Below, one piece after another: positions 1 to 64,000 of a stretch of 64,000 nucleotides of DNA. Within the stretch, counting starts at the first letter, position 1. Every line of letters begins with the position of its first letter. The notes beneath the pieces were generated by a model. The model did no database searches, was not told where the DNA came from, and saw only the letters and a program-made list of their open reading frames with translations. The stretch is from assembly GCA_021324775.1 (NCBI GenBank), contig JAJPIM010000006.1:62001-126000 (forward strand). Direction: 5' to 3'. This DNA is from Gemmatimonadota bacterium. Lineage in GTDB: Bacteria > Gemmatimonadota > Gemmatimonadetes > Gemmatimonadales > Gemmatimonadaceae. The position numbers and the translations under genes were made by a program.

Positions 1-1485
1 CGCTCCCCACCACTCGGCCGCCGTGAATCCGCGCCCCTGCTTGTACGTGGTCTCGTACAGCGATCGCATCACGTCGTCGAGCGAGTGATGGTTGTCGCTG
101 GCGTCGCGTATCAGCACGTCGAGCATGAACCCCGCCAGCGAGCCCTTGGGATAGTACAACCCCGCGGAACCGTCCGTCGGCGCCACCCACGCGCCAAGCG
201 AGGCGTCCGCGAGCGCCGTCGGCGTGACGGTGCCCACGCCCGTGATCTTCTGCCCGGTCGCCGCCAGGAATCCGAGCGAATCGCCGATCCCGGACCGCAT
301 CACGTCCACGTCGCTGTAGTAGTCGGTGATGCCCTCGCTCATCCACAACCACCCGGTGGGCTCTGCATCGTCGTAGCGGTACGGCACCAGGTCCGCGGGG
401 CGCAGCCGCTTCACATTCCACGAGTGGAACATCTCGTGAGAGTAAAGCCCCGAGAGGCCCGGCGCGTCGATCGCCTCCGGACTGAACTCGTCGACTTGCG
501 AGTTCTGATGCTCGAGCCCTCCGCCGTTCGGATGCGCGTCGATGATCTGCAGGACGGTGTACGTCCCCCACTCCATGTCGTGAAAAACCTTCGCGTGCGA
601 CTCGGCCAGCCGGTGCAGCCAGTCCAGGAGCCGCGTCATCCGCGCACCCGTCACGAGTCCGGCGGGATAACTCGCCGCACGCACCCAATGGGCCGCGGCG
701 CCTCCCCGGCCCCCGGCGGGGCCGTTCACCTGCACGCTATCGAAATCGAACCGCCCGATGAAGAACGGCATGTCCACGAGATCGTGATAGTTCCGCGCCG
801 AGAACGTGCGCGCGGCCGATCCGCCGGCGCCGCCCGCGCCGCCCGCGATTTCGTGCATCCCGGTCGCGATGTTCCACCCGGGATCGGTGTGGATCGTCAC
901 CTGCGCCGGCCAGTCGAAGCCGTGCCCCACCGGATACATGAACACGTTCGTGCCGTTGAAGAACCCGAAGTCCGGGCGCGTCCACGCCACCGCACGATCG
1001 ATCGTGTCCGCCAGGTACTTGAAATCCACGGTCACGTTCGCGCCCGGCTTCGTCCCTTCGAGTTCCCAGGTCTGGAAATCGAGTTGGCGCCAGGAGAGCG
1101 TCGCCCCGTCCATCGTGGGCGTGAAGTGCGACACGCGCCGCGCGAACCAGAGCAGCACGTAGTGACCGGGAGTCCACGCGGGCAGCGCCAGCACCACCGG
1201 CCCCGGCCCGCCCACCGTGAAGTGCATCGCCACGTCGAGTGTGCGTGTACGGTTGGTGGCCGAGTCGAGGGTCACGTCGTAACGCACGCTGGCGATGGGC
1301 GCCGAGTGCGCCGTTCGCTCCGACCGCGTCTGCGGCTCCCCCTGGGCCCGGGCCGCCCCCGCGCCCGCACCAGTCGCGATGGCGGCCATCACCACGGCGC
1401 CGAGGACGCCGCGGTGGCGGTTCTGTGACACGCGGCGGGACGCGTGGCAACCCCCGTTGGGGGGCTGGATCGGGAGGCGTGCCAT
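1..1485 (-). CDS. M61-family peptidase (glycyl-aminopeptidase type), exported, C-terminus beyond the window
   Basis: The minus-strand frame is open from the window edge. The zinc motif HEMFHSWN is visible (HEMFH at 424-438), followed by a Trp/Glu-rich stretch with WMSEGITDYY, where the glutamate matches the third zinc ligand region of M61 enzymes. An N-terminal beta-domain signature, PAWTPGHYVLLWFARRVS, lies upstream. M61 enzymes are gluzincin aminopeptidases, often carrying a C-terminal PDZ domain that would lie outside this window. The N-terminus is hydrophobic and Ala-rich and ends in ARAQG, a typical export signal. The start is uncertain: ATG at 1485 is the farthest, but GTG at 1431 (VSQNRHRG) gives a more normal signal peptide. 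Neither has a clear ribosome-binding site. The family call is firm; the substrate is unknown. Confidence 0.88.
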   Translation of the reverse strand, partial: MARLPIQPPNGGCHASRRVSQNRHRGVLGAVVMAAIATGAGAGAARAQGEPQTRSERTAHSAPIASVRYDVTLDSATNRTRTLDVAMHFTVGGPGPVVLALPAWTPGHYVLLWFARRVSHFTPTMDGATLSWRQLDFQTWELEGTKPGANVTVDFKYLADTIDRAVAWTRPDFGFFNGTNVFMYPVGHGFDWPAQVTIHTDPGWNIATGMHEIAGGAGGAGGSAARTFSARNYHDLVDMPFFIGRFDFDSVQVNGPAGGRGGAAAHWVRAASYPAGLVTGARMTRLLDWLHRLAESHAKVFHDMEWGTYTVLQIIDAHPNGGGLEHQNSQVDEFSPEAIDAPGLSGLYSHEMFHSWNVKRLRPADLVPYRYDDAEPTGWLWMSEGITDYYSDVDVMRSGIGDSLGFLAATGQKITGVGTVTPTALADASLGAWVAPTDGSAGLYYPKGSLAGFMLDVLIRDASDNHHSLDDVMRSLYETTYKQGRGFTAAEWWGA

Positions 1486-1789
1486 CACAGGGGCTTGGCG
1501 AGTCATATGTGGGGGGGTGCGGGCGGGGGCGAAGACGGTGGATCTGCGGACGGTGGCCGGTGCTCCGGGCAGTTCGACAACCCCGCACGATCAAAGGTTG
1601 ATGTGTGGGTTGATCTGGGTGATGTGGCCGGACCTGGGCTCCTCAGCCGTCGCAAATCTGGCGGGACGCACACCGCCGCGCGACGCCTGGGTCCGGGGAG
1701 GGACAGCGAGGACGCATGGCCGGATCGATGACGGACCGCGAGGGTCCGCACGGCGCCGGCCGGTACGTTCACCAGGGTAAGACTGCCGT
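1486..1789. other. Intergenic region, no recognised element
   Basis: About 300 bases separate the divergent M61 gene and the small hypothetical gene. I see no convincing ORF, hairpin or consensus promoter in it. Confidence 0.5.
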
Positions 1790-2152
1790 ATGCCGATTAC
1801 CGATGTCGATGAACACATCACGACACTCTGGCGGGAAGCAGCCCGCGACCTCGGGATCGGGCTCGTATCCCCGTTCGCGGCGATCGGCCCGCGCGGCGAA
1901 TCCGCCGCGGCGCTGGCCTGGCTCCGTGATTTCGGCTCGCCTCGCGGCGCCCTCGTCTGCTCGAGCGCCGATCCGGATGACCTGGGGCGGAAGGCCCTGC
2001 AATGGGGCTACGAGATCGTGGACTACGATCCGTTCGTGTACCCGTCGCTCTACGACCGGCGCCTCTTCATCGCGATGCTGGCGCGCCTCGGCTGGACGGG
2101 TCCGCCGGAGAGCCGCCCGCCCTGGCTCGACGCGCTGGGCATGCATTCCTGA
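1790..2152 (+). CDS. Conserved-looking hypothetical protein, 120 aa
   Basis: The ORF begins MPITDVDEHITTLWREAA and has the strongly GC-ending codon use of its neighbours. A perfect 10-bp hairpin follows 15 bases after its stop, which supports a real gene. The protein is soluble, with no signal peptide or membrane segment. It has an acidic N-terminal helix and a WLDALGMHS C-terminus. I recognise no family and assign no function. The ribosome-binding site is weak. Confidence 0.6.
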   Translation: MPITDVDEHITTLWREAARDLGIGLVSPFAAIGPRGESAAALAWLRDFGSPRGALVCSSADPDDLGRKALQWGYEIVDYDPFVYPSLYDRRLFIAMLARLGWTGPPESRPPWLDALGMHS

Positions 2153-2166
2153 ACGACCGGATGAGA

Positions 2167-2198
2167 AACGGCAGGGAGGCTATGCCCACCCTGCCGTT
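2167..2198. terminator. Bidirectional hairpin terminator between convergent genes
   Basis: AACGGCAGGG (2167-2176) pairs perfectly with CCCTGCCGTT (2189-2198) across a 12-base loop. It lies between the stop of the 120-aa gene and the stop of the convergent Bor-type gene. Short T-rich runs flank both sides (TTGGGTTCT on plus, TTTCTC on minus), so it could serve both transcripts. Confidence 0.7.
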
Positions 2199-2230
2199 GG
2201 GTTCTCCCCGGCGTTCCGGCCAGCGAAAAT

Positions 2231-2650
2231 CTAGAACTTCACCGTCACCGGCTTGCCGCTCGTGATCGCCGCGTTCGCGGCCTCGTTGATCACTGCCTGC
2301 CGCTCGGCCTGCGTTCCGTTCTCCGGCACCGTGTAGTCCGCTGACGCGTGTCCGCCCGAGCCGGTGCACGTCACCTTGAGATCCATCGGCGTATAGATCT
2401 GGAACGTGATCGCGGCCACGAGCGCGTTCAGGAAGCTGTGTTGCGTCTCGACCTTCGCGACGCCGTCCGGACAGTCCTTCGACACGTCCATCACGTCAGG
2501 CGGCACGAGTCCGAATATGAACGACGACGCCCACTGCTTCTCGACGACGGTCTGCGATTCCGGCTTGCCAGTCACGATCGTCGCGTGGTAGCACGCCGCA
2601 CAAAGAACGGTGACGCAGCAAAGCGAAACTGCACGCCTCAATGCCTTCAT
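2231..2650 (-). CDS. Bor-family lipoprotein
   Basis: The precursor has a lipobox (TVLCAACYHA), so it should be acylated at Cys. The mature part carries the Bor-domain pattern: WASSFIFGLVPPDVMDVSKDC, then VETQHSFLNALVAAITFQIYTPMDLKVTC. Lambda Bor and its relatives are small outer-membrane lipoproteins, some linked to serum resistance, and chromosomal copies of unknown role are common. ATG at 2650 is chosen over GTG at 2656 because CGGAG lies 5 bases upstream of it. An Ala-rich C-terminal tail extends beyond the Bor core. The family call is good; the role here is unknown. Confidence 0.85.
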   Translation of the reverse strand: MKALRRAVSLCCVTVLCAACYHATIVTGKPESQTVVEKQWASSFIFGLVPPDVMDVSKDCPDGVAKVETQHSFLNALVAAITFQIYTPMDLKVTCTGSGGHASADYTVPENGTQAERQAVINEAANAAITSGKPVTVKF

Positions 2651-2977
2651 AAACACTCCGGATGATGGGGAGACCGCGACGAACTCACCGAATGTGAACG
2701 GCTCATGTCTGTGCCGGGCACCGCTGAACCGCAGGGGGCGAAATTGGTCACGCCGGCGGAAGCCGGCAAGTACCCGCGTGCGTGATCAGCCGGAACGGGA
2801 TGATGAATGCCCGCGTACATGGTGCGGAAGGTGTGTTACATGGGCGCGCGGCCTCCTGGTCGTGTCGGGTGGGCGATGTAACCCGCTATGCGCAAAACAG
2901 CCGCGCCAGCACTCACACCCGCATTCTTCGGGACACGATCCGGCCCCCGGCCGTCGCTCCTCCCCCGGCCGTCGCCC
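2651..2977. promoter_or_regulatory. Intergenic region upstream of the Bor-type gene, with paired GTTACA/TGTAAC elements
   Basis: No gene is seen. GTTACA occurs at 2835-2840 (TGTAAC on the minus strand) and TGTAAC at 2877-2882 on plus. TGTAAC resembles the -35 element of some ECF sigma factors. The string GTTACATGGGC recurs upstream of the IclR gene at 32826. Whether this is a promoter or an operator is unknown. Confidence 0.35.
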
Positions 2978-3961
2978 CTATTGATCCCCGGATACCAAGG
3001 ACCGCACAGCCGCGAGCACCACCCGATATGCCTCCGTACCCGGCGCGATGAGCTCGAAATGCGACGAGCGTGGGACCACGGTCAATGTCACCCGGTCGCC
3101 CGCGCGCCGGGCCGCAGCCGCCCACGGCGCGAGCTGCTGCTCGGGCGGTACGATCTGGTCGTCCGCCGCGCCGATCCAGATCTGTCTCACCCCAAGCGGG
3201 AAGAAGGACGACGGCGACCCGTCGTGGGCGCGCTCTGCCTCACGCGCGGGCGGCCCCCCTAAGAGCTCTCCGGCCCCCTCTCCGCACGACGCGGTGTCCG
3301 GCGCGTAATACGACCGGAGATCGGGCGGCCCGGCCAGCGCCACGACGCCTCGCAATGGCAGCGGCGTGGCCGCCGGCGCGAGGGCCGACGTCGCGGGAAG
3401 CCGCCGCCGCGCCGCAACCCACAGCGCCAGATGCCCGCCCGCCGAATGCCCCATGACGATCACACGCGTCGTATCGAGTCCGTACTTTGGCGCGAGTGTC
3501 CGGATGAAGTCCACCGCCCGGCCAACGTCCTCGAATGTCCCCGGCCATCCGCCGCCCGGCCGGTCCGCTCGCCGGTACTCGGCGTTCCACGTCGCAATGC
3601 CGGCGCCAGCCAACGCGCTGGCAAGCGGCGCCGTGTTGCGCAGCGTCGCGTACCGCGCGACCCAGCACCCGCCGTGGATGATCACCGCGACCGGATACGG
3701 AGCCCCTTCCCCCGCTGGCAGGCGCAGTTCCCCGAACTCGAGCGAGTCCGGACCGTACGAGATGCGTTCGCCGGCCCGCCCGACCGGCATCGCATCGATG
3801 TCGCCGGCGTGCAGGTAGCCCTGCGCGCCCGCAGGGACGGCGATCGCCCACGCAACGGCGCCCCACGCCGCCCGAGTGATGACGCGCCGGCACACGCCGC
3901 GTCCGATGATCGCCGCCCACGGTCCGCCCACGGCGGTCAAGTGTATGACCGCCGGGGGCAC
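2978..3961 (-). CDS. Exported alpha/beta hydrolase (esterase/lipase type)
   Basis: The alpha/beta-hydrolase landmarks are in order: the oxyanion motif HGGCW, the nucleophile elbow GHSAGGH, an acid in GAADDQIVP and the catalytic His in PRSSHFE. This set matches the HSL/carboxylesterase (COG0657-like) branch. The N-terminus carries a hydrophobic signal ending VPAGAQG, so the enzyme should be secreted or periplasmic. The listed start is GTG at 3961. GTG at 3895 (VCRRVITRAAWG) would give a shorter, more typical signal peptide. It lies 12 bases downstream of the metallophosphoesterase gene on the same strand and may share its transcript. Substrate unknown. Confidence 0.85.
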   Translation of the reverse strand: MPPAVIHLTAVGGPWAAIIGRGVCRRVITRAAWGAVAWAIAVPAGAQGYLHAGDIDAMPVGRAGERISYGPDSLEFGELRLPAGEGAPYPVAVIIHGGCWVARYATLRNTAPLASALAGAGIATWNAEYRRADRPGGGWPGTFEDVGRAVDFIRTLAPKYGLDTTRVIVMGHSAGGHLALWVAARRRLPATSALAPAATPLPLRGVVALAGPPDLRSYYAPDTASCGEGAGELLGGPPAREAERAHDGSPSSFFPLGVRQIWIGAADDQIVPPEQQLAPWAAAARRAGDRVTLTVVPRSSHFELIAPGTEAYRVVLAAVRSLVSGDQ

Positions 3962-3973
3962 GCGCGCCAGCAG

Positions 3974-5311
3974 TTATCCGCCGGTCACCGTGATGACGCC
4001 GGTCATGGTCGGATGCACGGTGCAGAAATACTTGTATGTGCCCGGCGCCGCGAACGTATAGGAATAGTGCTGGTCGGTGTCGATCACCGGGCCGAGCGGG
4101 AACTTCTGGTCCGCGCTCCCGATCCGGTGCGGTACGTCGTCGCGGTTGATCCAGGTGACAGTGGTGCCCGCGGCGACGGTGCGGTTCGGCGGTATGAAGC
4201 TGAAGTTGTCGATGCCCACTTCGTTGTCCGCGAGTGGCTTCGACTGGCGCGCCTTCGCCCGGGGATTCTCCGAACCCGCCCCTGCGACGGCGACCGGAGT
4301 CCCGGCGAGTGAGCTGTCGACGACCGCCAGCGGACCAAGCGTCCCCGCGTAGCGGATGCTCGTGATCCCGAGGAAACTGCGCAACCGCTCGGCGCCGACG
4401 TCCACCGGACCGGGTGCACCGGCCGTACCGGGCGCGGGTTGCGGGAATGCGGTCGAGAGCGCGGTATGGAATGTCATGTTGCCCTCGACTTTCTGAATGG
4501 CCTGGTGGATGTGGCCGTTCAGCACTGTCACGGAGCCAAATCGCTTCAGGACCGACAGTGCCTGCGTGCCATCGTCCGTCCCCCAGCCCCACTGCGGATA
4601 GACCGCCCACAGCGGCACGTGCGCAAAGACCACGATCGGTGTGCTCGACGGCAATCCCTTGACGTCCCGCGCCAGCCACGCGAGCTGCTCGGCGCCCAGA
4701 TTACCCAACCCGCCGGGCTTGAGATCCAGCACGTTCACGAGACCGATGAAATGGACGCCACTGTGGTCGAAGCTGTACCACCCGTGCCCGGTCGCACCCT
4801 TGCCGTAGCGCTGCAGGTACTGCGCGCCCGCGTCGTCGAGCACGTCGTGCTCGCCCGGCACGTAGAACACACGCCCGGTCTTCGTCCTCGCGCCCTTGAT
4901 CATCTGGTCCACTGCGTCGAACTCGGCCGCCTGCGACAGATGGCTGATGTCGCCCGTGTGCAACAGAAACTCCGGCTGCTGCGGCAGCGCGTTAAGCCGC
5001 GTGATCGCCTCCTGGAATGTCGCCGCCACATCGCTGTTCGCCGCTTTGTTGAACCCCATGTGGCTGTCGCTGATCTGCGCGAAGAACAGCCCGGACTTGC
5101 CCGCGCCGGCAGCGAGTCGTGTCCCCGCTTTCCCCAGGGCCGCCGACACCGGCACTCCACCCGCCATGCTCCACAACACCGCGCTGCCCGCCCACGCCAT
5201 ACAGGTCAGAAAGCCGCGCCGGTCGACGCCGTCCTCTGCCGCCAGATCATCCGTGATGTATTTGGCGTTCGCCCCGATCGCCCCGATCACACCGCTGTCT
5301 CGCTCGCCCAC
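3974..5311 (-). CDS. Tat-exported metallophosphoesterase fused to a C-terminal cupredoxin
   Basis: This protein has two parts. Residues about 75-330 are a calcineurin-like metallophosphoesterase with ISDSHMG (D82, H84), GDISHL, GEHD, FAHVPLW and NGHIHQ. The last 85 residues are an amicyanin/plastocyanin-like cupredoxin with the copper ligands His in VPHRI and C, H, M in FCTVHPTM. A twin-arginine signal (DRRGFLTCMAWAGSA, RR at 31-32) implies folding before export. GTG at 5311 is chosen because AGGAGGGGACG stands directly before it; the frame stays open upstream, but through repeat DNA. It diverges from the ECF sigma gene. A copper site next to a phosphoesterase suggests a redox or metal-linked periplasmic role, which is inference. 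Confidence 0.88.
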   Translation of the reverse strand: MGERDSGVIGAIGANAKYITDDLAAEDGVDRRGFLTCMAWAGSAVLWSMAGGVPVSAALGKAGTRLAAGAGKSGLFFAQISDSHMGFNKAANSDVAATFQEAITRLNALPQQPEFLLHTGDISHLSQAAEFDAVDQMIKGARTKTGRVFYVPGEHDVLDDAGAQYLQRYGKGATGHGWYSFDHSGVHFIGLVNVLDLKPGGLGNLGAEQLAWLARDVKGLPSSTPIVVFAHVPLWAVYPQWGWGTDDGTQALSVLKRFGSVTVLNGHIHQAIQKVEGNMTFHTALSTAFPQPAPGTAGAPGPVDVGAERLRSFLGITSIRYAGTLGPLAVVDSSLAGTPVAVAGAGSENPRAKARQSKPLADNEVGIDNFSFIPPNRTVAAGTTVTWINRDDVPHRIGSADQKFPLGPVIDTDQHYSYTFAAPGTYKYFCTVHPTMTGVITVTGG

Positions 5312-5454
5312 CGTCCCCTCCTCGGCCCGTTGCGTCCGTGGCAGCCCGGCACGTGCCCAAGCCACCGCCCATTTCCTGGGTGCGATGACTCCGGGGGGGC
5401 CGGATTTATTCCCCGCCCCGGAACGGCGGCAGGCACTCGGGCCGGCCCGCGCAA

Positions 5455-5625
5455 CGAATTCGTCCCTGGTAGGGGCCGGTCGCGACCGGCCAGTAAGACC
5501 GTGGTCGCAGTCCCGCCGTCGCCAGTTGCCGAGGGCTGCGGGGCCGGTTCGTGAAGCGCAGGCCGCCCCCTTCGGGCAACGGCCCCCGGACGGACGCCGC
5601 AACAGATGCCATGCTTGTCCGCCTC
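5455..5625 (+). repeat. Interspersed palindromic repeat cluster
   Basis: This 5312-5676 spacer holds one copy of the GTCCCTGGTAGGGGCCGG module with its GGCCGGTCGCGACCGGCC palindrome (from about 5463). A diverged GGGCAACGGCCCCCGGACGG module follows. No gene is evident. The element sits between two divergent genes and pushes open frames of both through itself, so starts drawn inside it should be distrusted. Confidence 0.75.
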
Positions 5626-5676
5626 CCACACGTCCCCGGGAATATCTTGGGCAGTGCCGAGGTCTCCTGATATGCA

Positions 5677-6252
5677 ATGCTACGTACGATACTCGCGGCC
5701 GGACCCGCGAACGAGGACGAGGTGCGGTCTGACGCCATGACGCCGTTCGAACAGGCCGTCGTGCCACACATGGACGCGGCCTATACCCTCGCGCGCTACC
5801 TCCTGCGCGACGAGGACGAGGCGCGCGATGCGGTGCAGGACGCGTATCTGCGCGCTCTCTCGTACTTCGGAGGGTTCCGGGGCGGCGATGGCCGCGCATG
5901 GCTGCTGGCCATCGTTCGCAACACGTGCCGCACGCGCCACCAGCGCTCCCGCACGGGCCCCATCACGGCATCGTTCGACGAAGAGATCCACACACCGGAA
6001 GGCGACGACGCCGGGACGGCGCCCGGCCAGACGGATCACGTGGCCGCTGAATCGGTGCGCGAAGCGGTCGGACGGTTGCCATTCGAGTTCCGCGAGGCGG
6101 TGGTCTTGCGCGAGGTGCACGGATATTCCTACAAGGAGATCGCGGATGTGGCCGGTGTGCCCGTCGGAACGGTCATGTCGCGGCTCGCGCGAGCCCGCCA
6201 GCGCCTGCGCGATGCGCTCGCACCGGAGCTTCGCCGGAGGATGTCGTCATGA
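5677..6252 (+). CDS. ECF-type RNA polymerase sigma factor
   Basis: The sigma-70 region 2 is visible ([20 protein letters not shown], then the DAYLRAL helix and [14 protein letters not shown]). Region 4 has the helix-turn-helix [19 protein letters not shown] followed by [12 protein letters not shown]. The 191-residue length fits an ECF factor with no extra domain. ATG at 5677 is the longest start; ATG at 5737 (MTPFEQAVV) is closer to the usual ECF N-terminus and equally possible. The stop overlaps the next start in ATGA. The following zinc-finger anti-sigma gene shows that activity is gated by sequestration. Confidence 0.93.
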
Positions 6253-7112
6253 CATGCGATGAGATCCGGCCGTTGATCGCCCCGTACCTCGATGGCGAGC
6301 TCGATCCCTCGGCCGCGGTATCCGTCGAGTCGCACATCGCCGGCTGTGAAGCGTGCGCACGGCACCTCGCCGAGCTGCGGGCGCTGAGCGGCGCGATTCG
6401 CGATGAGCTCCCCGCACTGGCCGCACCGGATGCGCTGCGGGCGCGGATCCTCGACGCCGTCCGGACGGCGATACCCGCCGCGCAGGAATCGGGCGCCACA
6501 CGCCAGGGCCCGCAACGGCTCGGCGCGGAGCACTTCGGCATGCAGCGCGGCAACAGGCCGCGCGTCCGGCCGCAATGGCTCGCCGCAGCCGCCCTGTACA
6601 TCGTCGTCGGCGCCGGCGCCTGGATGCTCGGCGTCGCCTACGGACGCTCGCCCGATAGCGCCGGATCGGGGTTGCGCGACGCCGTGGTCGCGAGCCACGT
6701 GCGGTCGCTCGAGGCCAGCCACTTGATCGATGTCGCGTCCTCGGACCGGCATACGGTCAAGCCATGGTTCGACGGGAAGCTCGATTTCTCGCCGCCGGTG
6801 CCGGACCTCACCACCCAGGGCTTTCCGCTCGTTGGCGGCCGTCTGGACTATCTGGATGGCCGCCCGGTCGCCGCTCTCGTGTACGGGCGCGCGAAACACG
6901 TCGTCAACTTGTTCATCTGGCCCGCCACGACGGATGCCCCGCATGACGCACTCCACGATGCCGCGCCCGCCACGGTGCGCGGATACCACATCCGCCACTG
7001 GGTGCGCGATGGCATGACGTTCTGGGCGGTCTCCGATGTCGCGGACCCCGACCTCGATAGCTTCGTCTCGCTGTTTCAAGCCAGCGGCCAGCCCGCGGAA
7101 TCGGTACGCTGA
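6249..7112 (+). CDS. Membrane-anchored zf-HC2 anti-sigma factor
   Basis: The first 45 residues carry the zinc-binding anti-sigma signature: [16 protein letters not shown], then HIAGCEAC with the H-x3-C-x2-C ligands. A transmembrane segment follows ([20 protein letters not shown]), and about 170 residues lie outside the membrane. This is the standard topology of an ECF-inhibiting sensor: the cytoplasmic zinc domain binds the sigma factor and the outer domain senses a signal or is cleaved. Translation is coupled to the sigma gene by a 4-base overlap. The outer domain ends [20 protein letters not shown], a pattern seen in other transmembrane anti-sigma proteins. Its ligand is not readable from sequence. 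Confidence 0.92.
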
Positions 7113-7167
7113 ATTCAACGCTGTTGATGCGCTGGTTCGAGCCCACACCTCACCAGCCCACGATGCA

Positions 7168-8409
7168 ATGACCGCCACGACCGTGGATCACGGGGATTTC
7201 GCTGGGGCCCGCGTCCGGTCGCGCGCCATCGACACCACGTGGACGCTCTACGCCGTGCTCACCGCGTCGGCATGCATCGTCGTCGGATTGATCTGGGACA
7301 TCTCGTGGCACCGCACGGTCGGCCGCGACACGTTCTGGACGTATCCCCACGTCCTCGAACAATTCGCGGCGACGCTGTCGGGTCTGAGTTGCGGCTGGCT
7401 CGTGCTCCGTACTACGTTCGCCGGCGACGACGCCGCCCGCGGTTCCACGGTCCGCTTCTGGGGATTTCGCGGCCCCCTCGGCGCCTGGGTCTGCATCTGG
7501 GGCACGATCCTCATGATCGCGTCGGCGCCGTTCGACGACTGGTGGCACAACGCCTACGGCCTCGACGTCACGATCGTCAGCCCGCCACACATGGTGCTCG
7601 CACTCGGCATGGCCGCGATCGAGGCCGGCGCGCTCCTCATGGTGCTCGCCGTGCAGAACCAGGCCCGCACGGCGGATGACCAGCACCGGTTCGGCCGGAG
7701 CTACGCGGTAGCCGGCGGCATTCTCATCACCATGATCGCCACGCTGATCATGCAGTACGCGGCCGCCGCTAACCGCATGCACTCGGCGATGTTCTACGAG
7801 ATCACGGGCGCCGTGTTTCCGATCTTCCTCGTCGCCTTCGCCCGCGCCTCACGCCTCGCATGGCCGGCGACGAAGACGGCCGCGGTCTATATGGGCATCG
7901 TCCTCGTGATGATGTGGACGCTGCAGCTCTTCCCTGCGACGCCGAAGCTCGCGCCGATCTACAATCCCGTCACGCACATGGTGCCGCCGTTCTTCCCGCT
8001 CCTCCTCATCATCCCGGCCGCCGCCCTGGATATCGAGCTCCGGCGATCCGGGGCGGCCCTGCGAAACGCCGCAGCGTCCGGCCCCGAGACCCGCGGCGGC
8101 GCCAGCGATTGGCTCCTCGCCCTGCTCCTCGGCGTCACGTTCGTCGCGATCATGGTCGCCGTGCACTGGTTCTGGTCGGAGTTCCTGCTCACGCCGTGGG
8201 GACGCAACTTCTTCTTTGCCGCCGACCAGTGGGATTACAATCGTCCGCTCGGAAGCTGGCGCTATCAGTACTGGGGACTCGACGGACCGCACCGCACGTT
8301 CGCGCTCCTGCCATTTGCCCGCGGCCTGGGCATCGCGACGCTGCTCGCGGCCGCGTCGGCCCGCGTCGGGTTGTGGTGGGGCAACGGCATGTCGCGCGTG
8401 ACGCGGTGA
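7168..8409 (+). CDS. Polytopic membrane protein in the ECF sigma operon, unknown function
   Basis: About ten hydrophobic segments run through 413 residues (for example LTASACIVVGLIWDI, MVLALGMAAIEAGALLMVLAV and VFPIFLVAFARASRLAW). Conserved-looking polar clusters face the membrane: WDISWHRTVGRDTFW near the N-terminus, DDWWHNAYGLDVTIVSPPHM, and ADQWDYNRPLGSWRYQYWG near the end. ATG at 7168 is chosen. The frame opens earlier at 7036, but that would overlap the anti-sigma gene heavily. The stop overlaps the next start in TGATG. I recognise no transporter family. The coupling to the HLHP protein suggests a two-component membrane assembly. Confidence 0.75.
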   Translation: MTATTVDHGDFAGARVRSRAIDTTWTLYAVLTASACIVVGLIWDISWHRTVGRDTFWTYPHVLEQFAATLSGLSCGWLVLRTTFAGDDAARGSTVRFWGFRGPLGAWVCIWGTILMIASAPFDDWWHNAYGLDVTIVSPPHMVLALGMAAIEAGALLMVLAVQNQARTADDQHRFGRSYAVAGGILITMIATLIMQYAAAANRMHSAMFYEITGAVFPIFLVAFARASRLAWPATKTAAVYMGIVLVMMWTLQLFPATPKLAPIYNPVTHMVPPFFPLLLIIPAAALDIELRRSGAALRNAAASGPETRGGASDWLLALLLGVTFVAIMVAVHWFWSEFLLTPWGRNFFFAADQWDYNRPLGSWRYQYWGLDGPHRTFALLPFARGLGIATLLAAASARVGLWWGNGMSRVTR

Positions 8410-10085
8410 TGCGTGCCGCGGCGCGGTGGTCGCGCGCGCTGAAGGGACTGAAGGGACTGCTGAAGGCGCTGCGGACCCTGCGGCGGATTATTGGTCTGGC
8501 GGCGATCGTCGCCGCGAATTCGGCCCACATCGGAAGCCCCGACGTGTACTACGAAGGGGCCGCCGGCCCGTATCACGTGCTGGTGGTGGTGAGGATGCCT
8601 GGCGTCGTACCCGGCGTTGCACAGATCGCGGTGCGCGTCTCCGGTGCGTCCGGCACCCCACCCGGCCGCGTGGCCGTCGGTGTCAACCACTTCAGCACGG
8701 TGACCGCGCCGCCGCTCGAGGACGCAGCACCCGACGCGGCCGGCCCGAATTCGTATTTCGGCAAGCTGTGGATCATGGCGGCTGGTTCGAACGAGGTCAC
8801 CGTGCAGGTCACGGGGCACGCCGGCACGGGGATCGCCATCGTTCCCGTGGTCGCCGTCGCCACGCAGAGACTGGCGCTCTACCCCTGGCTGGGCGCCGTG
8901 CTTGCCGTCATCGGGATCGCGCTCTTCCTCGGCGCCGTGTCGATCGTCGGGGCCGCGGTGCGAGAGAGCACGCTGCCGCCAGGCGACATGCCTGATCCCG
9001 CCCGCCGCCGGCAGGCCCGCTTCGCGATGGCGGCGACCGCTCTGTTCGTGGCGCTCATCCTCTACGGCGGACGCAGTTGGTGGAACAGCGAGGACCGCAG
9101 CTTCCAGCGCGAGCTGTATCACCCGATGGCAACGCGCGCGGAAGTGACGGACGCCGGACGCGCACTCGCATTCACGATCGTCGACAGCGAGTGGACCCAC
9201 CGCGGCGACACGACGTGGCAGATCGCCCACCGCGCGACCGGCTGGGGCCCGCTGATCCCGGACCACGGCAAGATCATGCATCTGTTCCTGGTCAGCGAGG
9301 CCGCGCCGTTCGCGTTCGCGCATCTGCATCCCGCAACCGTGGACTCGACGACGTTCACGGCCCAGCTCCCGCCGCTCGCTGCAGGCCGGTACCGCGTGTT
9401 CGCGGACATCGTGCACGAGAGCGGATTCGGCAAGACACTGGTCGCGACGGTCGATCTGCCCGAACCACCCGCACCCGCGCCGCCGCACTCCGTAACGACA
9501 CGATCGGGCACGCGAGCGAGCGGCACCATGCCTGTGTCACCCGCCGGAGCGGCGACGGACGCCGCTCGCGACACTGACGACGCCTGGAGCGCGGTGGCCG
9601 CCGTGCCGCTTGGCACTCCCGTGACGCTCGCCGATGGATCCACGCTCCGTTTGGTGGGCGGTGGTGCCGCGCCGGTAGCCGGAGGCGATGCGAGACTCCG
9701 GTTCGTGATTGACGCGCCCGGCGGACGGCCTGCCGTGCTGCAGCCCTATATGGGCATGGCCGGCCACGCCGTGGTCGAGCGCGATGACGGCTCGGTGTTC
9801 ATCCACCTGCACCCGATGGGCACGATCTCCGCGGCCTCACAGATGGCGTTCGCCGTGCGCACTGCGGCCGACACGATCGACGGAGACGTCGCGAAGCGCG
9901 TCGCCGCCAGCACGGCGGCGATGACCATGCCGATGCTGGCCAGCGACACGGTGTCGTTCCCGTACGCGTTCCCGCAGCCGGGCCAGTACCACGTCTGGGT
10001 GCAGGTGAAGCGAAACGGGATGATCCTGACGGCGCCCCTGCTGGTAAACGTGCAGCCACCCGCAACCGTCGTCGCCGCGCGCTGA
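8409..10085 (+). CDS. Membrane-anchored protein with two His/Met-rich HLHP modules
   Basis: The 558-residue protein starts with a hydrophobic segment (RRIIGLAAIVAANSA) and has two more around LAVIGIALFLGAVSIVGAAV and FAMAATALFVALILYGG. A large extracytoplasmic part follows. The motif DHGKIMHLFLVSE...FAHLHPA appears first. A second copy, YMGMAGHAVVERDDGSVFIHLHPMG, appears about 190 residues later, each inside a beta-rich domain ending like YHVWVQVKR. Clustered His and Met suggest metal binding, possibly copper given the divergent cupredoxin gene; that is inference. The start is the ATG that overlaps the previous stop; the frame is open far upstream but only as a shadow of the preceding gene. 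Confidence 0.78.
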   Translation: MRAAARWSRALKGLKGLLKALRTLRRIIGLAAIVAANSAHIGSPDVYYEGAAGPYHVLVVVRMPGVVPGVAQIAVRVSGASGTPPGRVAVGVNHFSTVTAPPLEDAAPDAAGPNSYFGKLWIMAAGSNEVTVQVTGHAGTGIAIVPVVAVATQRLALYPWLGAVLAVIGIALFLGAVSIVGAAVRESTLPPGDMPDPARRRQARFAMAATALFVALILYGGRSWWNSEDRSFQRELYHPMATRAEVTDAGRALAFTIVDSEWTHRGDTTWQIAHRATGWGPLIPDHGKIMHLFLVSEAAPFAFAHLHPATVDSTTFTAQLPPLAAGRYRVFADIVHESGFGKTLVATVDLPEPPAPAPPHSVTTRSGTRASGTMPVSPAGAATDAARDTDDAWSAVAAVPLGTPVTLADGSTLRLVGGGAAPVAGGDARLRFVIDAPGGRPAVLQPYMGMAGHAVVERDDGSVFIHLHPMGTISAASQMAFAVRTAADTIDGDVAKRVAASTAAMTMPMLASDTVSFPYAFPQPGQYHVWVQVKRNGMILTAPLLVNVQPPATVVAAR

Positions 10086-10092
10086 CCCGCGT

Positions 10093-10143
10093 GTTGGTTT
10101 TTTTGTCTACTTTCTACTTTCTGTACCGCTACTTTCTGCTTTT
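10093..10143 (+). repeat. CT-rich cassette
   Basis: A run of TTTTTTT followed by CTACTTTCTACTTTCTG and TACCGCTACTTTCTGC lies between convergent genes. The piece TTTCTGTACCGCT recurs at about 24252 and, with one change, at about 27216. Confidence 0.7.
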
Positions 10144-10437
10144 TTAGTCCGCGTACTCCAGGGACCCGTTCGCGGCCCGCACCATCACGCTGGCCATCGG
10201 CTCCGGCGTGATGAAAGAGATCGTCGCGCCACCAGAGAGATCGACATCCAGCGCCGTCCCGGCCTGCCGCACGCGCGTTACCGTGCCCCGGCTGTCCGCC
10301 GACCCCGGCGGCGCCGCCACCTTCACAGTCATCGTCGACCCATCGCCGAAATGCACGACGCACTGCGCGGTGTCGGTGTCGGCTCCCGCCACCGACCGCC
10401 CCGCGATGAGGCGCGTCAGTTTCTGGTTCAGCGCCAT
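10144..10437 (-). CDS. Small hypothetical protein, 97 aa
   Basis: The protein is soluble and beta-rich, with a repeated Gly/Ser pattern (VVHFGDGSTMTVKV and LDVDLSGGATISFI) that looks like two similar strand-turn-strand units. It begins MALNQKLTRLIAGRSVAG and has genome-typical codon use. It lies 13 bases downstream of the HNH-like gene on the same strand. No family is recognised. Confidence 0.6.
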   Translation of the reverse strand: MALNQKLTRLIAGRSVAGADTDTAQCVVHFGDGSTMTVKVAAPPGSADSRGTVTRVRQAGTALDVDLSGGATISFITPEPMASVMVRAANGSLEYAD

Positions 10438-10450
10438 GACGTGCCCGCGC

Positions 10451-10942
10451 TCACTGTTCCGCTACCCGCCGCCGCGCCGGCATGTATTTCTGGTACGCCG
10501 CGATCCAGTCCCTGGCGATCGCATCCTGTGCGGTCGTGAGCGAGATGGTATGCGCACACACCATCCGATGCAGCCGGTTCTCCAGCGCGTCTTTGACGTG
10601 TGCGTTCCACGGCTGCGTGAGATACGACTCCGGCCAGAGGTTCTTGATGGAGTTCGAGCCGCCGATTTCCAGACTGATGAGGTGGTCGACTTCGTAGTCG
10701 CCGGGCGCATGCACCGTGACGCCGTACTCGGCATACACCTCTCGCTTTATCTCGGCAGTCACATGCCGCACCCGCGATGAGTACCCAGGGGTGCAGACGT
10801 CCGTATCCGACACGGCGAGGACTGCCCCCGGGGTCAAGACGGAGTCGGGACGGATGGGCGTCGGCTGATCCTGAGCGGCGGCACGTCCCGCGCCCGCGCA
10901 CGCCAGGAGCACAGCGGCCGTGAAGGCGAATCGCAAGAGCAT
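10451..10942 (-). CDS. Secreted HNH-endonuclease-like protein
   Basis: An N-terminal signal peptide (LLRFAFTAAVLLACAGAGRAAAQ) precedes a compact domain. The core YEVDHLISLEIGGSNSIKNLWPE resembles the HNH fold: D-H, then N, then N-L-W-P-E. Small secreted proteins with this pattern are widespread and usually annotated only as HNH-like or hypothetical. Cys in VCTPGYSS and in MVCAHT could pair. It may cut DNA outside the cytoplasm, but activity is unproven. The start at 10942 gives a complete signal sequence. Confidence 0.7.
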   Translation of the reverse strand: MLLRFAFTAAVLLACAGAGRAAAQDQPTPIRPDSVLTPGAVLAVSDTDVCTPGYSSRVRHVTAEIKREVYAEYGVTVHAPGDYEVDHLISLEIGGSNSIKNLWPESYLTQPWNAHVKDALENRLHRMVCAHTISLTTAQDAIARDWIAAYQKYMPARRRVAEQ

Positions 10943-10979
10943 GCCTACGAACGTATGCGGAGGAGTCCCCTCGCGCGAA

Positions 10980-11013
10980 GTCTCCTCTCTCCTTTCTCCT
11001 CTCCCCTTTTCTC
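10980..11013 (+). repeat. CT-rich cassette next to the permease stop
   Basis: CTCCTCTCTCCTTTCTCCTC and CCCCTTTTCTC directly follow, in minus-strand terms, the stop codon of the ADOP permease. It belongs to the interspersed pyrimidine family, with the pyrimidines again on the + strand. Confidence 0.65.
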
Positions 11014-13446
11014 TTAGTCCGTTCGTATCGCGATCACCGGGTCGACTCGCATCGCGCGCACGGCGGGAATGACCGACGCCGTCACGCCCGCCGCCACCAG
11101 CGCCAGCGTGGCCACGATCCAGGTCGGCGCATCGGCCGGACTCACACCGTACAGCAGGCTCGCCAGCACGCGCGTCGCGAGCGCGGCACCGATAGCACCC
11201 CCCACGACCCCGATGCCGACCAGCCGCATGCCACGCTGGGTGACCATCGCCAATGTCCGGGATTGCGGACTGCCCAGCGCGGCACGGATCCCGAGTTCGC
11301 GCGTTCGCTGCGCCACGGCGTAACTCATCACGCCGTAGAGGCCAGCCACCGCCAGCACGGCCGCCACGAGCGCGAACGTCCCGATGAGTGTGAGATAGAA
11401 CCGGGGCGTGCCAACGCTCGCCGCCATGACATCCGTCATCGGCACCATGTCCGAGATCGCAGCCGCCGGATCCACCGTGAGGATCGCGGCGCGTACCGCG
11501 TGCTCTATTGCGACGGGATCGCCTCGCGCCGCGCGCACGACGATGGCATATGTCGTGCTCCCGCGCGCATCACCCTGGGCATACGGCCAGTAGACCTCGG
11601 GTACGGGCGGATCGATCGGGCCGGCGTTTGGAATATCGCTCACCACGCCGGCGATCGTAGCGAATATCGTGTCGCTCATGCGGAGGTGGAACCGCTTGCC
11701 GATCGCATCGCCGTGCGGGAAGTCACGGCGCGCGAGCGCCTCGTTCACCACGACGACACGCGGGACGCCGGACCGGTCGTCGTCATCCCAGCGGAGCGCC
11801 CGCCCGGCGATGAGTCGCTGTCCGAAGGCCCGATACAATTCGGGGGTCCCGTCGCGGTCTTCCGCACGCGGCAGATAATCGGGATCGATGTTGGGCTGCC
11901 CCTCGTACCGGATGCTGGAGTTCGATCCCCATTGCGAGTATGGCAGATCGGAGATTGCACCGGCACTCTGGACGCCAGGCAGTTGCTCGATGGCGGCGAG
12001 CGCGGGACGCAGGAACCCCTGCGTCGCACCGCTGTCGCCGTACCGCTGCGGCGAAACACTCGCCGTGAGCGTCAGCACCGGCCGCGGGTCGAACCCGGGG
12101 TCCCGGTTCACGAGCCTGGTGAATCCGCGGAGCACGAGGCTCGCGCCGATGAGCAATGTGAGCGAGAGCGCGACTTCGCCGATCACCAGACCGCTGAGCG
12201 CTCGGTGCTGCGCACGGCTTGCACCTGCGCCACTGCCTCCCCGCAACGCCTGCTCGGGATCGACGGTCGTGCTGTGCCAGGCCGGCAACGCCCCACACGC
12301 CAGCCCCACGAGCCCAGACAATGCGAGAGCAAAGACCACGATCCGCATCTCGATCGCCGCGCCAGCCAGTTGCGGGAGCTGCGCGCTCGCCAGTCTGCCG
12401 ATCGCGCGCACCGCCGTCCACGCAACCACGAGCCCCGCGAGGCCGCCCGCCGTCGTGAGGATCAGGCACTCGGCAAGCGCAGGACGCATGACGGCCCACC
12501 TGGTGGCGCCGAGCGCGGTGCGGACCGCGGTCTCACGCTCGCGGCGGACGCCACGCGCGAGCATGAGACTGCCGGCATTCGCGGCCGCGATCAGCAGCAC
12601 GGCGCACACGGCGCCGAACACGAGCAGCAATGGCGTCCGGACGCTCTGGACGCTGTCGGATTGAAGGGGCACGGCACGCGCCGACTCGCCGCGCATCATG
12701 GGATAGATCGCAATCATCGCGTGCACGAGCGACCGGAGTTCGAGATTCGCCTCACCAACCGCGACTCCGGGCTTGAGCCGTCCGAGCACCTTGAGGAAGT
12801 TGCCGTTGTGAGGGTTGCGCTCGCTGGCCGTGAATCGCGTCGGCACCCACAGCGGAGCGCTCAGCTCGTCTCGGCCATGCGGCACGTGAAATCCCGGCGG
12901 CAGCGTCCCGATGATGGTGGTCGGCGTTCCGTCCACGATGATCGTACGCCCCACGATCGTCGGGTCGGCCCCGAAACGCTGGTGCCAGAACTCGTCGCTC
13001 ATGACCGCGACGGCGCCCTGCCCCAGACCGTCGTCCGCGACGCCGAGCACGCGGCCGTGCATCGCGCGGACGCCAAGCATGGGAAAGAAATTCCCAGTGA
13101 CCCGCACCACGCGCACCAGCACTCCCTCACTCGGCAGCGAGATCAGTTGGACCGTAGAGGCCATCGCGGCCAGTTCCTGCCGGCGTGCATTGCGGGCGAG
13201 ATCGATGAACTTGGCCGCTGAGAATGGCCAGGCGTCAGCCTCCGGGCCCGTCCGGTAGACGGCGGTGAGCCTACCGGGATCGCGGAAGGGCAGCCGCTTG
13301 ATCAGCGCCTGGTCGATCGCACTGGCAATCGCCGTGGTCGCCCCCAACCCCAGCGTCAAGCACGCCGTGGCGCAGAGCGTGACAGCCGGCGTCCGTCGTA
13401 GTCCGCGCACGGCGTCCCGAAAGTCCGTCAGTGCGAATGGCGTCAT
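11014..13446 (-). CDS. ADOP-family ABC transporter permease (MacB/FtsX type)
   Basis: The 810-residue length and layout match ADOP permeases: an N-terminal FRDAVRGLRRTPAVTL leader, a first transmembrane helix, a periplasmic MacB-like core domain, three helices near LLVFGAVCAVLLIAAANAGS, a second core domain, and a final FtsX block with RTRELGIRAALGS and RVDPVIAIRTD. These are mechanotransmission-type permeases that work with a separate ATPase. None is adjacent here, as is common for orphan ADOP genes, which are abundant in Acidobacteria and Gemmatimonadota. The cargo is unknown. Full length with no visible frameshift. Confidence 0.93.
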   Translation of the reverse strand: MTPFALTDFRDAVRGLRRTPAVTLCATACLTLGLGATTAIASAIDQALIKRLPFRDPGRLTAVYRTGPEADAWPFSAAKFIDLARNARRQELAAMASTVQLISLPSEGVLVRVVRVTGNFFPMLGVRAMHGRVLGVADDGLGQGAVAVMSDEFWHQRFGADPTIVGRTIIVDGTPTTIIGTLPPGFHVPHGRDELSAPLWVPTRFTASERNPHNGNFLKVLGRLKPGVAVGEANLELRSLVHAMIAIYPMMRGESARAVPLQSDSVQSVRTPLLLVFGAVCAVLLIAAANAGSLMLARGVRRERETAVRTALGATRWAVMRPALAECLILTTAGGLAGLVVAWTAVRAIGRLASAQLPQLAGAAIEMRIVVFALALSGLVGLACGALPAWHSTTVDPEQALRGGSGAGASRAQHRALSGLVIGEVALSLTLLIGASLVLRGFTRLVNRDPGFDPRPVLTLTASVSPQRYGDSGATQGFLRPALAAIEQLPGVQSAGAISDLPYSQWGSNSSIRYEGQPNIDPDYLPRAEDRDGTPELYRAFGQRLIAGRALRWDDDDRSGVPRVVVVNEALARRDFPHGDAIGKRFHLRMSDTIFATIAGVVSDIPNAGPIDPPVPEVYWPYAQGDARGSTTYAIVVRAARGDPVAIEHAVRAAILTVDPAAAISDMVPMTDVMAASVGTPRFYLTLIGTFALVAAVLAVAGLYGVMSYAVAQRTRELGIRAALGSPQSRTLAMVTQRGMRLVGIGVVGGAIGAALATRVLASLLYGVSPADAPTWIVATLALVAAGVTASVIPAVRAMRVDPVIAIRTD

Positions 13447-13614
13447 CGGTCCTGGGATCGGCTACCCGTGAGACAGCCACCCGGAATCGACGGTTTGAAC
13501 GGCCCCAGACGGATGCAGCCAACGATCGCTCCCGCATCCTACGGACCGGCATGATAGGTGAGTGGTAGACCGGGATGATGGGTGAGCCCATTCCGAGCAT
13601 GTCCACCGCACCCG

Positions 13615-14040
13615 TCCGTCCCTGGTCGGGGCCGGTCGCGACCGGCCCGGTAGGACTGTGGTCGCCGTCCCGCCATGAACCGAAGGTAGCCCTTTTCGGG
13701 CAACGGCCCCCGACGGATGCCGCCGCCAACACCGTTCGGCCCCGCACATCACAACCCTCGGTCGGACTGTGGTCGCCGTCCCGCCATAACCCTTTCGACG
13801 AGGGCAGCACGGGCCGTTCGCGAACCGAAGGTCGCCCTGTTCGGGCAACGGCCCCTGACAGATGCCGCAGCCAACACTGTTCGGCCCCGCATCACAACCC
13901 GCGGTCGGACTGTGGTCGCCGTCCCGCCATAACCCGTCGACGAGGGCAGCAGGGGCCGTTCGCGAACGGCCCCTGACGGATGCCGTAGCCAACACTGTTC
14001 GGCCAACCATCGGTCGGCCTGTTCGGCCAACGGCCCCCAC
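13615..14040 (+). repeat. Array of about three interspersed palindromic repeat units
   Basis: Most of the 13447-14156 spacer is repeat DNA. One GTCCCTGG...GGCCGGTCGCGACCGGCC module starts at about 13617. Roughly 143-bp units containing GGACTGTGGTCGCCGTCCCG then follow at about 13763 and 13906. They hold both long (...AACCGAAGGTCGCCCTG...) and short (GGCCGTTCGCGAACGGCC) palindrome versions, the short one near 13954. No gene is seen; frames running through it repeat the same pseudo-peptides and are not credible. Confidence 0.85.
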
Positions 14041-14156
14041 CCATCAGTTCGCCCCGTCGCCAGCGTCCCGCTCACCAAGATGTGACGGTGCGGTCGCTGG
14101 ACTTTGGCAGTCAACCGAGGCAACATCTACGCTTCCCCAACCCGAGTGCCATTCCT

Positions 14157-14681
14157 ATGCGTGTCCCGGTCCTAGCTGTCGCCCTTGCCCTCCTGCCAGG
14201 TGTTGCCGCGGCCCAGTCGGCGCCGGTCGCCGACGCATTCCGTGAATTCGCCGGCAGCGAGGCGAAACACCTGACCGCCGCGGCCGACCTCATGCCTGCG
14301 GACAAGTTCTCCTACGCGCCGACACCGGCGCAGATGACCTTCGGTGCCGTCATGACGCACCTCGCCGATGGCAACGACTACTTTTGCAGCGAAATCGGCG
14401 GCATGAAAGCCCCCACCCGCACCAAGGTCACCGCCACCGACAGCAAAGAGGTTCTCGTCGCCCGCCTCAAGGAGACCTTCGACTTCTGCACCAAGGCGCT
14501 CGCCGGCGTCGATGACTCGAAACTCGGCGAACAGTTGCCGTTCTTCGGCGGCAAGACCCGCTCCCGTGCCAGCATAATGACGATCACGACGGGCGACTGG
14601 GCCGACCACTACAGCCAGGTCGCGATCTACCTGCGCCTCAACGGCATCCTTCCCCCCACCGCGAAACGCCAGGCGGAATAG
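14157..14681 (+). CDS. Exported DinB-family protein
   Basis: After a signal peptide (MRVPVLAVALALLPGVAAAQ) the protein follows the DinB four-helix layout: an N-terminal helix with EFAGSEAKHLTAAADLM, then FGAVMTHLADGNDYFC, and a final TTGDWADHYSQVAIYLRLNG. The two spaced His motifs are those that bind metal in DinB/YfiT proteins. DinB proteins of known function are mostly thiol-dependent transferases or are unassigned, and most are cytoplasmic; export is a variation seen in this kind of genome. ATG at 14157 gives a clean signal peptide. Confidence 0.85.
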   Translation: MRVPVLAVALALLPGVAAAQSAPVADAFREFAGSEAKHLTAAADLMPADKFSYAPTPAQMTFGAVMTHLADGNDYFCSEIGGMKAPTRTKVTATDSKEVLVARLKETFDFCTKALAGVDDSKLGEQLPFFGGKTRSRASIMTITTGDWADHYSQVAIYLRLNGILPPTAKRQAE

Positions 14682-14714
14682 CTAGCGGAGGAACGATTAT
14701 CAGCGCACAGGGGG

Positions 14715-14760
14715 AACGAATTCGTCCCTGGTAGGGGCCGGTCGCGACCGGCCCCTACGG
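14715..14760 (+). repeat. Single interspersed palindromic repeat
   Basis: One compact copy, CGAATTCGTCCCTGGTAGGG continuing into the GGGCCGGTCGCGACCGGCCC palindrome, lies after the DinB gene. It lacks the longer downstream module. Confidence 0.8.
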
Positions 14761-14835
14761 ATGCGGCGGCATCACGGTACCATCTCATGCCGCAAAACAA
14801 CCCGCCGCCATCCCACGTTCGTGCCGCTGTCGTTT

Positions 14836-14875
14836 CTACTTTCTACTTTCCGCTCGTCTACTTTCTGATCTGTTT
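14836..14875 (+). repeat. CT-rich cassette
   Basis: TTCTACTTTCTACTTTCCGC and GTCTACTTTCTG stand between the DinB gene and the convergent ABC exporter stop. Confidence 0.6.
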
Positions 14876-14900
14876 TGCCGGACAACAGCGGGATGCCGCC

Positions 14901-16805
14901 TCAGCGGTATCCCGCTGCTTGCATCTCGAACAGCTCGGAGTACGCCGCCCCGCGCGCCACCAGCTCGTCGTGCGTCCCCTCTTCGGCTATCTCGCCATCC
15001 CGGAGCATGATGATCCGGTCCGCCATGCGCACCGTCGAGAACCGGTGCGAGATGATGATCGCCATCCGCCCCGCCATCAGCTCCGCGAATCGCACGAACA
15101 CTTCGTACTCCGCCCGCGCATCGAGCGCCGCCGTCGGCTCATCGAGGATGAGGAGCTGCGCCGAACGCATGTAGGCTCGCGCCAATGCGATCTTCTGCCA
15201 CTCGCCGCCCGAGAGATCCACACCGTCTGCGAACCGCCTGCCAAGCATCTGGCGGTAGCCGCGCGGCAGCTTCGGGAGGAGTGATACGGCGAGCGACCGG
15301 TCCGCCGCCTCCGTGATCGGCCCCGGCACACTGACCGGAGCGGCGCTGTCACGCGCCCCCGCGTTCAGTTGTTCGAGGTACGGCCGGGTCGTTTCGATCT
15401 CGCCGACCCCGACGTTCTCGTCGAACCGCATGTCGTAGCGCACGAAGTCCTGGAAGATCACGCCGATCGCCTGCCGGAGCGACAGCAGATCGTACTCCCG
15501 CAGGTCCCGCCCATCGAGCAGCACCCGCCCTTCCGTCGGCTCGTACAGGCGCGCGATCAGCTTCGTGATCGTCGTCTTGCCCGCACCGTTCTCACCCACG
15601 AGCGCCAGGCGCTCCCCGGGCCGGATCGTGAAGTTGAGATGCCGCACCGCCCACCGGTCGCTCCCGGGATACTGAAAGCCCGTGTCGATGAACGTGAAGC
15701 CTTCGCGGATCGGCTGCGGAACCGCCGGTGCATCGGCGCGCGACACGATGGTCGGCTGCATTTCGAAGAACGCGAACAGATCCCGCAGGTTCAGGGTCTG
15801 CGAGTACACATCGCTCGCCGCCAGCAGCAGTTGCTGGATCAGATCCCGGCTCCGCATGAACGAGCCGGCCAGGAACGTGAGCAGTCCGATCGTGATCGCG
15901 CCCGCCGCCGCGCGCTGGAGAATCACGACGTAGGCGGCGTAGTACCCGACCGTCGAGAGCACCGACAACAGCCCGCTCACCACGCTGCGCCGGATCGAGA
16001 GCTGTTTGTTCTCGTCGAAGTACCGCTGCGCGAGATCGCGGTACCGTTCCGTCAGCCACGGCGCGAGGCCGAACAGTTGCACTTCCTTCGCGGTCTCGTC
16101 GCTCGCACCCGTGTAGCGGAGATAGTCCAGCTCCCGGCGCTCGGGCGTCCGCCGGAACAGCAGCGAGTAGCTGAGCGCGGCGTAGTGGGTCTCGCCGAGG
16201 AAGCTCGGGAACACCGCCGCGGCGAGGAGGAGGAGCAGCCAGGGGTTGTACGCGAGCAGCGCCGCGGCGAGGGTCGCGAGCGTCACGCCGCCCTGCGCCA
16301 TCCCGACGATCTGTGCGATCAGCCCGATGCGCCCAGTGGTCTGTTGCCGCGCGCGCTCGAGGTGATCGTAGAACGTGGGATCCTCGAACTGCGCGAGATC
16401 GAGCGTGGCCGCGTGCCGCATGAGCCGCACGCTCACGACGTTCGAGAACAGGTCGCCGAGCAGCGACTCCAGGAGCGATGAGGCCCGGGCCAGGAATTCG
16501 CCCGAGAGCACGATCGCAATCTCGATGGCCAGGTACCGCCAGAGCGGCCCGGTCCCGCCGCCCTTGGCCGCCTGAATCACCGCATCGATGATGAGCTTCC
16601 CCACCCACAGCGTCCCGACCGGAATGAGGCTTCGGACGAGCCGCAGGACCACCATCGCGGTGGCGTATCCGCGGTGCGTGCGCCAGACAAGTCCCATGAG
16701 CTTCGGCAGCGCACCGAGGATGGCGACCTTCTCGCGCCACGTCGTCGGGCGGTCGGGCGCACCTCGTGAATCCCGCTGCCGCGAGCCGATCGCGATCGCC
16801 GTCAT
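14901..16805 (-). CDS. ABC exporter, fused membrane and ATPase domains
   Basis: An N-terminal six-helix type-I exporter domain (about residues 30-330) is followed by a complete nucleotide-binding domain. The latter has Walker A GENGAGKTT, a Q-loop in IGVIFQDFVRYDM, the signature LSGGEWQ, Walker B LLILDEPTAALD and the H-loop ISHRFSTVR. One polypeptide is a half-transporter, so it should work as a dimer. ATG at 16805 (MTAIAIGSRQRD) is chosen over the longer frame because AGGGGAGC precedes it. It is divergent from the TIR gene. Exporters of this build move lipids, peptides or drugs; the substrate cannot be told. Confidence 0.93.
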   Translation of the reverse strand: MTAIAIGSRQRDSRGAPDRPTTWREKVAILGALPKLMGLVWRTHRGYATAMVVLRLVRSLIPVGTLWVGKLIIDAVIQAAKGGGTGPLWRYLAIEIAIVLSGEFLARASSLLESLLGDLFSNVVSVRLMRHAATLDLAQFEDPTFYDHLERARQQTTGRIGLIAQIVGMAQGGVTLATLAAALLAYNPWLLLLLAAAVFPSFLGETHYAALSYSLLFRRTPERRELDYLRYTGASDETAKEVQLFGLAPWLTERYRDLAQRYFDENKQLSIRRSVVSGLLSVLSTVGYYAAYVVILQRAAAGAITIGLLTFLAGSFMRSRDLIQQLLLAASDVYSQTLNLRDLFAFFEMQPTIVSRADAPAVPQPIREGFTFIDTGFQYPGSDRWAVRHLNFTIRPGERLALVGENGAGKTTITKLIARLYEPTEGRVLLDGRDLREYDLLSLRQAIGVIFQDFVRYDMRFDENVGVGEIETTRPYLEQLNAGARDSAAPVSVPGPITEAADRSLAVSLLPKLPRGYRQMLGRRFADGVDLSGGEWQKIALARAYMRSAQLLILDEPTAALDARAEYEVFVRFAELMAGRMAIIISHRFSTVRMADRIIMLRDGEIAEEGTHDELVARGAAYSELFEMQAAGYR

Positions 16806-16966
16806 ATGGCTCCCCTGCCCGGCGCGGAGTGGCGTTGCGGTGAATTGTAAATCTAGCAAGCTTTACAGCACCTCATACCGCACGCGGCCGGACAGGGGCC
16901 CTTCGCGACCCCTGCCCGCGGCCGGGCATGGTGCGGTGCCGGAAATGTCTTTACCGGGCTGGCTGC

Positions 16967-18262
16967 GTGGCACACGACGCGTTCATCAGTTACTCCACGC
17001 ACGACAAGGCCGTGGCGGATGCCGCGTGCGCGCTGCTGGAATCGCGCGGCATCCGCTGCTGGATCGCGCCCCGCGACGTGACACCGGGGATGGACTGGGG
17101 CTCGGAAATCATCGACGCGATCAATGGCGCCCGCGTGATGGTCCTCGTCTACTCGGCCAGCGCCAACGAGTCCGGCCAGATCCGCCGCGAGGTCGAACGC
17201 GGCGTGCACAAGGGCATCCCGATCGTGCCGTTCCGGATCGAAGATGTCCCGATGTCGAAATCGCTCGAGTACTTCATCAGCGCGCAGCACTGGCTGGACG
17301 CCCTCACGCCGCCACTCGAGCAGCACCTCGACTACCTCGCGCGCACGGTGACGCTGCTGCTGTCCCGCCCGTTGATGCCGGGCGAAGCCTCGGACGACAG
17401 GACGGAGACGGACACACCCGCCACACCACCGCCGCTGCACCAGCCGCCATTCGCGTCCGCGAATGCTGCAGCGAATGCTGCAGCGAATCCCGCCGCTGGC
17501 ACGGCGGCCTACGCCCACGGTCCCGCATCACCACCTGCGTTCTCGGCACCGCCTCTCTCAGCACCGCCTCCTTCAGCTCCCGCCTCGTCCGCGCCGGCTT
17601 ACTCGGCGCCGGCCGCCGCCAACGCCGCCGCGTCGCGCCGCAAGATGGGCCTCGCCGGACTCGTCGTCCTCTTCCTGGCCATCGCGGGCTACGCGGTTCT
17701 CGGTCGCGGCAAAAGCGTGGACAGCGCGCTCGTCGGCCAATGGAGCGTCACCAAGGATGATCAGTCGGGCCACTGGGTCTCCAACCTGAGCTTCACGAGG
17801 GACGGCACCTATCACCTCCACGTCTCCCTGCTCGAATCCGGCACCATGACGGGATCGCCCGGCCACTTTCACATGGTGTCCTCCGCCCAGACCGTGACCG
17901 ATGGGACCTACATCCTCGTGGACCCGACGACGCTCGAGACGACCACCCAGGCCGGCACCGTCCGATGGACCCGCCAGGCGTCATCCGTCAACCCGAACCG
18001 CACGTCGGATCTCTTCGGGATCTGGGATGCGTCGCCGATCGTGAATGGGGCCCTGGTACACCAGGAGATCGACAGCCGCTCGGATGGCACCTACCACCTC
18101 TCCTCGACCACCGAGGACGCCGGCACCGTCACGGCATCGAAGAACCGCTGGCGCACCGCATCGAACACCGGCCGCGTCCTCGAAGGCACCTACCAGGTCA
18201 CCGACCCGCACACCCTGTCATGGGTCGGCCCGCTGGGCTCGACCGTCTGGACCCGGCAGTGA
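16967..18262 (+). CDS. TIR-domain protein with a membrane anchor and a duplicated extracytoplasmic domain
   Basis: Residues 1-135 (from GTG at 16967, VAHDAFISYST) are a TIR domain with the BB-loop RDVTPGMDW at 36-44 and RREVERG at 73-79. Glu75 lies where the NADase catalytic glutamate of TIR enzymes falls. A Pro/Ala linker (about 150-225) with ANAAANAAAN and SAPP-type repeats leads to one membrane helix (226-246). Two similar 80-residue domains follow (257-336 and 350-431), each with DGTYHL and ending in a tryptophan-threonine-arginine motif (RWTRQ, VWTRQ). An upstream ATG at 16928 is possible. Bacterial TIR proteins act in NAD-based defence or as scaffolds. This layout, with TIR inside and duplicated domains outside, suggests a sensor, which is inference. 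Confidence 0.87.
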   Translation: MAHDAFISYSTHDKAVADAACALLESRGIRCWIAPRDVTPGMDWGSEIIDAINGARVMVLVYSASANESGQIRREVERGVHKGIPIVPFRIEDVPMSKSLEYFISAQHWLDALTPPLEQHLDYLARTVTLLLSRPLMPGEASDDRTETDTPATPPPLHQPPFASANAAANAAANPAAGTAAYAHGPASPPAFSAPPLSAPPPSAPASSAPAYSAPAAANAAASRRKMGLAGLVVLFLAIAGYAVLGRGKSVDSALVGQWSVTKDDQSGHWVSNLSFTRDGTYHLHVSLLESGTMTGSPGHFHMVSSAQTVTDGTYILVDPTTLETTTQAGTVRWTRQASSVNPNRTSDLFGIWDASPIVNGALVHQEIDSRSDGTYHLSSTTEDAGTVTASKNRWRTASNTGRVLEGTYQVTDPHTLSWVGPLGSTVWTRQ

Positions 18263-18339
18263 CGGTCTGCAACCGGCGTGATGTAGAGCCGCCAGTGATG
18301 TAGCCACAAACCGCCCCACCATTCGCTGCCATCAATCGC

Positions 18340-18530
18340 CCGTCGTCGAGGGCAGCAGGAGCCGCCCCAACGCATTGGAACCATCCCTGGTAGGGGCCGG
18401 TCGCGACCGGCCCTGGTAAGACTGTCGTTGCCGTCCCACCGCAGCCTGTCGTCGAGGGCAGCAGGGGCCGTTCGAGAACCGAAGGTCGCCCTGTTCGGCA
18501 ACGGCCCCACCGTCCGCTGCCACCAATCGC
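18340..18530 (+). repeat. Interspersed palindromic repeat cluster
   Basis: The 18263-18669 spacer carries GAGGGCAGCAGGAGCCGCC, the GGCCGGTCGCGACCGGCC module (about 18394), GACTGTCGTTGCCGTCCCAC, and a long-form module around 18452-18508 (GAGGGCAGCAGGGGCCGTTC to GGGCAACGG...). No gene is visible. Confidence 0.8.
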
Positions 18531-18568
18531 CTGTCGTCTCGGGCGCGGGCCCTGCTGCCCGGCGCTTT

Positions 18569-18603
18569 TTCTCTCCTTTCTCCTTTCCCCTTTCTCCTCT
18601 CTC
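18569..18603 (+). repeat. CT-rich cassette
   Basis: TTCTCTCCTTTCTCCTTTCC and CCTTTCTCCTCTCTC lie about 65 bases before the next gene. Confidence 0.6.
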
Positions 18604-18669
18604 GCTCTTCGGTAACGCGAGGACCCCCCGGGCGTCTTCGGGGAGTGGACCGCCTGACATGAACCCGGC

Positions 18670-19296
18670 ATGAACGGCATCAGCGGAAAGGTCCGCTATC
18701 GTGTCGTCACGGGCCTGCTCTACCCCGCAGCCCTCGGCGCCGCCATCTCATGGTGGGTCGAAGCCGCCACCCGGAGACCCCCACAGGGCGAGGACGGACC
18801 CACCCCCTGGACCATGTGGTTCGGCGTCTGGTTCCTTATCTACCACACCGTCTGGTACGGCCACCTGATCGGCGAACACGCCGAGCCGAATACCATGTTC
18901 GCCTACCCCGCCCGGCGCTTTGCCTCCGACCTCGTCGGCGTCGCAGGACTCCTCGGCGGCTTCGCAGCCCTGGGCCTCGCCTCCGGCCAGTACCACCTCT
19001 ATATGCCCGGCGTCTTCCTCGCCGCCGGCTTCATCCCCCTCTCAGCCCTCCTCGGACACCGCCACCGCCGGCTCGGCAACAGCGCCCTCATCATCATCGC
19101 CGGCCTCGCTGCCGCCACCGGCGTCGCCGCCCACCTCGGCGCCAACGCCGGTGTCCTCACCAGCCTCGATATCACCCTGCTCCGGGAATTCTGGCTCGTC
19201 CTTCTCGCCTACCTCTTCGTCCCGTCCGTCTTCGGCACCGCCAGAGCACACGCGAAGGCGCGCGGATTCACCGGCGAGATGTACGGCGTCGAATGA
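18670..19296 (+). CDS. Multi-pass membrane protein, unknown function
   Basis: About six hydrophobic segments span 208 residues, for example TMWFGVWFLIYHTVWYG and FWLVLLAYLFVPSVFG. A loop carries HLIGEHAEPNTMF, with two His and an acidic pair that could face one another. The ATG at 18670 gives the full first helix. It converges with the next gene with a 6-base gap. I recognise no family; the His/Trp-rich aromatic helices are its most distinctive feature. Confidence 0.7.
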   Translation: MNGISGKVRYRVVTGLLYPAALGAAISWWVEAATRRPPQGEDGPTPWTMWFGVWFLIYHTVWYGHLIGEHAEPNTMFAYPARRFASDLVGVAGLLGGFAALGLASGQYHLYMPGVFLAAGFIPLSALLGHRHRRLGNSALIIIAGLAAATGVAAHLGANAGVLTSLDITLLREFWLVLLAYLFVPSVFGTARAHAKARGFTGEMYGVE

Positions 19297-19302
19297 CCGC
19301 GC

Positions 19303-19863
19303 TTACTGCGCGGGCCACATCAGCGCGAACAATCCCCCCGTCACCAGCGCGAACACGAGACCATCGATGATGGTCTTGACCACCGCGGACCAGGGCACCG
19401 CCCGCCAGATCGCCTCCTGCGACTGCGAGCCGGCATACGCCAGGAACGCGACCGCCGACACCACCCGGAATACGCCCATGTGGTTCGCCCCAGGCGGGAT
19501 CGTCAGCGCCGCCACATAGGCGACCAGTAACGCAATCACCAGCGTCAGGACGAACCATTGGCCCAGCGCGGGACCCATCTCGGGACCCGACGGCCTTCGC
19601 AGCAGCAGGAACCCGAGCGGACCCTCCTTCATCTTCTGCTGCGCCACCGGGTCCTTCGCCCCCATGCCCACCGCATACGGCAGGATGTACTGGCCCGGCG
19701 CCAGCCCGCCCTTGTTGATCGCGGCGCGCACTTCGTCCTCGTTTGGCACCTTCAGGTAGTCGGAGTTGTGATACGTGAGGAGCATGTGGAGCAGTGCGCT
19801 CACCACGAACACGGCAACCGCTGATGCGATAATCGGGAGCCAGAGATGCGACAGAGGGATCAT
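19303..19863 (-). CDS. Conserved membrane protein, 186 aa
   Basis: The protein has an N-terminal helix (IIASAVAVFVVSALLHMLLTY), a soluble loop with YLKVPNEDEVRAAINKGGLAPG, and three further helices ending GLVFALVTGGLFALMWPAQ. ATG at 19863 has GGAGG eight bases upstream (ACCTCCAG on plus), which decides the start. The layout recalls small conserved membrane proteins common in soil bacteria, without a known role. Confidence 0.75.
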   Translation of the reverse strand: MIPLSHLWLPIIASAVAVFVVSALLHMLLTYHNSDYLKVPNEDEVRAAINKGGLAPGQYILPYAVGMGAKDPVAQQKMKEGPLGFLLLRRPSGPEMGPALGQWFVLTLVIALLVAYVAALTIPPGANHMGVFRVVSAVAFLAYAGSQSQEAIWRAVPWSAVVKTIIDGLVFALVTGGLFALMWPAQ

Positions 19864-20133
19864 GGTACGACCTCCAGGCAACAGGCTGGTGGGAGATGCC
19901 CGGTCCCGCCTCGCCCGGGCGGCCGGACATCTGGTTCGCGCGAGGAGCGTCTAACATCGCGGCATTTGGCCACACCGCAACCCACGCCCCCCGCTCGCCA
20001 CCACACCCAGCCCGCACCCGAGACCCGAGCCGCCCCCCTGCGCGTCACCGGCGGGCGGACGATTCACCCGTTTAACAACCCGCCCCGCAACGGCTTATCC
20101 GATGAGGCCCGGCGCGCCCCGGGCCAGCCGCGG

Positions 20134-20865
20134 CTACCGGCGGCCAAAGAGGTAGAAGTCCGCGAACGAGGTCTCGGCCGGCCGCTTCCGGTCGAACGGA
20201 TACCGGTTCTTGATGAAATCGATTTGCTGCCACTCGCGCGCATGCGCCTCCACCCAATCGGTCACGGAATGGTGCCGGATGTGCCCCGCATGGCCGCGCG
20301 CATCATGGTTGGAGCTGTAGATGATCACGTACTTGCTGGCGTGCGAGAACAGCGCCTGCATGTGCTCCGTGAAGACTGAATCCTCGAGCAGGTGATAAAC
20401 CACGTCGAGTGACAACGCGAGGTCGTACGTGCCGCGGTATCCCTCGGCGTCGGTCAGCGTGAAGAACCGCTTCGTCTCGTCGCCCTCCATCTGCGCCCGG
20501 CACCGCGCCACTGCCGTCGGCGACACATCGACTCCCACGTACGAGGGATACCTCGAGAGCGCGAGTTGCGCGGCGTCGCCACATCCGAGCTCGATCACCG
20601 TTTGCACGCCGGTCCGCGCGACGAAGCCGTTGAGGACGTCCGCCTTGAACTGCGCAAGCACACCGTAGGAACCGACCCCCGATCCGTCACCGCGGCTATA
20701 CCGCGACTCCCAATACGCCGCCGTACCCGTGACACGCGCGTCCCGAAGCCTCTGTGCCACATACCGCGCCACCGTTCTGATCCAGGGGACGCGCAGGATG
20801 AGCCGCTTCGCGATGCGAGCCAGGCCCGTGGTGTTGTCCTTCCAATGGGCGCGCGTCGTGGACAT
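20134..20865 (-). CDS. SAM-dependent methyltransferase
   Basis: The class-I methyltransferase fold is seen in order: motif I VIELGCGDAAQL, the acidic end of strand 2 in YVGVDVSPTAV, and strand 4 YDLALSLDVVYHLLED. A helix-rich N-terminus (LARIAKRLILRVPWIRTVARYV) may associate with membranes. The frame is open to 21039, but ATG at 20865 (MSTTRAHWK) is taken because the upstream part looks like non-coding sequence. The specific acceptor is unknown. No neighbour points to a pathway. Confidence 0.85.
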   Translation of the reverse strand: MSTTRAHWKDNTTGLARIAKRLILRVPWIRTVARYVAQRLRDARVTGTAAYWESRYSRGDGSGVGSYGVLAQFKADVLNGFVARTGVQTVIELGCGDAAQLALSRYPSYVGVDVSPTAVARCRAQMEGDETKRFFTLTDAEGYRGTYDLALSLDVVYHLLEDSVFTEHMQALFSHASKYVIIYSSNHDARGHAGHIRHHSVTDWVEAHAREWQQIDFIKNRYPFDRKRPAETSFADFYLFGRR

Positions 20866-21196
20866 GCCGCGAGACCTCGTCGTCGATCGGTCTTTGGGTG
20901 ACGTCCCGGCCCTGCTCTCGCGAACCCATCGCCGTCCCAGGCGAGGCGGCTGGCCAGACACTCGGGACAAACACTGAGCCTTGCCGGAGCCGGCTACCAG
21001 ATCCCGGCCCGCCGCTCCCTGGCAGGAGACGAACGACAACCCACGGGGTCATCTGCCCCCGAGGCCGGCGTGCGGCACAGCGCCAGGATCTGGCCCGGGG
21101 CCAGCCTCTTCGCGATCCTCGGCCGGCGGCCGGACAAACGCCAACCTGTATCTTTCCCCGGCTCGCACGTCCAGCCCTTCCCACTCTCGCATTCCC
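20866..21196. other. Divergent intergenic region
   Basis: About 330 bases between the methyltransferase and the aldo/keto reductase. I see no gene, strong hairpin or consensus promoter, and no copy of either interspersed repeat. Confidence 0.45.
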
Positions 21197-22168
21197 ATGC
21201 AGACACGGAAACTCGGCCGCTCCGGCCTAGAGATATCCACGCTTGTCTTCGGTGGCAACGTCTTCGGCTGGACCGTGGACAGGAACGCGTCGTTCGCGGT
21301 GCTCGACGCCTACGAGGCGGCCGGCGGGAATTGCCTCGATACCGCGGACGGCTACTCGATCTGGGCGCCGGGCAACAAGGGCGGCGAATCGGAGACCATC
21401 CTCGGCGAATGGATGAAGCGCCGCGGCAACCGCGACCGGATGATCGTCGCAACGAAGGTCGGGTGGGAGTTGAGTCCCACCCGCAAAGGTCTCTCCCGGT
21501 CCTACATCCTGGCATCCGTCGAAGGCTCGCTCACCCGGCTCCAGACCACCTACATCGATCTCTATCAGTCGCATCGCGATGATCCGGACACGGCGCCTGA
21601 CGAAACGCTCGAGGCCTACGACCAGCTCGTACGCGCGGGCAAGGTCCGTGTGATCGGGGCGTCGAACTACACGCCGGCGCGGCTCGAAGCCTCGCTCGAA
21701 GCAAGCCGCCGGCACGGATATCCCCGCTACGAAAGTCTCCAGCCGCTCTACAACCTCTACGACCGCTCGAGCTACGAGACGGCGCTCGAGCCGCTGTGCG
21801 TACGCGCTGGGCTTGGCGTCATCACCTACTCCTCGCTGGCCAACGGGTTCCTCTCCGGGAAATACCGGTCGGACAGCGACCTCTCCGCGAGCAAGCGCGG
21901 CCCGGGCGTCGGCAAGAAATACCTGAACGACCGGGGACTTCGCATCATCGCCGCGCTCGAGGAGACCGCGCGAGAGCATGACACGAGCCTCGTCGCCGTC
22001 GCGATCGCCTGGCTGATCGCGCGCCCCAGCATCACCGCCGCGATCGCGAGTGCCACGTCCCCGCGCCAGCTCGAGGAACTCGTCGCCGCGACGACCCTCC
22101 ACCTCGATCGCGACGCCGCCGCCCGTCTGGACCAGGCCAGCGCCTACACCCCGGAGCCCGTCTCATGA
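21197..22168 (+). CDS. Aldo/keto reductase
   Basis: The AKR catalytic tetrad is present: Asp in CLDTADGYS, Tyr in GYS, Lys in VATKVGW and His in YQSHRDDP. The N-terminus MQTRKLGRSGLEISTLVFGG is the usual AKR opening strand, which fixes ATG at 21197. The 323-residue length is normal. It reduces or oxidises a carbonyl/alcohol with NADP(H). It overlaps the SDR gene by 4 bases (ATGA) and precedes a dicarboxylate-type symporter, so a shared pathway for an imported organic acid or sugar acid is likely. Confidence 0.92.
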   Translation: MQTRKLGRSGLEISTLVFGGNVFGWTVDRNASFAVLDAYEAAGGNCLDTADGYSIWAPGNKGGESETILGEWMKRRGNRDRMIVATKVGWELSPTRKGLSRSYILASVEGSLTRLQTTYIDLYQSHRDDPDTAPDETLEAYDQLVRAGKVRVIGASNYTPARLEASLEASRRHGYPRYESLQPLYNLYDRSSYETALEPLCVRAGLGVITYSSLANGFLSGKYRSDSDLSASKRGPGVGKKYLNDRGLRIIAALEETAREHDTSLVAVAIAWLIARPSITAAIASATSPRQLEELVAATTLHLDRDAAARLDQASAYTPEPVS

Positions 22169-22926
22169 CGCCGGACGTCGCGCCGCAGGATTTCACCGGA
22201 CGCGTCGCGATCGTCACCGGCGCCGCCCGAGGCCTGGGCCGCGCCGCCGCGGCCCGCCTCCACCAACGCGGTGCGTCCGTCGCCGTCAACGTCCGGGACG
22301 CCGCGCGGGCCAAAGCCACCGCGGAGGCGCTGGGCGACCGCGCGCTCGCCGTGCCGGGCGACCTGGCGGCGGACGGCATGCCTGAGGCCATCGTGCGCCG
22401 CACGCTCGATGCGTTTGGACGGGTGGACATCATCGTCAACAACGCGGCGAGTGCCCCGACCACGCGATTCGCCGCGATCTCCGCCGCGGAATGGCGCCAC
22501 GCGCTCGAGGTCAACATGACGGCCCCGTTCCTGATGATCAAAGCGGCGCTGGACACGATGAAGGCGCAGCACTACGGCCGCATCATCAACATCTCGTCCA
22601 CCGCCGGACGGATGGTCAGCACCCTCGGCGGCGCCCACTACACCGCCTCCAAGACCGGACTCCTCGGACTCACCCGCGCCGCGGCCAAGGAACTGGGCCC
22701 GTTCGGCATCACCGTCAACGCGGTCTGCCCAGGGATGATCGCCACGGAGCTCACGTACGAGAGCGCGACACCGGAGCGCCTCGGCCAGATCGCGGCCTCG
22801 TTCCCCGTGCCGCGTCTGGGCACCGCCCGCGAGGTCGCGGATCTCATCTGCTTTGCCGCTTCCGAAGCCGCCGGCTACATCACCGGAACGTCGCTCGACA
22901 TCAACGGCGGCGACCTGATGATGTAG
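22165..22926 (+). CDS. Short-chain dehydrogenase/reductase
   Basis: The classical SDR motifs appear in order: TGAARGLG (cofactor binding), NNAAS, the catalytic ISS Ser and YTASK (Tyr and Lys), then VCPGMIATEL and the C-terminal TGTSLDINGGDLM. The 253-residue length is typical for the FabG-like group. VNVRDAARA after strand 2 suggests an NADP preference, but weakly. It is translationally coupled to the aldo/keto reductase and followed 10 bases later by the symporter. The substrate is unknown. Confidence 0.92.
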   Translation: MTPDVAPQDFTGRVAIVTGAARGLGRAAAARLHQRGASVAVNVRDAARAKATAEALGDRALAVPGDLAADGMPEAIVRRTLDAFGRVDIIVNNAASAPTTRFAAISAAEWRHALEVNMTAPFLMIKAALDTMKAQHYGRIINISSTAGRMVSTLGGAHYTASKTGLLGLTRAAAKELGPFGITVNAVCPGMIATELTYESATPERLGQIAASFPVPRLGTAREVADLICFAASEAAGYITGTSLDINGGDLMM

Positions 22927-22936
22927 TATTGGCGAC

Positions 22937-24181
22937 ATGAAAAGCAGCGTCGCGGTGCTCGTCGCGCTTGCCCTGGCCCTCGTCGCGGGTGCGGCGATCG
23001 CCGCCTCGGCCAGCCCCGCACTCCTCCACGCCGCGGATCTCGTCGCCCCCCTCGGCACGCTGTGGGTCAACGCCATCCGCATGACCGTGATTCCGCTCGT
23101 GGTCTCCCTGCTGATCACGGGAATCGCATCCACCAGAAACCTCTCGTCGATCGGCCGCATGGGCGGCCGCACGCTCGCCATCTTCGTGGCGCAGCTCATC
23201 GCGACGGCACTCATCGTGATGCCCGCCGCAGTCGCGGTCTTCGCGATGCTGCCCGCCACCGGCTCCATTCGCGCGCCGCTCCCCGAAGGCGCCGCGGCCG
23301 CCGCCGGACAGATCACGGCCGCCGAACCCGGGGCCGGCTTCGCGAACTGGCTCACGTCGCTGGTCCCGCAAAATCCCATCGCCGCGGCGGCGACCGGTGC
23401 GATGCTGCCGCTGGTCGTGTTCACCATCCTGCTCGCACTCGCGATCACGCAGAGCCCGGCCGCCTCCCGCGAACGGCTCGTCGGCTTCTTCGAAGCCCTG
23501 TGCGACGCGATGCTGCAGCTCGTGCGCTGGGTCGTCGCGCTCGCGCCCGTGGGCGTCTTCGCGCTGATCCTGCCGCTCGCGGCACGCGGCGCAGCCGGAC
23601 TCGCCGGAGGCGTCGGCCTGTACATCGCCATCTATTCGATCGGGTGCATCGTCACCGTGCTGCTGCTGTACCCGGCCGCGGCGATCGCCGGCGGCGTCCC
23701 TGTCCGGCAGTTCGCCCGCGCGGCGCTCCCCGGCCAGCTCATCGCCTTCAGCACCAGCTCCTCGATCGCGGCGCTCCCGGGACTCGTCGAGGGCGCGGAC
23801 CGCGATCTCCAGATCGACAGCAGCGTGTCCGGCTTCGTATTGCCACTCGCCGTGTCGGTCTTCAAGCCCGCCGCACCGGTCACGTGGACCGTCGGGTCAC
23901 TCTTCGTCGCCCGCTTCTACGGCATCCCGCTCCACTTGCCCGAGCTCGCGATCATCGCGTTCGCCAGCGTGTTCCTGGTGTTCATCTCACCGGGGATCCC
24001 GCGCGGCGGATTCCTCGTGCTCGCGCCACTCTTCATCGCGATCGGCCTCCCCGTCGAAGGCATCGGCATCCTCATCGCCGTCGACGCGATCCCTGACATC
24101 TTCGCGACCCTGCTCAACGCCACGGGCGACCTCCTCGCCACGGTCCTGGTCGCCCGCGCAATGCGCACCACACCAGCCTAA
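22937..24181 (+). CDS. Dicarboxylate/amino-acid:cation symporter (DAACS)
   Basis: The protein has the SDF/GltP-type fold: repeated helices, the serine-rich re-entrant hairpin FSTSSSIAALPGLVE, and the second hairpin region ISPGIPRGGFLVLAPL followed by DAIPDIFATLLNATGDLLATV. In the family the first hairpin and the NxxxD-like segment bind substrate and Na+ or H+. The 414-residue length is normal. As the third gene of the operon, it probably imports the acid handled by the two oxidoreductases. The specificity among glutamate, aspartate and C4 acids cannot be read. Confidence 0.92.
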   Translation: MKSSVAVLVALALALVAGAAIAASASPALLHAADLVAPLGTLWVNAIRMTVIPLVVSLLITGIASTRNLSSIGRMGGRTLAIFVAQLIATALIVMPAAVAVFAMLPATGSIRAPLPEGAAAAAGQITAAEPGAGFANWLTSLVPQNPIAAAATGAMLPLVVFTILLALAITQSPAASRERLVGFFEALCDAMLQLVRWVVALAPVGVFALILPLAARGAAGLAGGVGLYIAIYSIGCIVTVLLLYPAAAIAGGVPVRQFARAALPGQLIAFSTSSSIAALPGLVEGADRDLQIDSSVSGFVLPLAVSVFKPAAPVTWTVGSLFVARFYGIPLHLPELAIIAFASVFLVFISPGIPRGGFLVLAPLFIAIGLPVEGIGILIAVDAIPDIFATLLNATGDLLATVLVARAMRTTPA

Positions 24182-24238
24182 GCCGAAGCCGCACGCGAAC
24201 CATCCCTACAGCCGGAGCCGCACGCGAGGTGGCTCTTA

Positions 24239-24276
24239 GTCTCCTCTCTCCTTTCTGTACCGCTCCTCTCTATTTT
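24239..24276 (+). repeat. CT-rich cassette
   Basis: CTCCTCTCTCCTTTCTGTAC then CGCTCCTCTCTATTTTG lies between convergent genes. A near-identical copy is at 27203. Just before it, the pair AGCCGAAGCCGCACGCGA / AGCCGGAGCCGCACGCGA (about 24181 and 24211) forms a short direct repeat. Confidence 0.7.
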
Positions 24277-24290
24277 GACCGGCGCAGCCG

Positions 24291-24809
24291 TCAAAATTCC
24301 CGGACCGGCGCCGGCAGATCGGCTTCGCGATCCGATTCCGTCGGAAGCTGCGGCAGCGCCAGACGCGCGAGCTCGTGCGTCAGCGCCTGCTCCACGCGGT
24401 CCCGCGCCGTTCGCGTCCACCGGCGAGCCGGATTTCCCGTGAGCGCCGTCACCGCCTGCGATGCCGCCTCACGCTCCGCGCCACGCGCGCTGTGCAGCAG
24501 ATCGAGCAGCAGCGGCAGCAAGACGCCAGCCGCGGACTCGCCCGCGTAATGCCGCACGGCGCGAATCGCCGCCACCCGCACGACCGCCTCCGCGTCACGC
24601 ATGCCGCCAATCAACGTCGGGATGGCAAAGCGGTCCGGCGGTACCCTCCCCAGAACACGAAACGCCTCAGCGCGGACCCGCGTGCGCTCGTCGCGCGCGT
24701 GCTCGCAGAGCGAATACACCGCGGCCGTCGCCCCCGCGATGCGAGGCTCTCGTCTGACTCGCCGTGTGGCCTTCGGAGAGGATGCGCGACGTGCCATCGG
24801 CTCGGCCAT
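24291..24809 (-). CDS. HEAT-repeat-like protein, 172 aa
   Basis: Helical repeats with the HEAT/armadillo pattern are visible: DERTRVRAEAFRVLGRVP, then RDAEAVVRVAAIRAVRHYA, and SARGAEREAASQAVTALTG. Each pairs an acidic/Arg helix with an Ala-Val helix. The N-terminus is basic (MAEPMARRASSPKATRRVRR). Such proteins are scaffolds or lyase-like adaptors; nothing here sets the partner. ATG at 24797 is an alternative start. Confidence 0.7.
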   Translation of the reverse strand: MAEPMARRASSPKATRRVRREPRIAGATAAVYSLCEHARDERTRVRAEAFRVLGRVPPDRFAIPTLIGGMRDAEAVVRVAAIRAVRHYAGESAAGVLLPLLLDLLHSARGAEREAASQAVTALTGNPARRWTRTARDRVEQALTHELARLALPQLPTESDREADLPAPVREF

Positions 24810-25060
24810 GGTGAGGGTAGATCCGCGGCCGCGAGAACGAGGCCCAAAATCTCGTGCGGCCGCCCTAATAAGCTATCGCCATCAGCATGCCTCCGCCCCG
24901 GCCCCGCCGCCGGGATAGCGGCAGCGGAAGCCGCCTCTACATTCTCTTCGATGCATTCCGCCTGTCGCAGCGACTTTCGCCCCGCCACGTGCCGTGCCAT
25001 GTGCGGCGCCATATGCCGCAATGTCCGCATCCGCAAGGCTCCACACGGGGCGCGCTCCCT

Positions 25061-25498
25061 GTGAATTGGCGCCGGTGGGCGTTCTCGCCGGCCGGCATTG
25101 CGATCCTCTTCATCGGCGCGGGAATCCTGCATTTCGTCCGCCCCGCGCGCTACGCCGGTATCGTCCCCTACATGCTCCCGCACCCGCTGCTGCTTGTCTA
25201 TGTCTCGGGACTCGCGGAGCTGGCCGGTGGCATTGGTGTCCTCTTTCCGCAGACCCGGATAGTCGCCGGCCGCGGTCTGATCCTCCTGCTCATCGTGGTC
25301 TTTCCGGCAAACGTACAGATGCTCGTGAGCGCGAGAGCGGCCGATGCGCCGCATTGGTTCGAGGCGATTCTGTGGCTCCGGCTCCCGGTGCAGGGACTTC
25401 TCATCGCCTGGGTCTGGCGTGCAACGCTGCACGGGGAACCCAGGGACAAACAACAGCACGCAACCTGTACGACAGCGCGAGGCAAACTGAACGCATGA
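25061..25498 (+). CDS. DoxX-family membrane protein
   Basis: Four hydrophobic helices with the DoxX pattern are seen: GIAILFIGAGILHFVRP, then YMLPHPLLLVYVSGLAELAGGIGVLFPQ, LILLLIVVFPANVQML and LRLPVQGLLIAWVWRATL. DoxX-like proteins are small integral membrane proteins, often redox-related and mostly uncharacterised. GTG at 25061 (VNWRRWAFSPAG) is chosen over upstream ATGs because the preceding residues are Arg/Pro-rich and unlike the family. It overlaps the downstream peptidase by 4 bases (ATGA). Confidence 0.83.
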   Translation: MNWRRWAFSPAGIAILFIGAGILHFVRPARYAGIVPYMLPHPLLLVYVSGLAELAGGIGVLFPQTRIVAGRGLILLLIVVFPANVQMLVSARAADAPHWFEAILWLRLPVQGLLIAWVWRATLHGEPRDKQQHATCTTARGKLNA

Positions 25499-27186
25499 CG
25501 CATATGGACCGATCACCTGCCGCCGCCCGCCACCCTCGCGGCGCAACAACGCTCGGCTGCATCGCGCTCCTTGCGATCGCCGCCACGGTCGCCACGCCTT
25601 CTGCCCCCCGCGCACAGGAATCCGCCCACGCGCGCATGACGCTCGGCGGTCCTCCGCCCGCGGTGCGGACCGAAGCCGATCTCAAAGCCTTCCTCGACGA
25701 TCTCGAGTCGCAGCAGTTCGCGATCAACACGGCGCTCGGCATCGAGACGTACTACCAGTGGCGCGGCGAGACCACGCACCGGGCGGCCGCCACCAACGAC
25801 CTGGCGAACGACCTCCTGAACCGTCCCGACTACGCGGCGATCGTCAACGCGTGGCAGGGCAAGGTCTCCGACAGTACACTCGCGCGGCGCGTGGCCCTCC
25901 ACGCTCGGGCATTCCTGCAGGCCAAGGCCAACCCACGCCTCGTCCTCGCACTCTCCAACCTGCAGTCCGCGATCCAGGACTCGATTGAGAAGTTTCGATA
26001 CGCATTCGGCGGCCAGCACTATACGTCCACCGCGCTCGGCGAGATCGTGGATACGGCCGGCGATCGCGAGCTCCGTCGCGGAGCGTTCATCGCGACGACC
26101 CAGCGCACGCCGGTCATTGGCTCCAGCGTCCTCCGCGCGATGGCGCTCACCGACAGCATCGGACGGCAAGAAGGGTTCGCCAATGGCGCGGACGCCGGCC
26201 TCGTGCTCTCGAGCCTCAATCGCGCCCAGGTCCTCCACGATCTCGACGCGTTCGAGCGCGCCACGCGTCCCGGCTATCTCGCCATGCTCGGCCGGATCCG
26301 CAACGACCTCCACATCACGCGCGTCGAGCCGTGGGACATCGACTACTGGCTGACGCTACAGGAGCGCGGAGTCGCCGATGCGTACCCTCAGGACCAGGGG
26401 CTCACTCGCCTCCACGACCTGTTCAAGGCGCTCGGCTTCCATTCGGACAGCCTGCCGATCGATGTGCGCGTCTGGGACGTGCCCACCGGCGGCATCACCT
26501 TCCCGGTCCGCCCCCCGTTCGAGGCGCGCCTCCTCACGAACCCGTTCACGGGCTCGGACTTCTACGAGACACTCTTTCACGAGTATGGTCACGCGCTCAA
26601 CGCCGTCCTGATGCGGCCGGACCTGTCACCGATCTTCCTGAGCGGCGACGAGACACCGATGAGCGAAGGCACCGCCGAAACGGTGGGACACTTCGCATAC
26701 GATCGGCACTGGCTCGCCCGCGCCGCCAACCTGACGCCCGGCAAGGCCGCGGCCCTCGAAACGGTCGGCAAGGAGCAGCTCCTGCTCTGGCTCCGCCGCT
26801 CGATCTGCCTCAACGCCTGGATCGAACTCAATGCGTACTCGGATCTCAACGCAGACCTCGAGCGGCTCACGCGCGAATCCTACCAGCGGTTCGTGGGCGT
26901 GGAGCTCCCGCCGGGCCAGTACTTCGGAAACCGCGACATGTTCGCGACCGGCCCGCTCTATTTCCAGTCGTATCTCTACGCCAACATGATCGCGACGCAG
27001 TTCCGGGCCGCCATGCGCGAACAGTTCCACACGAGCGACCTGTCACAAGACCCGCGCGTCGCCACCTGGCTCACGACCAACATCTACGCCGATGGAGGCC
27101 GCGTCCCATGGCCCGCCAAGGTCATACGCGCCACCGGCCACCCGCTAGCAGTCGACGACCTGGTCGCCTACCTGACGGGAAACTGA
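25495..27186 (+). CDS. Exported zinc metallopeptidase, M2/M3-like
   Basis: A signal peptide (IALLAIAATVATPSAPRAQ) precedes a helical metallopeptidase. The gluzincin motif HEYGHALN is followed about 25 residues later by MSEGTAETVGH, whose Glu fits the third ligand. The helical layout and length (563 residues) suit the M2 (ACE-like) or M3 oligopeptidase clan MA. It probably trims oligopeptides in the periplasm. ATG at 25495 shares ATGA with the DoxX stop, so the genes are translationally coupled; a second ATG at 25504 is possible. The exact family is not certain. Confidence 0.82.
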   Translation: MTHMDRSPAAARHPRGATTLGCIALLAIAATVATPSAPRAQESAHARMTLGGPPPAVRTEADLKAFLDDLESQQFAINTALGIETYYQWRGETTHRAAATNDLANDLLNRPDYAAIVNAWQGKVSDSTLARRVALHARAFLQAKANPRLVLALSNLQSAIQDSIEKFRYAFGGQHYTSTALGEIVDTAGDRELRRGAFIATTQRTPVIGSSVLRAMALTDSIGRQEGFANGADAGLVLSSLNRAQVLHDLDAFERATRPGYLAMLGRIRNDLHITRVEPWDIDYWLTLQERGVADAYPQDQGLTRLHDLFKALGFHSDSLPIDVRVWDVPTGGITFPVRPPFEARLLTNPFTGSDFYETLFHEYGHALNAVLMRPDLSPIFLSGDETPMSEGTAETVGHFAYDRHWLARAANLTPGKAAALETVGKEQLLLWLRRSICLNAWIELNAYSDLNADLERLTRESYQRFVGVELPPGQYFGNRDMFATGPLYFQSYLYANMIATQFRAAMREQFHTSDLSQDPRVATWLTTNIYADGGRVPWPAKVIRATGHPLAVDDLVAYLTGN

Positions 27187-27197
27187 CGCCGCTTCCC

Positions 27198-27243
27198 GCT
27201 TCGTCTCCTCTCTCCTTTCTGGACCGCTCCTCTCTACTTTGTT
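27198..27243 (+). repeat. CT-rich cassette
   Basis: CTCCTCTCTCCTTTCTGGAC then CGCTCCTCTCTACTTTG, nearly the same as the copy at 24241, fills the gap between convergent genes. Confidence 0.7.
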
Positions 27244-27246
27244 CAC

Positions 27247-28593
27247 TTACATCGACTTCATCCGATCGCGCCGCACCCGCGTCGTATCGCCGACATATAC
27301 GAACTGAATGTCGCGCATATACGTCTTGGTCGCGCGTGTGACCTCCAGCGGCGTGACGTGCTCGAGGACATCCAGATCCTTGCTCGCCCGCCGATAGTCG
27401 CCCTCGAGAAGTTGGGCCCGGCCAAGTATTCCAGCCTGCGATTCGTTGGTCTCGTTCTCGACGAGATAGTTGGACCGGAACCCGGTCTCGAACTCATGCA
27501 GCCCGAAGAAGTCGTACTGCGCTTTCTTCATCGAATCGAGCTGCTGCCGCATGAGCGCCATCACCAGCATCGGAGAGTTCGTGCTGGCATAGAAGCCGCC
27601 GCTCGCGACGGCCCGGTCGCGGTACGGCGCGCCGGCCGCATACGACAGATCGGCACTGTACCGGATGGCGGAGGCGAGACGGCTGCTCAGGATCGCTGTC
27701 GCGATCCGGAATGCGGCATAATCCTTACTCGTCACGGGCGGGCCGGCGAAATATCCCACGATGTAGTTGGTGTGGATCCGCCGCGGCACGAACGTGAGAG
27801 ACGATGGCCGCCGCGGAACGTCGGGCGGGATCGTCCACCGATAGGACCCTGGCGGCAGAGTGCCCAGCGTCGCGGTGATGAGCGTCTCGAGCCGCGCGCG
27901 CGGAATGTTGCCGACCACCACCAGCAGCATGCGTGACGTCACGAACTCGTCGCTCACGTAGCGGCGCACGATGTCTGCCGAGAGAGATGACAACGAGCTT
28001 TCCGTGCCCTCGGGGCTGATGGCGTAGGGATGCCCATCGAACGCCAGGCTGTCGGCAAGGAGAAACGCGGCTCGCTCGGGGTCGAGCGACTGCAGCCTCG
28101 CCTCCCGGATCATGCGTTCGCGGACGAGCGCGACACTCGCCGAATCGAGTGTGGGATGCACGATCCGGTCGGCGAACACCGCCCAGCTCGAATCGAACTG
28201 GTCGGTCACGCCGCGGAATCCGGCCACCGTCCAGTCGGTCTCGGGGTCGAGTACCCACTGGCTGCCCGTCCTCCCGAACGCCGTACGCGAGGCGAGACCG
28301 GGGTACCGGGTGGAACCGTACACCGATGTCCTGAGCGCCAGTTCCTCGATGCCTGCCGTGGATGCGGTGAGTTGCTGGACACCGCCATCCAGATAGAGGT
28401 TCACCGCGACGATGTCGTTGGTTGGCGTCAGGCGCTGAACGACGTGAACGCCGGCGACGGTGTACGTGGATGTCAGCGTATCGGGCGGGGGCCCGTTGCG
28501 CGGAGTGCTGGCGGCAGCCGCGACGGGCCGAACGAGACTCGCCAGCACGATCGCAGCAGCGATCGCGACCGGGTGCAGGGGTGTCGCTCTCAT
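27247..28593 (-). CDS. M16-family peptidase homologue without the zinc motif
   Basis: The 448-residue exported protein has the M16 fold (VVQRLTPTNDIVAVNLYLDGG at the start of the barrel, VVVGNIPRARLETLI in the middle). The HxxEH position reads GIEELALRT, so the catalytic His residues are missing. Such subunits pair with an active M16 partner, as in mitochondrial processing peptidase or PqqL-like pairs. Its ATG overlaps the stop of the active partner by 4 bases, supporting a heterodimer. A signal peptide (AIAAAIVLASLVRPVAAAA) places it in the periplasm. Confidence 0.88.
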   Translation of the reverse strand: MRATPLHPVAIAAAIVLASLVRPVAAAASTPRNGPPPDTLTSTYTVAGVHVVQRLTPTNDIVAVNLYLDGGVQQLTASTAGIEELALRTSVYGSTRYPGLASRTAFGRTGSQWVLDPETDWTVAGFRGVTDQFDSSWAVFADRIVHPTLDSASVALVRERMIREARLQSLDPERAAFLLADSLAFDGHPYAISPEGTESSLSSLSADIVRRYVSDEFVTSRMLLVVVGNIPRARLETLITATLGTLPPGSYRWTIPPDVPRRPSSLTFVPRRIHTNYIVGYFAGPPVTSKDYAAFRIATAILSSRLASAIRYSADLSYAAGAPYRDRAVASGGFYASTNSPMLVMALMRQQLDSMKKAQYDFFGLHEFETGFRSNYLVENETNESQAGILGRAQLLEGDYRRASKDLDVLEHVTPLEVTRATKTYMRDIQFVYVGDTTRVRRDRMKSM

Positions 28594-30143
28594 TGGACCC
28601 CCAGGAACGCCAGCACCGCGGGACGCAGTTGCTCGCCCGTCCCCGGCGGCACGAGCAAGCCGATGGCCATCGGCGTGCCGATCAGATAGCGTCTCGCGAA
28701 TCCCTGCATCTGCTCCCGGGTCACTGTGCCCATTCGGTCGGCGTAGGTCCTGAAATACGGCAACCCGGCGGTTCCCCAGAACTGCGCCACCTCATCCGCC
28801 ATCGATCCGTGTTCCTGAAGCTCCAGCGCCAGCCCGACGCGTTTACCCTGGCGGGCGTTCATCAATTCGTCGTTGCTGAATGCGTCGCTGTCCGCGAGGT
28901 GTTGCAGCTCCGTCGCGAGGACGATCATCGCCCGTTTGGCGCTGTCCACGCTCATATGCGCCGTGAGCGTGATCGGGCCGACGTGGGCGCGCGTGAGGTA
29001 CGAGATCTCGCACGATGCGAACAGGCCGGTATCGATCAGATGCCGGTGGAATGCCGATCCGGACTGGGCCGTGATCGCCGACAGCATGTCCGCGGCGTAC
29101 GTCCCCTCGGGATCGGTAGTGACACTGGGACCTTGCCACTCGACGACGACGATCACGTCGGCCGCTTCCCCCTGCACGATGACGCCCTGTGACCGCGGCA
29201 TCGGCGGCACGACGTACGGCGCTGCATTCGCGAAAGGGTCGGGCTGCCGCTTCCAGTGGCTGAACCGCTCATCGGCCAGTTGGAACACCCGCGCCGGTGT
29301 CACATCGCCGCTGACGATGACAACGGCGTTGTTGGGCACGTAGTACTGCTGGAAGATCTGCTTGAGCAGCTTGGGCGTTACTGTCGCGAGCGACGCCGGG
29401 TCGCCGGCCGGATCCTTACGGCCCCACGCGGTCGTCCACAGGCGCTGGTTCACGCGGTCGTACAGTGAGCGGATCGGCTCCGAGGCATCGCGATTCAACT
29501 CATCGAGCACGACGCGCCGCTCTTCGTCGAGATCGTCCTGCTTGAAGTCGGGATCGCGCACCAGCTCCGCGAGTGCGCGCATGCCGCCCTCCACTTTGTC
29601 CGACGGGACGGTCACGTAATAGCGGACCGCCTCATCGCCGGTCTCGCCGTTGTAGCCGCCGTCGAGCTCGCCCATCATTTGCCGCCAGCTATAGCCGTGG
29701 GGGCCGCTGTAGGCCTTGAACAGCATGTGCTCGTACAGGTGCGGCACGCCTTCCTGGCCGTGCTCCTGCGTAAAGGCGCCGGTATGCACGACGACTTCCA
29801 CGGTCGCGAGCGGGGCCTGGTGATTCTCGATCGCGATCACCTGCAGCCCGTTGGCGAGCGCCGTGTCGCGGATCACCCGCGCAAACATCGCGGCGACTGC
29901 CCCGCTCCCTTCGGCCGCTGCGACCGCCGTCGCCGGCGATGAGTGGCCCGCCGCGGGTGCTTCCGCCGCGGCAGCCGGACCGGTGGAGCTTGGCGGGAGC
30001 GGCGCTGCACTCGAGGTCCCTGGCCGCTCCTGCTGTGCGCCAGCCACGTTCGTGCCGTAGGACAACGCTGCAAGCGCGGGAACCACCCAGACCACCCACG
30101 AGATCACGCGCGCGAGACATACACGGCGGGCCGAAGCTGGCAT
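28590..30143 (-). CDS. M16-family zinc peptidase, catalytic subunit, exported
   Basis: The inverted zinc motif HLYEHMLF (HxxEH) is intact and is followed by the family's YNGETGDEAVRYYVTVPSD segment and the downstream Glu region. A signal peptide (VISWVVWVVPALAALSYG) and an Ala/Pro linker precede the peptidase domain, so it acts in the periplasm. ATG at 30143 (MPASARRVC) is chosen because the farther start, at 30170, is a TTG. It is translationally coupled to the inactive M16 partner. Together they likely degrade oligopeptides. Confidence 0.92.
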   Translation of the reverse strand: MPASARRVCLARVISWVVWVVPALAALSYGTNVAGAQQERPGTSSAAPLPPSSTGPAAAAEAPAAGHSSPATAVAAAEGSGAVAAMFARVIRDTALANGLQVIAIENHQAPLATVEVVVHTGAFTQEHGQEGVPHLYEHMLFKAYSGPHGYSWRQMMGELDGGYNGETGDEAVRYYVTVPSDKVEGGMRALAELVRDPDFKQDDLDEERRVVLDELNRDASEPIRSLYDRVNQRLWTTAWGRKDPAGDPASLATVTPKLLKQIFQQYYVPNNAVVIVSGDVTPARVFQLADERFSHWKRQPDPFANAAPYVVPPMPRSQGVIVQGEAADVIVVVEWQGPSVTTDPEGTYAADMLSAITAQSGSAFHRHLIDTGLFASCEISYLTRAHVGPITLTAHMSVDSAKRAMIVLATELQHLADSDAFSNDELMNARQGKRVGLALELQEHGSMADEVAQFWGTAGLPYFRTYADRMGTVTREQMQGFARRYLIGTPMAIGLLVPPGTGEQLRPAVLAFLGVQ

Positions 30144-30224
30144 CGCTGGCTCTGTGTTGGCGGGCACCAAATGTGGTGCTGCCGAGATCGCTACGCCAGA
30201 GCCGAAGTGTCGTAACGGGAACGA

Positions 30225-30250
30225 GTTACATAGAGTATGAATAGGTTACA
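30225..30250 (-). promoter_or_regulatory. Paired TGTAAC elements upstream of the M16 operon
   Basis: TGTAAC (GTTACA on plus) occurs at 30225-30230 and 30245-30250, exactly 20 bases apart, with CATACTC between them. This could be an ECF-type -35 pair or an operator. A proper -10 is not obvious. Confidence 0.3.
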
Positions 30251-30259
30251 TGCCCGCCT

Positions 30260-30810
30260 CAATCCGTCCTGGTACGGTCCCGCACCAATCCGCCGGAGGT
30301 GTGGACCGATACGCATCCGTCCCTGGCATCGGCCGGCAGAATCCGTCCCTGGTAGGGGCCGGTCGCGACCGGCCCGGTAAGACTGTGGTCGCCGTCCCAC
30401 CAACGCCCGTCGTCGAGGGCAGCAGGGGCCGTTCGAGAACCGTAGGTCGCCCTTGTCGGGCAACGGCCCCACCATTCGCTGCCATCAAACGCCTGTCGTC
30501 GAGCGCAGCAGGGGCCGTTCGAGAACGGCCCCAGACGGATGCGGCAACAACGGCCCCAGACGGATGCGGCAGCAACGGCCCCAGACGGACGCGGCAACGA
30601 CGGCCCCAGACGGATGCGGCAGCCAACCCCTGTTCGCCCCGCATCACATCCTTCGGCGCCACACCAATCCGTCCCTGGTAGGGGCCGGTCGCGACCGGCC
30701 CGGTAAGACTGTGGTCGCCGTCCCACCATCACCAGTCGTCGAGGGCAGCAGGGGCCGTTCGCGAACCGTAGGTCGCCCTTGTCGGGCAACGGCCCCCCGT
30801 CCGATGCCAC
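30260..30810 (+). repeat. Largest interspersed palindromic repeat array
   Basis: The 30144-30953 spacer is almost entirely repeats. Two full modules (about 30342-30470 and 30668-30795) share GTCCCTGGTAGGGGCCGG, GACTGTGGTCGCCGTCCCAC, GAGGGCAGCAGGGGCCGTTC and GGTCGCCCTTGTCGGGCAACGG. Two degenerate module starts lie at about 30266 and 30318, and a short-form copy at about 30508-30533 leads into a 25-bp tandem repeat. No gene is credible here. Confidence 0.88.
30526..30625 (+). repeat. Four tandem copies of a 25-bp unit
   Basis: Units start at 30526, 30551, 30576 and 30601, each beginning CGGCCCCAGACGGATGCGGC with small changes. They are expansions of the right arm of the short-form palindrome repeat. 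Confidence 0.85.
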
Positions 30811-30953
30811 CAAAGGCCCGTCACCCAGCGCACCGCCGGCCGCCCGCACCAGCCCCCGGGAACCCCGGACGCCGCCCCGGAATATTGTTAGGCACTGGAC
30901 GGTAGATAGAGCATGGAATCGGAACGGACCCGCTTTCTCGAGAGGAGCAGCAG

Positions 30954-31718
30954 ATGATGACGCAGCGCGATCGTACTTGGGCAGCCGCTGGGCAGCGTGC
31001 GGAGACCCGTATCCGCCGCCAGGGATGGGTCGCCGCGCTCGGATGCGCAGCGCTCATCGCGGCATCGCTCGGCGCGCACCGCGCCGCGGCGCCATCCGGT
31101 GCCGCTGCTGCCCCGGCCGCACTCGCGGCGCCCGCGCCAGGCGATGAGGTGGCAGTGTTCTCAGGCGGGTGCTTCTGGGGAGTTCAGGCGGTGTTCGAGC
31201 ACGTGCGCGGCGTCACCAGCGCGACGTCAGGCTACACCGGCGGCGCCGCGAACACGGCGACGTACGAGGAAGTGAGCACGAGCACCACCGGGCACGCCGA
31301 ATCCGTGCGCGTCACATTCGACCCGAAGCGTGTCTCGTACGCCGACCTGCTCAAGGTCTTCTTCACGGTCGCCCACGATCCCACTGAGCTCGACCGCCAG
31401 GGACCGGACGAAGGCACGCAGTACCGCTCCGCCATCTGGTACACGTCCGACGCGCAGCGGCTCGCCGCGGAAGCGTTCGTCCGCCGGCTCACCGCGGACA
31501 AGGTGTACTCGCGCCCGATCGTCACGCAGATCTCGCCGCTCAAGGGGTTTTACGTGGCCGAGGGGTACCACCAGGATTACTTCGTGCACAACCCGGACTC
31601 GCCGTACATCGTGATCAACGACAAGCCCAAAGTCGAGCAGCTGAAGTCGGCGCTCCCCGCGCTCTACAGCCCGTCGCCCGTCCTCTACGCAGCCGCGGCG
31701 CCCTCCAGTAGCAAATAG
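30954..31718 (+). CDS. msrA: Peptide-methionine (S)-S-oxide reductase, exported form
   Basis: The catalytic motif GGCFWG is present, followed by the MsrA signatures SGYTGG, TGHAESVRVTFDP, DPTELDRQGPDEGTQYRSAI and YHQDYF. It reduces methionine-S-sulfoxide in proteins. A basic N-terminus and a hydrophobic stretch (WVAALGCAALIAASLGAH) make a signal or anchor, so it should repair envelope proteins. The start has a good ribosome-binding site (GAGAGGAGC before ATGATG). No msrB is adjacent. The recycling Cys of some MsrA proteins near the C-terminus is absent. Confidence 0.95.
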   Translation: MMTQRDRTWAAAGQRAETRIRRQGWVAALGCAALIAASLGAHRAAAPSGAAAAPAALAAPAPGDEVAVFSGGCFWGVQAVFEHVRGVTSATSGYTGGAANTATYEEVSTSTTGHAESVRVTFDPKRVSYADLLKVFFTVAHDPTELDRQGPDEGTQYRSAIWYTSDAQRLAAEAFVRRLTADKVYSRPIVTQISPLKGFYVAEGYHQDYFVHNPDSPYIVINDKPKVEQLKSALPALYSPSPVLYAAAAPSSSK

Positions 31719-31747
31719 CCGCGGAGTGGCGAGAGGGGTCGTCGCGC

Positions 31748-32719
31748 TCAACCCCGAGTTGTTCGGCGCCGCGAAGTAGTCTTCCGCGGCGCACCGCGCG
31801 CCTTGACCTCGCGAATGCGCGGCGCCCGCGCTCGTCCGTTGGACGTGGCGCCATCCGGCACGGCCGCCGCCACGCCCGCGGCAGCCCACCCATCGGCGTG
31901 ACCCGCGCTGGCCGCTGCCCGTTTCCCCGCGGGTGGCGTATGGCGCCCGTTTCGCGCGACATGGGCCTGCAGTGGCTTCGCGCGCCCGTGGTAGCCGAGC
32001 GCCGCTGAGACGGACGCCGCCGCCTCCATCACCGCGGCCGCCATCATGTCCCACTTCGCCGTCACCCGTCGCCGCGGCCCGCCCACCGTGAGCGCCGCGT
32101 TCACCTCACCCCGATGGTCGAAGACCGGCGCCGCCACGCCGTACACATCCTCCACCCGCTCGCCGCTGACGGTCGTGTAGCCGCGCTTCCGCGACTTCTC
32201 GAGCTCGCGCTCCAGCTCGGCCACATCCGTGATCGTGTTCGCCGTGTACTTGGTGAGCGGACGGTTCATGAACGCCGACTGCCGCCCGGGTGGCGCCCAC
32301 GCCAGCAGCGCCTTGCCACCAGCCGTGGCGTGCAGCGGCATGCTCCCGCCCAGCAATCCCGGCAGCATCAGCGGTTGAAAACTCTCGACGACATCGACGG
32401 TCACACCCTCGGTGCCGTTGAACAGCATCAATGTCGCCGTCTCGCTCGTCGCGTCACTGAGTTTGCGTAGCCACGGACTCACGACCCGCTGCAACGATGT
32501 CGAATGACGCGCCAGCTCGCCGTACGCGGCGAGACGGATACCCAGGCGATACGCACCTGAATGCTCATCCCGGTCGAGGAAGCCGCTCGCCTCGATCCGG
32601 CTGAGGATGCGGTAGGCCGTGCTCTTCGGCCACCGGAAAACCCGGGCGATCTCGCGCACCGAGAGCTCCGGCTGCTCCGGTGAAAACAACGCGAGAACCT
32701 TGCCGAGTTTCTGCAACAT
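31748..32719 (-). CDS. IclR-family transcriptional regulator (copy 1)
   Basis: An N-terminal winged helix (LSVREIARVFRWPKSTAYRILSR) is followed by the IclR effector domain (GVTVDVVESFQPL, GSMPLHATAGGKALLAW, RKRGYTTVSGERVEDVYGVAAPV). Beyond the domain, about 70 Ala/Arg-rich residues form an unusual basic tail. ATG at 32719 (MLQKLGKVL) has GGGAG about 8 bases upstream and aligns with the second IclR protein at 58997; the frame opens further but without support. Two near-identical elements lie upstream. The target genes are not known; it may control itself. Confidence 0.92.
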   Translation of the reverse strand: MLQKLGKVLALFSPEQPELSVREIARVFRWPKSTAYRILSRIEASGFLDRDEHSGAYRLGIRLAAYGELARHSTSLQRVVSPWLRKLSDATSETATLMLFNGTEGVTVDVVESFQPLMLPGLLGGSMPLHATAGGKALLAWAPPGRQSAFMNRPLTKYTANTITDVAELERELEKSRKRGYTTVSGERVEDVYGVAAPVFDHRGEVNAALTVGGPRRRVTAKWDMMAAAVMEAAASVSAALGYHGRAKPLQAHVARNGRHTPPAGKRAAASAGHADGWAAAGVAAAVPDGATSNGRARAPRIREVKARGAPRKTTSRRRTTRG

Positions 32720-32737
32720 CGACGCTCTCCCAGGGAA

Positions 32738-32816
32738 GGTGCGGTAACGTAGAGTCGCCAAGGGGTCGCCGCAACGCCCAATCTCCCCGCGTGGTTCATG
32801 GTGCGGTTACGTACAG
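32738..32816 (-). promoter_or_regulatory. Direct-repeat candidate operator upstream of IclR copy 1
   Basis: GGTGCGGTAACGTAGAG at 32738-32754 and GGTGCGGTTACGTACAG at 32800-32816 match at 15 of 17 positions, 62 bases apart. Each has the palindromic core GTNACGTA-like. The proximal copy sits between promoter space and the ribosome-binding site, a typical place for self-repression. Confidence 0.5.
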
Positions 32817-32831
32817 GATCATTGGGTTACA

Positions 32832-33108
32832 TGGGCCGCCCAACGGCAGCTTTTCTGCCAACATCCGTCACAGGCCACGCACGCCGGCGCGCCGAAATGC
32901 GCGATTCGTGCCACCGCGGGCGCCGGGTTTCTGCCGCGTCCGCTAGGCGGCTACTACTATAATGATGATGCAATGATGAAGCGGGTTCCGCCGGCACCGC
33001 CTCGCACGGAGCGTCTGTGCGCGCCCGGCTCCCCGCATTCACCGTTCGCACGCTATCTGCAACGCGCCTGAACACGCGCTTTCGTACCTCCATAACGGAG
33101 CACGCGAC
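32832..33108. promoter_or_regulatory. Upstream region of the small membrane protein gene, with a consensus -10
   Basis: TATAAT is found at 32958-32963 within an unusually AT-rich patch in this GC-rich DNA. No matching -35 was found at 16-18 bases, so the promoter is only possible. No gene is seen between the divergent IclR gene and 33109. Confidence 0.35.
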
Positions 33109-33384
33109 ATGCCATGTCTGTTCGCTCTGCTCGCCCTCGCTGCACCACGATTAGTCGCGGTCGTGCTGTGGTTCGCCACCAATTGGTTCCGCGGCATCTT
33201 CTCGTCCGTGCTGTGGCCTGTCCTCGGGCTCATCTTCCTCCCGACGACGCTGCTCTGGTACACCGCGGTACAGCACTGGTTCGGCGGTAACTGGACGCTC
33301 TGGCCAGTCGTCGGCCTCGTGGTCGCGCTGGGCATCGATGTGTCGCCCGCCACCCGCGCCCCACGCCGCCGCCAGACGTCGTGA
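33109..33384 (+). CDS. Small membrane protein, 91 aa
   Basis: Three hydrophobic segments (LFALLALAAPRLVAVVLWF, SVLWPVLGLIFLPTTLLWY, LWPVVGLVVALGIDV) surround a WFGGNWTLWP loop. The composition resembles small conserved inner-membrane proteins found in many soil bacteria. The next gene starts inside its stop codon region (GTGA overlap), so both are translated together. Function unknown. Confidence 0.7.
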   Translation: MPCLFALLALAAPRLVAVVLWFATNWFRGIFSSVLWPVLGLIFLPTTLLWYTAVQHWFGGNWTLWPVVGLVVALGIDVSPATRAPRRRQTS

Positions 33385-34013
33385 CACGCACGCCACTCCA
33401 CGCAGTCACCGACCACGTCATCGCCGGATGCCGCGACCTCTCGCACGCGATCGCGACGATCGAAGCGGCGACCGGCGTGCGCGCTGCCCCGGGCGGCTCC
33501 CACCCCGGCAAAGGTACCCGCAATGCCCTGCTCTCCCTCGGCGCCCAGCGCTACCTCGAGATCATGGCGCCCGATCCCGCACAACCCGGGCTCCAATGGT
33601 TCGGCGCCATCCGCGACATGGAAGAACCACGCCTCATTGGCTGGGCCGCGAGAGCCGGTGACATCGGCACCGTCGCGCAGCACCTGCGCGACGCGCAGAT
33701 CGCCTTCACCGGACCACACGCCGGCTCCCGCATCCGGCCAGACGGCGCGAAACTCGAATGGCGCACGGTCGTGCTCGAGGACGATGCGAACGGCCTCCTG
33801 CCGTTCTTCATCGAGTGGGACGCCGGATCCACCCATCCCTCAGCCACCGCCCCCGCCGGCTGCGAGTTGGCAGGATTCGGTGTGACCTACTCGGATGCCC
33901 CCCGCTGGTCCGCCGCCGCCACCACACTCGGCATCACTCTCCCCGCAACCCTCGGCACCCCGCCCCGCCTGCACGCCGCAATCAGAGGTCCGTCCGGAAC
34001 GATCGGATTGTAG
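33381..34013 (+). CDS. Glyoxalase-like (VOC superfamily) protein
   Basis: The N-terminal DHVIAGCRDLSHAIATIEAATGV and the core GTRNALLSLGAQRYLEIMAPDP match the Glyoxalase_3 type of VOC proteins. His in TDHVIAG and Glu in RYLEI are the usual metal ligand positions, and FFIEWD in the second module gives another Glu. The substrate is unknown. It starts at GTG 33381, overlapping the small membrane protein by 4 bases. Family confidence is good; enzymatic activity is unproven. Confidence 0.85.
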   Translation: MTRTPLHAVTDHVIAGCRDLSHAIATIEAATGVRAAPGGSHPGKGTRNALLSLGAQRYLEIMAPDPAQPGLQWFGAIRDMEEPRLIGWAARAGDIGTVAQHLRDAQIAFTGPHAGSRIRPDGAKLEWRTVVLEDDANGLLPFFIEWDAGSTHPSATAPAGCELAGFGVTYSDAPRWSAAATTLGITLPATLGTPPRLHAAIRGPSGTIGL

Positions 34014-34021
34014 CGGCCCGT

Positions 34022-34080
34022 TCGACTTTCTACTTTCTGCACGTTTTTATTCTACTCGCTACTTTCTGTACTTCTCCTTT
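34022..34080 (+). repeat. CT-rich cassette
   Basis: GACTTTCTACTTTCTGCACG, then a T-run, CTACTCGCTACTTTCTGTAC and TTCTCCTTTCT fill the gap between the convergent glyoxalase-like and MFS genes. Confidence 0.65.
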
Positions 34081-35349
34081 CTAGCCCCCCCGGGGCTCGA
34101 TCGGCTCTTCCGGCCGCACGAACGCCCACGCCGTCGCGCCCAGCACGCACAGCACGGCCGCGACGAGAAACGATGCGGGCCACCCAAACCGGCCGGCAAT
34201 CCACGGTGTCAATGATGCGGTGACGACGCCGCCCAGTTGCGCACCCATGTTCATCACGCCCGACACCGCACCGGCCGACGAACCGGCGATGTCCGCGCTC
34301 ACCGACCAGAAGGAGCTCTGCGCCAGATAGAGGCATCCCGCTCCGGCCGCGAGTGTGATGCTCGCCACCCGCGCGCCCTCCGCCTGCGTCCCCAGCGCGA
34401 TGAACACCGCCGCCAATCCGATGCCGAATGCGGCGACGCCGCACCGGCCCGCCCGGCGCCCGTACCGGTGCGACAGCATGTCGTTGAGGATCCCGCCGCC
34501 GCCCGAGCCGAGCGCCATCGCGATGCCTGGGAGCATCGCGTAGCGGGCGGTGGTGCCGAGATCCATCCCGCGCGCCGTCCGCAGGTAGATGTAGAACCAG
34601 GCGAGGAAAATCCACGCCAGATAGCCGTAGCAGAAATAGCTCGTCGTGAGAAGGCGCACGTTGCGGTCGGCCCAGATCGTCCGCCAGGACAGCGGTGGCG
34701 CAAACACGCGCGCCGGAATCGCGCTCTCGATCAACGCGCGCTCCGCAGCCGAGACGCGCGGATGTGCCGCGGGTGTGTCGCGCGCAAGGAAATACCAGAC
34801 CGCGCCCGCGCAGACTCCAACGGCCGCGCACACGATGAACGATGCGCGCCACCCGAATCGGACCATGAGCGCCGTGACGATCGGCGGCGTGATCCCTGCC
34901 CCAATGCCGGGCCCCATGAATATCAGCCCGTTCGCCACACCCCGCTCTCGAACCGGTACCCATGAGGCCACGATCCGGTTCGCCGCCGGATACATCACGG
35001 CTTCGCCCGACCCCAACGCAAAGCGCAACACCGCCATGACGATGATCGCGGAACCCGCCACGGGCACGATCGCCATCGCGGCACTGAACACGCCCCACCA
35101 GAGGACCGCGACAGTCAGGATCCGGCGCGGGCCGAGCCGGTCCGCCGCCCGTCCGCCCGGCGCCTGAAACGCCGCATAGCCCAGGAGCAGCGCGCTCGAC
35201 AACCAGCCGAGCTGTACGTTCGACAGGTGGTACTCGCGCGCGATCGTCTGCCCCGCGACCGCGATGTTGACCCGGTCGAGATACGCGATCGTGCTGAGCA
35301 CGCAAAGCCACGCCACGAGCGTCCACCGGACCCGCCCAGGGCTGGTCAT
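34081..35349 (-). CDS. Major facilitator superfamily transporter
   Basis: Twelve hydrophobic helices over 422 residues, with the MFS loop motif GGRAADRLGPRRILT between helices 2 and 3 and the equivalent in the second half (NDMLSHRYGRRAGRC). The opening LSTIAYLDRVNIAVAGQTIAREY is typical of the anion:cation symporter group (hexuronate or galactonate type). It probably imports an organic or sugar acid. The start ATG has GAGGAGATAG in front, a ribosome-binding site created by the complement of a CT-rich stretch at 35350-35390. Confidence 0.92.
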   Translation of the reverse strand: MTSPGRVRWTLVAWLCVLSTIAYLDRVNIAVAGQTIAREYHLSNVQLGWLSSALLLGYAAFQAPGGRAADRLGPRRILTVAVLWWGVFSAAMAIVPVAGSAIIVMAVLRFALGSGEAVMYPAANRIVASWVPVRERGVANGLIFMGPGIGAGITPPIVTALMVRFGWRASFIVCAAVGVCAGAVWYFLARDTPAAHPRVSAAERALIESAIPARVFAPPLSWRTIWADRNVRLLTTSYFCYGYLAWIFLAWFYIYLRTARGMDLGTTARYAMLPGIAMALGSGGGGILNDMLSHRYGRRAGRCGVAAFGIGLAAVFIALGTQAEGARVASITLAAGAGCLYLAQSSFWSVSADIAGSSAGAVSGVMNMGAQLGGVVTASLTPWIAGRFGWPASFLVAAVLCVLGATAWAFVRPEEPIEPRGG

Positions 35350-35462
35350 CTATCTCCTCTCTCCTCTCACTCTTCTCCTTTCTCGCGGCGCGAAGCGCCG
35401 CGTGTCTCACAGTCCGAGACGTGATTGACCCATACCGGGGCGGATGGCACTTTGGAGCCTGT

Positions 35463-35562
35463 CATCTCCTTTCTCCTCTCCGCTTTGCCCCTTTCTGCTT
35501 TTTTGGTTTTCGCTTTTTGGCTTTTGTCTACTTTCTACTTTCTGCGTTTCTACTTTCTGGCT
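35463..35562 (+). repeat. Long CT/T-rich tract before the RidA gene
   Basis: This is the longest member of the pyrimidine family, with CTCCTTTCTCCTCTCCGC, TTTTTTGGTTTTCGC and repeated CTACTTTCTACTTTCTG and CTACTTTCTGG. It lies just upstream of the RidA start, so it would be in the 5' leader or promoter. Confidence 0.65.
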
Positions 35563-35575
35563 TCTGGAGCACACC

Positions 35576-36082
35576 ATGCGTCGCACCCGGCCCTGCCGCC
35601 AGTTGCTCTCCGCGCTGTCTCTCACGCTCGGCCTCTCGCTCGGCTTCTCGCTCGCCCCCGCCCGGCTGCACGCGCAGGAACGCCGCGTGTTCAACCCGCC
35701 GGGTGCACCCACCAACCTGCCGTTCAGCAACGGCATCCAGGTCGGCGACATGCTCTGGGTCGCCGGTACTGAGGGTACGGTCAGCGGCGACATCGTGTCC
35801 GAGACACAAACGGCGCTCGAAAACGTGAAGAAGGTACTCGATGCGGCAGGTTACACGCCGGGCGAGGTGGTGCAGGTCACGGTCTACCTGGCCGACATCA
35901 ATGATTTCAACGCGATGAACTTGGTCTACAAGACGTTCTTCCCCGATCCCAAACCGACGCGCACGACGGTGCAGGTCGCGCATCTGGTGAATAACGCCAA
36001 GATCGAGATCACCTCGGTCGCGATTCACAACAAGACGCGGATGCACGACGCGGCGAACGAGCACAGCGGATCCTCACGATGA
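35576..36082 (+). CDS. Exported RidA-family protein
   Basis: The RidA/YjgF fold is clear: FNPPGAPTNLPFSNGIQVGDMLWVAG, then QTALENVKKVLDAAGYTPGEVVQVTVYLADI and FFPDPKPTRTTVQVAHL, where the Arg is the imine-binding residue of active members. RidA deaminates reactive enamines released by PLP enzymes and is normally cytosolic. Here a signal peptide (LLSALSLTLGLSLGFSLAPARLHAQ) indicates export. ATG at 35576 has TGGAGC upstream. It overlaps the next PLP gene by 4 bases, so both products likely act together outside the cytoplasm. Confidence 0.9.
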   Translation: MRRTRPCRQLLSALSLTLGLSLGFSLAPARLHAQERRVFNPPGAPTNLPFSNGIQVGDMLWVAGTEGTVSGDIVSETQTALENVKKVLDAAGYTPGEVVQVTVYLADINDFNAMNLVYKTFFPDPKPTRTTVQVAHLVNNAKIEITSVAIHNKTRMHDAANEHSGSSR

Positions 36083-37341
36083 CCACCCGTCGCACGTTCG
36101 TCCGCAATACGGTCGCCGGTGGCGCCCTCCTCGGCCTCCGCCCCTCGGCCCTCGAAGCACTCGCGCGCCCCGCCTCGGCATCTCCGGCAGCCGTCGACTA
36201 CTACGCCAAACTTGGCGTCGCCAGGATCATCAACGCCGCCGGCACCTACACGTATCTCACCGCCTCCATCATGCCGCCGGAGGTACAGGCCGCCGTCGCG
36301 CTCGCGGCCTCCCACCCGGTCCGCCTGCGAGACCTTCAGGCCGCCGCCGGCGCGTACATCGCAAAACGCGTAAGAGCCGAGGCGGCGCTCGTGTCGTCGG
36401 GCGCGGCGGCCGCGCTGTCTCTCGGGACCGCCGGATGCCTGACGGTGGGCAACCCCGATGCGTCCAAGGATGTCCCGGCACGGACGGCGGCGCTCAAGAA
36501 TGAGGTCCTCATCCAGCACGGCCACCGCTTCCCGCACGACCACGCGATCGAGATGTGCGGCACGAAGCTGGTCGAGGTCGAGACGCTCGCGGATTACGAG
36601 CAGGCCTTCACGCCCAAGACTGGTATGGCGTTCTTCTTCAACGCTGCCGAAACAGGCCAGGTCTCGCGCGAAGACTGGGTGCGCGTCGCGCACGCGCACG
36701 GCGTGCCCTGCATGATCGACGCGGCCGCCGATGTCCCGCCGATCGCCAATCTCTGGAACTATACGCAGATGGGCTTCGACCTCGTCACGTTCTCCGGCGG
36801 CAAAGGCATCCGCGGCCCGCAGAACGCCGGGCTGCTGCTCGGACGCAAGGACCTGATCGATGCCGCCGCCGCCAACGATAACCCCACCGACCGCTCGGTC
36901 GGCCGCGGAATGAAGGTCGCCAAGGAACAGATCGTCGGCATGGTCGCCGCGCTGGACTGGCTGCTCGCACAGACCGATGAGGGAATCGCCACCGAGGCCC
37001 GTCGCCGCTGTGAGCGCATCGCCACGGCGCTGCACAACCTGCCCACCCTCACGACGGAGATCTTCGTGCCGCCCGTCGCGAACCACATCCCCCACCTGAT
37101 GATCCGGTACGACCAGCAGCGCATCGGGATCACGCCGGCCGATGTCGCGGTCGCCCTCCGCAACGGCACGCCGTCCATCGAGCTCAATCCCGGCACGGGC
37201 CAGCCCTCCGGCGCGTCGGGTCTCCATTCCGACGCGAACACGATCGTCGTCGGGCCGTGGATGATGCAACCCGGTGAAGACGCGATCGTCGGCCGCCGTC
37301 TCCGCGAGGTCCTCTCCGCCGCGGTGCGCACGCAGAGTTGA
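36079..37341 (+). CDS. Tat-exported SelA/DgaE-like PLP-dependent enzyme
   Basis: The N-terminus TTRRTFVRNTVAGGALLGL is a twin-arginine signal, suggesting export after cofactor loading. The PLP fold is shown by VSSGAAAALSLGTAG (phosphate binding), MIDAAADVPPIAN (Asp pairing with the ring nitrogen) and FSGGKGIRGPQNAG (the Schiff-base Lys). This places it in the SelA-like group, which includes D-glucosaminate-6-phosphate ammonia-lyase and related lyases. The substrate is unknown; a beta-elimination yielding an enamine would explain the coupled RidA gene. It converges with the ROK gene. Confidence 0.88.
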   Translation: MTTRRTFVRNTVAGGALLGLRPSALEALARPASASPAAVDYYAKLGVARIINAAGTYTYLTASIMPPEVQAAVALAASHPVRLRDLQAAAGAYIAKRVRAEAALVSSGAAAALSLGTAGCLTVGNPDASKDVPARTAALKNEVLIQHGHRFPHDHAIEMCGTKLVEVETLADYEQAFTPKTGMAFFFNAAETGQVSREDWVRVAHAHGVPCMIDAAADVPPIANLWNYTQMGFDLVTFSGGKGIRGPQNAGLLLGRKDLIDAAAANDNPTDRSVGRGMKVAKEQIVGMVAALDWLLAQTDEGIATEARRRCERIATALHNLPTLTTEIFVPPVANHIPHLMIRYDQQRIGITPADVAVALRNGTPSIELNPGTGQPSGASGLHSDANTIVVGPWMMQPGEDAIVGRRLREVLSAAVRTQS

Positions 37342-37349
37342 TGAGCCGT

Positions 37350-38321
37350 TCATGACTCGGCCGCGATCGCGGCCATGATCGCGGCGGTGTCGCCGATCCG
37401 GTTGCCGAGCCCCGCGGGGACGATCGCACACGCGCGCGCGGCAGCCGGCAACGCATTGGCGGCCACGATCGCGCGGGCGGGCCCCAGGAGCCGGTCGCCC
37501 AGCACGACACCCAGTGTCCCGGCGGCGATCACCTCCGGGTTGAGCGCGGCGATGATGAGTACCAGCCCCCGCCCCAGCCATTCGCCCGTGCGCGCGACCG
37601 CGGCGAGCGCATCGGGATCATCCGCCACCGCCGCGGTCACGACGTCGCGGATCGTCGCCTCGGTACCCCATCGCTCCGGAAACATCGTCTGCGCGTGCCG
37701 CAGCAGGCCGGATCCGGACGCGAGGTAGTCCCAGCTCGTGGCGTTGCGGCCACCGCCGCCGGTGGCTGTCGTCATCGGGAAGAACCCGAACTCGCCCGCC
37801 ATATCGCTCGCGCCACGCAGCAGCGCGCCGTTGGCGATGATCCCCCCGCCCAGCCCCGTGCCGGCCGTGAGAAAAACGAGATGCCTGAGCCCCGGACGCG
37901 CCGCACCCACGCCGAAGTGAAACTCGGCGAGCGCCCCGGCGTTTCCGTCGTGCTCCACGTACACCGGGAGCGCCGGATACCGCGCCGCGAGAGTCGCACG
38001 GAGTGGTGCGCCATGCCACCCCGGAAGATGCGGAGGATCGAGGAGTACGCCCTCGCCGATCCTGAGCGGGCCACCGACGGAAACACTGATCGCTCGGACC
38101 CGCCGGCCGGCGCGTCCGGCCGCATCATGGACACGATCGATGACCTGCGCGATTGCGGAAAATCTCTCCGCGAACGGCACCTGCGCGCGTGTCGGCAGCT
38201 CCTCGCGCTGCAGCGCCGCACCCGTCGCCGGATCGCCCTCGACGACGGCGGTCTTCGTGCCGCCGATGTCGAGCCCGATGATCGTGGCGCCTGGCGCCAC
38301 CGGGTGCTTATGCGTGGGCAC
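37350..38321 (-). CDS. ROK-family sugar kinase homologue lacking the zinc Cys cluster
   Basis: GLDIGGTKTAVVEGD (ATP-binding), VYVEHDGNAGALAE (catalytic Asp) and LTAGTGLGGGIIANG are intact, so phosphorylation of a hexose or amino sugar is likely. The usual CxCGxxGC zinc-binding cluster is replaced by TATGGGGRNATSW. The start is taken as GTG at 38321 (VPTHKHPVAPG), overlapping the permease stop by 14 bases; GTG at 38300 is an alternative. It is the last gene of the ABC transporter operon and would phosphorylate the imported sugar. Confidence 0.87.
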   Translation of the reverse strand: MPTHKHPVAPGATIIGLDIGGTKTAVVEGDPATGAALQREELPTRAQVPFAERFSAIAQVIDRVHDAAGRAGRRVRAISVSVGGPLRIGEGVLLDPPHLPGWHGAPLRATLAARYPALPVYVEHDGNAGALAEFHFGVGAARPGLRHLVFLTAGTGLGGGIIANGALLRGASDMAGEFGFFPMTTATGGGGRNATSWDYLASGSGLLRHAQTMFPERWGTEATIRDVVTAAVADDPDALAAVARTGEWLGRGLVLIIAALNPEVIAAGTLGVVLGDRLLGPARAIVAANALPAAARACAIVPAGLGNRIGDTAAIMAAIAAES

Positions 38322-39204
38322 GGGAACGGATGCGCTCGCCCAGCACGGCGAGCAAAATGACCACGCCGGCCACCACGCGTTGCAGATACGGATCGACGTT
38401 GGCGAGGTTGAGTGCGTTGTCGAGGATCCCGATGCACACGGCGCCTGCGAGTGTGCCGAGCACATTGCCGCGTCCGCCGGTCAGCGACGTGCCGCCGACG
38501 ACGACTGCCGCGATCACATCGAGCTCGTAACCAACACCGGCGTTCGGCACCGCCGCACCCAGCCGCGCCGTGAGTACGACGGCCGCCAGTCCCACGAGCA
38601 CGCCGTTGGCGACGTAGGTACCCAGCGCCACCGCGCGAGTGTCGATCCCCGCGAGCCAGGCAGCGGACTCGTTGCCCCCGAGCGCGTAGATCCACCGCCC
38701 CCACACGGTCCGCGACAGCACGAACCAGCCGCCACCGAAGCAGGCCGCGGTCAGCCACACCGGGACGGGCACGCCGAGCAGGATGCCCTGTCCCAGCCAG
38801 TTGAAGCCGGCGGGCAGGTCGCTCACCGCTTGTCCCGAGGAGAAGAGAAACGCCAGCCCCCGTTCGATCGAGAGCAGCGCGAGTGTGACGAGAAATGATG
38901 GAGCCCGGAGCCGCGACACCGCGAGACCGGTGATGCCGCCCCCGATCGCTCCCACGGCGAGCGCCGCGACGACCGCGGCGCCTGCCGCTGCGAGAGACCC
39001 GCCCGCGGCATCGCCGCCAACCGCATGCGCCGCCAACGCCGCCACGACTCCGGCGAGCGCGACGCCCGACCCGGCGGAGAGGTCGATCCCGCCGATCAGA
39101 ATCACGGCGGTCATCCCGACGCCGAGGATCCCGATCACGGCGATCGAGAGCGCGACGTTGACCAGATTGCCCAGCGAGAAGAACGCGGCCGCGAACGCGC
39201 TCAT
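38308..39204 (-). CDS. Ribose/sugar-type ABC transporter permease
   Basis: The RbsC-type signature GMTAVILIGGIDLSAGSGVALAGVVAA appears early, and the family's GGNESAAWLAGIDTRAVAL and VVVGGTSLTGGRGNVLGTLAGAV follow. About eight to ten helices fit 298 residues. It forms the membrane channel of the importer with the adjacent ATPase and binding protein. The gap from the ATPase stop is 19 bases and the downstream kinase overlaps. Confidence 0.93.
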   Translation of the reverse strand: MSAFAAAFFSLGNLVNVALSIAVIGILGVGMTAVILIGGIDLSAGSGVALAGVVAALAAHAVGGDAAGGSLAAAGAAVVAALAVGAIGGGITGLAVSRLRAPSFLVTLALLSIERGLAFLFSSGQAVSDLPAGFNWLGQGILLGVPVPVWLTAACFGGGWFVLSRTVWGRWIYALGGNESAAWLAGIDTRAVALGTYVANGVLVGLAAVVLTARLGAAVPNAGVGYELDVIAAVVVGGTSLTGGRGNVLGTLAGAVCIGILDNALNLANVDPYLQRVVAGVVILLAVLGERIRSRAHA

Positions 39205-39223
39205 GGACCAGACTCCACCCGCC

Positions 39224-40864
<1,641 letters not shown>

Positions 40865-40879
40865 CACGAAACGATTTGC

Positions 40880-41016
40880 GTGGCTGCCGTCCCACCACTG
40901 CTAGTCGCCGAGGGCAGCAGGCGCCGTTCGCGAACCGAAGGTCGCCCTGTTCGGGCAACGGCGCCTATCCCGCCCTGCATCAGCCGTGGGCCGAATGCCG
41001 CCCCAATTCGTCCCTG
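40880..41016 (+). repeat. Interspersed palindromic repeat between ATPase and binding-protein genes
   Basis: GTGGCTGCCGTCCCACCAC, GAGGGCAGCAGGCGCCGTTC and the long-form GGTCGCCCTGTTCGGGCAAC are followed by a truncated ATTCGTCCCTGG. This copy sits inside the importer operon. Confidence 0.8.
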
Positions 41017-41018
41017 GC

Positions 41019-41933
41019 TCACGGCGTCCCCGCCTCCACGAGGCGCACCGGCACCGTGATCACCGAATCCACGGGCTGGTGGCCGAAGTAGGCCGCGACG
41101 GCGTCGATTGCTTTGGCGCCGATCTCGCGGGGCTGCTGGGCGACGTCGGCTTTGAGCATGGAATGCGACCTGATGGCGGCGACCGCCTCCGGCGTCGCGT
41201 CGTAGCCCACGATGGTGAATGTCGCGGCCGTCTTGCCTCGTGCGCGCGCCGCCGCGAGCGCCCCCAGCGCCGTCTCGTCGTTGATCGCGAAGATGCCTCG
41301 GAGGCCGGCGTGCCCCTGGAGGATGTCGTCGGCCGCTTTGAGCGCACGATCGCGGACACCGCCGCCGTTGAGCACCGCGACGACCGACATGCGCGGATGG
41401 TGCGTCACTTCGTCGATGAAGGCCTGCTGGCGGTCGAGCCCCGTCTGCGTCTCGGGCTGCCCGATCACCGCGACCGCGCCGGAATCGCCGAGCGCGCCCG
41501 TCATGAAGGTGGCGGCCAGCCGGCCGCCGGCACGGTTGTCGGAGGCCACCGCCGACAGCACCGGCGCATCCGCGGCCTTCGTGTCGGCACTAACCACGGG
41601 AATGTGCGCGGCCGTCGCGCGGCCAATGGCGGGCCCGATCCCCTGTGAGTTGACCGGACACACGATGATCGCGTCGACGTGCTGGACCACGAAGTTCTCG
41701 ATCTGCGCCTGCTGTTTCGCGAGATCGAAATCGCCGGATGTGATGATCAGCCGGTAGGCTTTGCGCGCCGCTTCCGCCTGCAGGCCGGCCTCGAGGTCCT
41801 GGTAGAATCGCTGCTCGCGGGTGAGTAGCGTTACGCCGATGACCTTGGTCGTCGCGGCGCCATTCCCCGATCCGGCGCCACAGCCCGCCAGGACCAGGGC
41901 GGCGACCGCAACGACCGCCGGCCGCGAGATCAG
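41019..41933 (-). CDS. Sugar-binding lipoprotein of the ABC importer, probable CTG start
   Basis: A lipoprotein signal with lipobox LVLAGC leads into a periplasmic-binding fold of the RbsB type (VIGVTLLTREQRFYQDLEAG, then IIVCPVNSQGIGPAIGRA, IPVVSADTKA, GTIFAINDETALGAL-like GIFAINDETALGAL). No ATG or GTG lies in frame near the lipobox. CTG at 41933 overlaps the peptidase stop as CTGA, mirroring the ATGA overlaps elsewhere, and GGAG stands 8 bases before it, so a CTG start giving MISRPAVVAVAALVLAGC is likely. An upstream start would run far into the peptidase. Confidence 0.88.
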   Translation of the reverse strand: MISRPAVVAVAALVLAGCGAGSGNGAATTKVIGVTLLTREQRFYQDLEAGLQAEAARKAYRLIITSGDFDLAKQQAQIENFVVQHVDAIIVCPVNSQGIGPAIGRATAAHIPVVSADTKAADAPVLSAVASDNRAGGRLAATFMTGALGDSGAVAVIGQPETQTGLDRQQAFIDEVTHHPRMSVVAVLNGGGVRDRALKAADDILQGHAGLRGIFAINDETALGALAAARARGKTAATFTIVGYDATPEAVAAIRSHSMLKADVAQQPREIGAKAIDAVAAYFGHQPVDSVITVPVRLVEAGTP

Positions 41934-43984
41934 GGCATGTTCTCCGCGAACCAGGCCGCCATGCGCCGCATGATGTCCCGGCGGTGCTCGGGCTGGCCGA
42001 TCTCGTGTCCCTCGTTGGGATAGATCACGAATTGCGTCTTGACGCCCAGCGTCCGGAGCGCGTGCCAGAACTCGTACGATTGCGGCGGCGGGCACTCGAT
42101 GTCGCGATCGCCGACGACGACGAGCGTCGGGGTCGTCACGTTCTTGATGAAGGTGATCGGCGAGCTCTTGGCATAGACCGCAGGATCGTCGTACACGTTG
42201 CCGCCGAAATAGGAGTCCATCCATTTGTCGATGCCGTTCTCGCCGTAGTACGAGAGCCAGTCGGCGAGCCCCGCGCCGGAGACGGCCGCCCGGAAGCGGT
42301 GCGTCTGTGTGACCGCCCACATGGTCATGTAGCCGCCGTAGCTCCAGCCGGTGATCCCGACCCGGGTGCTGTCGACGGGGACGGTGTGCAGCACTTCGGT
42401 GAGGCCGGACAGGATGTCGCGAAGATCCCCGTACCCGTAGTCTTTCACGTCGGCCGCCGTGAAGCTCTCGGCCTGTCCCGCGCTACCCCGGAAGTTCGGA
42501 TAGAAGATGAAGTACCCCTGGCTGCCGAGCACCGTCGCATCCCCGAACGTGCCGGGATAGCTGGGTGTGACGACGCCTTCGGGACCGCCGTGCACGTAGA
42601 CCACCATCGGGTATTTCTTCGACGGATCGAAGTCCTTCGGGTAGATCAGCCATCCCTGCACGGTGAACTGGTCGCTCTTCCAGTGCAGGTTCTTGCTGTC
42701 ACCCCACGCCGGATGGGCGTCGCGATTGTCCGTCGTGACCTGCCGCCACGCGCCGACGGGCCCGGCCCACACTTCGGGCGGCTGCGCGAACGACTCGCGG
42801 GCGAGCGCGGTCGTCCTGCCATCGCGCGACATCGTGAGGCCCAGCGAGAAATCCGCTGCCCCATGGATCGACTCGGCACCCGTCCACAGCACCTGCACTG
42901 GCCCGCCCGCCGCGGGGACCCGGCCGACACCGCTCTCACCGTCCATCGCCGCGACGAATTCGATGCCGGTGGGCAGCCAGTCGAGCCAGTATGCCGAGCC
43001 TTTCATCCCGGTGGTGATATTCTTCGGGGTGCCGCCGGCCGCATCGACGGTGAAGATGTCGCCACTCGCGATGCCTTCGTCGCTCATGATGCCGCCGATG
43101 AAGGCGACTTGCTTGCCGTCGGGCGACCAGCGCGGGACGGCGATCTGCGTGCTGGGCTTGAGGATCGAATGCGTCTCGCCGCTCGCCGCGTCCACCGTGT
43201 ACAGCTCGGCGATGTACCAGTTGTCGTCGCCCTCACCGTGCGCTGCGGTCGTGATGAACCGCTTGCCGTCCGGCGACCAGTCGTACTCGTAGACGTAGAG
43301 ATCGGCGGGCGAGAGCTGGTGCACGTCGCCATTCGCCACGTTGACGGTCGTGAGCCGCTGCTCGAAATAGTGGTCCTCGACCACGCCGACGTCCGGCGTT
43401 CGCGGCTGCAGCGGCCCCGAGGCGCGCGGCGCGTTCTCGGTGAACAGGATCGCGACGGTCTGGCCGTCCGGCGACCACTGCGGCGTTGCGAGATAGCCTT
43501 TGAGTTTCGTGAGTTGGCGCGGCGTGCCGCCCGTGGCCGGGGCGACATAGAGTTCGAGCTGGCCCGCGTCGGCGGCGTCCGAGAGGAACGCCAGCGACTT
43601 CCCGTCGGGAGACCAGGACACGCCGTGCTCGTCGTGCGGCGCGTCGCCGGAGACCGCCGTGATGCGCTGGGGCGTGGCGGTGGCTGCTGCGGCCTTTGCC
43701 GCCGCACCCTTTCCTCCGGCCTTCGCCGCCGCTCCGGCGGCCACCGGCGCCACATAGATGGCCGAACCCTGCGATGGGGCATCCTTGGTCGCGGGCAGGG
43801 ACTCCACCCACGCCACCCATTTACCATCCGGGGAGATGACCGCCTCGTCGTACCGCCGCGTGATCGCCAGTTGGTCGATGGCCTGGTCGAGTGCCGGGTG
43901 CGCCGCCGGGGCGTTCTGGGCGGCAGCGATGGGAGCCAGACCCGCGAACAGGATTCCGGCTGCAATGCGGTGTGTGAAGGGCAC
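41930..43984 (-). CDS. S9-family serine peptidase (prolyl-oligopeptidase type), exported
   Basis: A beta-propeller of WD40-like WSPDGK repeats (for example VSWSPDGKSLAFL, PQWSPDGQTVAIL, PRWSPDGKQVAFI) precedes the alpha/beta-hydrolase domain with the triad: Ser in GWSYGGYMTMW, Asp in VVGDRDIECPP and His in NEGHEIG. It removes dipeptides or acyl-amino acids. A signal peptide (IAAGILFAGLAPIAAAQ) puts it in the periplasm. GTG at 43984 is chosen because AGGAG lies 8 bases upstream, whereas TTG at 43990 is too close to it. Its stop overlaps the binding-protein start. Confidence 0.93.
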   Translation of the reverse strand: MPFTHRIAAGILFAGLAPIAAAQNAPAAHPALDQAIDQLAITRRYDEAVISPDGKWVAWVESLPATKDAPSQGSAIYVAPVAAGAAAKAGGKGAAAKAAAATATPQRITAVSGDAPHDEHGVSWSPDGKSLAFLSDAADAGQLELYVAPATGGTPRQLTKLKGYLATPQWSPDGQTVAILFTENAPRASGPLQPRTPDVGVVEDHYFEQRLTTVNVANGDVHQLSPADLYVYEYDWSPDGKRFITTAAHGEGDDNWYIAELYTVDAASGETHSILKPSTQIAVPRWSPDGKQVAFIGGIMSDEGIASGDIFTVDAAGGTPKNITTGMKGSAYWLDWLPTGIEFVAAMDGESGVGRVPAAGGPVQVLWTGAESIHGAADFSLGLTMSRDGRTTALARESFAQPPEVWAGPVGAWRQVTTDNRDAHPAWGDSKNLHWKSDQFTVQGWLIYPKDFDPSKKYPMVVYVHGGPEGVVTPSYPGTFGDATVLGSQGYFIFYPNFRGSAGQAESFTAADVKDYGYGDLRDILSGLTEVLHTVPVDSTRVGITGWSYGGYMTMWAVTQTHRFRAAVSGAGLADWLSYYGENGIDKWMDSYFGGNVYDDPAVYAKSSPITFIKNVTTPTLVVVGDRDIECPPPQSYEFWHALRTLGVKTQFVIYPNEGHEIGQPEHRRDIMRRMAAWFAENMP

Positions 43985-44003
43985 CGTCAACTCTCCTGGG
44001 CCG

Positions 44004-44025
44004 AACGATGTAGAAACGATGTAGA
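44004..44025 (-). promoter_or_regulatory. Tandem 11-bp direct repeat upstream of the S9 peptidase
   Basis: AACGATGTAGA occurs twice back-to-back, 20 to 41 bases upstream of the start. Its role, operator or leader element, is unknown. Confidence 0.4.
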
Positions 44026-44110
44026 GACACGAGACCTCCGCCCGCGACCCGTATGGCGTCGCGAACGGAGGTACTGGAGAAACCTCGTCGTGCGTATCCT
44101 ATCGGACTAC

Positions 44111-44150
44111 CCGGCGGCCGGGGCGACGAGCATCGTCGTCCGGCCGCCGG
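44111..44150 (-). terminator. Strong hairpin after the SusD gene
   Basis: CCGGCGGCCG (44111-44120) pairs with CGGCCGCCGG (44141-44150). An inner CGACGA/TCGTCG stem extends it, with a small bulge and a GCA loop. The position downstream of susD suggests a terminator, though no long T-run follows on the minus strand. Confidence 0.6.
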
Positions 44151-44173
44151 TCTTTCATCCCTGGGTCACGATA

Positions 44174-45709
44174 CTACGGGCACGTAATGACGTAGCTGCC
44201 ACCGCGCCCCTGGACCTCCGATGACGGCACCGGAAGGACGGTCGTGTGCAGATCAATGTTATGGAATGTCGTATCGGCGATCGCTTCGAGGTCGTACATC
44301 CGGATCGAGATCACCCGGTCGTTGCTGCCCTCGAATACCGTCGAGATGCGCTCCTCCTTCATGAGCGTGTCCCGGACGGCCGTGTAATTCGCCGCGATGT
44401 TCAGCGGGTTCGCGAACCCACCAACCTCCTGATGGACGTTGTTGATGAGTGTCGCGGCTTCTGCGAAGTTCCCGAGCCCGAGCTGGATCTGTGCCCGGTC
44501 CAGCACCAGACCCTCCGAGCGGATGATCGGGATCGGCGTCGAAGTCGCCGGGTACCCGACGTACAGGGCACGCACGGTGATCGAATCGTACTGCGTCAGT
44601 TGGAGCGCGTTCGGATTTTGGCCAAACTTTGCCTTCCAACGCATGTCGTCGGTCGTGTCGACGTCGGCGACCAGCGTCTTGAGGGTCACCGAGATGCCCT
44701 CCTGGTTGTTCAGGGGATTCACCACGTCCCCGGCTTGAGCGCTCCAGTCCCAGAATACGCCGTCCTGCGCATCCGTCCACCCGGCTGTCGGCTCCGGCGA
44801 AAGACTCCCCGGGGTGTAGAGCGCCGATGCGGTCGCCGCGCTGTCGGCGCGGGTAAGCGCATTCACGTCGGGCGCGCCCGGCAGGAATTGCGTCGGGTGG
44901 GTGCCTGCTGCGTTCCGGGCGATCGCGTAGGCGTATTCCAGGCCGGCTTTCGCCGCCAGCGCGCGATTGAACGACGCGAACGAGCCCGCCGCGGTGCTCG
45001 GTGCCGCGGTCGCGCTCACCGAGCTGAAGCCCGTCGGCAGTTTCACTGGCAACGGGATCGAGCCGGCCTTCTGCAGTTGGTTGTTCGCCGAATCCAGCTC
45101 GGCGACGATCTGCTGCCAGACATCCTTGTTGCAATACACCGGACCGGGCCCGCCGCCCGCCGCGGCGTGAACCGGGATGCCGAGCGTGTCACGTGACTCC
45201 GCGAGGATCATCAGGTCGAGCGCCTCGATCGTCTGCGCGATACCGATCACCGCAGCGGCCTGCGGCGCGGTATACGCCGGAGCGACCGTGGGCACCGCGT
45301 TGATGACGCTGATGGCGGCCCCGATGCTGACGTACATGTTGTCCCACACTTGGTCCCCGCTGGGCGGGATCGCGACGAGACCAAGCCCGTCGACCGCGTT
45401 TTCGGGATTGTCTTCCTGAATGTTCGCTATGTCGCGCGCGAACATCGAGAGGTTGATGACGTCGTTCCCGATATCCTGCCGCGACGCGGCGAACAGTCCC
45501 GTGACGGCGTTCTGGATGCCGTCCGGCGTGTTCGAAATGCTCGTCGGCGCGGTGTAGAACGGAATGTTGGAATCCTTACAGGCAGTGGAGCTGGCGAGCA
45601 CCAGCGATCCGATCGCCATCGCGGCGAGTGTCCACCGGCGGTGCCCGGCGCTGCGTGACGTGAATCGGCCGCCAGCAAGCGCCGCGTCCTGCTTCATATG
45701 TGCGGTCAT
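44174..45709 (-). CDS. SusD/RagB-family outer-membrane lipoprotein
   Basis: The N-terminus MTAHMKQDAALAGG leads to a lipoprotein-like signal (IGSLVLASSTACKDS) with the lipid-attached Cys. The helical TPR-like body contains SISNTPDGIQNAVTGLF and repeated pairs. The C-terminal EERISTVFEGSNDRVISIRMYDLEA is the SusD-type substrate-facing region. It binds nutrient outside the cell and hands it to the TonB-linked partner, whose stop is 1 base upstream. ATG at 45697 (MKQDAALAGG) is an alternative start. Length 511 is typical. The substrate is unknown. Confidence 0.9.
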   Translation of the reverse strand: MTAHMKQDAALAGGRFTSRSAGHRRWTLAAMAIGSLVLASSTACKDSNIPFYTAPTSISNTPDGIQNAVTGLFAASRQDIGNDVINLSMFARDIANIQEDNPENAVDGLGLVAIPPSGDQVWDNMYVSIGAAISVINAVPTVAPAYTAPQAAAVIGIAQTIEALDLMILAESRDTLGIPVHAAAGGGPGPVYCNKDVWQQIVAELDSANNQLQKAGSIPLPVKLPTGFSSVSATAAPSTAAGSFASFNRALAAKAGLEYAYAIARNAAGTHPTQFLPGAPDVNALTRADSAATASALYTPGSLSPEPTAGWTDAQDGVFWDWSAQAGDVVNPLNNQEGISVTLKTLVADVDTTDDMRWKAKFGQNPNALQLTQYDSITVRALYVGYPATSTPIPIIRSEGLVLDRAQIQLGLGNFAEAATLINNVHQEVGGFANPLNIAANYTAVRDTLMKEERISTVFEGSNDRVISIRMYDLEAIADTTFHNIDLHTTVLPVPSSEVQGRGGSYVITCP

Positions 45710-45710
45710 G

Positions 45711-48710
45711 TTAGAGGCCCAGGTCGAGTGAGAAGAAGAAGCTCCGGGACGGCGGATACTCGAACACGTCCTGGCCGGTGGTCACGTTCTGGTTTCCGAA
45801 CACACTGACCTCAGGATCCAGGCCGGTGTAGGGGAACCACGCTATCAGGTTGCGGCCGGTCACCGACAGGCGGGCCGTTGAGATATGGAGCCCGGAGCGG
45901 GCCGCCATCCAGTCTGCCCACTTGGAGGGCAGCTGCTTGCTCACGGTGATTTCGCGCAGTTTGACGAACGAGGCGGACTCGTCGTAGGGGTACACGCTAC
46001 CCTTGTCGAACGCCCGCGCGCGCGCGTTCGACACCGCCGTGTCGGCCAGCAGGTTCTTGGTGAAGTCGAAGATGAAGTTCGTGATGTTGAGGACGTTGCC
46101 GCCGCGGTGCCAGTCGAGCAGCCCGTAGAGACGGAAGCCCTTGAAGTTGAACTCTTCAGAGAAGCTCATCACGTACGACGGCTGGAAGTCGCCGATCTGA
46201 AGGGGCACACCCGCCGAATTGAGGATCCCCGGCGCCGCCAGTTCCGAGACCGAGCGGCCGGGCGCGAGATAGCCCTCGCTCCCCAGGATGCCTTCGAACG
46301 TGTTGCCGATCTGGAACGCGGGCACCGGCAGTGAGTTCACCACGCTGTAGTTCCGGTAGAACGACACCATCGTGTTCCACGTGAAGCCGTTCCGGAGCAG
46401 GATCGGCGTCGCGTTGAACGACATCTCGATGCCCTGGTTCGTGAACTCTCCCCCATTGAACCACTGGGAGTTGAAGTACTGCGACGGCGCGAGCTGGGCC
46501 TGCAGCAGCAGGTCCTGGATCCGCTTCTGGTACACGGTGAACCCGAACTGGGCGCGCGAGTTGAACATCGTCGCGTCGAACCCGGTTTCGATTTCCGTCT
46601 CGGCCTCAGGCCGGATGCTCGGGTTGCCGTGCAGCGTGTCCGGGAAAACGCCCTCGCCCCCGGTCACCAGTTGGGGCGAGAACGGGGTGTACTTCACGCC
46701 GTAGTTCGGCTCTGTTCCTGATTGGCCGTACGCGACGCGGATCTTGAGGTCGTTCAGGAACCCAACGAACTGCGGAACTCGGTAGGAGCCGGAGTACCGG
46801 GGGTAGTAGTAGAACTTGCTGATGTCACCGTCGTTCGTCGTCCGCTCGGCCGTGACGCCGCCCGTCAGCGCCAGGCGCTGGTTGAGCAGCAGCACCTGCT
46901 CCTGGCCATAGAAAGACTGGTCGAGGGTCGCGTCACGATTGTAGAACACCGACGTCACGGTGCCCGCGGTCGGCGCGTTGAAGCCGGCGAGGAGGTTCTG
47001 CGCCACGACGTCCGGCGCGTTGTCGCTCCGGCGGTCGCGGCCGAACCCGATCGACGTTGTCGCGTCGAGTGCCGTGGACGGCGTGTAGTGATAGATCGCG
47101 TTGATCGAGTAGTTGAGGTACTCGGTCAGGTCGTTCTGGATCGTCGCCACACCGGGAAGGCCCGTCGTGATTTCCCGCTCGACCTGGATCGTCGGCGGGG
47201 CGTAGAGCTGGTCGCGCTGAGAGGTGAGGTCAGCGCCACCGAGGAACCGGATCTTGACGCTCTGGTGCTCGGACGTGAACGGCGTCCAGTCGATGCTGCC
47301 GCCGCCGATGAAGCGAAGGACTTCCTCGGGCGTCTGCACCTGCGCCGCGTCTTCGTAGGGGTTCGCGAGGCCGTACGGGTTCGTCGCCCAGACGCCGGCC
47401 GAGTTCTGTGAGTTCAGGTTGACGAACTGCGGCGTCGTGCTGAACACGTCTGCCGGCGAGATACCGTTGTTCTCGTTTGACGTGACGCCGCGCCGGTCGT
47501 TCGAGTGCGCGAACATCATGTTGAGGCTCGCCGATATGGCGTTGTTGAACTGCTGCGTCACGTTCGTCCGGGCCGTCTGCTTGCTGTAACCGGTGTTGAG
47601 CAGTGTGCCGTTGTCGTATTTGGCGAGAACCGACAGGAAGTACTGGGTCTGGTTCAGGGTCCCGCCGACGCTGGCATCGGTCTCATAGGCCACCTGCCCG
47701 TTGCCATAGAGCGTGTTTTGGAAATCCTGGGGCCCCTGATAGGTCGCCGCGATCTGGGACGCCTTGATACCCTCCTCGGCGCCCCACGCTTGCGCGCTGG
47801 CCAGCGTCGGGAAGCTCTTGAGGCCGTAGTTCTGCGCGTCGGAGAAGTGGCCGACTTTCTGCGACAGGTTCCACTGTGGCTTGCCGGCGCTGCCCTTCTT
47901 CGTCGTGATGATCACCACGCCGGACGACGCCTTCGACCCGTAGATCGCCGAGGCCGAGGCGCCTTTCAGCACCTGGATGCTCTCGATGTCGTCGGGATTG
48001 ATGTCGGCGATCCGGTTCGGGGAGTTGTCTTCCGTGTTCGGCGACACCTGGCCGTTGGCGAGGGTCAGCGCGTTGGTGCCGGCGTTGATCGTCTCGTTGT
48101 TGACCAGCACGCCGTCGATCACATAGAGCGGCGAGGCGTTGGCGTTGATCGAGGTGACACCGCGCACCTGGATCTGCATGCCGCCGCCCGGCGCGCCACC
48201 GTTGTTCTGGCTGATCACCGCGCCCGGCACCTGGCCCTGCAGCGCGTTCTCGACCGTCGGCGCCGGCACTTCGGTCACTTCCTGCGTGCTGACGACGGCG
48301 ACCGCGTTGGCGGCGTTCTGCGTCGACACCGTCGTCGCGACACCGGTCACGACCTGCTGCTCGAGACGCAGCACGTCCTTCGTCAGTTGGATCGTGTACT
48401 CGGTCTTGCCGGCAACGACGGGCACCGTCGTCGCCGTGTAGCCGATGCGGCGAACGGTCAGCGTCTTGGCGTCCGACGGCAGACGGAACGAGAACGTCCC
48501 GCTGTCCGTCGTGTTCATACCGACGGTGGTGCCGGTCACGAGCACGGCGGCCGCGCTGATCGGCTCATGCTCCGCGGCATCGACCACCTTGCCGGTGATC
48601 TTGGTGGTAGCCTGTTGCTGGGCACGCACAGGCGTCGCGAGCGCGAGTGCGGCCAGCAGGGTGGCTCCGGCCCACACGGCACTTCGGAGCCTGACGACGA
48701 GTGAGATCAC
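45711..48710 (-). CDS. SusC/RagA-family TonB-linked outer-membrane receptor
   Basis: A signal peptide (WAGATLLAALALATPVRAQ) is followed by a carboxypeptidase-regulatory domain (ITGKVVDAAEHEPISAAAVLVTGT), then the plug with VENALQGQVPGAVISQNNGG and IDGVLVNNETINAG. The NPDDIESIQVLKGASASAIYGSKASSGVVIITTKKG stretch is the SusC/RagA hallmark. The rest is a 22-strand barrel ending in LDLGL. It imports oligomers with energy from TonB. The start is GTG 48710 with GAGGAGGG before it. It forms a unit with the SusD gene. Confidence 0.96.
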   Translation of the reverse strand: MISLVVRLRSAVWAGATLLAALALATPVRAQQQATTKITGKVVDAAEHEPISAAAVLVTGTTVGMNTTDSGTFSFRLPSDAKTLTVRRIGYTATTVPVVAGKTEYTIQLTKDVLRLEQQVVTGVATTVSTQNAANAVAVVSTQEVTEVPAPTVENALQGQVPGAVISQNNGGAPGGGMQIQVRGVTSINANASPLYVIDGVLVNNETINAGTNALTLANGQVSPNTEDNSPNRIADINPDDIESIQVLKGASASAIYGSKASSGVVIITTKKGSAGKPQWNLSQKVGHFSDAQNYGLKSFPTLASAQAWGAEEGIKASQIAATYQGPQDFQNTLYGNGQVAYETDASVGGTLNQTQYFLSVLAKYDNGTLLNTGYSKQTARTNVTQQFNNAISASLNMMFAHSNDRRGVTSNENNGISPADVFSTTPQFVNLNSQNSAGVWATNPYGLANPYEDAAQVQTPEEVLRFIGGGSIDWTPFTSEHQSVKIRFLGGADLTSQRDQLYAPPTIQVEREITTGLPGVATIQNDLTEYLNYSINAIYHYTPSTALDATTSIGFGRDRRSDNAPDVVAQNLLAGFNAPTAGTVTSVFYNRDATLDQSFYGQEQVLLLNQRLALTGGVTAERTTNDGDISKFYYYPRYSGSYRVPQFVGFLNDLKIRVAYGQSGTEPNYGVKYTPFSPQLVTGGEGVFPDTLHGNPSIRPEAETEIETGFDATMFNSRAQFGFTVYQKRIQDLLLQAQLAPSQYFNSQWFNGGEFTNQGIEMSFNATPILLRNGFTWNTMVSFYRNYSVVNSLPVPAFQIGNTFEGILGSEGYLAPGRSVSELAAPGILNSAGVPLQIGDFQPSYVMSFSEEFNFKGFRLYGLLDWHRGGNVLNITNFIFDFTKNLLADTAVSNARARAFDKGSVYPYDESASFVKLREITVSKQLPSKWADWMAARSGLHISTARLSVTGRNLIAWFPYTGLDPEVSVFGNQNVTTGQDVFEYPPSRSFFFSLDLGL

Positions 48711-48846
48711 GAGCCCTCCTCTCAGTGGTGAACCGATGAGTGGCGAACCGCACGACGTTCCACAATTCCCGGGCGCCCGGCAAATGGCATCAGCCAGCCG
48801 TGGGTGATTCCCATATTTTGGTATGGAGTCCCCCTTTGTCGTTCCG

Positions 48847-48874
48847 ATATTACAGCCGGCCAGACCATTGTCAA
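48847..48874 (-). promoter_or_regulatory. Sigma-70-like promoter of the SusC/SusD operon
   Basis: On the minus strand TTGACA (48869-48874) and TAATAT (48847-48852) are separated by 16 bases. The start codon is about 140 bases downstream, leaving a long leader. Confidence 0.7.
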
Positions 48875-48951
48875 CAGGCGGTAACAGATGGCCCGGCCCT
48901 GTTGCCGGCCCCTCTCGCCCCCCGTTACGGGCACGGTCACGCCGCGCCGTC

Positions 48952-49012
48952 CTCCCCCTCTCTCCTGTCTCCTCTCTCCTGTCCCCTTTCCCCTCTCTCC
49001 TCCGCCGCCAGG
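48952..49012 (+). repeat. CT-rich cassette after the S15 gene
   Basis: CCCCCTCTCTCCTGTCTCC, CTCTCTCCTGTCCCCTTTCC and CCTCTCTCCTCCGCCG stand just downstream of the S15 hydrolase stop. Confidence 0.65.
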
Positions 49013-49021
49013 CGGACGCCG

Positions 49022-50980
49022 TCAGTCCTCGTTGCCCGCGGTCGCGGGCGCCGCACCGGCGTTGACCACCGGCAGCACGATCTCCGACGGATACTGCGGC
49101 CCGTGGTGAATCACGTTGTGCGCCACCAATGGGTCCTTTTCGTCGAAGTTTGTCCCACCCGTATTCAGGTTCCGGTCAAAGCGCGGGAAATTGCTGCTCG
49201 ACACCTCGACCCGGATCCGGTGCCCCGGCAGGAACGCGTTGCTGGTCTGCAACGGCCCGATATCCACCTTGTAGACGCGCCCCGGCTCCATGAACACCGG
49301 CGTGTCCCACCCGGCCCGCCACCGCACGCGCTGGATGCTCTCATCCAGGTTGAACGCCCGCCCGTCCGGATAGACGTCCAGCAGCTTGATCGTCAGGTCC
49401 GTGTCCCTCCGGTCCGATGACAGATACAGCGACACTTTTACCGGACCCGCCAGCTCGATCGTCTTCGCCAGCGGCGCCGTCGTATACACCAGCACGTCGC
49501 TCCGCATCTCGATCCCCGTCTGGTCGAACGAGCCCCCGACGAAGTTCGGGCTGAAACAGCAGACGCTGCCGCCCAGCGACGGCACCGGATGCATCGGATC
49601 GTAGGTGAAGGCATCCGACGCCTCCCTCCCCGGCTTCTCGGCCGTGAGCCGCCCGTTCCCGTTCACGGAGTTCGCCGCGCCATCACCGTTCAGGTAATAC
49701 GGGACAAACAAGGTCTGCTTTGCCGGCCAGGCGTCGTAGGTGCGCCACTGGTTGGCGCCCATCATGTACGCCCGGACTTTGGGCTGGTTGGTCACCCCGT
49801 TGTCCACCCCCTTCAGGAAGTGGTCGAACCACTGCTGAATAAGCCCGACGTAATCGAACCGCGCATCGCCCATGTCCCGCGCCCCGACGACGGTGTGCTC
49901 GGTCTCCATCCGCCCCTCTTCACAGTGCGGGGTCGGCGCGATCACGGTGAAGGTGTTGTTCTTGGCCTGCTCGGTCGCGGCGTTCTTCGACTGGTATTCG
50001 AACATCGCGAGGTTGGGACCGATCGACACGTCGTACCACGAGTTGATGTACAGCGACGGCGCGCTGTTCCGGTCGCCCTCGCCGCCGAAGTCCACTTGCT
50101 TCCACTTCGGATCGTTCGGCTGGCGCGTCACGAAGTCGTCGAGGTCGCTCGGCACCGCGCCCATCTTGCCCATGATCGCGTCGATCGGCAAGGTCCAGAT
50201 CAGGGTGTCGATGCCCGGCGTGGGAATGTGCTCGGGCTCGAGATCCCAGAAGCGCGACAGTTTGCGCAGTTGGTCCCGCGTGAGATTGGGCGGGAACTGG
50301 GGGCGGTAGGTGTACCCGGCGTCGTAATACCACGAGAACCACAGCATCTGCACCGCGCCGCCACGGTAGAAGTTGCCCATCTCGTTGTACGGCCCGACAT
50401 GCCCGATCCCGGCCCCCGACCCCATCGGCACCGCCGCCGCCAGACCCGGTGCGTGCGCTCCGTTCAGCTTGTGCTGCTCCTCGGCGCTCGACGAACACCC
50501 GAGCGTGCCCACTTTGCCGTTCGACCACGGCTGCGCCGTCAGCCACTGGACCGTGTCGAATCCGTCGTTGCCCGAGCCCACGAGGTACGTGTACGTCCCT
50601 TCGGAGTAGTACCGCCCGCGCTCGTTCTGGATCATCACCGCGTAACCGTTCTTCAGCAGGCTGGCGATGTAGTCGGCGAAGAAGTCGACCCAGCCTTTGG
50701 TCAGATACGGATCGCGGATCAGCACCGTGGGCATGTTCTGCCGCGGCTGCCCCCTGGGAAACAACAGCAGCGAGTAGAGCCGGATGCCGTCACGCATCGG
50801 GATCATCGTCATGTCCTCGCTGTCCGCGTGCGCGGCGATGTACGCGAGCGCCTCGGCGTGGCGCTGCTCGATGGATTGCGCCGCGACAGGACGCGCGCCC
50901 GCGCCCGCTACGGTCAACAGGCCCGCGATCACGAGCGCTATGCCCGCGTGCACCACGGAGGCGAACCGCCCAACGCTCAT
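49022..50980 (-). CDS. CocE/NonD-type hydrolase (S15 Xaa-Pro dipeptidyl-peptidase group), exported
   Basis: A signal peptide (AGIALVIAGLLTVAGAGARPVAAQS) precedes an alpha/beta-hydrolase. The nucleophile lies in GTLGCSSSAEEQHKLN, and the family's MIPMRDGIRLYSLLLFPRG, TVLIRDPYLTKGW and C-terminal beta-sandwich (FDRNLNTGGTNF, VIHHGPQYPSEIVLPVV) are present. Members hydrolyse X-Pro dipeptides, cocaine esters or acyl amides. ATG at 50980 has GGGGGAGC directly upstream; the longer frame has no such support. It has its own promoter at 51088-51115. Confidence 0.9.
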   Translation of the reverse strand: MSVGRFASVVHAGIALVIAGLLTVAGAGARPVAAQSIEQRHAEALAYIAAHADSEDMTMIPMRDGIRLYSLLLFPRGQPRQNMPTVLIRDPYLTKGWVDFFADYIASLLKNGYAVMIQNERGRYYSEGTYTYLVGSGNDGFDTVQWLTAQPWSNGKVGTLGCSSSAEEQHKLNGAHAPGLAAAVPMGSGAGIGHVGPYNEMGNFYRGGAVQMLWFSWYYDAGYTYRPQFPPNLTRDQLRKLSRFWDLEPEHIPTPGIDTLIWTLPIDAIMGKMGAVPSDLDDFVTRQPNDPKWKQVDFGGEGDRNSAPSLYINSWYDVSIGPNLAMFEYQSKNAATEQAKNNTFTVIAPTPHCEEGRMETEHTVVGARDMGDARFDYVGLIQQWFDHFLKGVDNGVTNQPKVRAYMMGANQWRTYDAWPAKQTLFVPYYLNGDGAANSVNGNGRLTAEKPGREASDAFTYDPMHPVPSLGGSVCCFSPNFVGGSFDQTGIEMRSDVLVYTTAPLAKTIELAGPVKVSLYLSSDRRDTDLTIKLLDVYPDGRAFNLDESIQRVRWRAGWDTPVFMEPGRVYKVDIGPLQTSNAFLPGHRIRVEVSSSNFPRFDRNLNTGGTNFDEKDPLVAHNVIHHGPQYPSEIVLPVVNAGAAPATAGNED

Positions 50981-51012
50981 GTGCTCCCCCAGGAAGGAAT
51001 CAGCGCCACGCA

Positions 51013-51053
51013 CTTTTCTCCTTTCTCCTTTCTGCCCCTCTCCTCTCTCACCA
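51013..51053 (+). repeat. CT-rich cassette upstream of the S15 gene
   Basis: TTTTCTCCTTTCTCCTTTC then TGCCCCTCTCCTCTCTC lies in the leader of the S15 transcript; on the minus strand it is a polypurine run. Confidence 0.65.
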
Positions 51054-51087
51054 GTCCCATTTCACGGTCCCGAGTCTCGATTGCGCC

Positions 51088-51115
51088 ATAATACCGGCGG
51101 CTGGACGATTGTCAA
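51088..51115 (-). promoter_or_regulatory. Sigma-70-like promoter of the S15 hydrolase
   Basis: Minus-strand TTGACA (51110-51115) and TATTAT (51088-51093) are 16 bases apart, the same spacing as the SusC promoter. The start codon lies about 110 bases on. Confidence 0.7.
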
Positions 51116-51199
51116 TTGCCGGAACCGTTCCGTGGGACGCCCGGCCGGCGCGGAACGGCCGGCGGTGCGCGCGGTGCTACTGCTGGACGTTCGGCGGAA

Positions 51200-52408
51200 T
51201 TACGACTGGGGCGCCGCTGGGATGGACACCGCGCGCGATGCATCGCGACCCGCCGCGGATGCCGCGAAACGCCCGAGGGAGAAGGGCGAGAGATCGGTGT
51301 GCGGCCGGACTCCCGTCACGAGGTCGGCGTTCGCCTCGCCGACCGCGCTCGTGAACTTGAACCCGTGCCCCGAGCACGGGCTGCAGACGATCACCTGCGG
51401 GTATGCGGGATGGCGGTCGATGATGAATCGCCCGTCGGCCGTGTTGGTGAACACGCAGGTCATCGTCGCGCGGACGGGCGCATCTCGCAGCGTCGGCAGG
51501 AAGACCGCCAGATACTCCTGCAGTTGCCGCGTCTCCGCCGCATCGGCGGGGCGCCGGCACATGTCAGGGTCGGGGATGGTCTCCCCAGCGTGGAAGATCG
51601 ATGCCTTGACTCCCGTCGTCAGCCGCGGAAACCCGTACACCGATTGCCCCAGCCGGTGCTCGCAGATGAACACCGGACACCGGTCCACCGCAAAGACATC
51701 CGGCGCGTCGGCCGGGATACTCGCCGGATCGAACCACACCAGGACCTGCCGCTCGATCGTAATCGGCAGATGGAGATCCGGCACCTGCCGGGTGATCCAC
51801 GATCCGGCCGCCAGCACGAGCCGGTCCGCCCGGTACCGCCGCTCGCCCGTCGTGACCGTCACACCCTCACCGTCCGGGGCCCACGTCGCGGCCGGCTGCC
51901 CGATCTCGAACCGCGCGCCATGCCGCGACGCAAGTTCGAGGTACGCGGCCACCGCCGCCTCCGGACGCAGGTAGCCCCCCCGCGCATCCCACACGCCCTC
52001 GAAATTGTCGGGCGGGTCCATCGCCGGAAACCGCTTCCGGATCTCGGCGGCCGAGAGATCCTCGTACGCCAGGCCGAGCTGCTTCGCGGTCTGTCGCGAG
52101 CCCTGGACGACGTGCCCGTCCGGAACGCCGAGCATCACCCCGCCCGTGATCCGGAGCAGACTGGCCCCCGACGCGCGCTCGAGTTCCTCCCACAACTCGT
52201 ACGCCCGCTGCAACAGCGGGACGTAGAGCGTTCCCTCGTAGTACAGCTCGCGGATGATGCGGCTGTCCCCGTGTGACGACCCGTGCGTGTGCCCGGGAGG
52301 ATACTGGTCCAGACCGAGCACCCGCAGCCCGCGGCGCGAAAGCTCGTAGGCCGTCGAGCTCCCCATGGCCCCAAGGCCAAGGACGATCACATCGTACGAA
52401 TCAGTCAT
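51200..52408 (-). CDS. Monomeric sarcosine oxidase/N-methyl amino acid oxidase type
   Basis: The dinucleotide motif VLGLGAMGSSTAYELSRRG opens the protein. The MSOX-type HTHGSSHGDSRIIRELYYE, the covalent-flavin Cys in TMTCVFTNTADGRFIIDRHP and the C-terminal SGHGFKFTSAVGEANADL are all in place. It oxidatively demethylates sarcosine, N-methyltryptophan or a similar amine, giving formaldehyde and H2O2. It lies 67 bases downstream of the APC permease gene on the same strand and likely shares its transcript, opposite to the heterotetrameric sox genes. Confidence 0.92.
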   Translation of the reverse strand: MTDSYDVIVLGLGAMGSSTAYELSRRGLRVLGLDQYPPGHTHGSSHGDSRIIRELYYEGTLYVPLLQRAYELWEELERASGASLLRITGGVMLGVPDGHVVQGSRQTAKQLGLAYEDLSAAEIRKRFPAMDPPDNFEGVWDARGGYLRPEAAVAAYLELASRHGARFEIGQPAATWAPDGEGVTVTTGERRYRADRLVLAAGSWITRQVPDLHLPITIERQVLVWFDPASIPADAPDVFAVDRCPVFICEHRLGQSVYGFPRLTTGVKASIFHAGETIPDPDMCRRPADAAETRQLQEYLAVFLPTLRDAPVRATMTCVFTNTADGRFIIDRHPAYPQVIVCSPCSGHGFKFTSAVGEANADLVTGVRPHTDLSPFSLGRFAASAAGRDASRAVSIPAAPQS

Positions 52409-52475
52409 CCGGCGTGCTCACACAGAGAAGCGGCTCGAGATTCAGCTCACGCCGGCAACGGCGGGGCAACCACTG

Positions 52476-53975
52476 TCAGGCGTCTGGCACCGCTGCTGGC
52501 CGGTGCGCTCTCCCGCGCCACACGTAGTACACGGGGACACCCAGCGCGACGATCACCAGGCCGGGCCAAGTGTACTGCGGCTTCTCGACGAGTAGATCCC
52601 CGCATAGCAGCACCGTGGCGCCCAGGTAAAGGGCCGGCAGCACCGGATATCCCACAGCTTTGACCGGCCGGTCGAGGTCTGGACGCTTGATCCGTAAGGC
52701 GAAGAGGCAAGATACAGTCAGGATGTAGAACAGCAAGGACGCGAAAACCATGTATTCCAGCAGTTGTCCGTAGGTGCCGGAAAGGCAGAGTGTGCACGCC
52801 CAAACCGCCTGGACCGCAAGCGCCGCCGCGGGGGTCTTGTACCGCGGATGGAGCACCCCGGCGGCACGAAAAAAAAGCCCGTCGCGTGCCATCGCGTAGT
52901 AGACCCGGGGCCCCGACAGAATGAGCGCCGCATTGCAGCCGAAGCAGGAGAGCATGACGGCCGCCGCCATCGCGTACAGCCCCGGCGCGCCGAAGACGGC
53001 TTCGAGCGCCGCGGTCGCCACCCGATCCTGCGGGGCGGACGCGATCGACGCCGCTGGCAGGAGGCTGAGGTACGCGACGTTGGTCAGGAAATACAGGATG
53101 CACACCAGCGTCGCGCCCGCCAGCATCGCGACCGGGATGTCGCGCTTGGGATCGCGCATCTCCCCGGCCGAGAACCCGATCTGGTACCACAGGTCCGCGG
53201 CCGCGATCGACCCCACCATCGCCGCCCCGATGCCGGGCAGCATCCCCCACCGGAGCCCGCCCGCCGGCCAGAACCCCGCACCGAAGTTCGCCGCCACGGC
53301 CGCCGCCTGCCGGCCAAAGCTGAGCCCCAGCACGACCAGCGCCAGCAGCGCCGTCGTCTTGATCACGGTCAGCGCGGTCTGCAGCGCTGCGGCGGTTTTC
53401 ACGCCACGGATGTTCACGCCGGTCAGAAAGACGATCGACGCAATCGCCAGCACCCGCTGCCACGAGAGCCCGATCTCGATCGGCCCGCTCGGCAAATGCA
53501 GCGTCGTACCCAGAAACACATCGGGTGTCAGCGCCGGCCACAGCACGCCCGCGAACGTCGCGAATGCGACGCCCACGGCGGCGATCGCGCCGGTCTGAAT
53601 CACCGCGAACAGGGTCCAGCCGTAGAGATATCCCGAGAGCGGCGAGATCCCTTGGCGCAGGTAGACGTACAACCCGCCGGTCTCGGGATACATCGCCGCG
53701 AGCTCGCCGTAGCTCAACGCGCCAAAGACGATCACCACGCCGGTGATCAGCCACACGAGCAGCAGCAGCCCCGGCGACCCGACCTGCCGCAGTATCCCCG
53801 CCGGCACGATGAAGATCGCCGAGCCGATCATCGACCCGGCCACGAGCATCGTCGCGTCGAAGCGGGATAACGCTTTGACGAATCCGGGGCGGCTCGGCTC
53901 CGGTCCGTCCAGCCGGCCCGCCGCTCCCTGCTCCCCGGCCAGTGCTCGCGCTGCCGTTGTTCGCCCTGCTGTCAT
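52476..53975 (-). CDS. APC-superfamily amino acid permease
   Basis: Twelve helices with the APC start SRFDATMLVAGSMIGSAIFIVPAGI and the second-half TYGQLLEYMVFASLLFYILTV. The G-S-M-I-G-S and G-A-L-S-Y-G-E-L (FGALSYGELAAMYPETGGLYVYL) motifs are those of LAT/YfnA-like carriers. It imports an amino acid or amine, presumably the substrate of the adjacent oxidase. ATG at 53975 (MTAGRTTAARAL) is chosen because GAGGAGCGAGC precedes it; the frame is open further upstream but into the divergent control region. Confidence 0.93.
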   Translation of the reverse strand: MTAGRTTAARALAGEQGAAGRLDGPEPSRPGFVKALSRFDATMLVAGSMIGSAIFIVPAGILRQVGSPGLLLLVWLITGVVIVFGALSYGELAAMYPETGGLYVYLRQGISPLSGYLYGWTLFAVIQTGAIAAVGVAFATFAGVLWPALTPDVFLGTTLHLPSGPIEIGLSWQRVLAIASIVFLTGVNIRGVKTAAALQTALTVIKTTALLALVVLGLSFGRQAAAVAANFGAGFWPAGGLRWGMLPGIGAAMVGSIAAADLWYQIGFSAGEMRDPKRDIPVAMLAGATLVCILYFLTNVAYLSLLPAASIASAPQDRVATAALEAVFGAPGLYAMAAAVMLSCFGCNAALILSGPRVYYAMARDGLFFRAAGVLHPRYKTPAAALAVQAVWACTLCLSGTYGQLLEYMVFASLLFYILTVSCLFALRIKRPDLDRPVKAVGYPVLPALYLGATVLLCGDLLVEKPQYTWPGLVIVALGVPVYYVWRGRAHRPAAVPDA

Positions 53976-54162
53976 GCTCGCTCCTCGTGCGCCGTGACGT
54001 GCGATGACCCGTCGGTTGCCGTGTGCTGTGGTTCGCGCGGTGTGATGCCCCGCGCGCGCCCGGATACGCGCCCCTCCAGTCTCGCACGCTGCCGCCAGAT
54101 GCGCTGCAGCGTACGGTTTCGCCAGTCCATATGGCACCAGCCGCACGGCCGGCCAGCCCATC

Positions 54163-54191
54163 TTGCGGGTTGCTGCCGGGGCCTCTATAAT
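54163..54191 (+). promoter_or_regulatory. Promoter of the soxDAGB-like operon
   Basis: TTGCGG (54163-54168) and TATAAT (54186-54191) are separated by 17 bases, about 90 bases before the soxD start. It lies in the 308-base region shared with the divergent APC gene. Confidence 0.7.
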
Positions 54192-54218
54192 CCCGGACCG
54201 GTGCCACAAATGAGACGC

Positions 54219-54237
54219 AGTACCGTAAAACGATACT
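54219..54237. promoter_or_regulatory. Palindromic candidate operator for the sox operon
   Basis: AGTACCGT-AAA-ACGATACT is a 19-bp palindrome (7 of 8 pairs) about 28 bases downstream of the -10. The position suits repression by a local regulator, perhaps the IclR protein at 58997. Confidence 0.45.
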
Positions 54238-54283
54238 CCACCCGGCAGCCGCACGTGTCAAGTCAGGAGTGGAAAAGGGTGTC

Positions 54284-54535
54284 ATGGCTCTCCTGATCAC
54301 CTGTCCGAATTGTGGCAGCCGCGCCTATACCGAGTTCTGGTTCGGCGGCGAACTGCCCGCGCCGCCGCCCGCACCCGGCGCACCCGTCGACGCGAGCGCG
54401 GAGTTCGGACGCGTCTGGTACCGCCGCAACGTCGCGGGCCTCCAGGCCGAGCGCTGGTTCCACTTCGCCGGCTGCCGCCGCTGGCTCACGGTGCAACGCG
54501 ACACACGCACCAATGCGGTCCATGCCGGCGATTGA
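54284..54535 (+). CDS. soxD: Sarcosine oxidase delta-subunit-type protein
   Basis: The small zinc protein shows ITCPNCGSRAYTEFWFGGEL, with two Cys ligands, and later WFHFAGCRRWLTVQRDTRTNAV, with His and Cys. This is the SoxD pattern, and the 83-residue length fits. It stabilises the oxidase complex. ATG at 54284 (MALLITCPNC) is preferred to GTG at 54281. The alpha gene overlaps its end by 14 bases. Confidence 0.93.
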   Translation: MALLITCPNCGSRAYTEFWFGGELPAPPPAPGAPVDASAEFGRVWYRRNVAGLQAERWFHFAGCRRWLTVQRDTRTNAVHAGD

Positions 54536-57170
54536 CTTCGAGGGACGCTCGGTCCCCATCCACGCCGGCGATTCGGTCGCCTCGGCGCTCTACCGCGACG
54601 GCGTGCGGATCCTCTCGCGCTCGTTCAAGTACCACCGCCCGCGAGGCCTGTACTGCGTCAGTGGGGACTGCGCGCACTGCATGGTCACCGTCGACGGCGA
54701 GCCCGCCGTCCGCTCGTGCGTCACGCCGGCCGCGAATGGCCAGCGCGTCGCCCGCGCGAGCGCATGGCCGTCGCCCGAACACGACGTCCTGGTCTCGGCC
54801 TGGTGGATGCGCGCACTGCTGCCGGTCGGCTTCTACTACAAGCTCTTCGCGAAACCCCGGTGGATGTGGCCCCTCGCGGAACGCTACATCCGCCGCGTCG
54901 CCGGCATCGGGCCGGTCGATACCACGGCACGGCCGGGACGCATCCTGCGCCGCAATCACCACCCCGATGTGATGGTCGCGGGAGGCGGCGCCGCCGGACT
55001 CGCCGCCGCGCTGCGCGCCGCCGGCCGCGGCGAATCGGTGCTCCTCGCGGATGAAGGCGCGATCGGGGAGAAGGTGGCCCCCGGCCCCACCCGCTCGGCC
55101 ATCGCGAAGCTGCTCGCCAGCGCTCGCGCGCACCCGCAGGTGACCATCCTCGAACACACGCGCGTCACCGGTCTCTATGACGGCCCGCTCGTCATCGCCG
55201 CGGGCGAAGGCGTCGCACACTGGATCCACCCCGCCCGCATCGTGATCGCCACCGGCGCCGTCGAGCAGCACGCGGTGTTTCCGGGCAACGACCTCCCCGG
55301 TGTCTGGCTCGGTCGCGGCGCCGCGCGCATGGCCGGCGTCCACGGGCTCGCACCCGGCCGCTCCACGGTCGTCGTTGCCGGGACGACCGAAGCGCTCGAG
55401 CACGTCGAGACACTGCGCAAGTCGGGCACCGTGATCCGCCTCGTGGTCGCGCCCGCCGCAATCGCACCGCACGTCCCTTCGGGGATCCCCGTCGTCGTGG
55501 ATGGCACGGTCGTGGAAGCGCGCGGCGGACGGTCACTCCGTGCGGTCGTGATCATGGGACCGGCCGGACGCACCGTCGTCTCGTGTGATGCCCTGGCCGT
55601 CTCGCTGGGCTTCGTCCCGCGCGATGGCCTCCTGCGCCAGGCGTCGATCGGGATCATCAACGGCGCGGGCGATGTCGTCGAGCCAGGATGTACGGTCGCC
55701 AGAGCTATTGCGAGTGGCGAGGCGGCGGCCGAGCGGCCGCTGTCTGCACCGATGTCCGTCGTTCCGGGGGTGGGCGCGCCTCCGGGCGGCGGCATCGTGT
55801 GCACCTGCGAAGATGTCACCACCAAGGAGCTGTCGGCTGCCTGGGATGAAGGCTACCGGTGGACCGAGCTGCTCAAACGCTACACCACGGCCACCATGGG
55901 GCCGTGCCAGGGCCTGCTCTGCCACCAGCACCTGCGCGCGTTCGTTGTGAGCCGCTCGCCGGCCGGACCCGCCGGCGCCCCGACCACCGCGCGTCCGCCC
56001 GCCCGCGGGCTGACGATGGAAGAAGCGGCCGCCGGCGCCGAGCACGCGATCGAGCAGCGCACCGTGCTGCACGACCGCCACATCGATCGCGGCGCGCGCA
56101 TGGACTGGGCCGGTGCGTGGAAACGCCCCGCGTCGTATGACGACCCGCTCGCCGAATACTGGGCCGTGCGGCGCGGGGTCAGCGTCATGGATGTCGGCAC
56201 GCTCGGCAAATACCGCGTGTGCGGCCCGGATGCGACGGAGTTCCTCGACCGCCTGTACCCGGTGGACGTCCGCACGATCAAGCCGGGACGAAGCCGCTAC
56301 GGTCTCCTGCTCAACGAAGCAGGCCACATCTTCGACGACGGCCTCGTCGCCGCGATGGGGGCGAATGACTACTTCGTCTCCGCGACGTCGAGCGGCGCGG
56401 ATGCCGCCGAAGCCTGGATGCGCGACTGGGCCGAGACGTGGCGGCTCCGGGTGCACATCGTCAACCAGACGACGGCACTCGGCGCTATCAATGTCGCCGG
56501 CCCATCGTCCCGCGATCTGCTCGCGCGGCTGACGAAGGACCCGGTCGATAATGACACCCTGCCCTACGGCGGACTCCGAAAGATCACGGTCGCGGGCATT
56601 CCCTGCATCGCGCTCCGCGTCGGGTTCGTGGGCGAGTTGAGTTTCGAGTTGCACCATCCACGGTCGCGCGGGGTCGAGCTGTGGGATGCACTGCTCGCCG
56701 CCGGCAAGGACCTTGGCATCAGGCCGCACGGTCTCGACACGCTCAAGCTGCTGCGGCTGGAAAAAGGACACATTCTCGTCGGGCAGGACACCGACTTCGA
56801 TACGACCCCCGGCAAGATCGGGCTCGAATCACTGGTGCGGATGAACAAGCCGTACTTCATCGGACGATCCGCCCTCGAACGGCTCGCCACCCGCCCCCCG
56901 CAACGCCGCCTCGTGCCCCTGCGGTTTGCAGGGACTAACGCACCAGACGAAGGCGCGCAGTTGATGGACGGCGACCGGCACGTCGGATATCTGACATCCA
57001 GCCGGTATTCGCCCGCTCTCGAATGCGGCGTCGCACTCGGATGGCTCGCCACCAACGGCGGCTCCGGACCAGTACGAGTCGTGGCCGTCAGCCGCGGCCA
57101 GCGGCGCGACCAGGGCGAGGTCGTGAGCGCTCCGTTCTATGACTCGAAATCGGTGAAACTCCGTGGTTGA
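54522..57170 (+). CDS. soxA: Sarcosine oxidase alpha-like subunit with two [2Fe-2S] cysteine sets and a GcvT domain
   Basis: Residues 1-90 form a Fer2-like domain with C45, C50, C53 and C66 (CVSGDCAHC...C). From about 150 is a dinucleotide domain (VMVAGGGAAGLAAALRAAG). C427, C429, C462 and C467 make a BFD-type set (CTC...CQGLLC). From about 540 is an aminomethyltransferase domain (DVGTLGKYRVCGPDATEFLDRLY, GLDTLKLLRLEKGHILVGQD). Classical sarcosine oxidase alpha lacks both Fe-S sets. At 882 residues it is shorter than the usual near-1000. It should oxidise an N-methyl amine and pass the carbon to tetrahydrofolate. ATG at 54522 is chosen; 54513 is possible. Confidence 0.9.
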   Translation: MPAIDFEGRSVPIHAGDSVASALYRDGVRILSRSFKYHRPRGLYCVSGDCAHCMVTVDGEPAVRSCVTPAANGQRVARASAWPSPEHDVLVSAWWMRALLPVGFYYKLFAKPRWMWPLAERYIRRVAGIGPVDTTARPGRILRRNHHPDVMVAGGGAAGLAAALRAAGRGESVLLADEGAIGEKVAPGPTRSAIAKLLASARAHPQVTILEHTRVTGLYDGPLVIAAGEGVAHWIHPARIVIATGAVEQHAVFPGNDLPGVWLGRGAARMAGVHGLAPGRSTVVVAGTTEALEHVETLRKSGTVIRLVVAPAAIAPHVPSGIPVVVDGTVVEARGGRSLRAVVIMGPAGRTVVSCDALAVSLGFVPRDGLLRQASIGIINGAGDVVEPGCTVARAIASGEAAAERPLSAPMSVVPGVGAPPGGGIVCTCEDVTTKELSAAWDEGYRWTELLKRYTTATMGPCQGLLCHQHLRAFVVSRSPAGPAGAPTTARPPARGLTMEEAAAGAEHAIEQRTVLHDRHIDRGARMDWAGAWKRPASYDDPLAEYWAVRRGVSVMDVGTLGKYRVCGPDATEFLDRLYPVDVRTIKPGRSRYGLLLNEAGHIFDDGLVAAMGANDYFVSATSSGADAAEAWMRDWAETWRLRVHIVNQTTALGAINVAGPSSRDLLARLTKDPVDNDTLPYGGLRKITVAGIPCIALRVGFVGELSFELHHPRSRGVELWDALLAAGKDLGIRPHGLDTLKLLRLEKGHILVGQDTDFDTTPGKIGLESLVRMNKPYFIGRSALERLATRPPQRRLVPLRFAGTNAPDEGAQLMDGDRHVGYLTSSRYSPALECGVALGWLATNGGSGPVRVVAVSRGQRRDQGEVVSAPFYDSKSVKLRG

Positions 57171-57708
57171 AATCACAGAGTCGCGGGCGGCGATCATCGC
57201 CTGCCTCGATACGGCGGAGGTGCTGGACCGCCTCCCCGATCACGGTGGGGCGTTCCGCGCGCGTGTCGCGTGCGAGGAGCTCCTGCTCATCGGACCGGCG
57301 ACCGCCGCCGCTGACCTGCTCGCCTACGCGACGGCGTACCTTGAGCGTGCCGGATCGTCGGGACTCGCGGTCGACGTCACCGACGCTTGGAGCGTGTGCA
57401 CGGTCTCGGGCGCGGATGCCGCCGAGGTGTGGGCCCGTCTCTCCGAGAATCGCATGCCCGATGAGCGGCCGGCGTTCGTGCAGGGCGCCGTCGCGTCGAT
57501 TCCCGCCAAGACGATCGCCGGAGACCGCGAGATCCACGTGATCACCCCGTCGAACCTCGGCCATCACGTGCCGCACCGGATCTTCAGCGCATGCCGGGAC
57601 CTCGCACCACAGGCGGGCGCGCCGCGCCAGTTCGCCGTCCGTCGTGTGGCGCCGGCCGGCGCCGGCGCGTCCAGCACGGACGCGACACCCGTCAGAGTGG
57701 CCTCGTGA
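57163..57708 (+). CDS. soxG: Sarcosine oxidase gamma-subunit-type protein
   Basis: The 181-residue protein has the SoxG/GcvT-fold appearance: GAFRARVACEELLLIGP, then VDVTDAWSVCTVSGADAAEVWARLSENR and REIHVITPSNLGHHVPHRIF. It is a structural subunit bound to the alpha C-terminal part. It starts at GTG 57163, overlapping the alpha stop by 8 bases. The C-terminal Ala/Gly tail (RVAPAGAGASSTDATP) is low complexity. The assignment rests partly on its place between alpha and beta genes. Confidence 0.78.
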   Translation: MVEITESRAAIIACLDTAEVLDRLPDHGGAFRARVACEELLLIGPATAAADLLAYATAYLERAGSSGLAVDVTDAWSVCTVSGADAAEVWARLSENRMPDERPAFVQGAVASIPAKTIAGDREIHVITPSNLGHHVPHRIFSACRDLAPQAGAPRQFAVRRVAPAGAGASSTDATPVRVAS

Positions 57709-57732
57709 GGGTCGCATCGTGAAGGTGGCATC

Positions 57733-58941
57733 GTGAGCGGGTGGCTGCGCCGGCGGACGTACCTGCGGACCAACGACCGCAAGCCGCACTACGATGTCGT
57801 GATCATCGGCGGTGGCGGCCACGGGCTCGCGACCGCGTATTACCTCGCGGCCCGCTTCGGCATCACCAATGTCGCGGTGCTGGAGCGGTCGTACATCGGC
57901 TCGGGCGGCACCGGACGCAACACGACGATCCTCCGCGCGAACTACAAGACGCCGTCCACGATCCGGTTCTTCAAGGCCAGCTTCGACATGTACGCCGGTC
58001 TCGCCGGGGAGCTGGACTACAACATGCTGCGCTCGGAGCGCGGCCTGTTCTGGCTCGCGCACTCGGAGTTGCAGATGCAGAACCAGATCGAGCGCGCCCT
58101 GCAGAATCAGACCTTCGGCGTCAACACGGTCTATCTCTCGCCGGACGAGATCCAGCGCATCTGCCCGCAGCTCGACATGTCGGGCGGCGGCTCGCGGCCG
58201 ATCATGGGTGCGGCGTACCACCCGCCGGGGTCGACCATCCGCCACGACGCGGTCGCCTGGGCGTACGCGAGCCAGGCACAGCGCCGCGGCGTGCATATCC
58301 ATCAGGGCGTGTCCGTGATCGGCGTGCGTGTCGAGCACGGCCGCTGCGTCGGCGTCGACACGACCGCCGGCCACATCGGCGCGGGCGCCGTGGTCAGCGC
58401 GGTCGGCGGCTATGTGACGCTGGTCGCCGATATGGTCGGTCTGGAGCTGCCGATCATCACGCACCCGCTGCAGGCGTTCGTCACCGAATCCTACCGGCCC
58501 GCGCTCGACCCCATCGTGGCATCGGCCGATCTCCACATTTACGTGTCGCAGAGCGCGCGGGGCGAGTTCCTGATCGGGGCCGAGATCGATCCGTATACCA
58601 GCTATTCGACACGGTCCACGTACCCGTTCCTGTCCTCGGCCGCGGCCCGCTCGCTGGAGCTGTTTCCGTTTCTCGCGAAGTTGAAGATCCTGCGGCAATG
58701 GACCGGCGTCTGCGACATGACGCCCGACTATTCGCCGCTCATGGGCGTGACGCCGGTCGAATCGTTCTACCTGTCGTCGGGATGGGGGACGTGGGGCTTC
58801 AAGGCCATCCCGGCATCCGGCATCGCCATGGCGGAGCTGGTGGCAACCGGAAAGGTGCCGCCGCTCATCGAAGCATTTGCGCTCGACCGGTTCGAGAGGG
58901 ATCGCGCGGTATCCGAGCGAGCCTCGGCGGGTACTCACTAG
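57733..58941 (+). CDS. soxB: Sarcosine oxidase beta-like FAD/FMN subunit
   Basis: The N-terminus YDVVIIGGGGHGLATAYYLAARFG is the FAD-binding motif. The SoxB signatures VLERSYIGSGGTGRNTTILRANY, TIRHDAVAWAYASQAQRRG (the His that carries covalent FMN in SoxB) and WTGVCDMTPDYSPLMG, with GWGTWGFKAIPASG, all appear. It oxidises the substrate and passes electrons on. GTG at 57733 is the start. The operon order is D-A-G-B rather than the usual B-D-A-G. The regulator follows 55 bases later. Confidence 0.94.
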   Translation: MSGWLRRRTYLRTNDRKPHYDVVIIGGGGHGLATAYYLAARFGITNVAVLERSYIGSGGTGRNTTILRANYKTPSTIRFFKASFDMYAGLAGELDYNMLRSERGLFWLAHSELQMQNQIERALQNQTFGVNTVYLSPDEIQRICPQLDMSGGGSRPIMGAAYHPPGSTIRHDAVAWAYASQAQRRGVHIHQGVSVIGVRVEHGRCVGVDTTAGHIGAGAVVSAVGGYVTLVADMVGLELPIITHPLQAFVTESYRPALDPIVASADLHIYVSQSARGEFLIGAEIDPYTSYSTRSTYPFLSSAAARSLELFPFLAKLKILRQWTGVCDMTPDYSPLMGVTPVESFYLSSGWGTWGFKAIPASGIAMAELVATGKVPPLIEAFALDRFERDRAVSERASAGTH

Positions 58942-58996
58942 TGCGGCGAGAGATGTGCCGTCTGATCAAGTAGCCTGATCTGTGCAGGAGGGATAG

Positions 58997-59863
58997 ATGC
59001 TGCAAAAACTGAGTAGGGTGCTGAATCTGTTCACGCCCGATCGTGCCGAGCTGTCCGTTCGCGACATCGCGCGCCCGTTCAAGTGGCCCAAGAGCACGGC
59101 GTACCGGATCCTGAGCCGCATCCAGCAGATCGGATTTCTCGATCGCGATGAGCGGACCGGGTTGTACCGGCTGGGCATCCGCCTGGCCATCTACGGCGAG
59201 CTCGCGCGGCATTCGACGTCGCTCCAGCGCATCGTATCGCCGGTCCTCCACCGGCTGAGCGCCGCCACGAGCGAGACCGCGACGCTGATGCTGCTCAACG
59301 GACAGGAAGGCGTGACCGTGGACGTCGTGGAGAGCTTCCAGCCGCTCATGCTTCCGGGACTACTCGGGGGGCGCATGCCGCTGCACGCGACCGCCGGTGG
59401 CAAGGCCCTGCTCGCGTGGGCCCATCCCTCGCGCCATGAGGCACTGCTGCGACCGCCGTTCGAGCGATTCACGCAAACCACGATCACCGACCCCGCGGAG
59501 CTGATGCGGGAGTTGGACAAGTCCAGGAAGCGCGGCTACACGATCGTGAACGGCGAGCACGTCGAGAACGTGGTCGGTGTCGGCGTGCCGATCCACGACC
59601 ACCAGGGAGGCGTGCCGGCCGCCCTCACGGTCGCTGGCCCTCGGCACCGCGCGACGGGCAAGCTCGAGATGATGGCCGCCGCGGCGATGTCCGCCGCCGC
59701 ATCGGTCTCCGCCACCCTCGGCTACAACGCCCACACCACCGGCGACGGCGCGCTGGATGGGGCCGCCGCACGCCGCAGCCCCGTCCGCCGCGCGCCTGGC
59801 ACACCGCGACGCAGCACGATCGCCTCGGCGGCGCCACGCCCAAGAGCAAGACCGCCGCGCTAG
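58997..59863 (+). CDS. IclR-family transcriptional regulator (copy 2)
   Basis: The winged helix (LSVRDIARPFKWPKSTAYRILSR) and effector domain (GVTVDVVESFQPLMLPGLLGG, MPLHATAGGKALLAW, RKRGYTIVNGEHVENVVGVGVPI) are like those of copy 1 at 31748, over nearly the full length. The ribosome-binding site GGAGGG precedes ATG 58997. A short Ala/Arg tail ends the protein. Its place after the sox-like genes suggests it controls them, possibly through the palindrome at 54219. The ligand would then be an N-methyl amino acid, which is inference. Confidence 0.93.
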   Translation: MLQKLSRVLNLFTPDRAELSVRDIARPFKWPKSTAYRILSRIQQIGFLDRDERTGLYRLGIRLAIYGELARHSTSLQRIVSPVLHRLSAATSETATLMLLNGQEGVTVDVVESFQPLMLPGLLGGRMPLHATAGGKALLAWAHPSRHEALLRPPFERFTQTTITDPAELMRELDKSRKRGYTIVNGEHVENVVGVGVPIHDHQGGVPAALTVAGPRHRATGKLEMMAAAAMSAAASVSATLGYNAHTTGDGALDGAAARRSPVRRAPGTPRRSTIASAAPRPRARPPR

Positions 59864-59900
59864 CGCCATGGGCGTTAGCGCGATGGAGTCCTAGCGCCGG

Positions 59901-59970
59901 CCGATCGATCCCGGCGCGCCGATTGATGCCAGCGCGCCAATTGATGCCAGCGCGCCGATTGATTGCCGCG
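59901..59970 (+). repeat. 18-bp tandem repeat
   Basis: Units at 59901, 59919 and 59937 begin CCGATCGATCCCGGCGCG, CCGATTGATGCCAGCGCG and CCAATTGATGCCAGCGCG, and a fourth partial unit follows at 59955. It sits just after the IclR gene stop. Confidence 0.85.
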
Positions 59971-59984
59971 CTGCGGTCAGAATT

Positions 59985-60290
59985 CGTCTCTGGTCGCACT
60001 GTTCGACGCCGGCTCGGCGATCAGAATCGTCCCTGGTAGGGGCCGGTCGCGACCGGCCCAGGTGCGCCCCGCACCGATGCACGGGCCGTATTCCGCAGGA
60101 CCATCCACCAATCCACGGGCTCCGCACCATCGCCGCGGATTAACGCAGCGGGGGCCGTTCGTGAACGGCCCCCAGACGGATGCCGCAGCCAACATATCGG
60201 CCCGCATCGCAACCATCGGCACCGCACCAATCCGTCCCTGGTAGGGCCCGGTCGCGACCGGCCCTCTCTGGTTGCCGTCCCACCGCCGCC
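59985..60290 (+). repeat. Interspersed palindromic repeat cluster
   Basis: Copies of GTCCCTGGTAGGGGCCGG with the GCCGGTCGCGACCGGC palindrome lie near 60029 and 60235. The short form GGGGCCGTTCGTGAACGGCC is near 60150, and a diverged AATTCGTCTCTGG is at about 59992. No gene is visible in 59864-60301. Confidence 0.83.
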
Positions 60291-60301
60291 CGTGGCCCCT
60301 G

Positions 60302-62404
60302 CTACGGCTGCGTATTCGTGACCCCTTCCGACCCCGCCTTCGGGAAGTGCGCCTCGTACCACCTGATGCGCCGGTCGATGCCATCGATGATGTGTTTCGT
60401 TTCCGCGAGGCCGTGCCCCTCTCTCGGATACCGCACGAATATCGTCTCCACCCCCACATCCTTGAGCGCGATGAAATACTGCTCGGCCTCCCCGATCGGC
60501 ACATCGGGATCATTCTCACCATGCATGAACATCGTCGGCGTATGCACCTGCGCGACGTACTTGATCGCCGAGTGGTTCCAGACCAGATCCATCGTCGTGC
60601 CCTGGTGGAGGAACTGCCCGTACTCCATCTCGAGGTACTGGTTGTAGTACGTCATGTAGTTGAAGCTCACGAGATTGCTGATGCCCGCCGTGGGTACCGC
60701 CGCCTTGAACTCGTTGGTCTGCGTGATGAGCCAATCCGTGAGCTGCCCGCCGTAACTGACGCCTTCGATCCCCATGCGTTCGCGATCGATCCACAGATTG
60801 CGGCGGAGCGTCGCGCTGACCGCGTACAACACGTCCTGCCCTTCGTTGCCATCCTGATCGCCGAACACCGCGTCCGCGAACTTCTGCCCGTAGCCCGTGG
60901 AGCCGCGGTAGTTGACGTGCAGCGTCGCGAACCCGTGCGCCGCATACACCTGGTCCTGGAACTCGAACTCGGGCCCGTTCTGGCCGTGCGGGCCGCCGTG
61001 GATCTCGACGATCAACGGATACTTCTTCGCCGGCGACGTGTCCGCCGGATTCACCGCCAGCCCCACCGGCAGCACGAGAAACGACTCGACCGCGAACTTG
61101 TTGTCGTTGCTGACCGCGACCACCGAATCCACGCTCGCGATCTGCTTGCCCGTGAGGAGGGCTGAGTTGAGATCGGTGAGCTTCCGGGGCGCGGTCGCGC
61201 CGCTCCGGACATAGAGCTCTGCCATGTCCTTCGTCGTCGTGAGCCCGTATGCGATCTGTCCCGCCTTGCCGGCCGAAAACTCGTAGGCCCAACCGAGATC
61301 GTTGACGACGACCTGCGGCGTGCCCGCCACGCCAGCCGGCGACACCGGGATCCGCAACACGTGCACGCTCCCGCGCTGTTCCGCCGAGACGTACACCGCG
61401 GCGCCGTCCGGCGACCACTGAGGATGGCCCTGGCGCGCGTCCACGGACCCGATTTCGTGACGGTGGCTGCCGTCGGCGTCCATGACCCACGCGTGGGTGT
61501 CTTCCATCGTGGTCTCGCGGTCGGTCAACCCTCGGGTGGTGGCCGAGTAGACGATGTGCTTGCCATCGGGCGACCACCTGGGCGCGTATTCGGTGCTTTC
61601 CGTCGAGGTGAGACGCGTGATGGCGCCGTCAGCCGGATCCACCGTGAACACATCGTAGTTGAAGAACTCGTCGGAGTTCGGCTCGTAGTTGGAGATGAAC
61701 ACGATGTGCTTCCCGTCGGGCGACCAGTCGATCGAATGCTCATCGCGAATCCCCTTCGTGAGCTGCCGCACCTGCTTCGACCCGACGTCCACGATGAAGA
61801 TGTGGAGGTGGCGGTTGTCGTTGAAATGCGTCAGGCCCTCCTCCGCCGTCGCGTGATACAGATACCGGGTGAAGACCTTGGGGTCGCCATTCGCGGCCTC
61901 GGTCTCCGGTCCGGGGATCGACGAGACGAACGCGATCTGTTTCCCGTCGGGCGCCCACGTGATGTCCTGGCCGCGGTCGGGCAGCGGCGCGTTGGAGCTC
62001 GCGACCGGCGCGACGACCGCCGCACCCGATCCATCGGGATGCACGACCCAGAGGCCGTTCTGGTCGCCATCCGCGCCCTCGTACGCGATCCACTTTCCGT
62101 CCGGGGACCAGTGCGGCGACGCCCCGTTGGCGTGCTCGCTGCCGATGCGCGTGGATTTCTGCGTGGCGATATCCGCCACCCAGAGCTGCGTGTACGGGCG
62201 CCCCGGCTGGTCGCCCATGGTGACCGTGTAGGCGACGCTCCGCCCGTCGGGCGACAGCGCGACTTCCGCCACGGATCGGAACTGCGTGAGATCGGCGCTC
62301 TGCAACAGGCCCTGCGCCTGGACGGACACCGCCGCGCCGGCCACACCGGCGCCCGCGAGCATCAGGGACTCCAAGACAATCGATAGCTGCCGGCACGTTC
62401 CCAT
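60302..62404 (-). CDS. S9-family serine peptidase (second copy), exported
   Basis: A signal peptide (SLMLAGAGVAGAAVSVQAQ) leads to a beta-propeller of WSPDGK repeats (SPHWSPDGKWIAYEG, PRWSPDGKHIVYSA, PQWSPDGAAVYVSA). The catalytic domain carries Ser in GVSYGGQLTDWLI, Asp in MHGENDPDVP and His in PREGHGLAE. It is a dipeptidyl- or acylaminoacyl-peptidase type enzyme. ATG at 62404 (MGTCRQLSIVL) is chosen because the longer frame runs through a repeat element. It resembles the importer-linked S9 enzyme in layout but not closely in sequence. Confidence 0.93.
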   Translation of the reverse strand: MGTCRQLSIVLESLMLAGAGVAGAAVSVQAQGLLQSADLTQFRSVAEVALSPDGRSVAYTVTMGDQPGRPYTQLWVADIATQKSTRIGSEHANGASPHWSPDGKWIAYEGADGDQNGLWVVHPDGSGAAVVAPVASSNAPLPDRGQDITWAPDGKQIAFVSSIPGPETEAANGDPKVFTRYLYHATAEEGLTHFNDNRHLHIFIVDVGSKQVRQLTKGIRDEHSIDWSPDGKHIVFISNYEPNSDEFFNYDVFTVDPADGAITRLTSTESTEYAPRWSPDGKHIVYSATTRGLTDRETTMEDTHAWVMDADGSHRHEIGSVDARQGHPQWSPDGAAVYVSAEQRGSVHVLRIPVSPAGVAGTPQVVVNDLGWAYEFSAGKAGQIAYGLTTTKDMAELYVRSGATAPRKLTDLNSALLTGKQIASVDSVVAVSNDNKFAVESFLVLPVGLAVNPADTSPAKKYPLIVEIHGGPHGQNGPEFEFQDQVYAAHGFATLHVNYRGSTGYGQKFADAVFGDQDGNEGQDVLYAVSATLRRNLWIDRERMGIEGVSYGGQLTDWLITQTNEFKAAVPTAGISNLVSFNYMTYYNQYLEMEYGQFLHQGTTMDLVWNHSAIKYVAQVHTPTMFMHGENDPDVPIGEAEQYFIALKDVGVETIFVRYPREGHGLAETKHIIDGIDRRIRWYEAHFPKAGSEGVTNTQP

Positions 62405-62438
62405 GAGCGATCTGGCTCCTCTGGAGGATCGGGCGACA

Positions 62439-62467
62439 GATGTATGAATCAGTGCAGGAAATGGCAA
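62439..62467 (-). promoter_or_regulatory. Possible promoter of the second S9 peptidase
   Basis: Minus-strand TTGCCA (62462-62467) and TACATC (62439-62444) have a 17-base spacer. The -10 is poor, so this is tentative. Confidence 0.35.
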
Positions 62468-62509
62468 GCAGGACCAATTATTGGGACAGGATCGGCACCA
62501 GTGCTGCGC

Positions 62510-62610
62510 TTCTAGTCGCTGCCACCCACAGCCTGTCGCCGAGGGCAGCAGGCGCCGTTCGAGAACCGTAGGTCGCCCTGTCGGGCAACGGCGCTTCTGG
62601 TCGCTGCCAC
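62510..62610 (+). repeat. Interspersed palindromic repeat, long form
   Basis: GAGGGCAGCAGGCGCCGTTC and the long-form GTAGGTCGCCCTGTCGGGCA are followed by GGCGCTTCTGGTCGCTGCCA. It lies about 110 bases upstream of the S9 start. Confidence 0.75.
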
Positions 62611-62776
62611 CAACCGCCTGTCGCCGGCCCACGGGTCACCGCACCAGTCGTTCGGCCGGTCGTCCCCGGCCGGACCCGTCCCAGCCCCCGGCGTTCTAGC
62701 CTCCGAATGGTCCGCGTGATATTTCCACCCGATCGTCCGAGCCCCGGGAGCCCCTCACTTCCGCCAGAGGTCCGCT

Positions 62777-64000: not shown

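What the first reader, a model, noticed from the sequence alone, without database searches (positions are those of the whole stretch)
5455..62610. Orientation-locked interspersed palindromic repeats
At least eight spacers (5455, 13615, 14715, 18340, 30260, 40880, 59985, 62510) carry the same modules: GTCCCTGGTAGGGGCCGG with the GGGCCGGTCGCGACCGGCCC palindrome, GACTGTGGTCGCCGTCCC, and a second palindrome GGCCGTTCGCGAACGGCC in short or long form. The long form inserts GTCGCCCTGTTCGGGCAAC between the arms. Every copy I located is in the same direction on the + strand, whatever the neighbouring gene direction. REP/BIME-type elements usually occur in both directions, so a fixed direction suggests a replication-linked role or a directional mobiliser. 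No RAYT-type transposase is seen in the window.
Basis: partly seen in the sequence, partly recalled or inferred. Interest (0 to 1): 0.75.

Follow-up and report, generated by a model that had tools for sequence, protein, structure and literature searches.

The report
One-way palindromic repeats locked to replication
This bacterium's genome carries about a hundred copies of a short palindromic repeat that nearly all point the same way relative to chromosome copying, which suggests the repeats spread at the replication fork.

Summary
The repeats are real and all + in the window. M1, a GTAG-headed 20-bp palindrome, has 104 copies in the 4.19-Mb draft genome. In the 34% sampled, 98 of 98 copies outside contig C43 follow GC-skew sign; 7 of 7 on C43 oppose it. 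M2, the second palindrome, agrees in 74 of 78 outside C43. Gene direction does not explain this (22 same, 17 opposite). A RAYT (Y1/HuH) gene elsewhere in the genome is bracketed by inverted M2 copies. Relatives vary: congener G002, sharing M2, 18 of 22; another genus, different GTAG repeat, solitary copies 18 of 19; congener G001, 5 with and 10 against; E. coli K-12 solitary REPs 5 with, 6 against. Where skew differs between own genome and G002 in matched blocks, repeats flip too in three of six. Best reading: solitary REPs inserted by the RAYT from single-stranded DNA at forks, as IS200/IS605 elements are. Against it: polarity is opposite to the IS608 rule, and unrelated 7-bp tandem arrays are locked too (67 of 67). 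A known kind with a testable property that my paper searches did not turn up.

The parts
5462..5586 (+). M1 (GTAG head + GGGCCGGTCGCGACCGGCCC palindrome) 5462-5491, linker 5497-5517, degenerate M2 long form 5533-5586
13618..13994 (+). M1 13618-13647; linkers 13654, 13765, 13908; M2 insert 13679-13706; M2 long form from 13802; M2 short form from 13944
14724..14753 (+). M1 alone, followed by CCTAC; pyrimidine heptad array about 80 bp further on
18383..18509 (+). M1 18383-18412, linker 18420-18440, M2 long form from 18456
30345..30470 (+). M1 30345-30374, linker 30381-30401, M2 long form from 30417
30503..30534 (+). M2 short form
30524..30623 (+). 25-bp tandem array built from the M2 tail (AACGGCCCCAGACGGATGCGGCAGC)
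   Evidence: family D8
30671..30796 (+). second M1-linker-M2 unit, 97% identical to the first, 326 bp on
   Evidence: family D1
40876..40965 (+). decayed linker and M2 long form, no M1
60029..60058 (+). M1
60143..60174 (+). M2 short form
60234..60284 (+). M1 60234-60263 and a weak linker
62543..62596 (+). M2 long form, no M1
10106..10145 (+). pyrimidine-rich heptad array (TCTACTT)n, a separate repeat kind with the same direction lock; more at 14835, 24240, 27204, 34022-34090, 35465-35566, 51017

Best explanation
M1 and M2 are REP elements (M1 of the GTAG type), mostly solitary or as direct M1-then-M2 pairs. They were most likely spread by the RAYT encoded on contig C5, a Y1/HuH single-strand transposase, acting on DNA that is single-stranded at replication forks. 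A new copy is joined to only one arm of the fork, so it faces one way relative to fork movement: GTAG end towards the terminus, element reading towards the origin. Shown: the repeats, the lock, a RAYT bracketed by M2, and copies absent from matching spacers of a congener. Inferred: that the RAYT does it, that insertion (not later loss) sets direction, that the fork is the target, and that absent means never inserted.
For: Lock: 98 of 98 sampled M1 copies outside C43 follow local GC-skew sign; by contig 22 of 23, C37 left out. Gene direction not involved. In three blocks matched with congener G002 (own C42, C40, C18) skew and repeat direction are both flipped relative to genes; the skew flip holds on the aligned parts alone. 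RAYT with H83, H85 and Y148 invariant in six sequences, Pfam Y1_Tnp over cut-off, flanked by M2(-) and M2(+). Nine of nine M1 copies with a matched spacer have no M1 in G002. A different GTAG-REP in another genus (G031) is locked the same way when solitary, 18 of 19. IS200/IS605 elements are reported to take their orientation from replication direction (PMC5371812, passages).
Against: The GTAG strand lies on the leading-strand template, whereas IS608's transposed strand favours the lagging-strand template. In three other matched blocks skew differs between the species but repeat direction does not (own C43, C19 and part of C37), so three of six. Congener G001, with a RAYT 44% identical and its own GTAG-REP, shows no lock (5 with, 10 against, 1 mixed cluster), nor do E. 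coli K-12 solitary REPs (5 with, 6 against). Heptad arrays that a RAYT is not expected to move are equally locked. G002 carries M2, but this RAYT as query found none there. C43 opposes its skew (7 of 7 M1). M2 short form has no GTAG 5' of its stem. RAYT scores 59.9 against NCBIfam's cut-off of 80. In four of the nine matched spacers the empty one is longer than the occupied one.
Confidence: 0.47

Rival explanations
1. Orientation-dependent survival: repeats arise in both directions, but copies in one direction are lost because they stall or slip at forks, so only one direction remains.
For: Two unrelated repeat kinds are locked: M1/M2 and G-rich heptad arrays, 67 of 67. [quoted passage not shown]
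Against: The M1 stem is a palindrome and folds alike on both strands (-10.5 and -10.1 kcal/mol), so direction should hardly matter. Wrong-way REPs persist in inverted clusters in G031 (8 clusters) and beside the RAYT.
Confidence: 0.26
2. Selected directional signal: copies are kept because a chromosome-segregation or replication protein reads them with polarity, as FtsK reads KOPS (recalled).
For: Near-absolute lock in the sample; ordinary octamers are also skewed between strands, at most 4.7-fold among those with 120 or more leading-strand counts.
Against: M1 (up to 2 mismatches) is in 0 of 59 relatives searched, two of them congeners, and in 0 of 9 matched spacers of G002. Copies are uneven: one in about 94 kb at the origin end of C37 against 17 in the other 147 kb. 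Flanks are mosaics.
Confidence: 0.13
3. Gene-linked elements such as terminators or mRNA stabilisers, whose direction follows transcription.
For: Copies are enriched between convergent genes (36 of 93 intergenic M1 copies with both neighbours called, against 82 of 571 spacers).
Against: Between co-directional genes 22 copies run with and 17 against the genes; genes are only 54% on the leading strand.
Confidence: 0.02
4. Spread by another replication-coupled mobiliser (Tn7-like TnsE, a group II intron-type retroelement, or single-strand annealing of fragments as Okazaki-like primers) and not by the RAYT.
For: Polarity is opposite to the IS608 rule and would fit incorporation into the nascent lagging strand; G002 has M2 and no RAYT was found there with this query.
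Against: The RAYT is bracketed by M2. No search for such other enzymes was made.
Confidence: 0.12

Closest known systems
GTAG-tagged REPs and their RAYTs (PMC2817692, PMC3733652; passages read)
   Same: GTAG head 5' of a 20-bp palindrome (M1), intergenic, enriched between convergent genes, RAYT gene bracketed by inverted palindromes (M2), species-specific sequence.
   Different: Rarely in inverted pairs (39 of 105 M1 have M2 within 300 bp downstream, 0 of 39 inverted) and locked to replication direction; the passages read describe REPs in alternating or inverted orientation.
IS200/IS605 single-strand transposons (PMC5371812, passages read)
   Same: Y1/HuH enzyme family; orientation follows host replication.
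   Different: No transposase inside the element; polarity of the head-bearing strand is opposite.
REPINs and BIMEs of E. coli and Pseudomonas (PMC3116915, PMC8266576; passages read)
   Same: REP units, RAYT partner. PMC3116915 reports five SBW25 tandem arrays forward near 2 Mbp and six reverse near 4 Mbp, perhaps a hint of the same lock.
   Different: They are inverted doublets; in 400 kb of K-12 20 of 31 clusters were mixed and the 11 solitary ones unlocked.
KOPS and similar polar octamers (recalled, no call)
   Same: Polar over the replichore.
   Different: Short, moderately skewed and conserved; these are long, species-specific and near-absolute.
Heptad G-rich repeats of Xanthomonas and Nostoc (PMC4692102, passages read)
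   Same: Own heptads include GGGGATT and GGGGACT, the Nostoc units.
   Different: In Xanthomonas no leading/lagging preference is reported; here 67 of 67.

Membership tests
GTAG-tagged REP | GTAG tetranucleotide directly 5' of a 20-40 bp palindrome, many intergenic copies | tested here: met
   M1: 104 copies, 3 of 105 sampled in predicted genes. M2 short form lacks the 5' GTAG; its long form has an inner CGTAG-hairpin
[quoted passage not shown]
   C5:353786-354307, M2(-) at 353661 and M2(+) at 354348. The flanking units are M2, not M1; nearest M1 found on that side is at C5:340475
REPIN/BIME | REPs in inverted doublets | tested here: not met
   0 of 39 M1-M2 pairs inverted; inverted M2 copies seen beside the RAYT and its relic and on C34
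RAYT (Y1/HuH transposase) | HuH motif and catalytic tyrosine, IS200-like family | tested here: met
   H83, H85, Y148 invariant in 6 sequences; Pfam over cut-off. NCBIfam RAYT model below its cut-off, 59.9 against 80
IS200/IS605 transposition | Orientation follows replication with the transferred strand in the lagging-strand template | tested here: inconclusive
   Orientation follows skew but the GTAG strand is on the other template; which strand is transferred is unknown
IS200/IS605 transposition | Single-stranded circular intermediate | not testable with these tools
   needs biochemistry
Polar segregation signal (KOPS-like) | Conserved in related species | tested here: not met
   M1 (up to 2 mismatches) in 0 of 59 relatives
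Polar segregation signal (KOPS-like) | Read by a DNA translocase | not testable with these tools
   needs binding assays

The most novel reading that the evidence does not exclude
Solitary REPs in this lineage are laid down as single strands that become part of the nascent lagging strand (like Okazaki fragments), the reverse of the IS608 rule. Direction of a REP is then a fossil record of fork direction when it arrived, and the heptad arrays share the same fork-borne origin or filter.
Probability: 0.2. Interest if true: 0.82.

Novelty: new variant of a known kind. Interest (0 to 1): 0.62.

Why it matters
How REPs multiply is an open question: an E. coli RAYT cuts single-stranded REP in vitro (PMC3733652, passage), but dissemination is called poorly understood (PMC8266576, abstract). 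A replication lock seen in two species sharing M2 and in a different REP of another genus, with an unlocked congener as contrast, points to the fork as the place of entry and gives a polarity that any model must match. Locked repeats might also mark fork direction in draft genomes.

Tried and rejected
Terminator or gene-linked reading: rejected on counts. Rfam: no match in the window at gathering score. No tRNA in the window. Ordinary skew of short words as the cause: octamers with 120 or more leading-strand counts reach at most 4.7-fold, M1 is all-or-none outside C43. rRNA as anchor of fork direction: no 16S found in this draft, so rplB and the dnaA-dnaN spacer were used. tRNAs of the sample were few and mixed. 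CGTC-type repeats of G031: 8 mixed clusters, 3 single, no verdict. A recent inversion as the reason for C43: not settled, because its M1 copies match the consensus exactly or nearly and M1 is absent from G002, while third-codon skew is opposite.

Choices made after seeing data: the split of C37 at 147 kb; leaving C43 out of the headline counts; the 400-bp rule that separates solitary copies from clusters in G031 (after the listing), then applied to G001 and E. coli. G031 and G002 stretches were picked because they hold repeats. In G002 direction of M2 was scored on 9 flanking bases. Reversed-pattern controls were 9 for the 42 M2 sites of G002, 2 for the 39 sites of G031 and 2 for E. coli, so some weak sites are chance. 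On the final recount I set out that only three of six skew-differing blocks flip together, and lowered the best explanation from 0.5 to 0.47.
Full report
What is there. The window holds eight copies of module M1, GTCCCTGGTAGGGGCCGGTCGCGACCGGCC, a GTAG head followed by a 20-bp palindrome, all on +. Seven copies of the linker GACTGTGGTCGCCGTCCC are on +, with one 3-mismatch hit on -. The second palindrome M2 (GCAGCRGGGGCCGTTCGCGAACGGCCCC) comes in a short form and in a long form with CGTAGGTCGCCCTGTTCGGGCAAC between the arms, on +. The spacers are mosaics: not each has every module. Shuffled sequence gives 0.1-0.3 matches per module.

The whole genome. The window is contig C37:62001-126000 of a 46-contig, 4.19-Mb draft. 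M1 has 104 copies with up to 3 mismatches, 56 + and 48 -, and none for the reversed pattern. I sampled 1,439,095 bases (34%). With up to 4 mismatches 105 copies were found: 56 + all in negative local skew, 42 - all in positive skew, and 7 - on contig C43 in negative skew. Neighbouring copies on a contig agree in 80 of 81 pairs. By contig, 22 of 23 agree with skew (C37 left out because it changes sign; p = 6e-6). M2 agrees in 74 of 78 outside C43, where 5 of 5 disagree. Two of the four exceptions sit beside the RAYT and its relic on C5, one is in an inverted pair on C34, and one (C27:59323) lies where skew is only -0.006.

Not genes. Between co-directional genes 22 M1 copies run with and 17 against the genes; 611 of 1125 predicted genes (54%) are on the leading strand as defined by the repeats or, failing them, skew. 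The gene caller was my own simple codon model.

Fork direction. Skew gives the sign. The likely oriC is the dnaA-dnaN spacer, C37:227060-227632: it holds the G+C minimum of the contig, and on the other side of dnaA lie rpmH and rnpA; dnaN, rpmH and rnpA I recognised by eye. The long arm to its left, 1-147 kb, has negative skew and + repeats, as expected if G marks the leading strand. rplB lies + on C25, where the listed heptad repeats are all -. So M1 reads from terminus to origin and its GTAG strand is the leading-strand template. The 147-227 kb segment next to oriC is out of line: weak positive skew and a single - copy, so this anchor is not perfect.

The RAYT. One Y1 transposase gene passes Pfam's cut-off, C5:353786-354307. 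HuH and tyrosine are invariant in six aligned sequences. M2 copies flank it in inverted orientation, and a 73%-identical truncated copy 3.7 kb away has the same kind of upstream M2. RAYTs flanked by inverted REPs are the published hallmark (PMC2817692, passages). The NCBIfam RAYT model falls short of its cut-off.

Relatives. M1 with up to 2 mismatches occurs in 0 of 59 relatives. Congener G002 has M2 (42 sites with up to 2 mismatches, 9 for the reversed pattern); this RAYT as query found no relative there (draft 92% complete). M2 direction agrees with skew in 18 of 22 sampled copies. Syntenic stretches were matched at 73-80% identity. Leaving out two stretches near oriC, six larger blocks differ in skew sign on their aligned parts. 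In three (own C42, C40, C18) repeat direction is reversed as well; for C40 and C18 the G002 copy lies 1.5-2.2 kb beyond the aligned part. In the other three (own C43, C19 and part of C37) repeat direction is the same although skew differs: in C43 it is the own genome that disagrees with its skew, in the other two it is G002. These blocks, with G002 C11:101 kb, remain unexplained. Of nine M1 copies whose spacer could be matched, G002 has M1 in none; the own spacer is the longer in five (e.g. C39:26925, 252 bp against 9 bp) and the shorter in four. In one, own has M1 + and G002 has M2 -, each agreeing with its own skew.

Generality. G031, another genus, has GTAGGGGCAGGCCCCCGTG (39 sites, 2 for the reversed pattern). 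Its solitary or direct copies agree with the same polarity in 18 of 19 cases; eight inverted clusters are outside the count. Congener G001, with its own REP and RAYT, shows no lock: 5 with, 10 against, 1 mixed; its skew is weak and its contigs short. E. coli K-12, eight stretches of 50 kb: 20 of 31 clusters mixed, solitary 5 with and 6 against. The lock is therefore seen in three of the four genomes of this family that were sampled, and is not automatic.

A second locked repeat. Tandem arrays of period 7 (GGGGATT, GGGGACT, AGAGAGT, AAAGGAG and others) number 67 against 0-9 for each of six other periods; the G-rich strand is on the leading strand in 67 of 67. Direction here uses the frame set by M1, or by skew where M1 is absent; none of the 67 is on sampled C43. 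Sixty lie more than 500 bp from M1 or M2. The motif TCTACTTTCTACTTTCTG agrees with skew in 56 of 58 sampled sites; both exceptions are halves of inverted pairs. Such arrays in Xanthomonas show no leading/lagging preference (PMC4692102, passages). A RAYT is not expected to move them; orientation-dependent stability could explain them.

Mechanism and print. The nearest precedent is single-strand transposition of IS200/IS605 elements, whose orientation is said to recapitulate replication direction (PMC5371812, passages). I find that the best frame, at 0.47, because enzyme, element type and lock fit; opposite polarity, the heptads, unlocked G001 and the three unflipped blocks count against it. In the held open-access library, searches listed no paper that I could see, from titles, abstract openings and passages, to report replication-locked REPs; the nearest hint is SBW25 tandem REP arrays, forward near 2 Mbp and reverse near 4 Mbp (PMC3116915, passages). 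Gomez 2014 on transposon orientation and the clamp is not held, so the claim of novelty is limited.

Noticed in passing
window 10106, 14835, 24240, 27204, 34022-34090, 35465-35566, 51017; genome-wide: Pyrimidine-rich heptad arrays, all + in the window; genome-wide 193 matches of TCTACTTTCTACTTTCTG, overlapping registers included, and 67 of 67 sampled period-7 arrays with the G-rich strand leading. Some sites are inverted pairs about 70-100 bp apart.
   Followed up: partly
contig C43 (215 kb; L100-L103): Sampled M1 and M2 point against local skew; third-codon skew about -0.1 while intergenic skew is near zero. The G002 homologue agrees with its skew.
   Followed up: partly
contig C37:147-227 kb (L037-L041): Segment next to the likely oriC with weak opposite skew and one M1 copy only; PMC3390384 also says REPs are typically absent near the origin in Pseudomonas (passage).
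   Followed up: no
window 30524-30623: 25-bp tandem array grown from the M2 tail.
   Followed up: no
contig C5:350077-350256: Truncated RAYT relic, 73% identical to the intact one over 60 residues.
   Followed up: partly
L053-L063: The exact 23-mer GTAGGGGCCGGTCGCGACCGGCC occurs in MAGs of Bacteroidetes, Chloroflexota, Omnitrophota and Victivallales; perhaps independent GTAG-REPs with the same stem.
   Followed up: no
window 31987-32720 and 58996-59729: Two inverted stretches 71-73% alike, probably paralogous genes.
   Followed up: no
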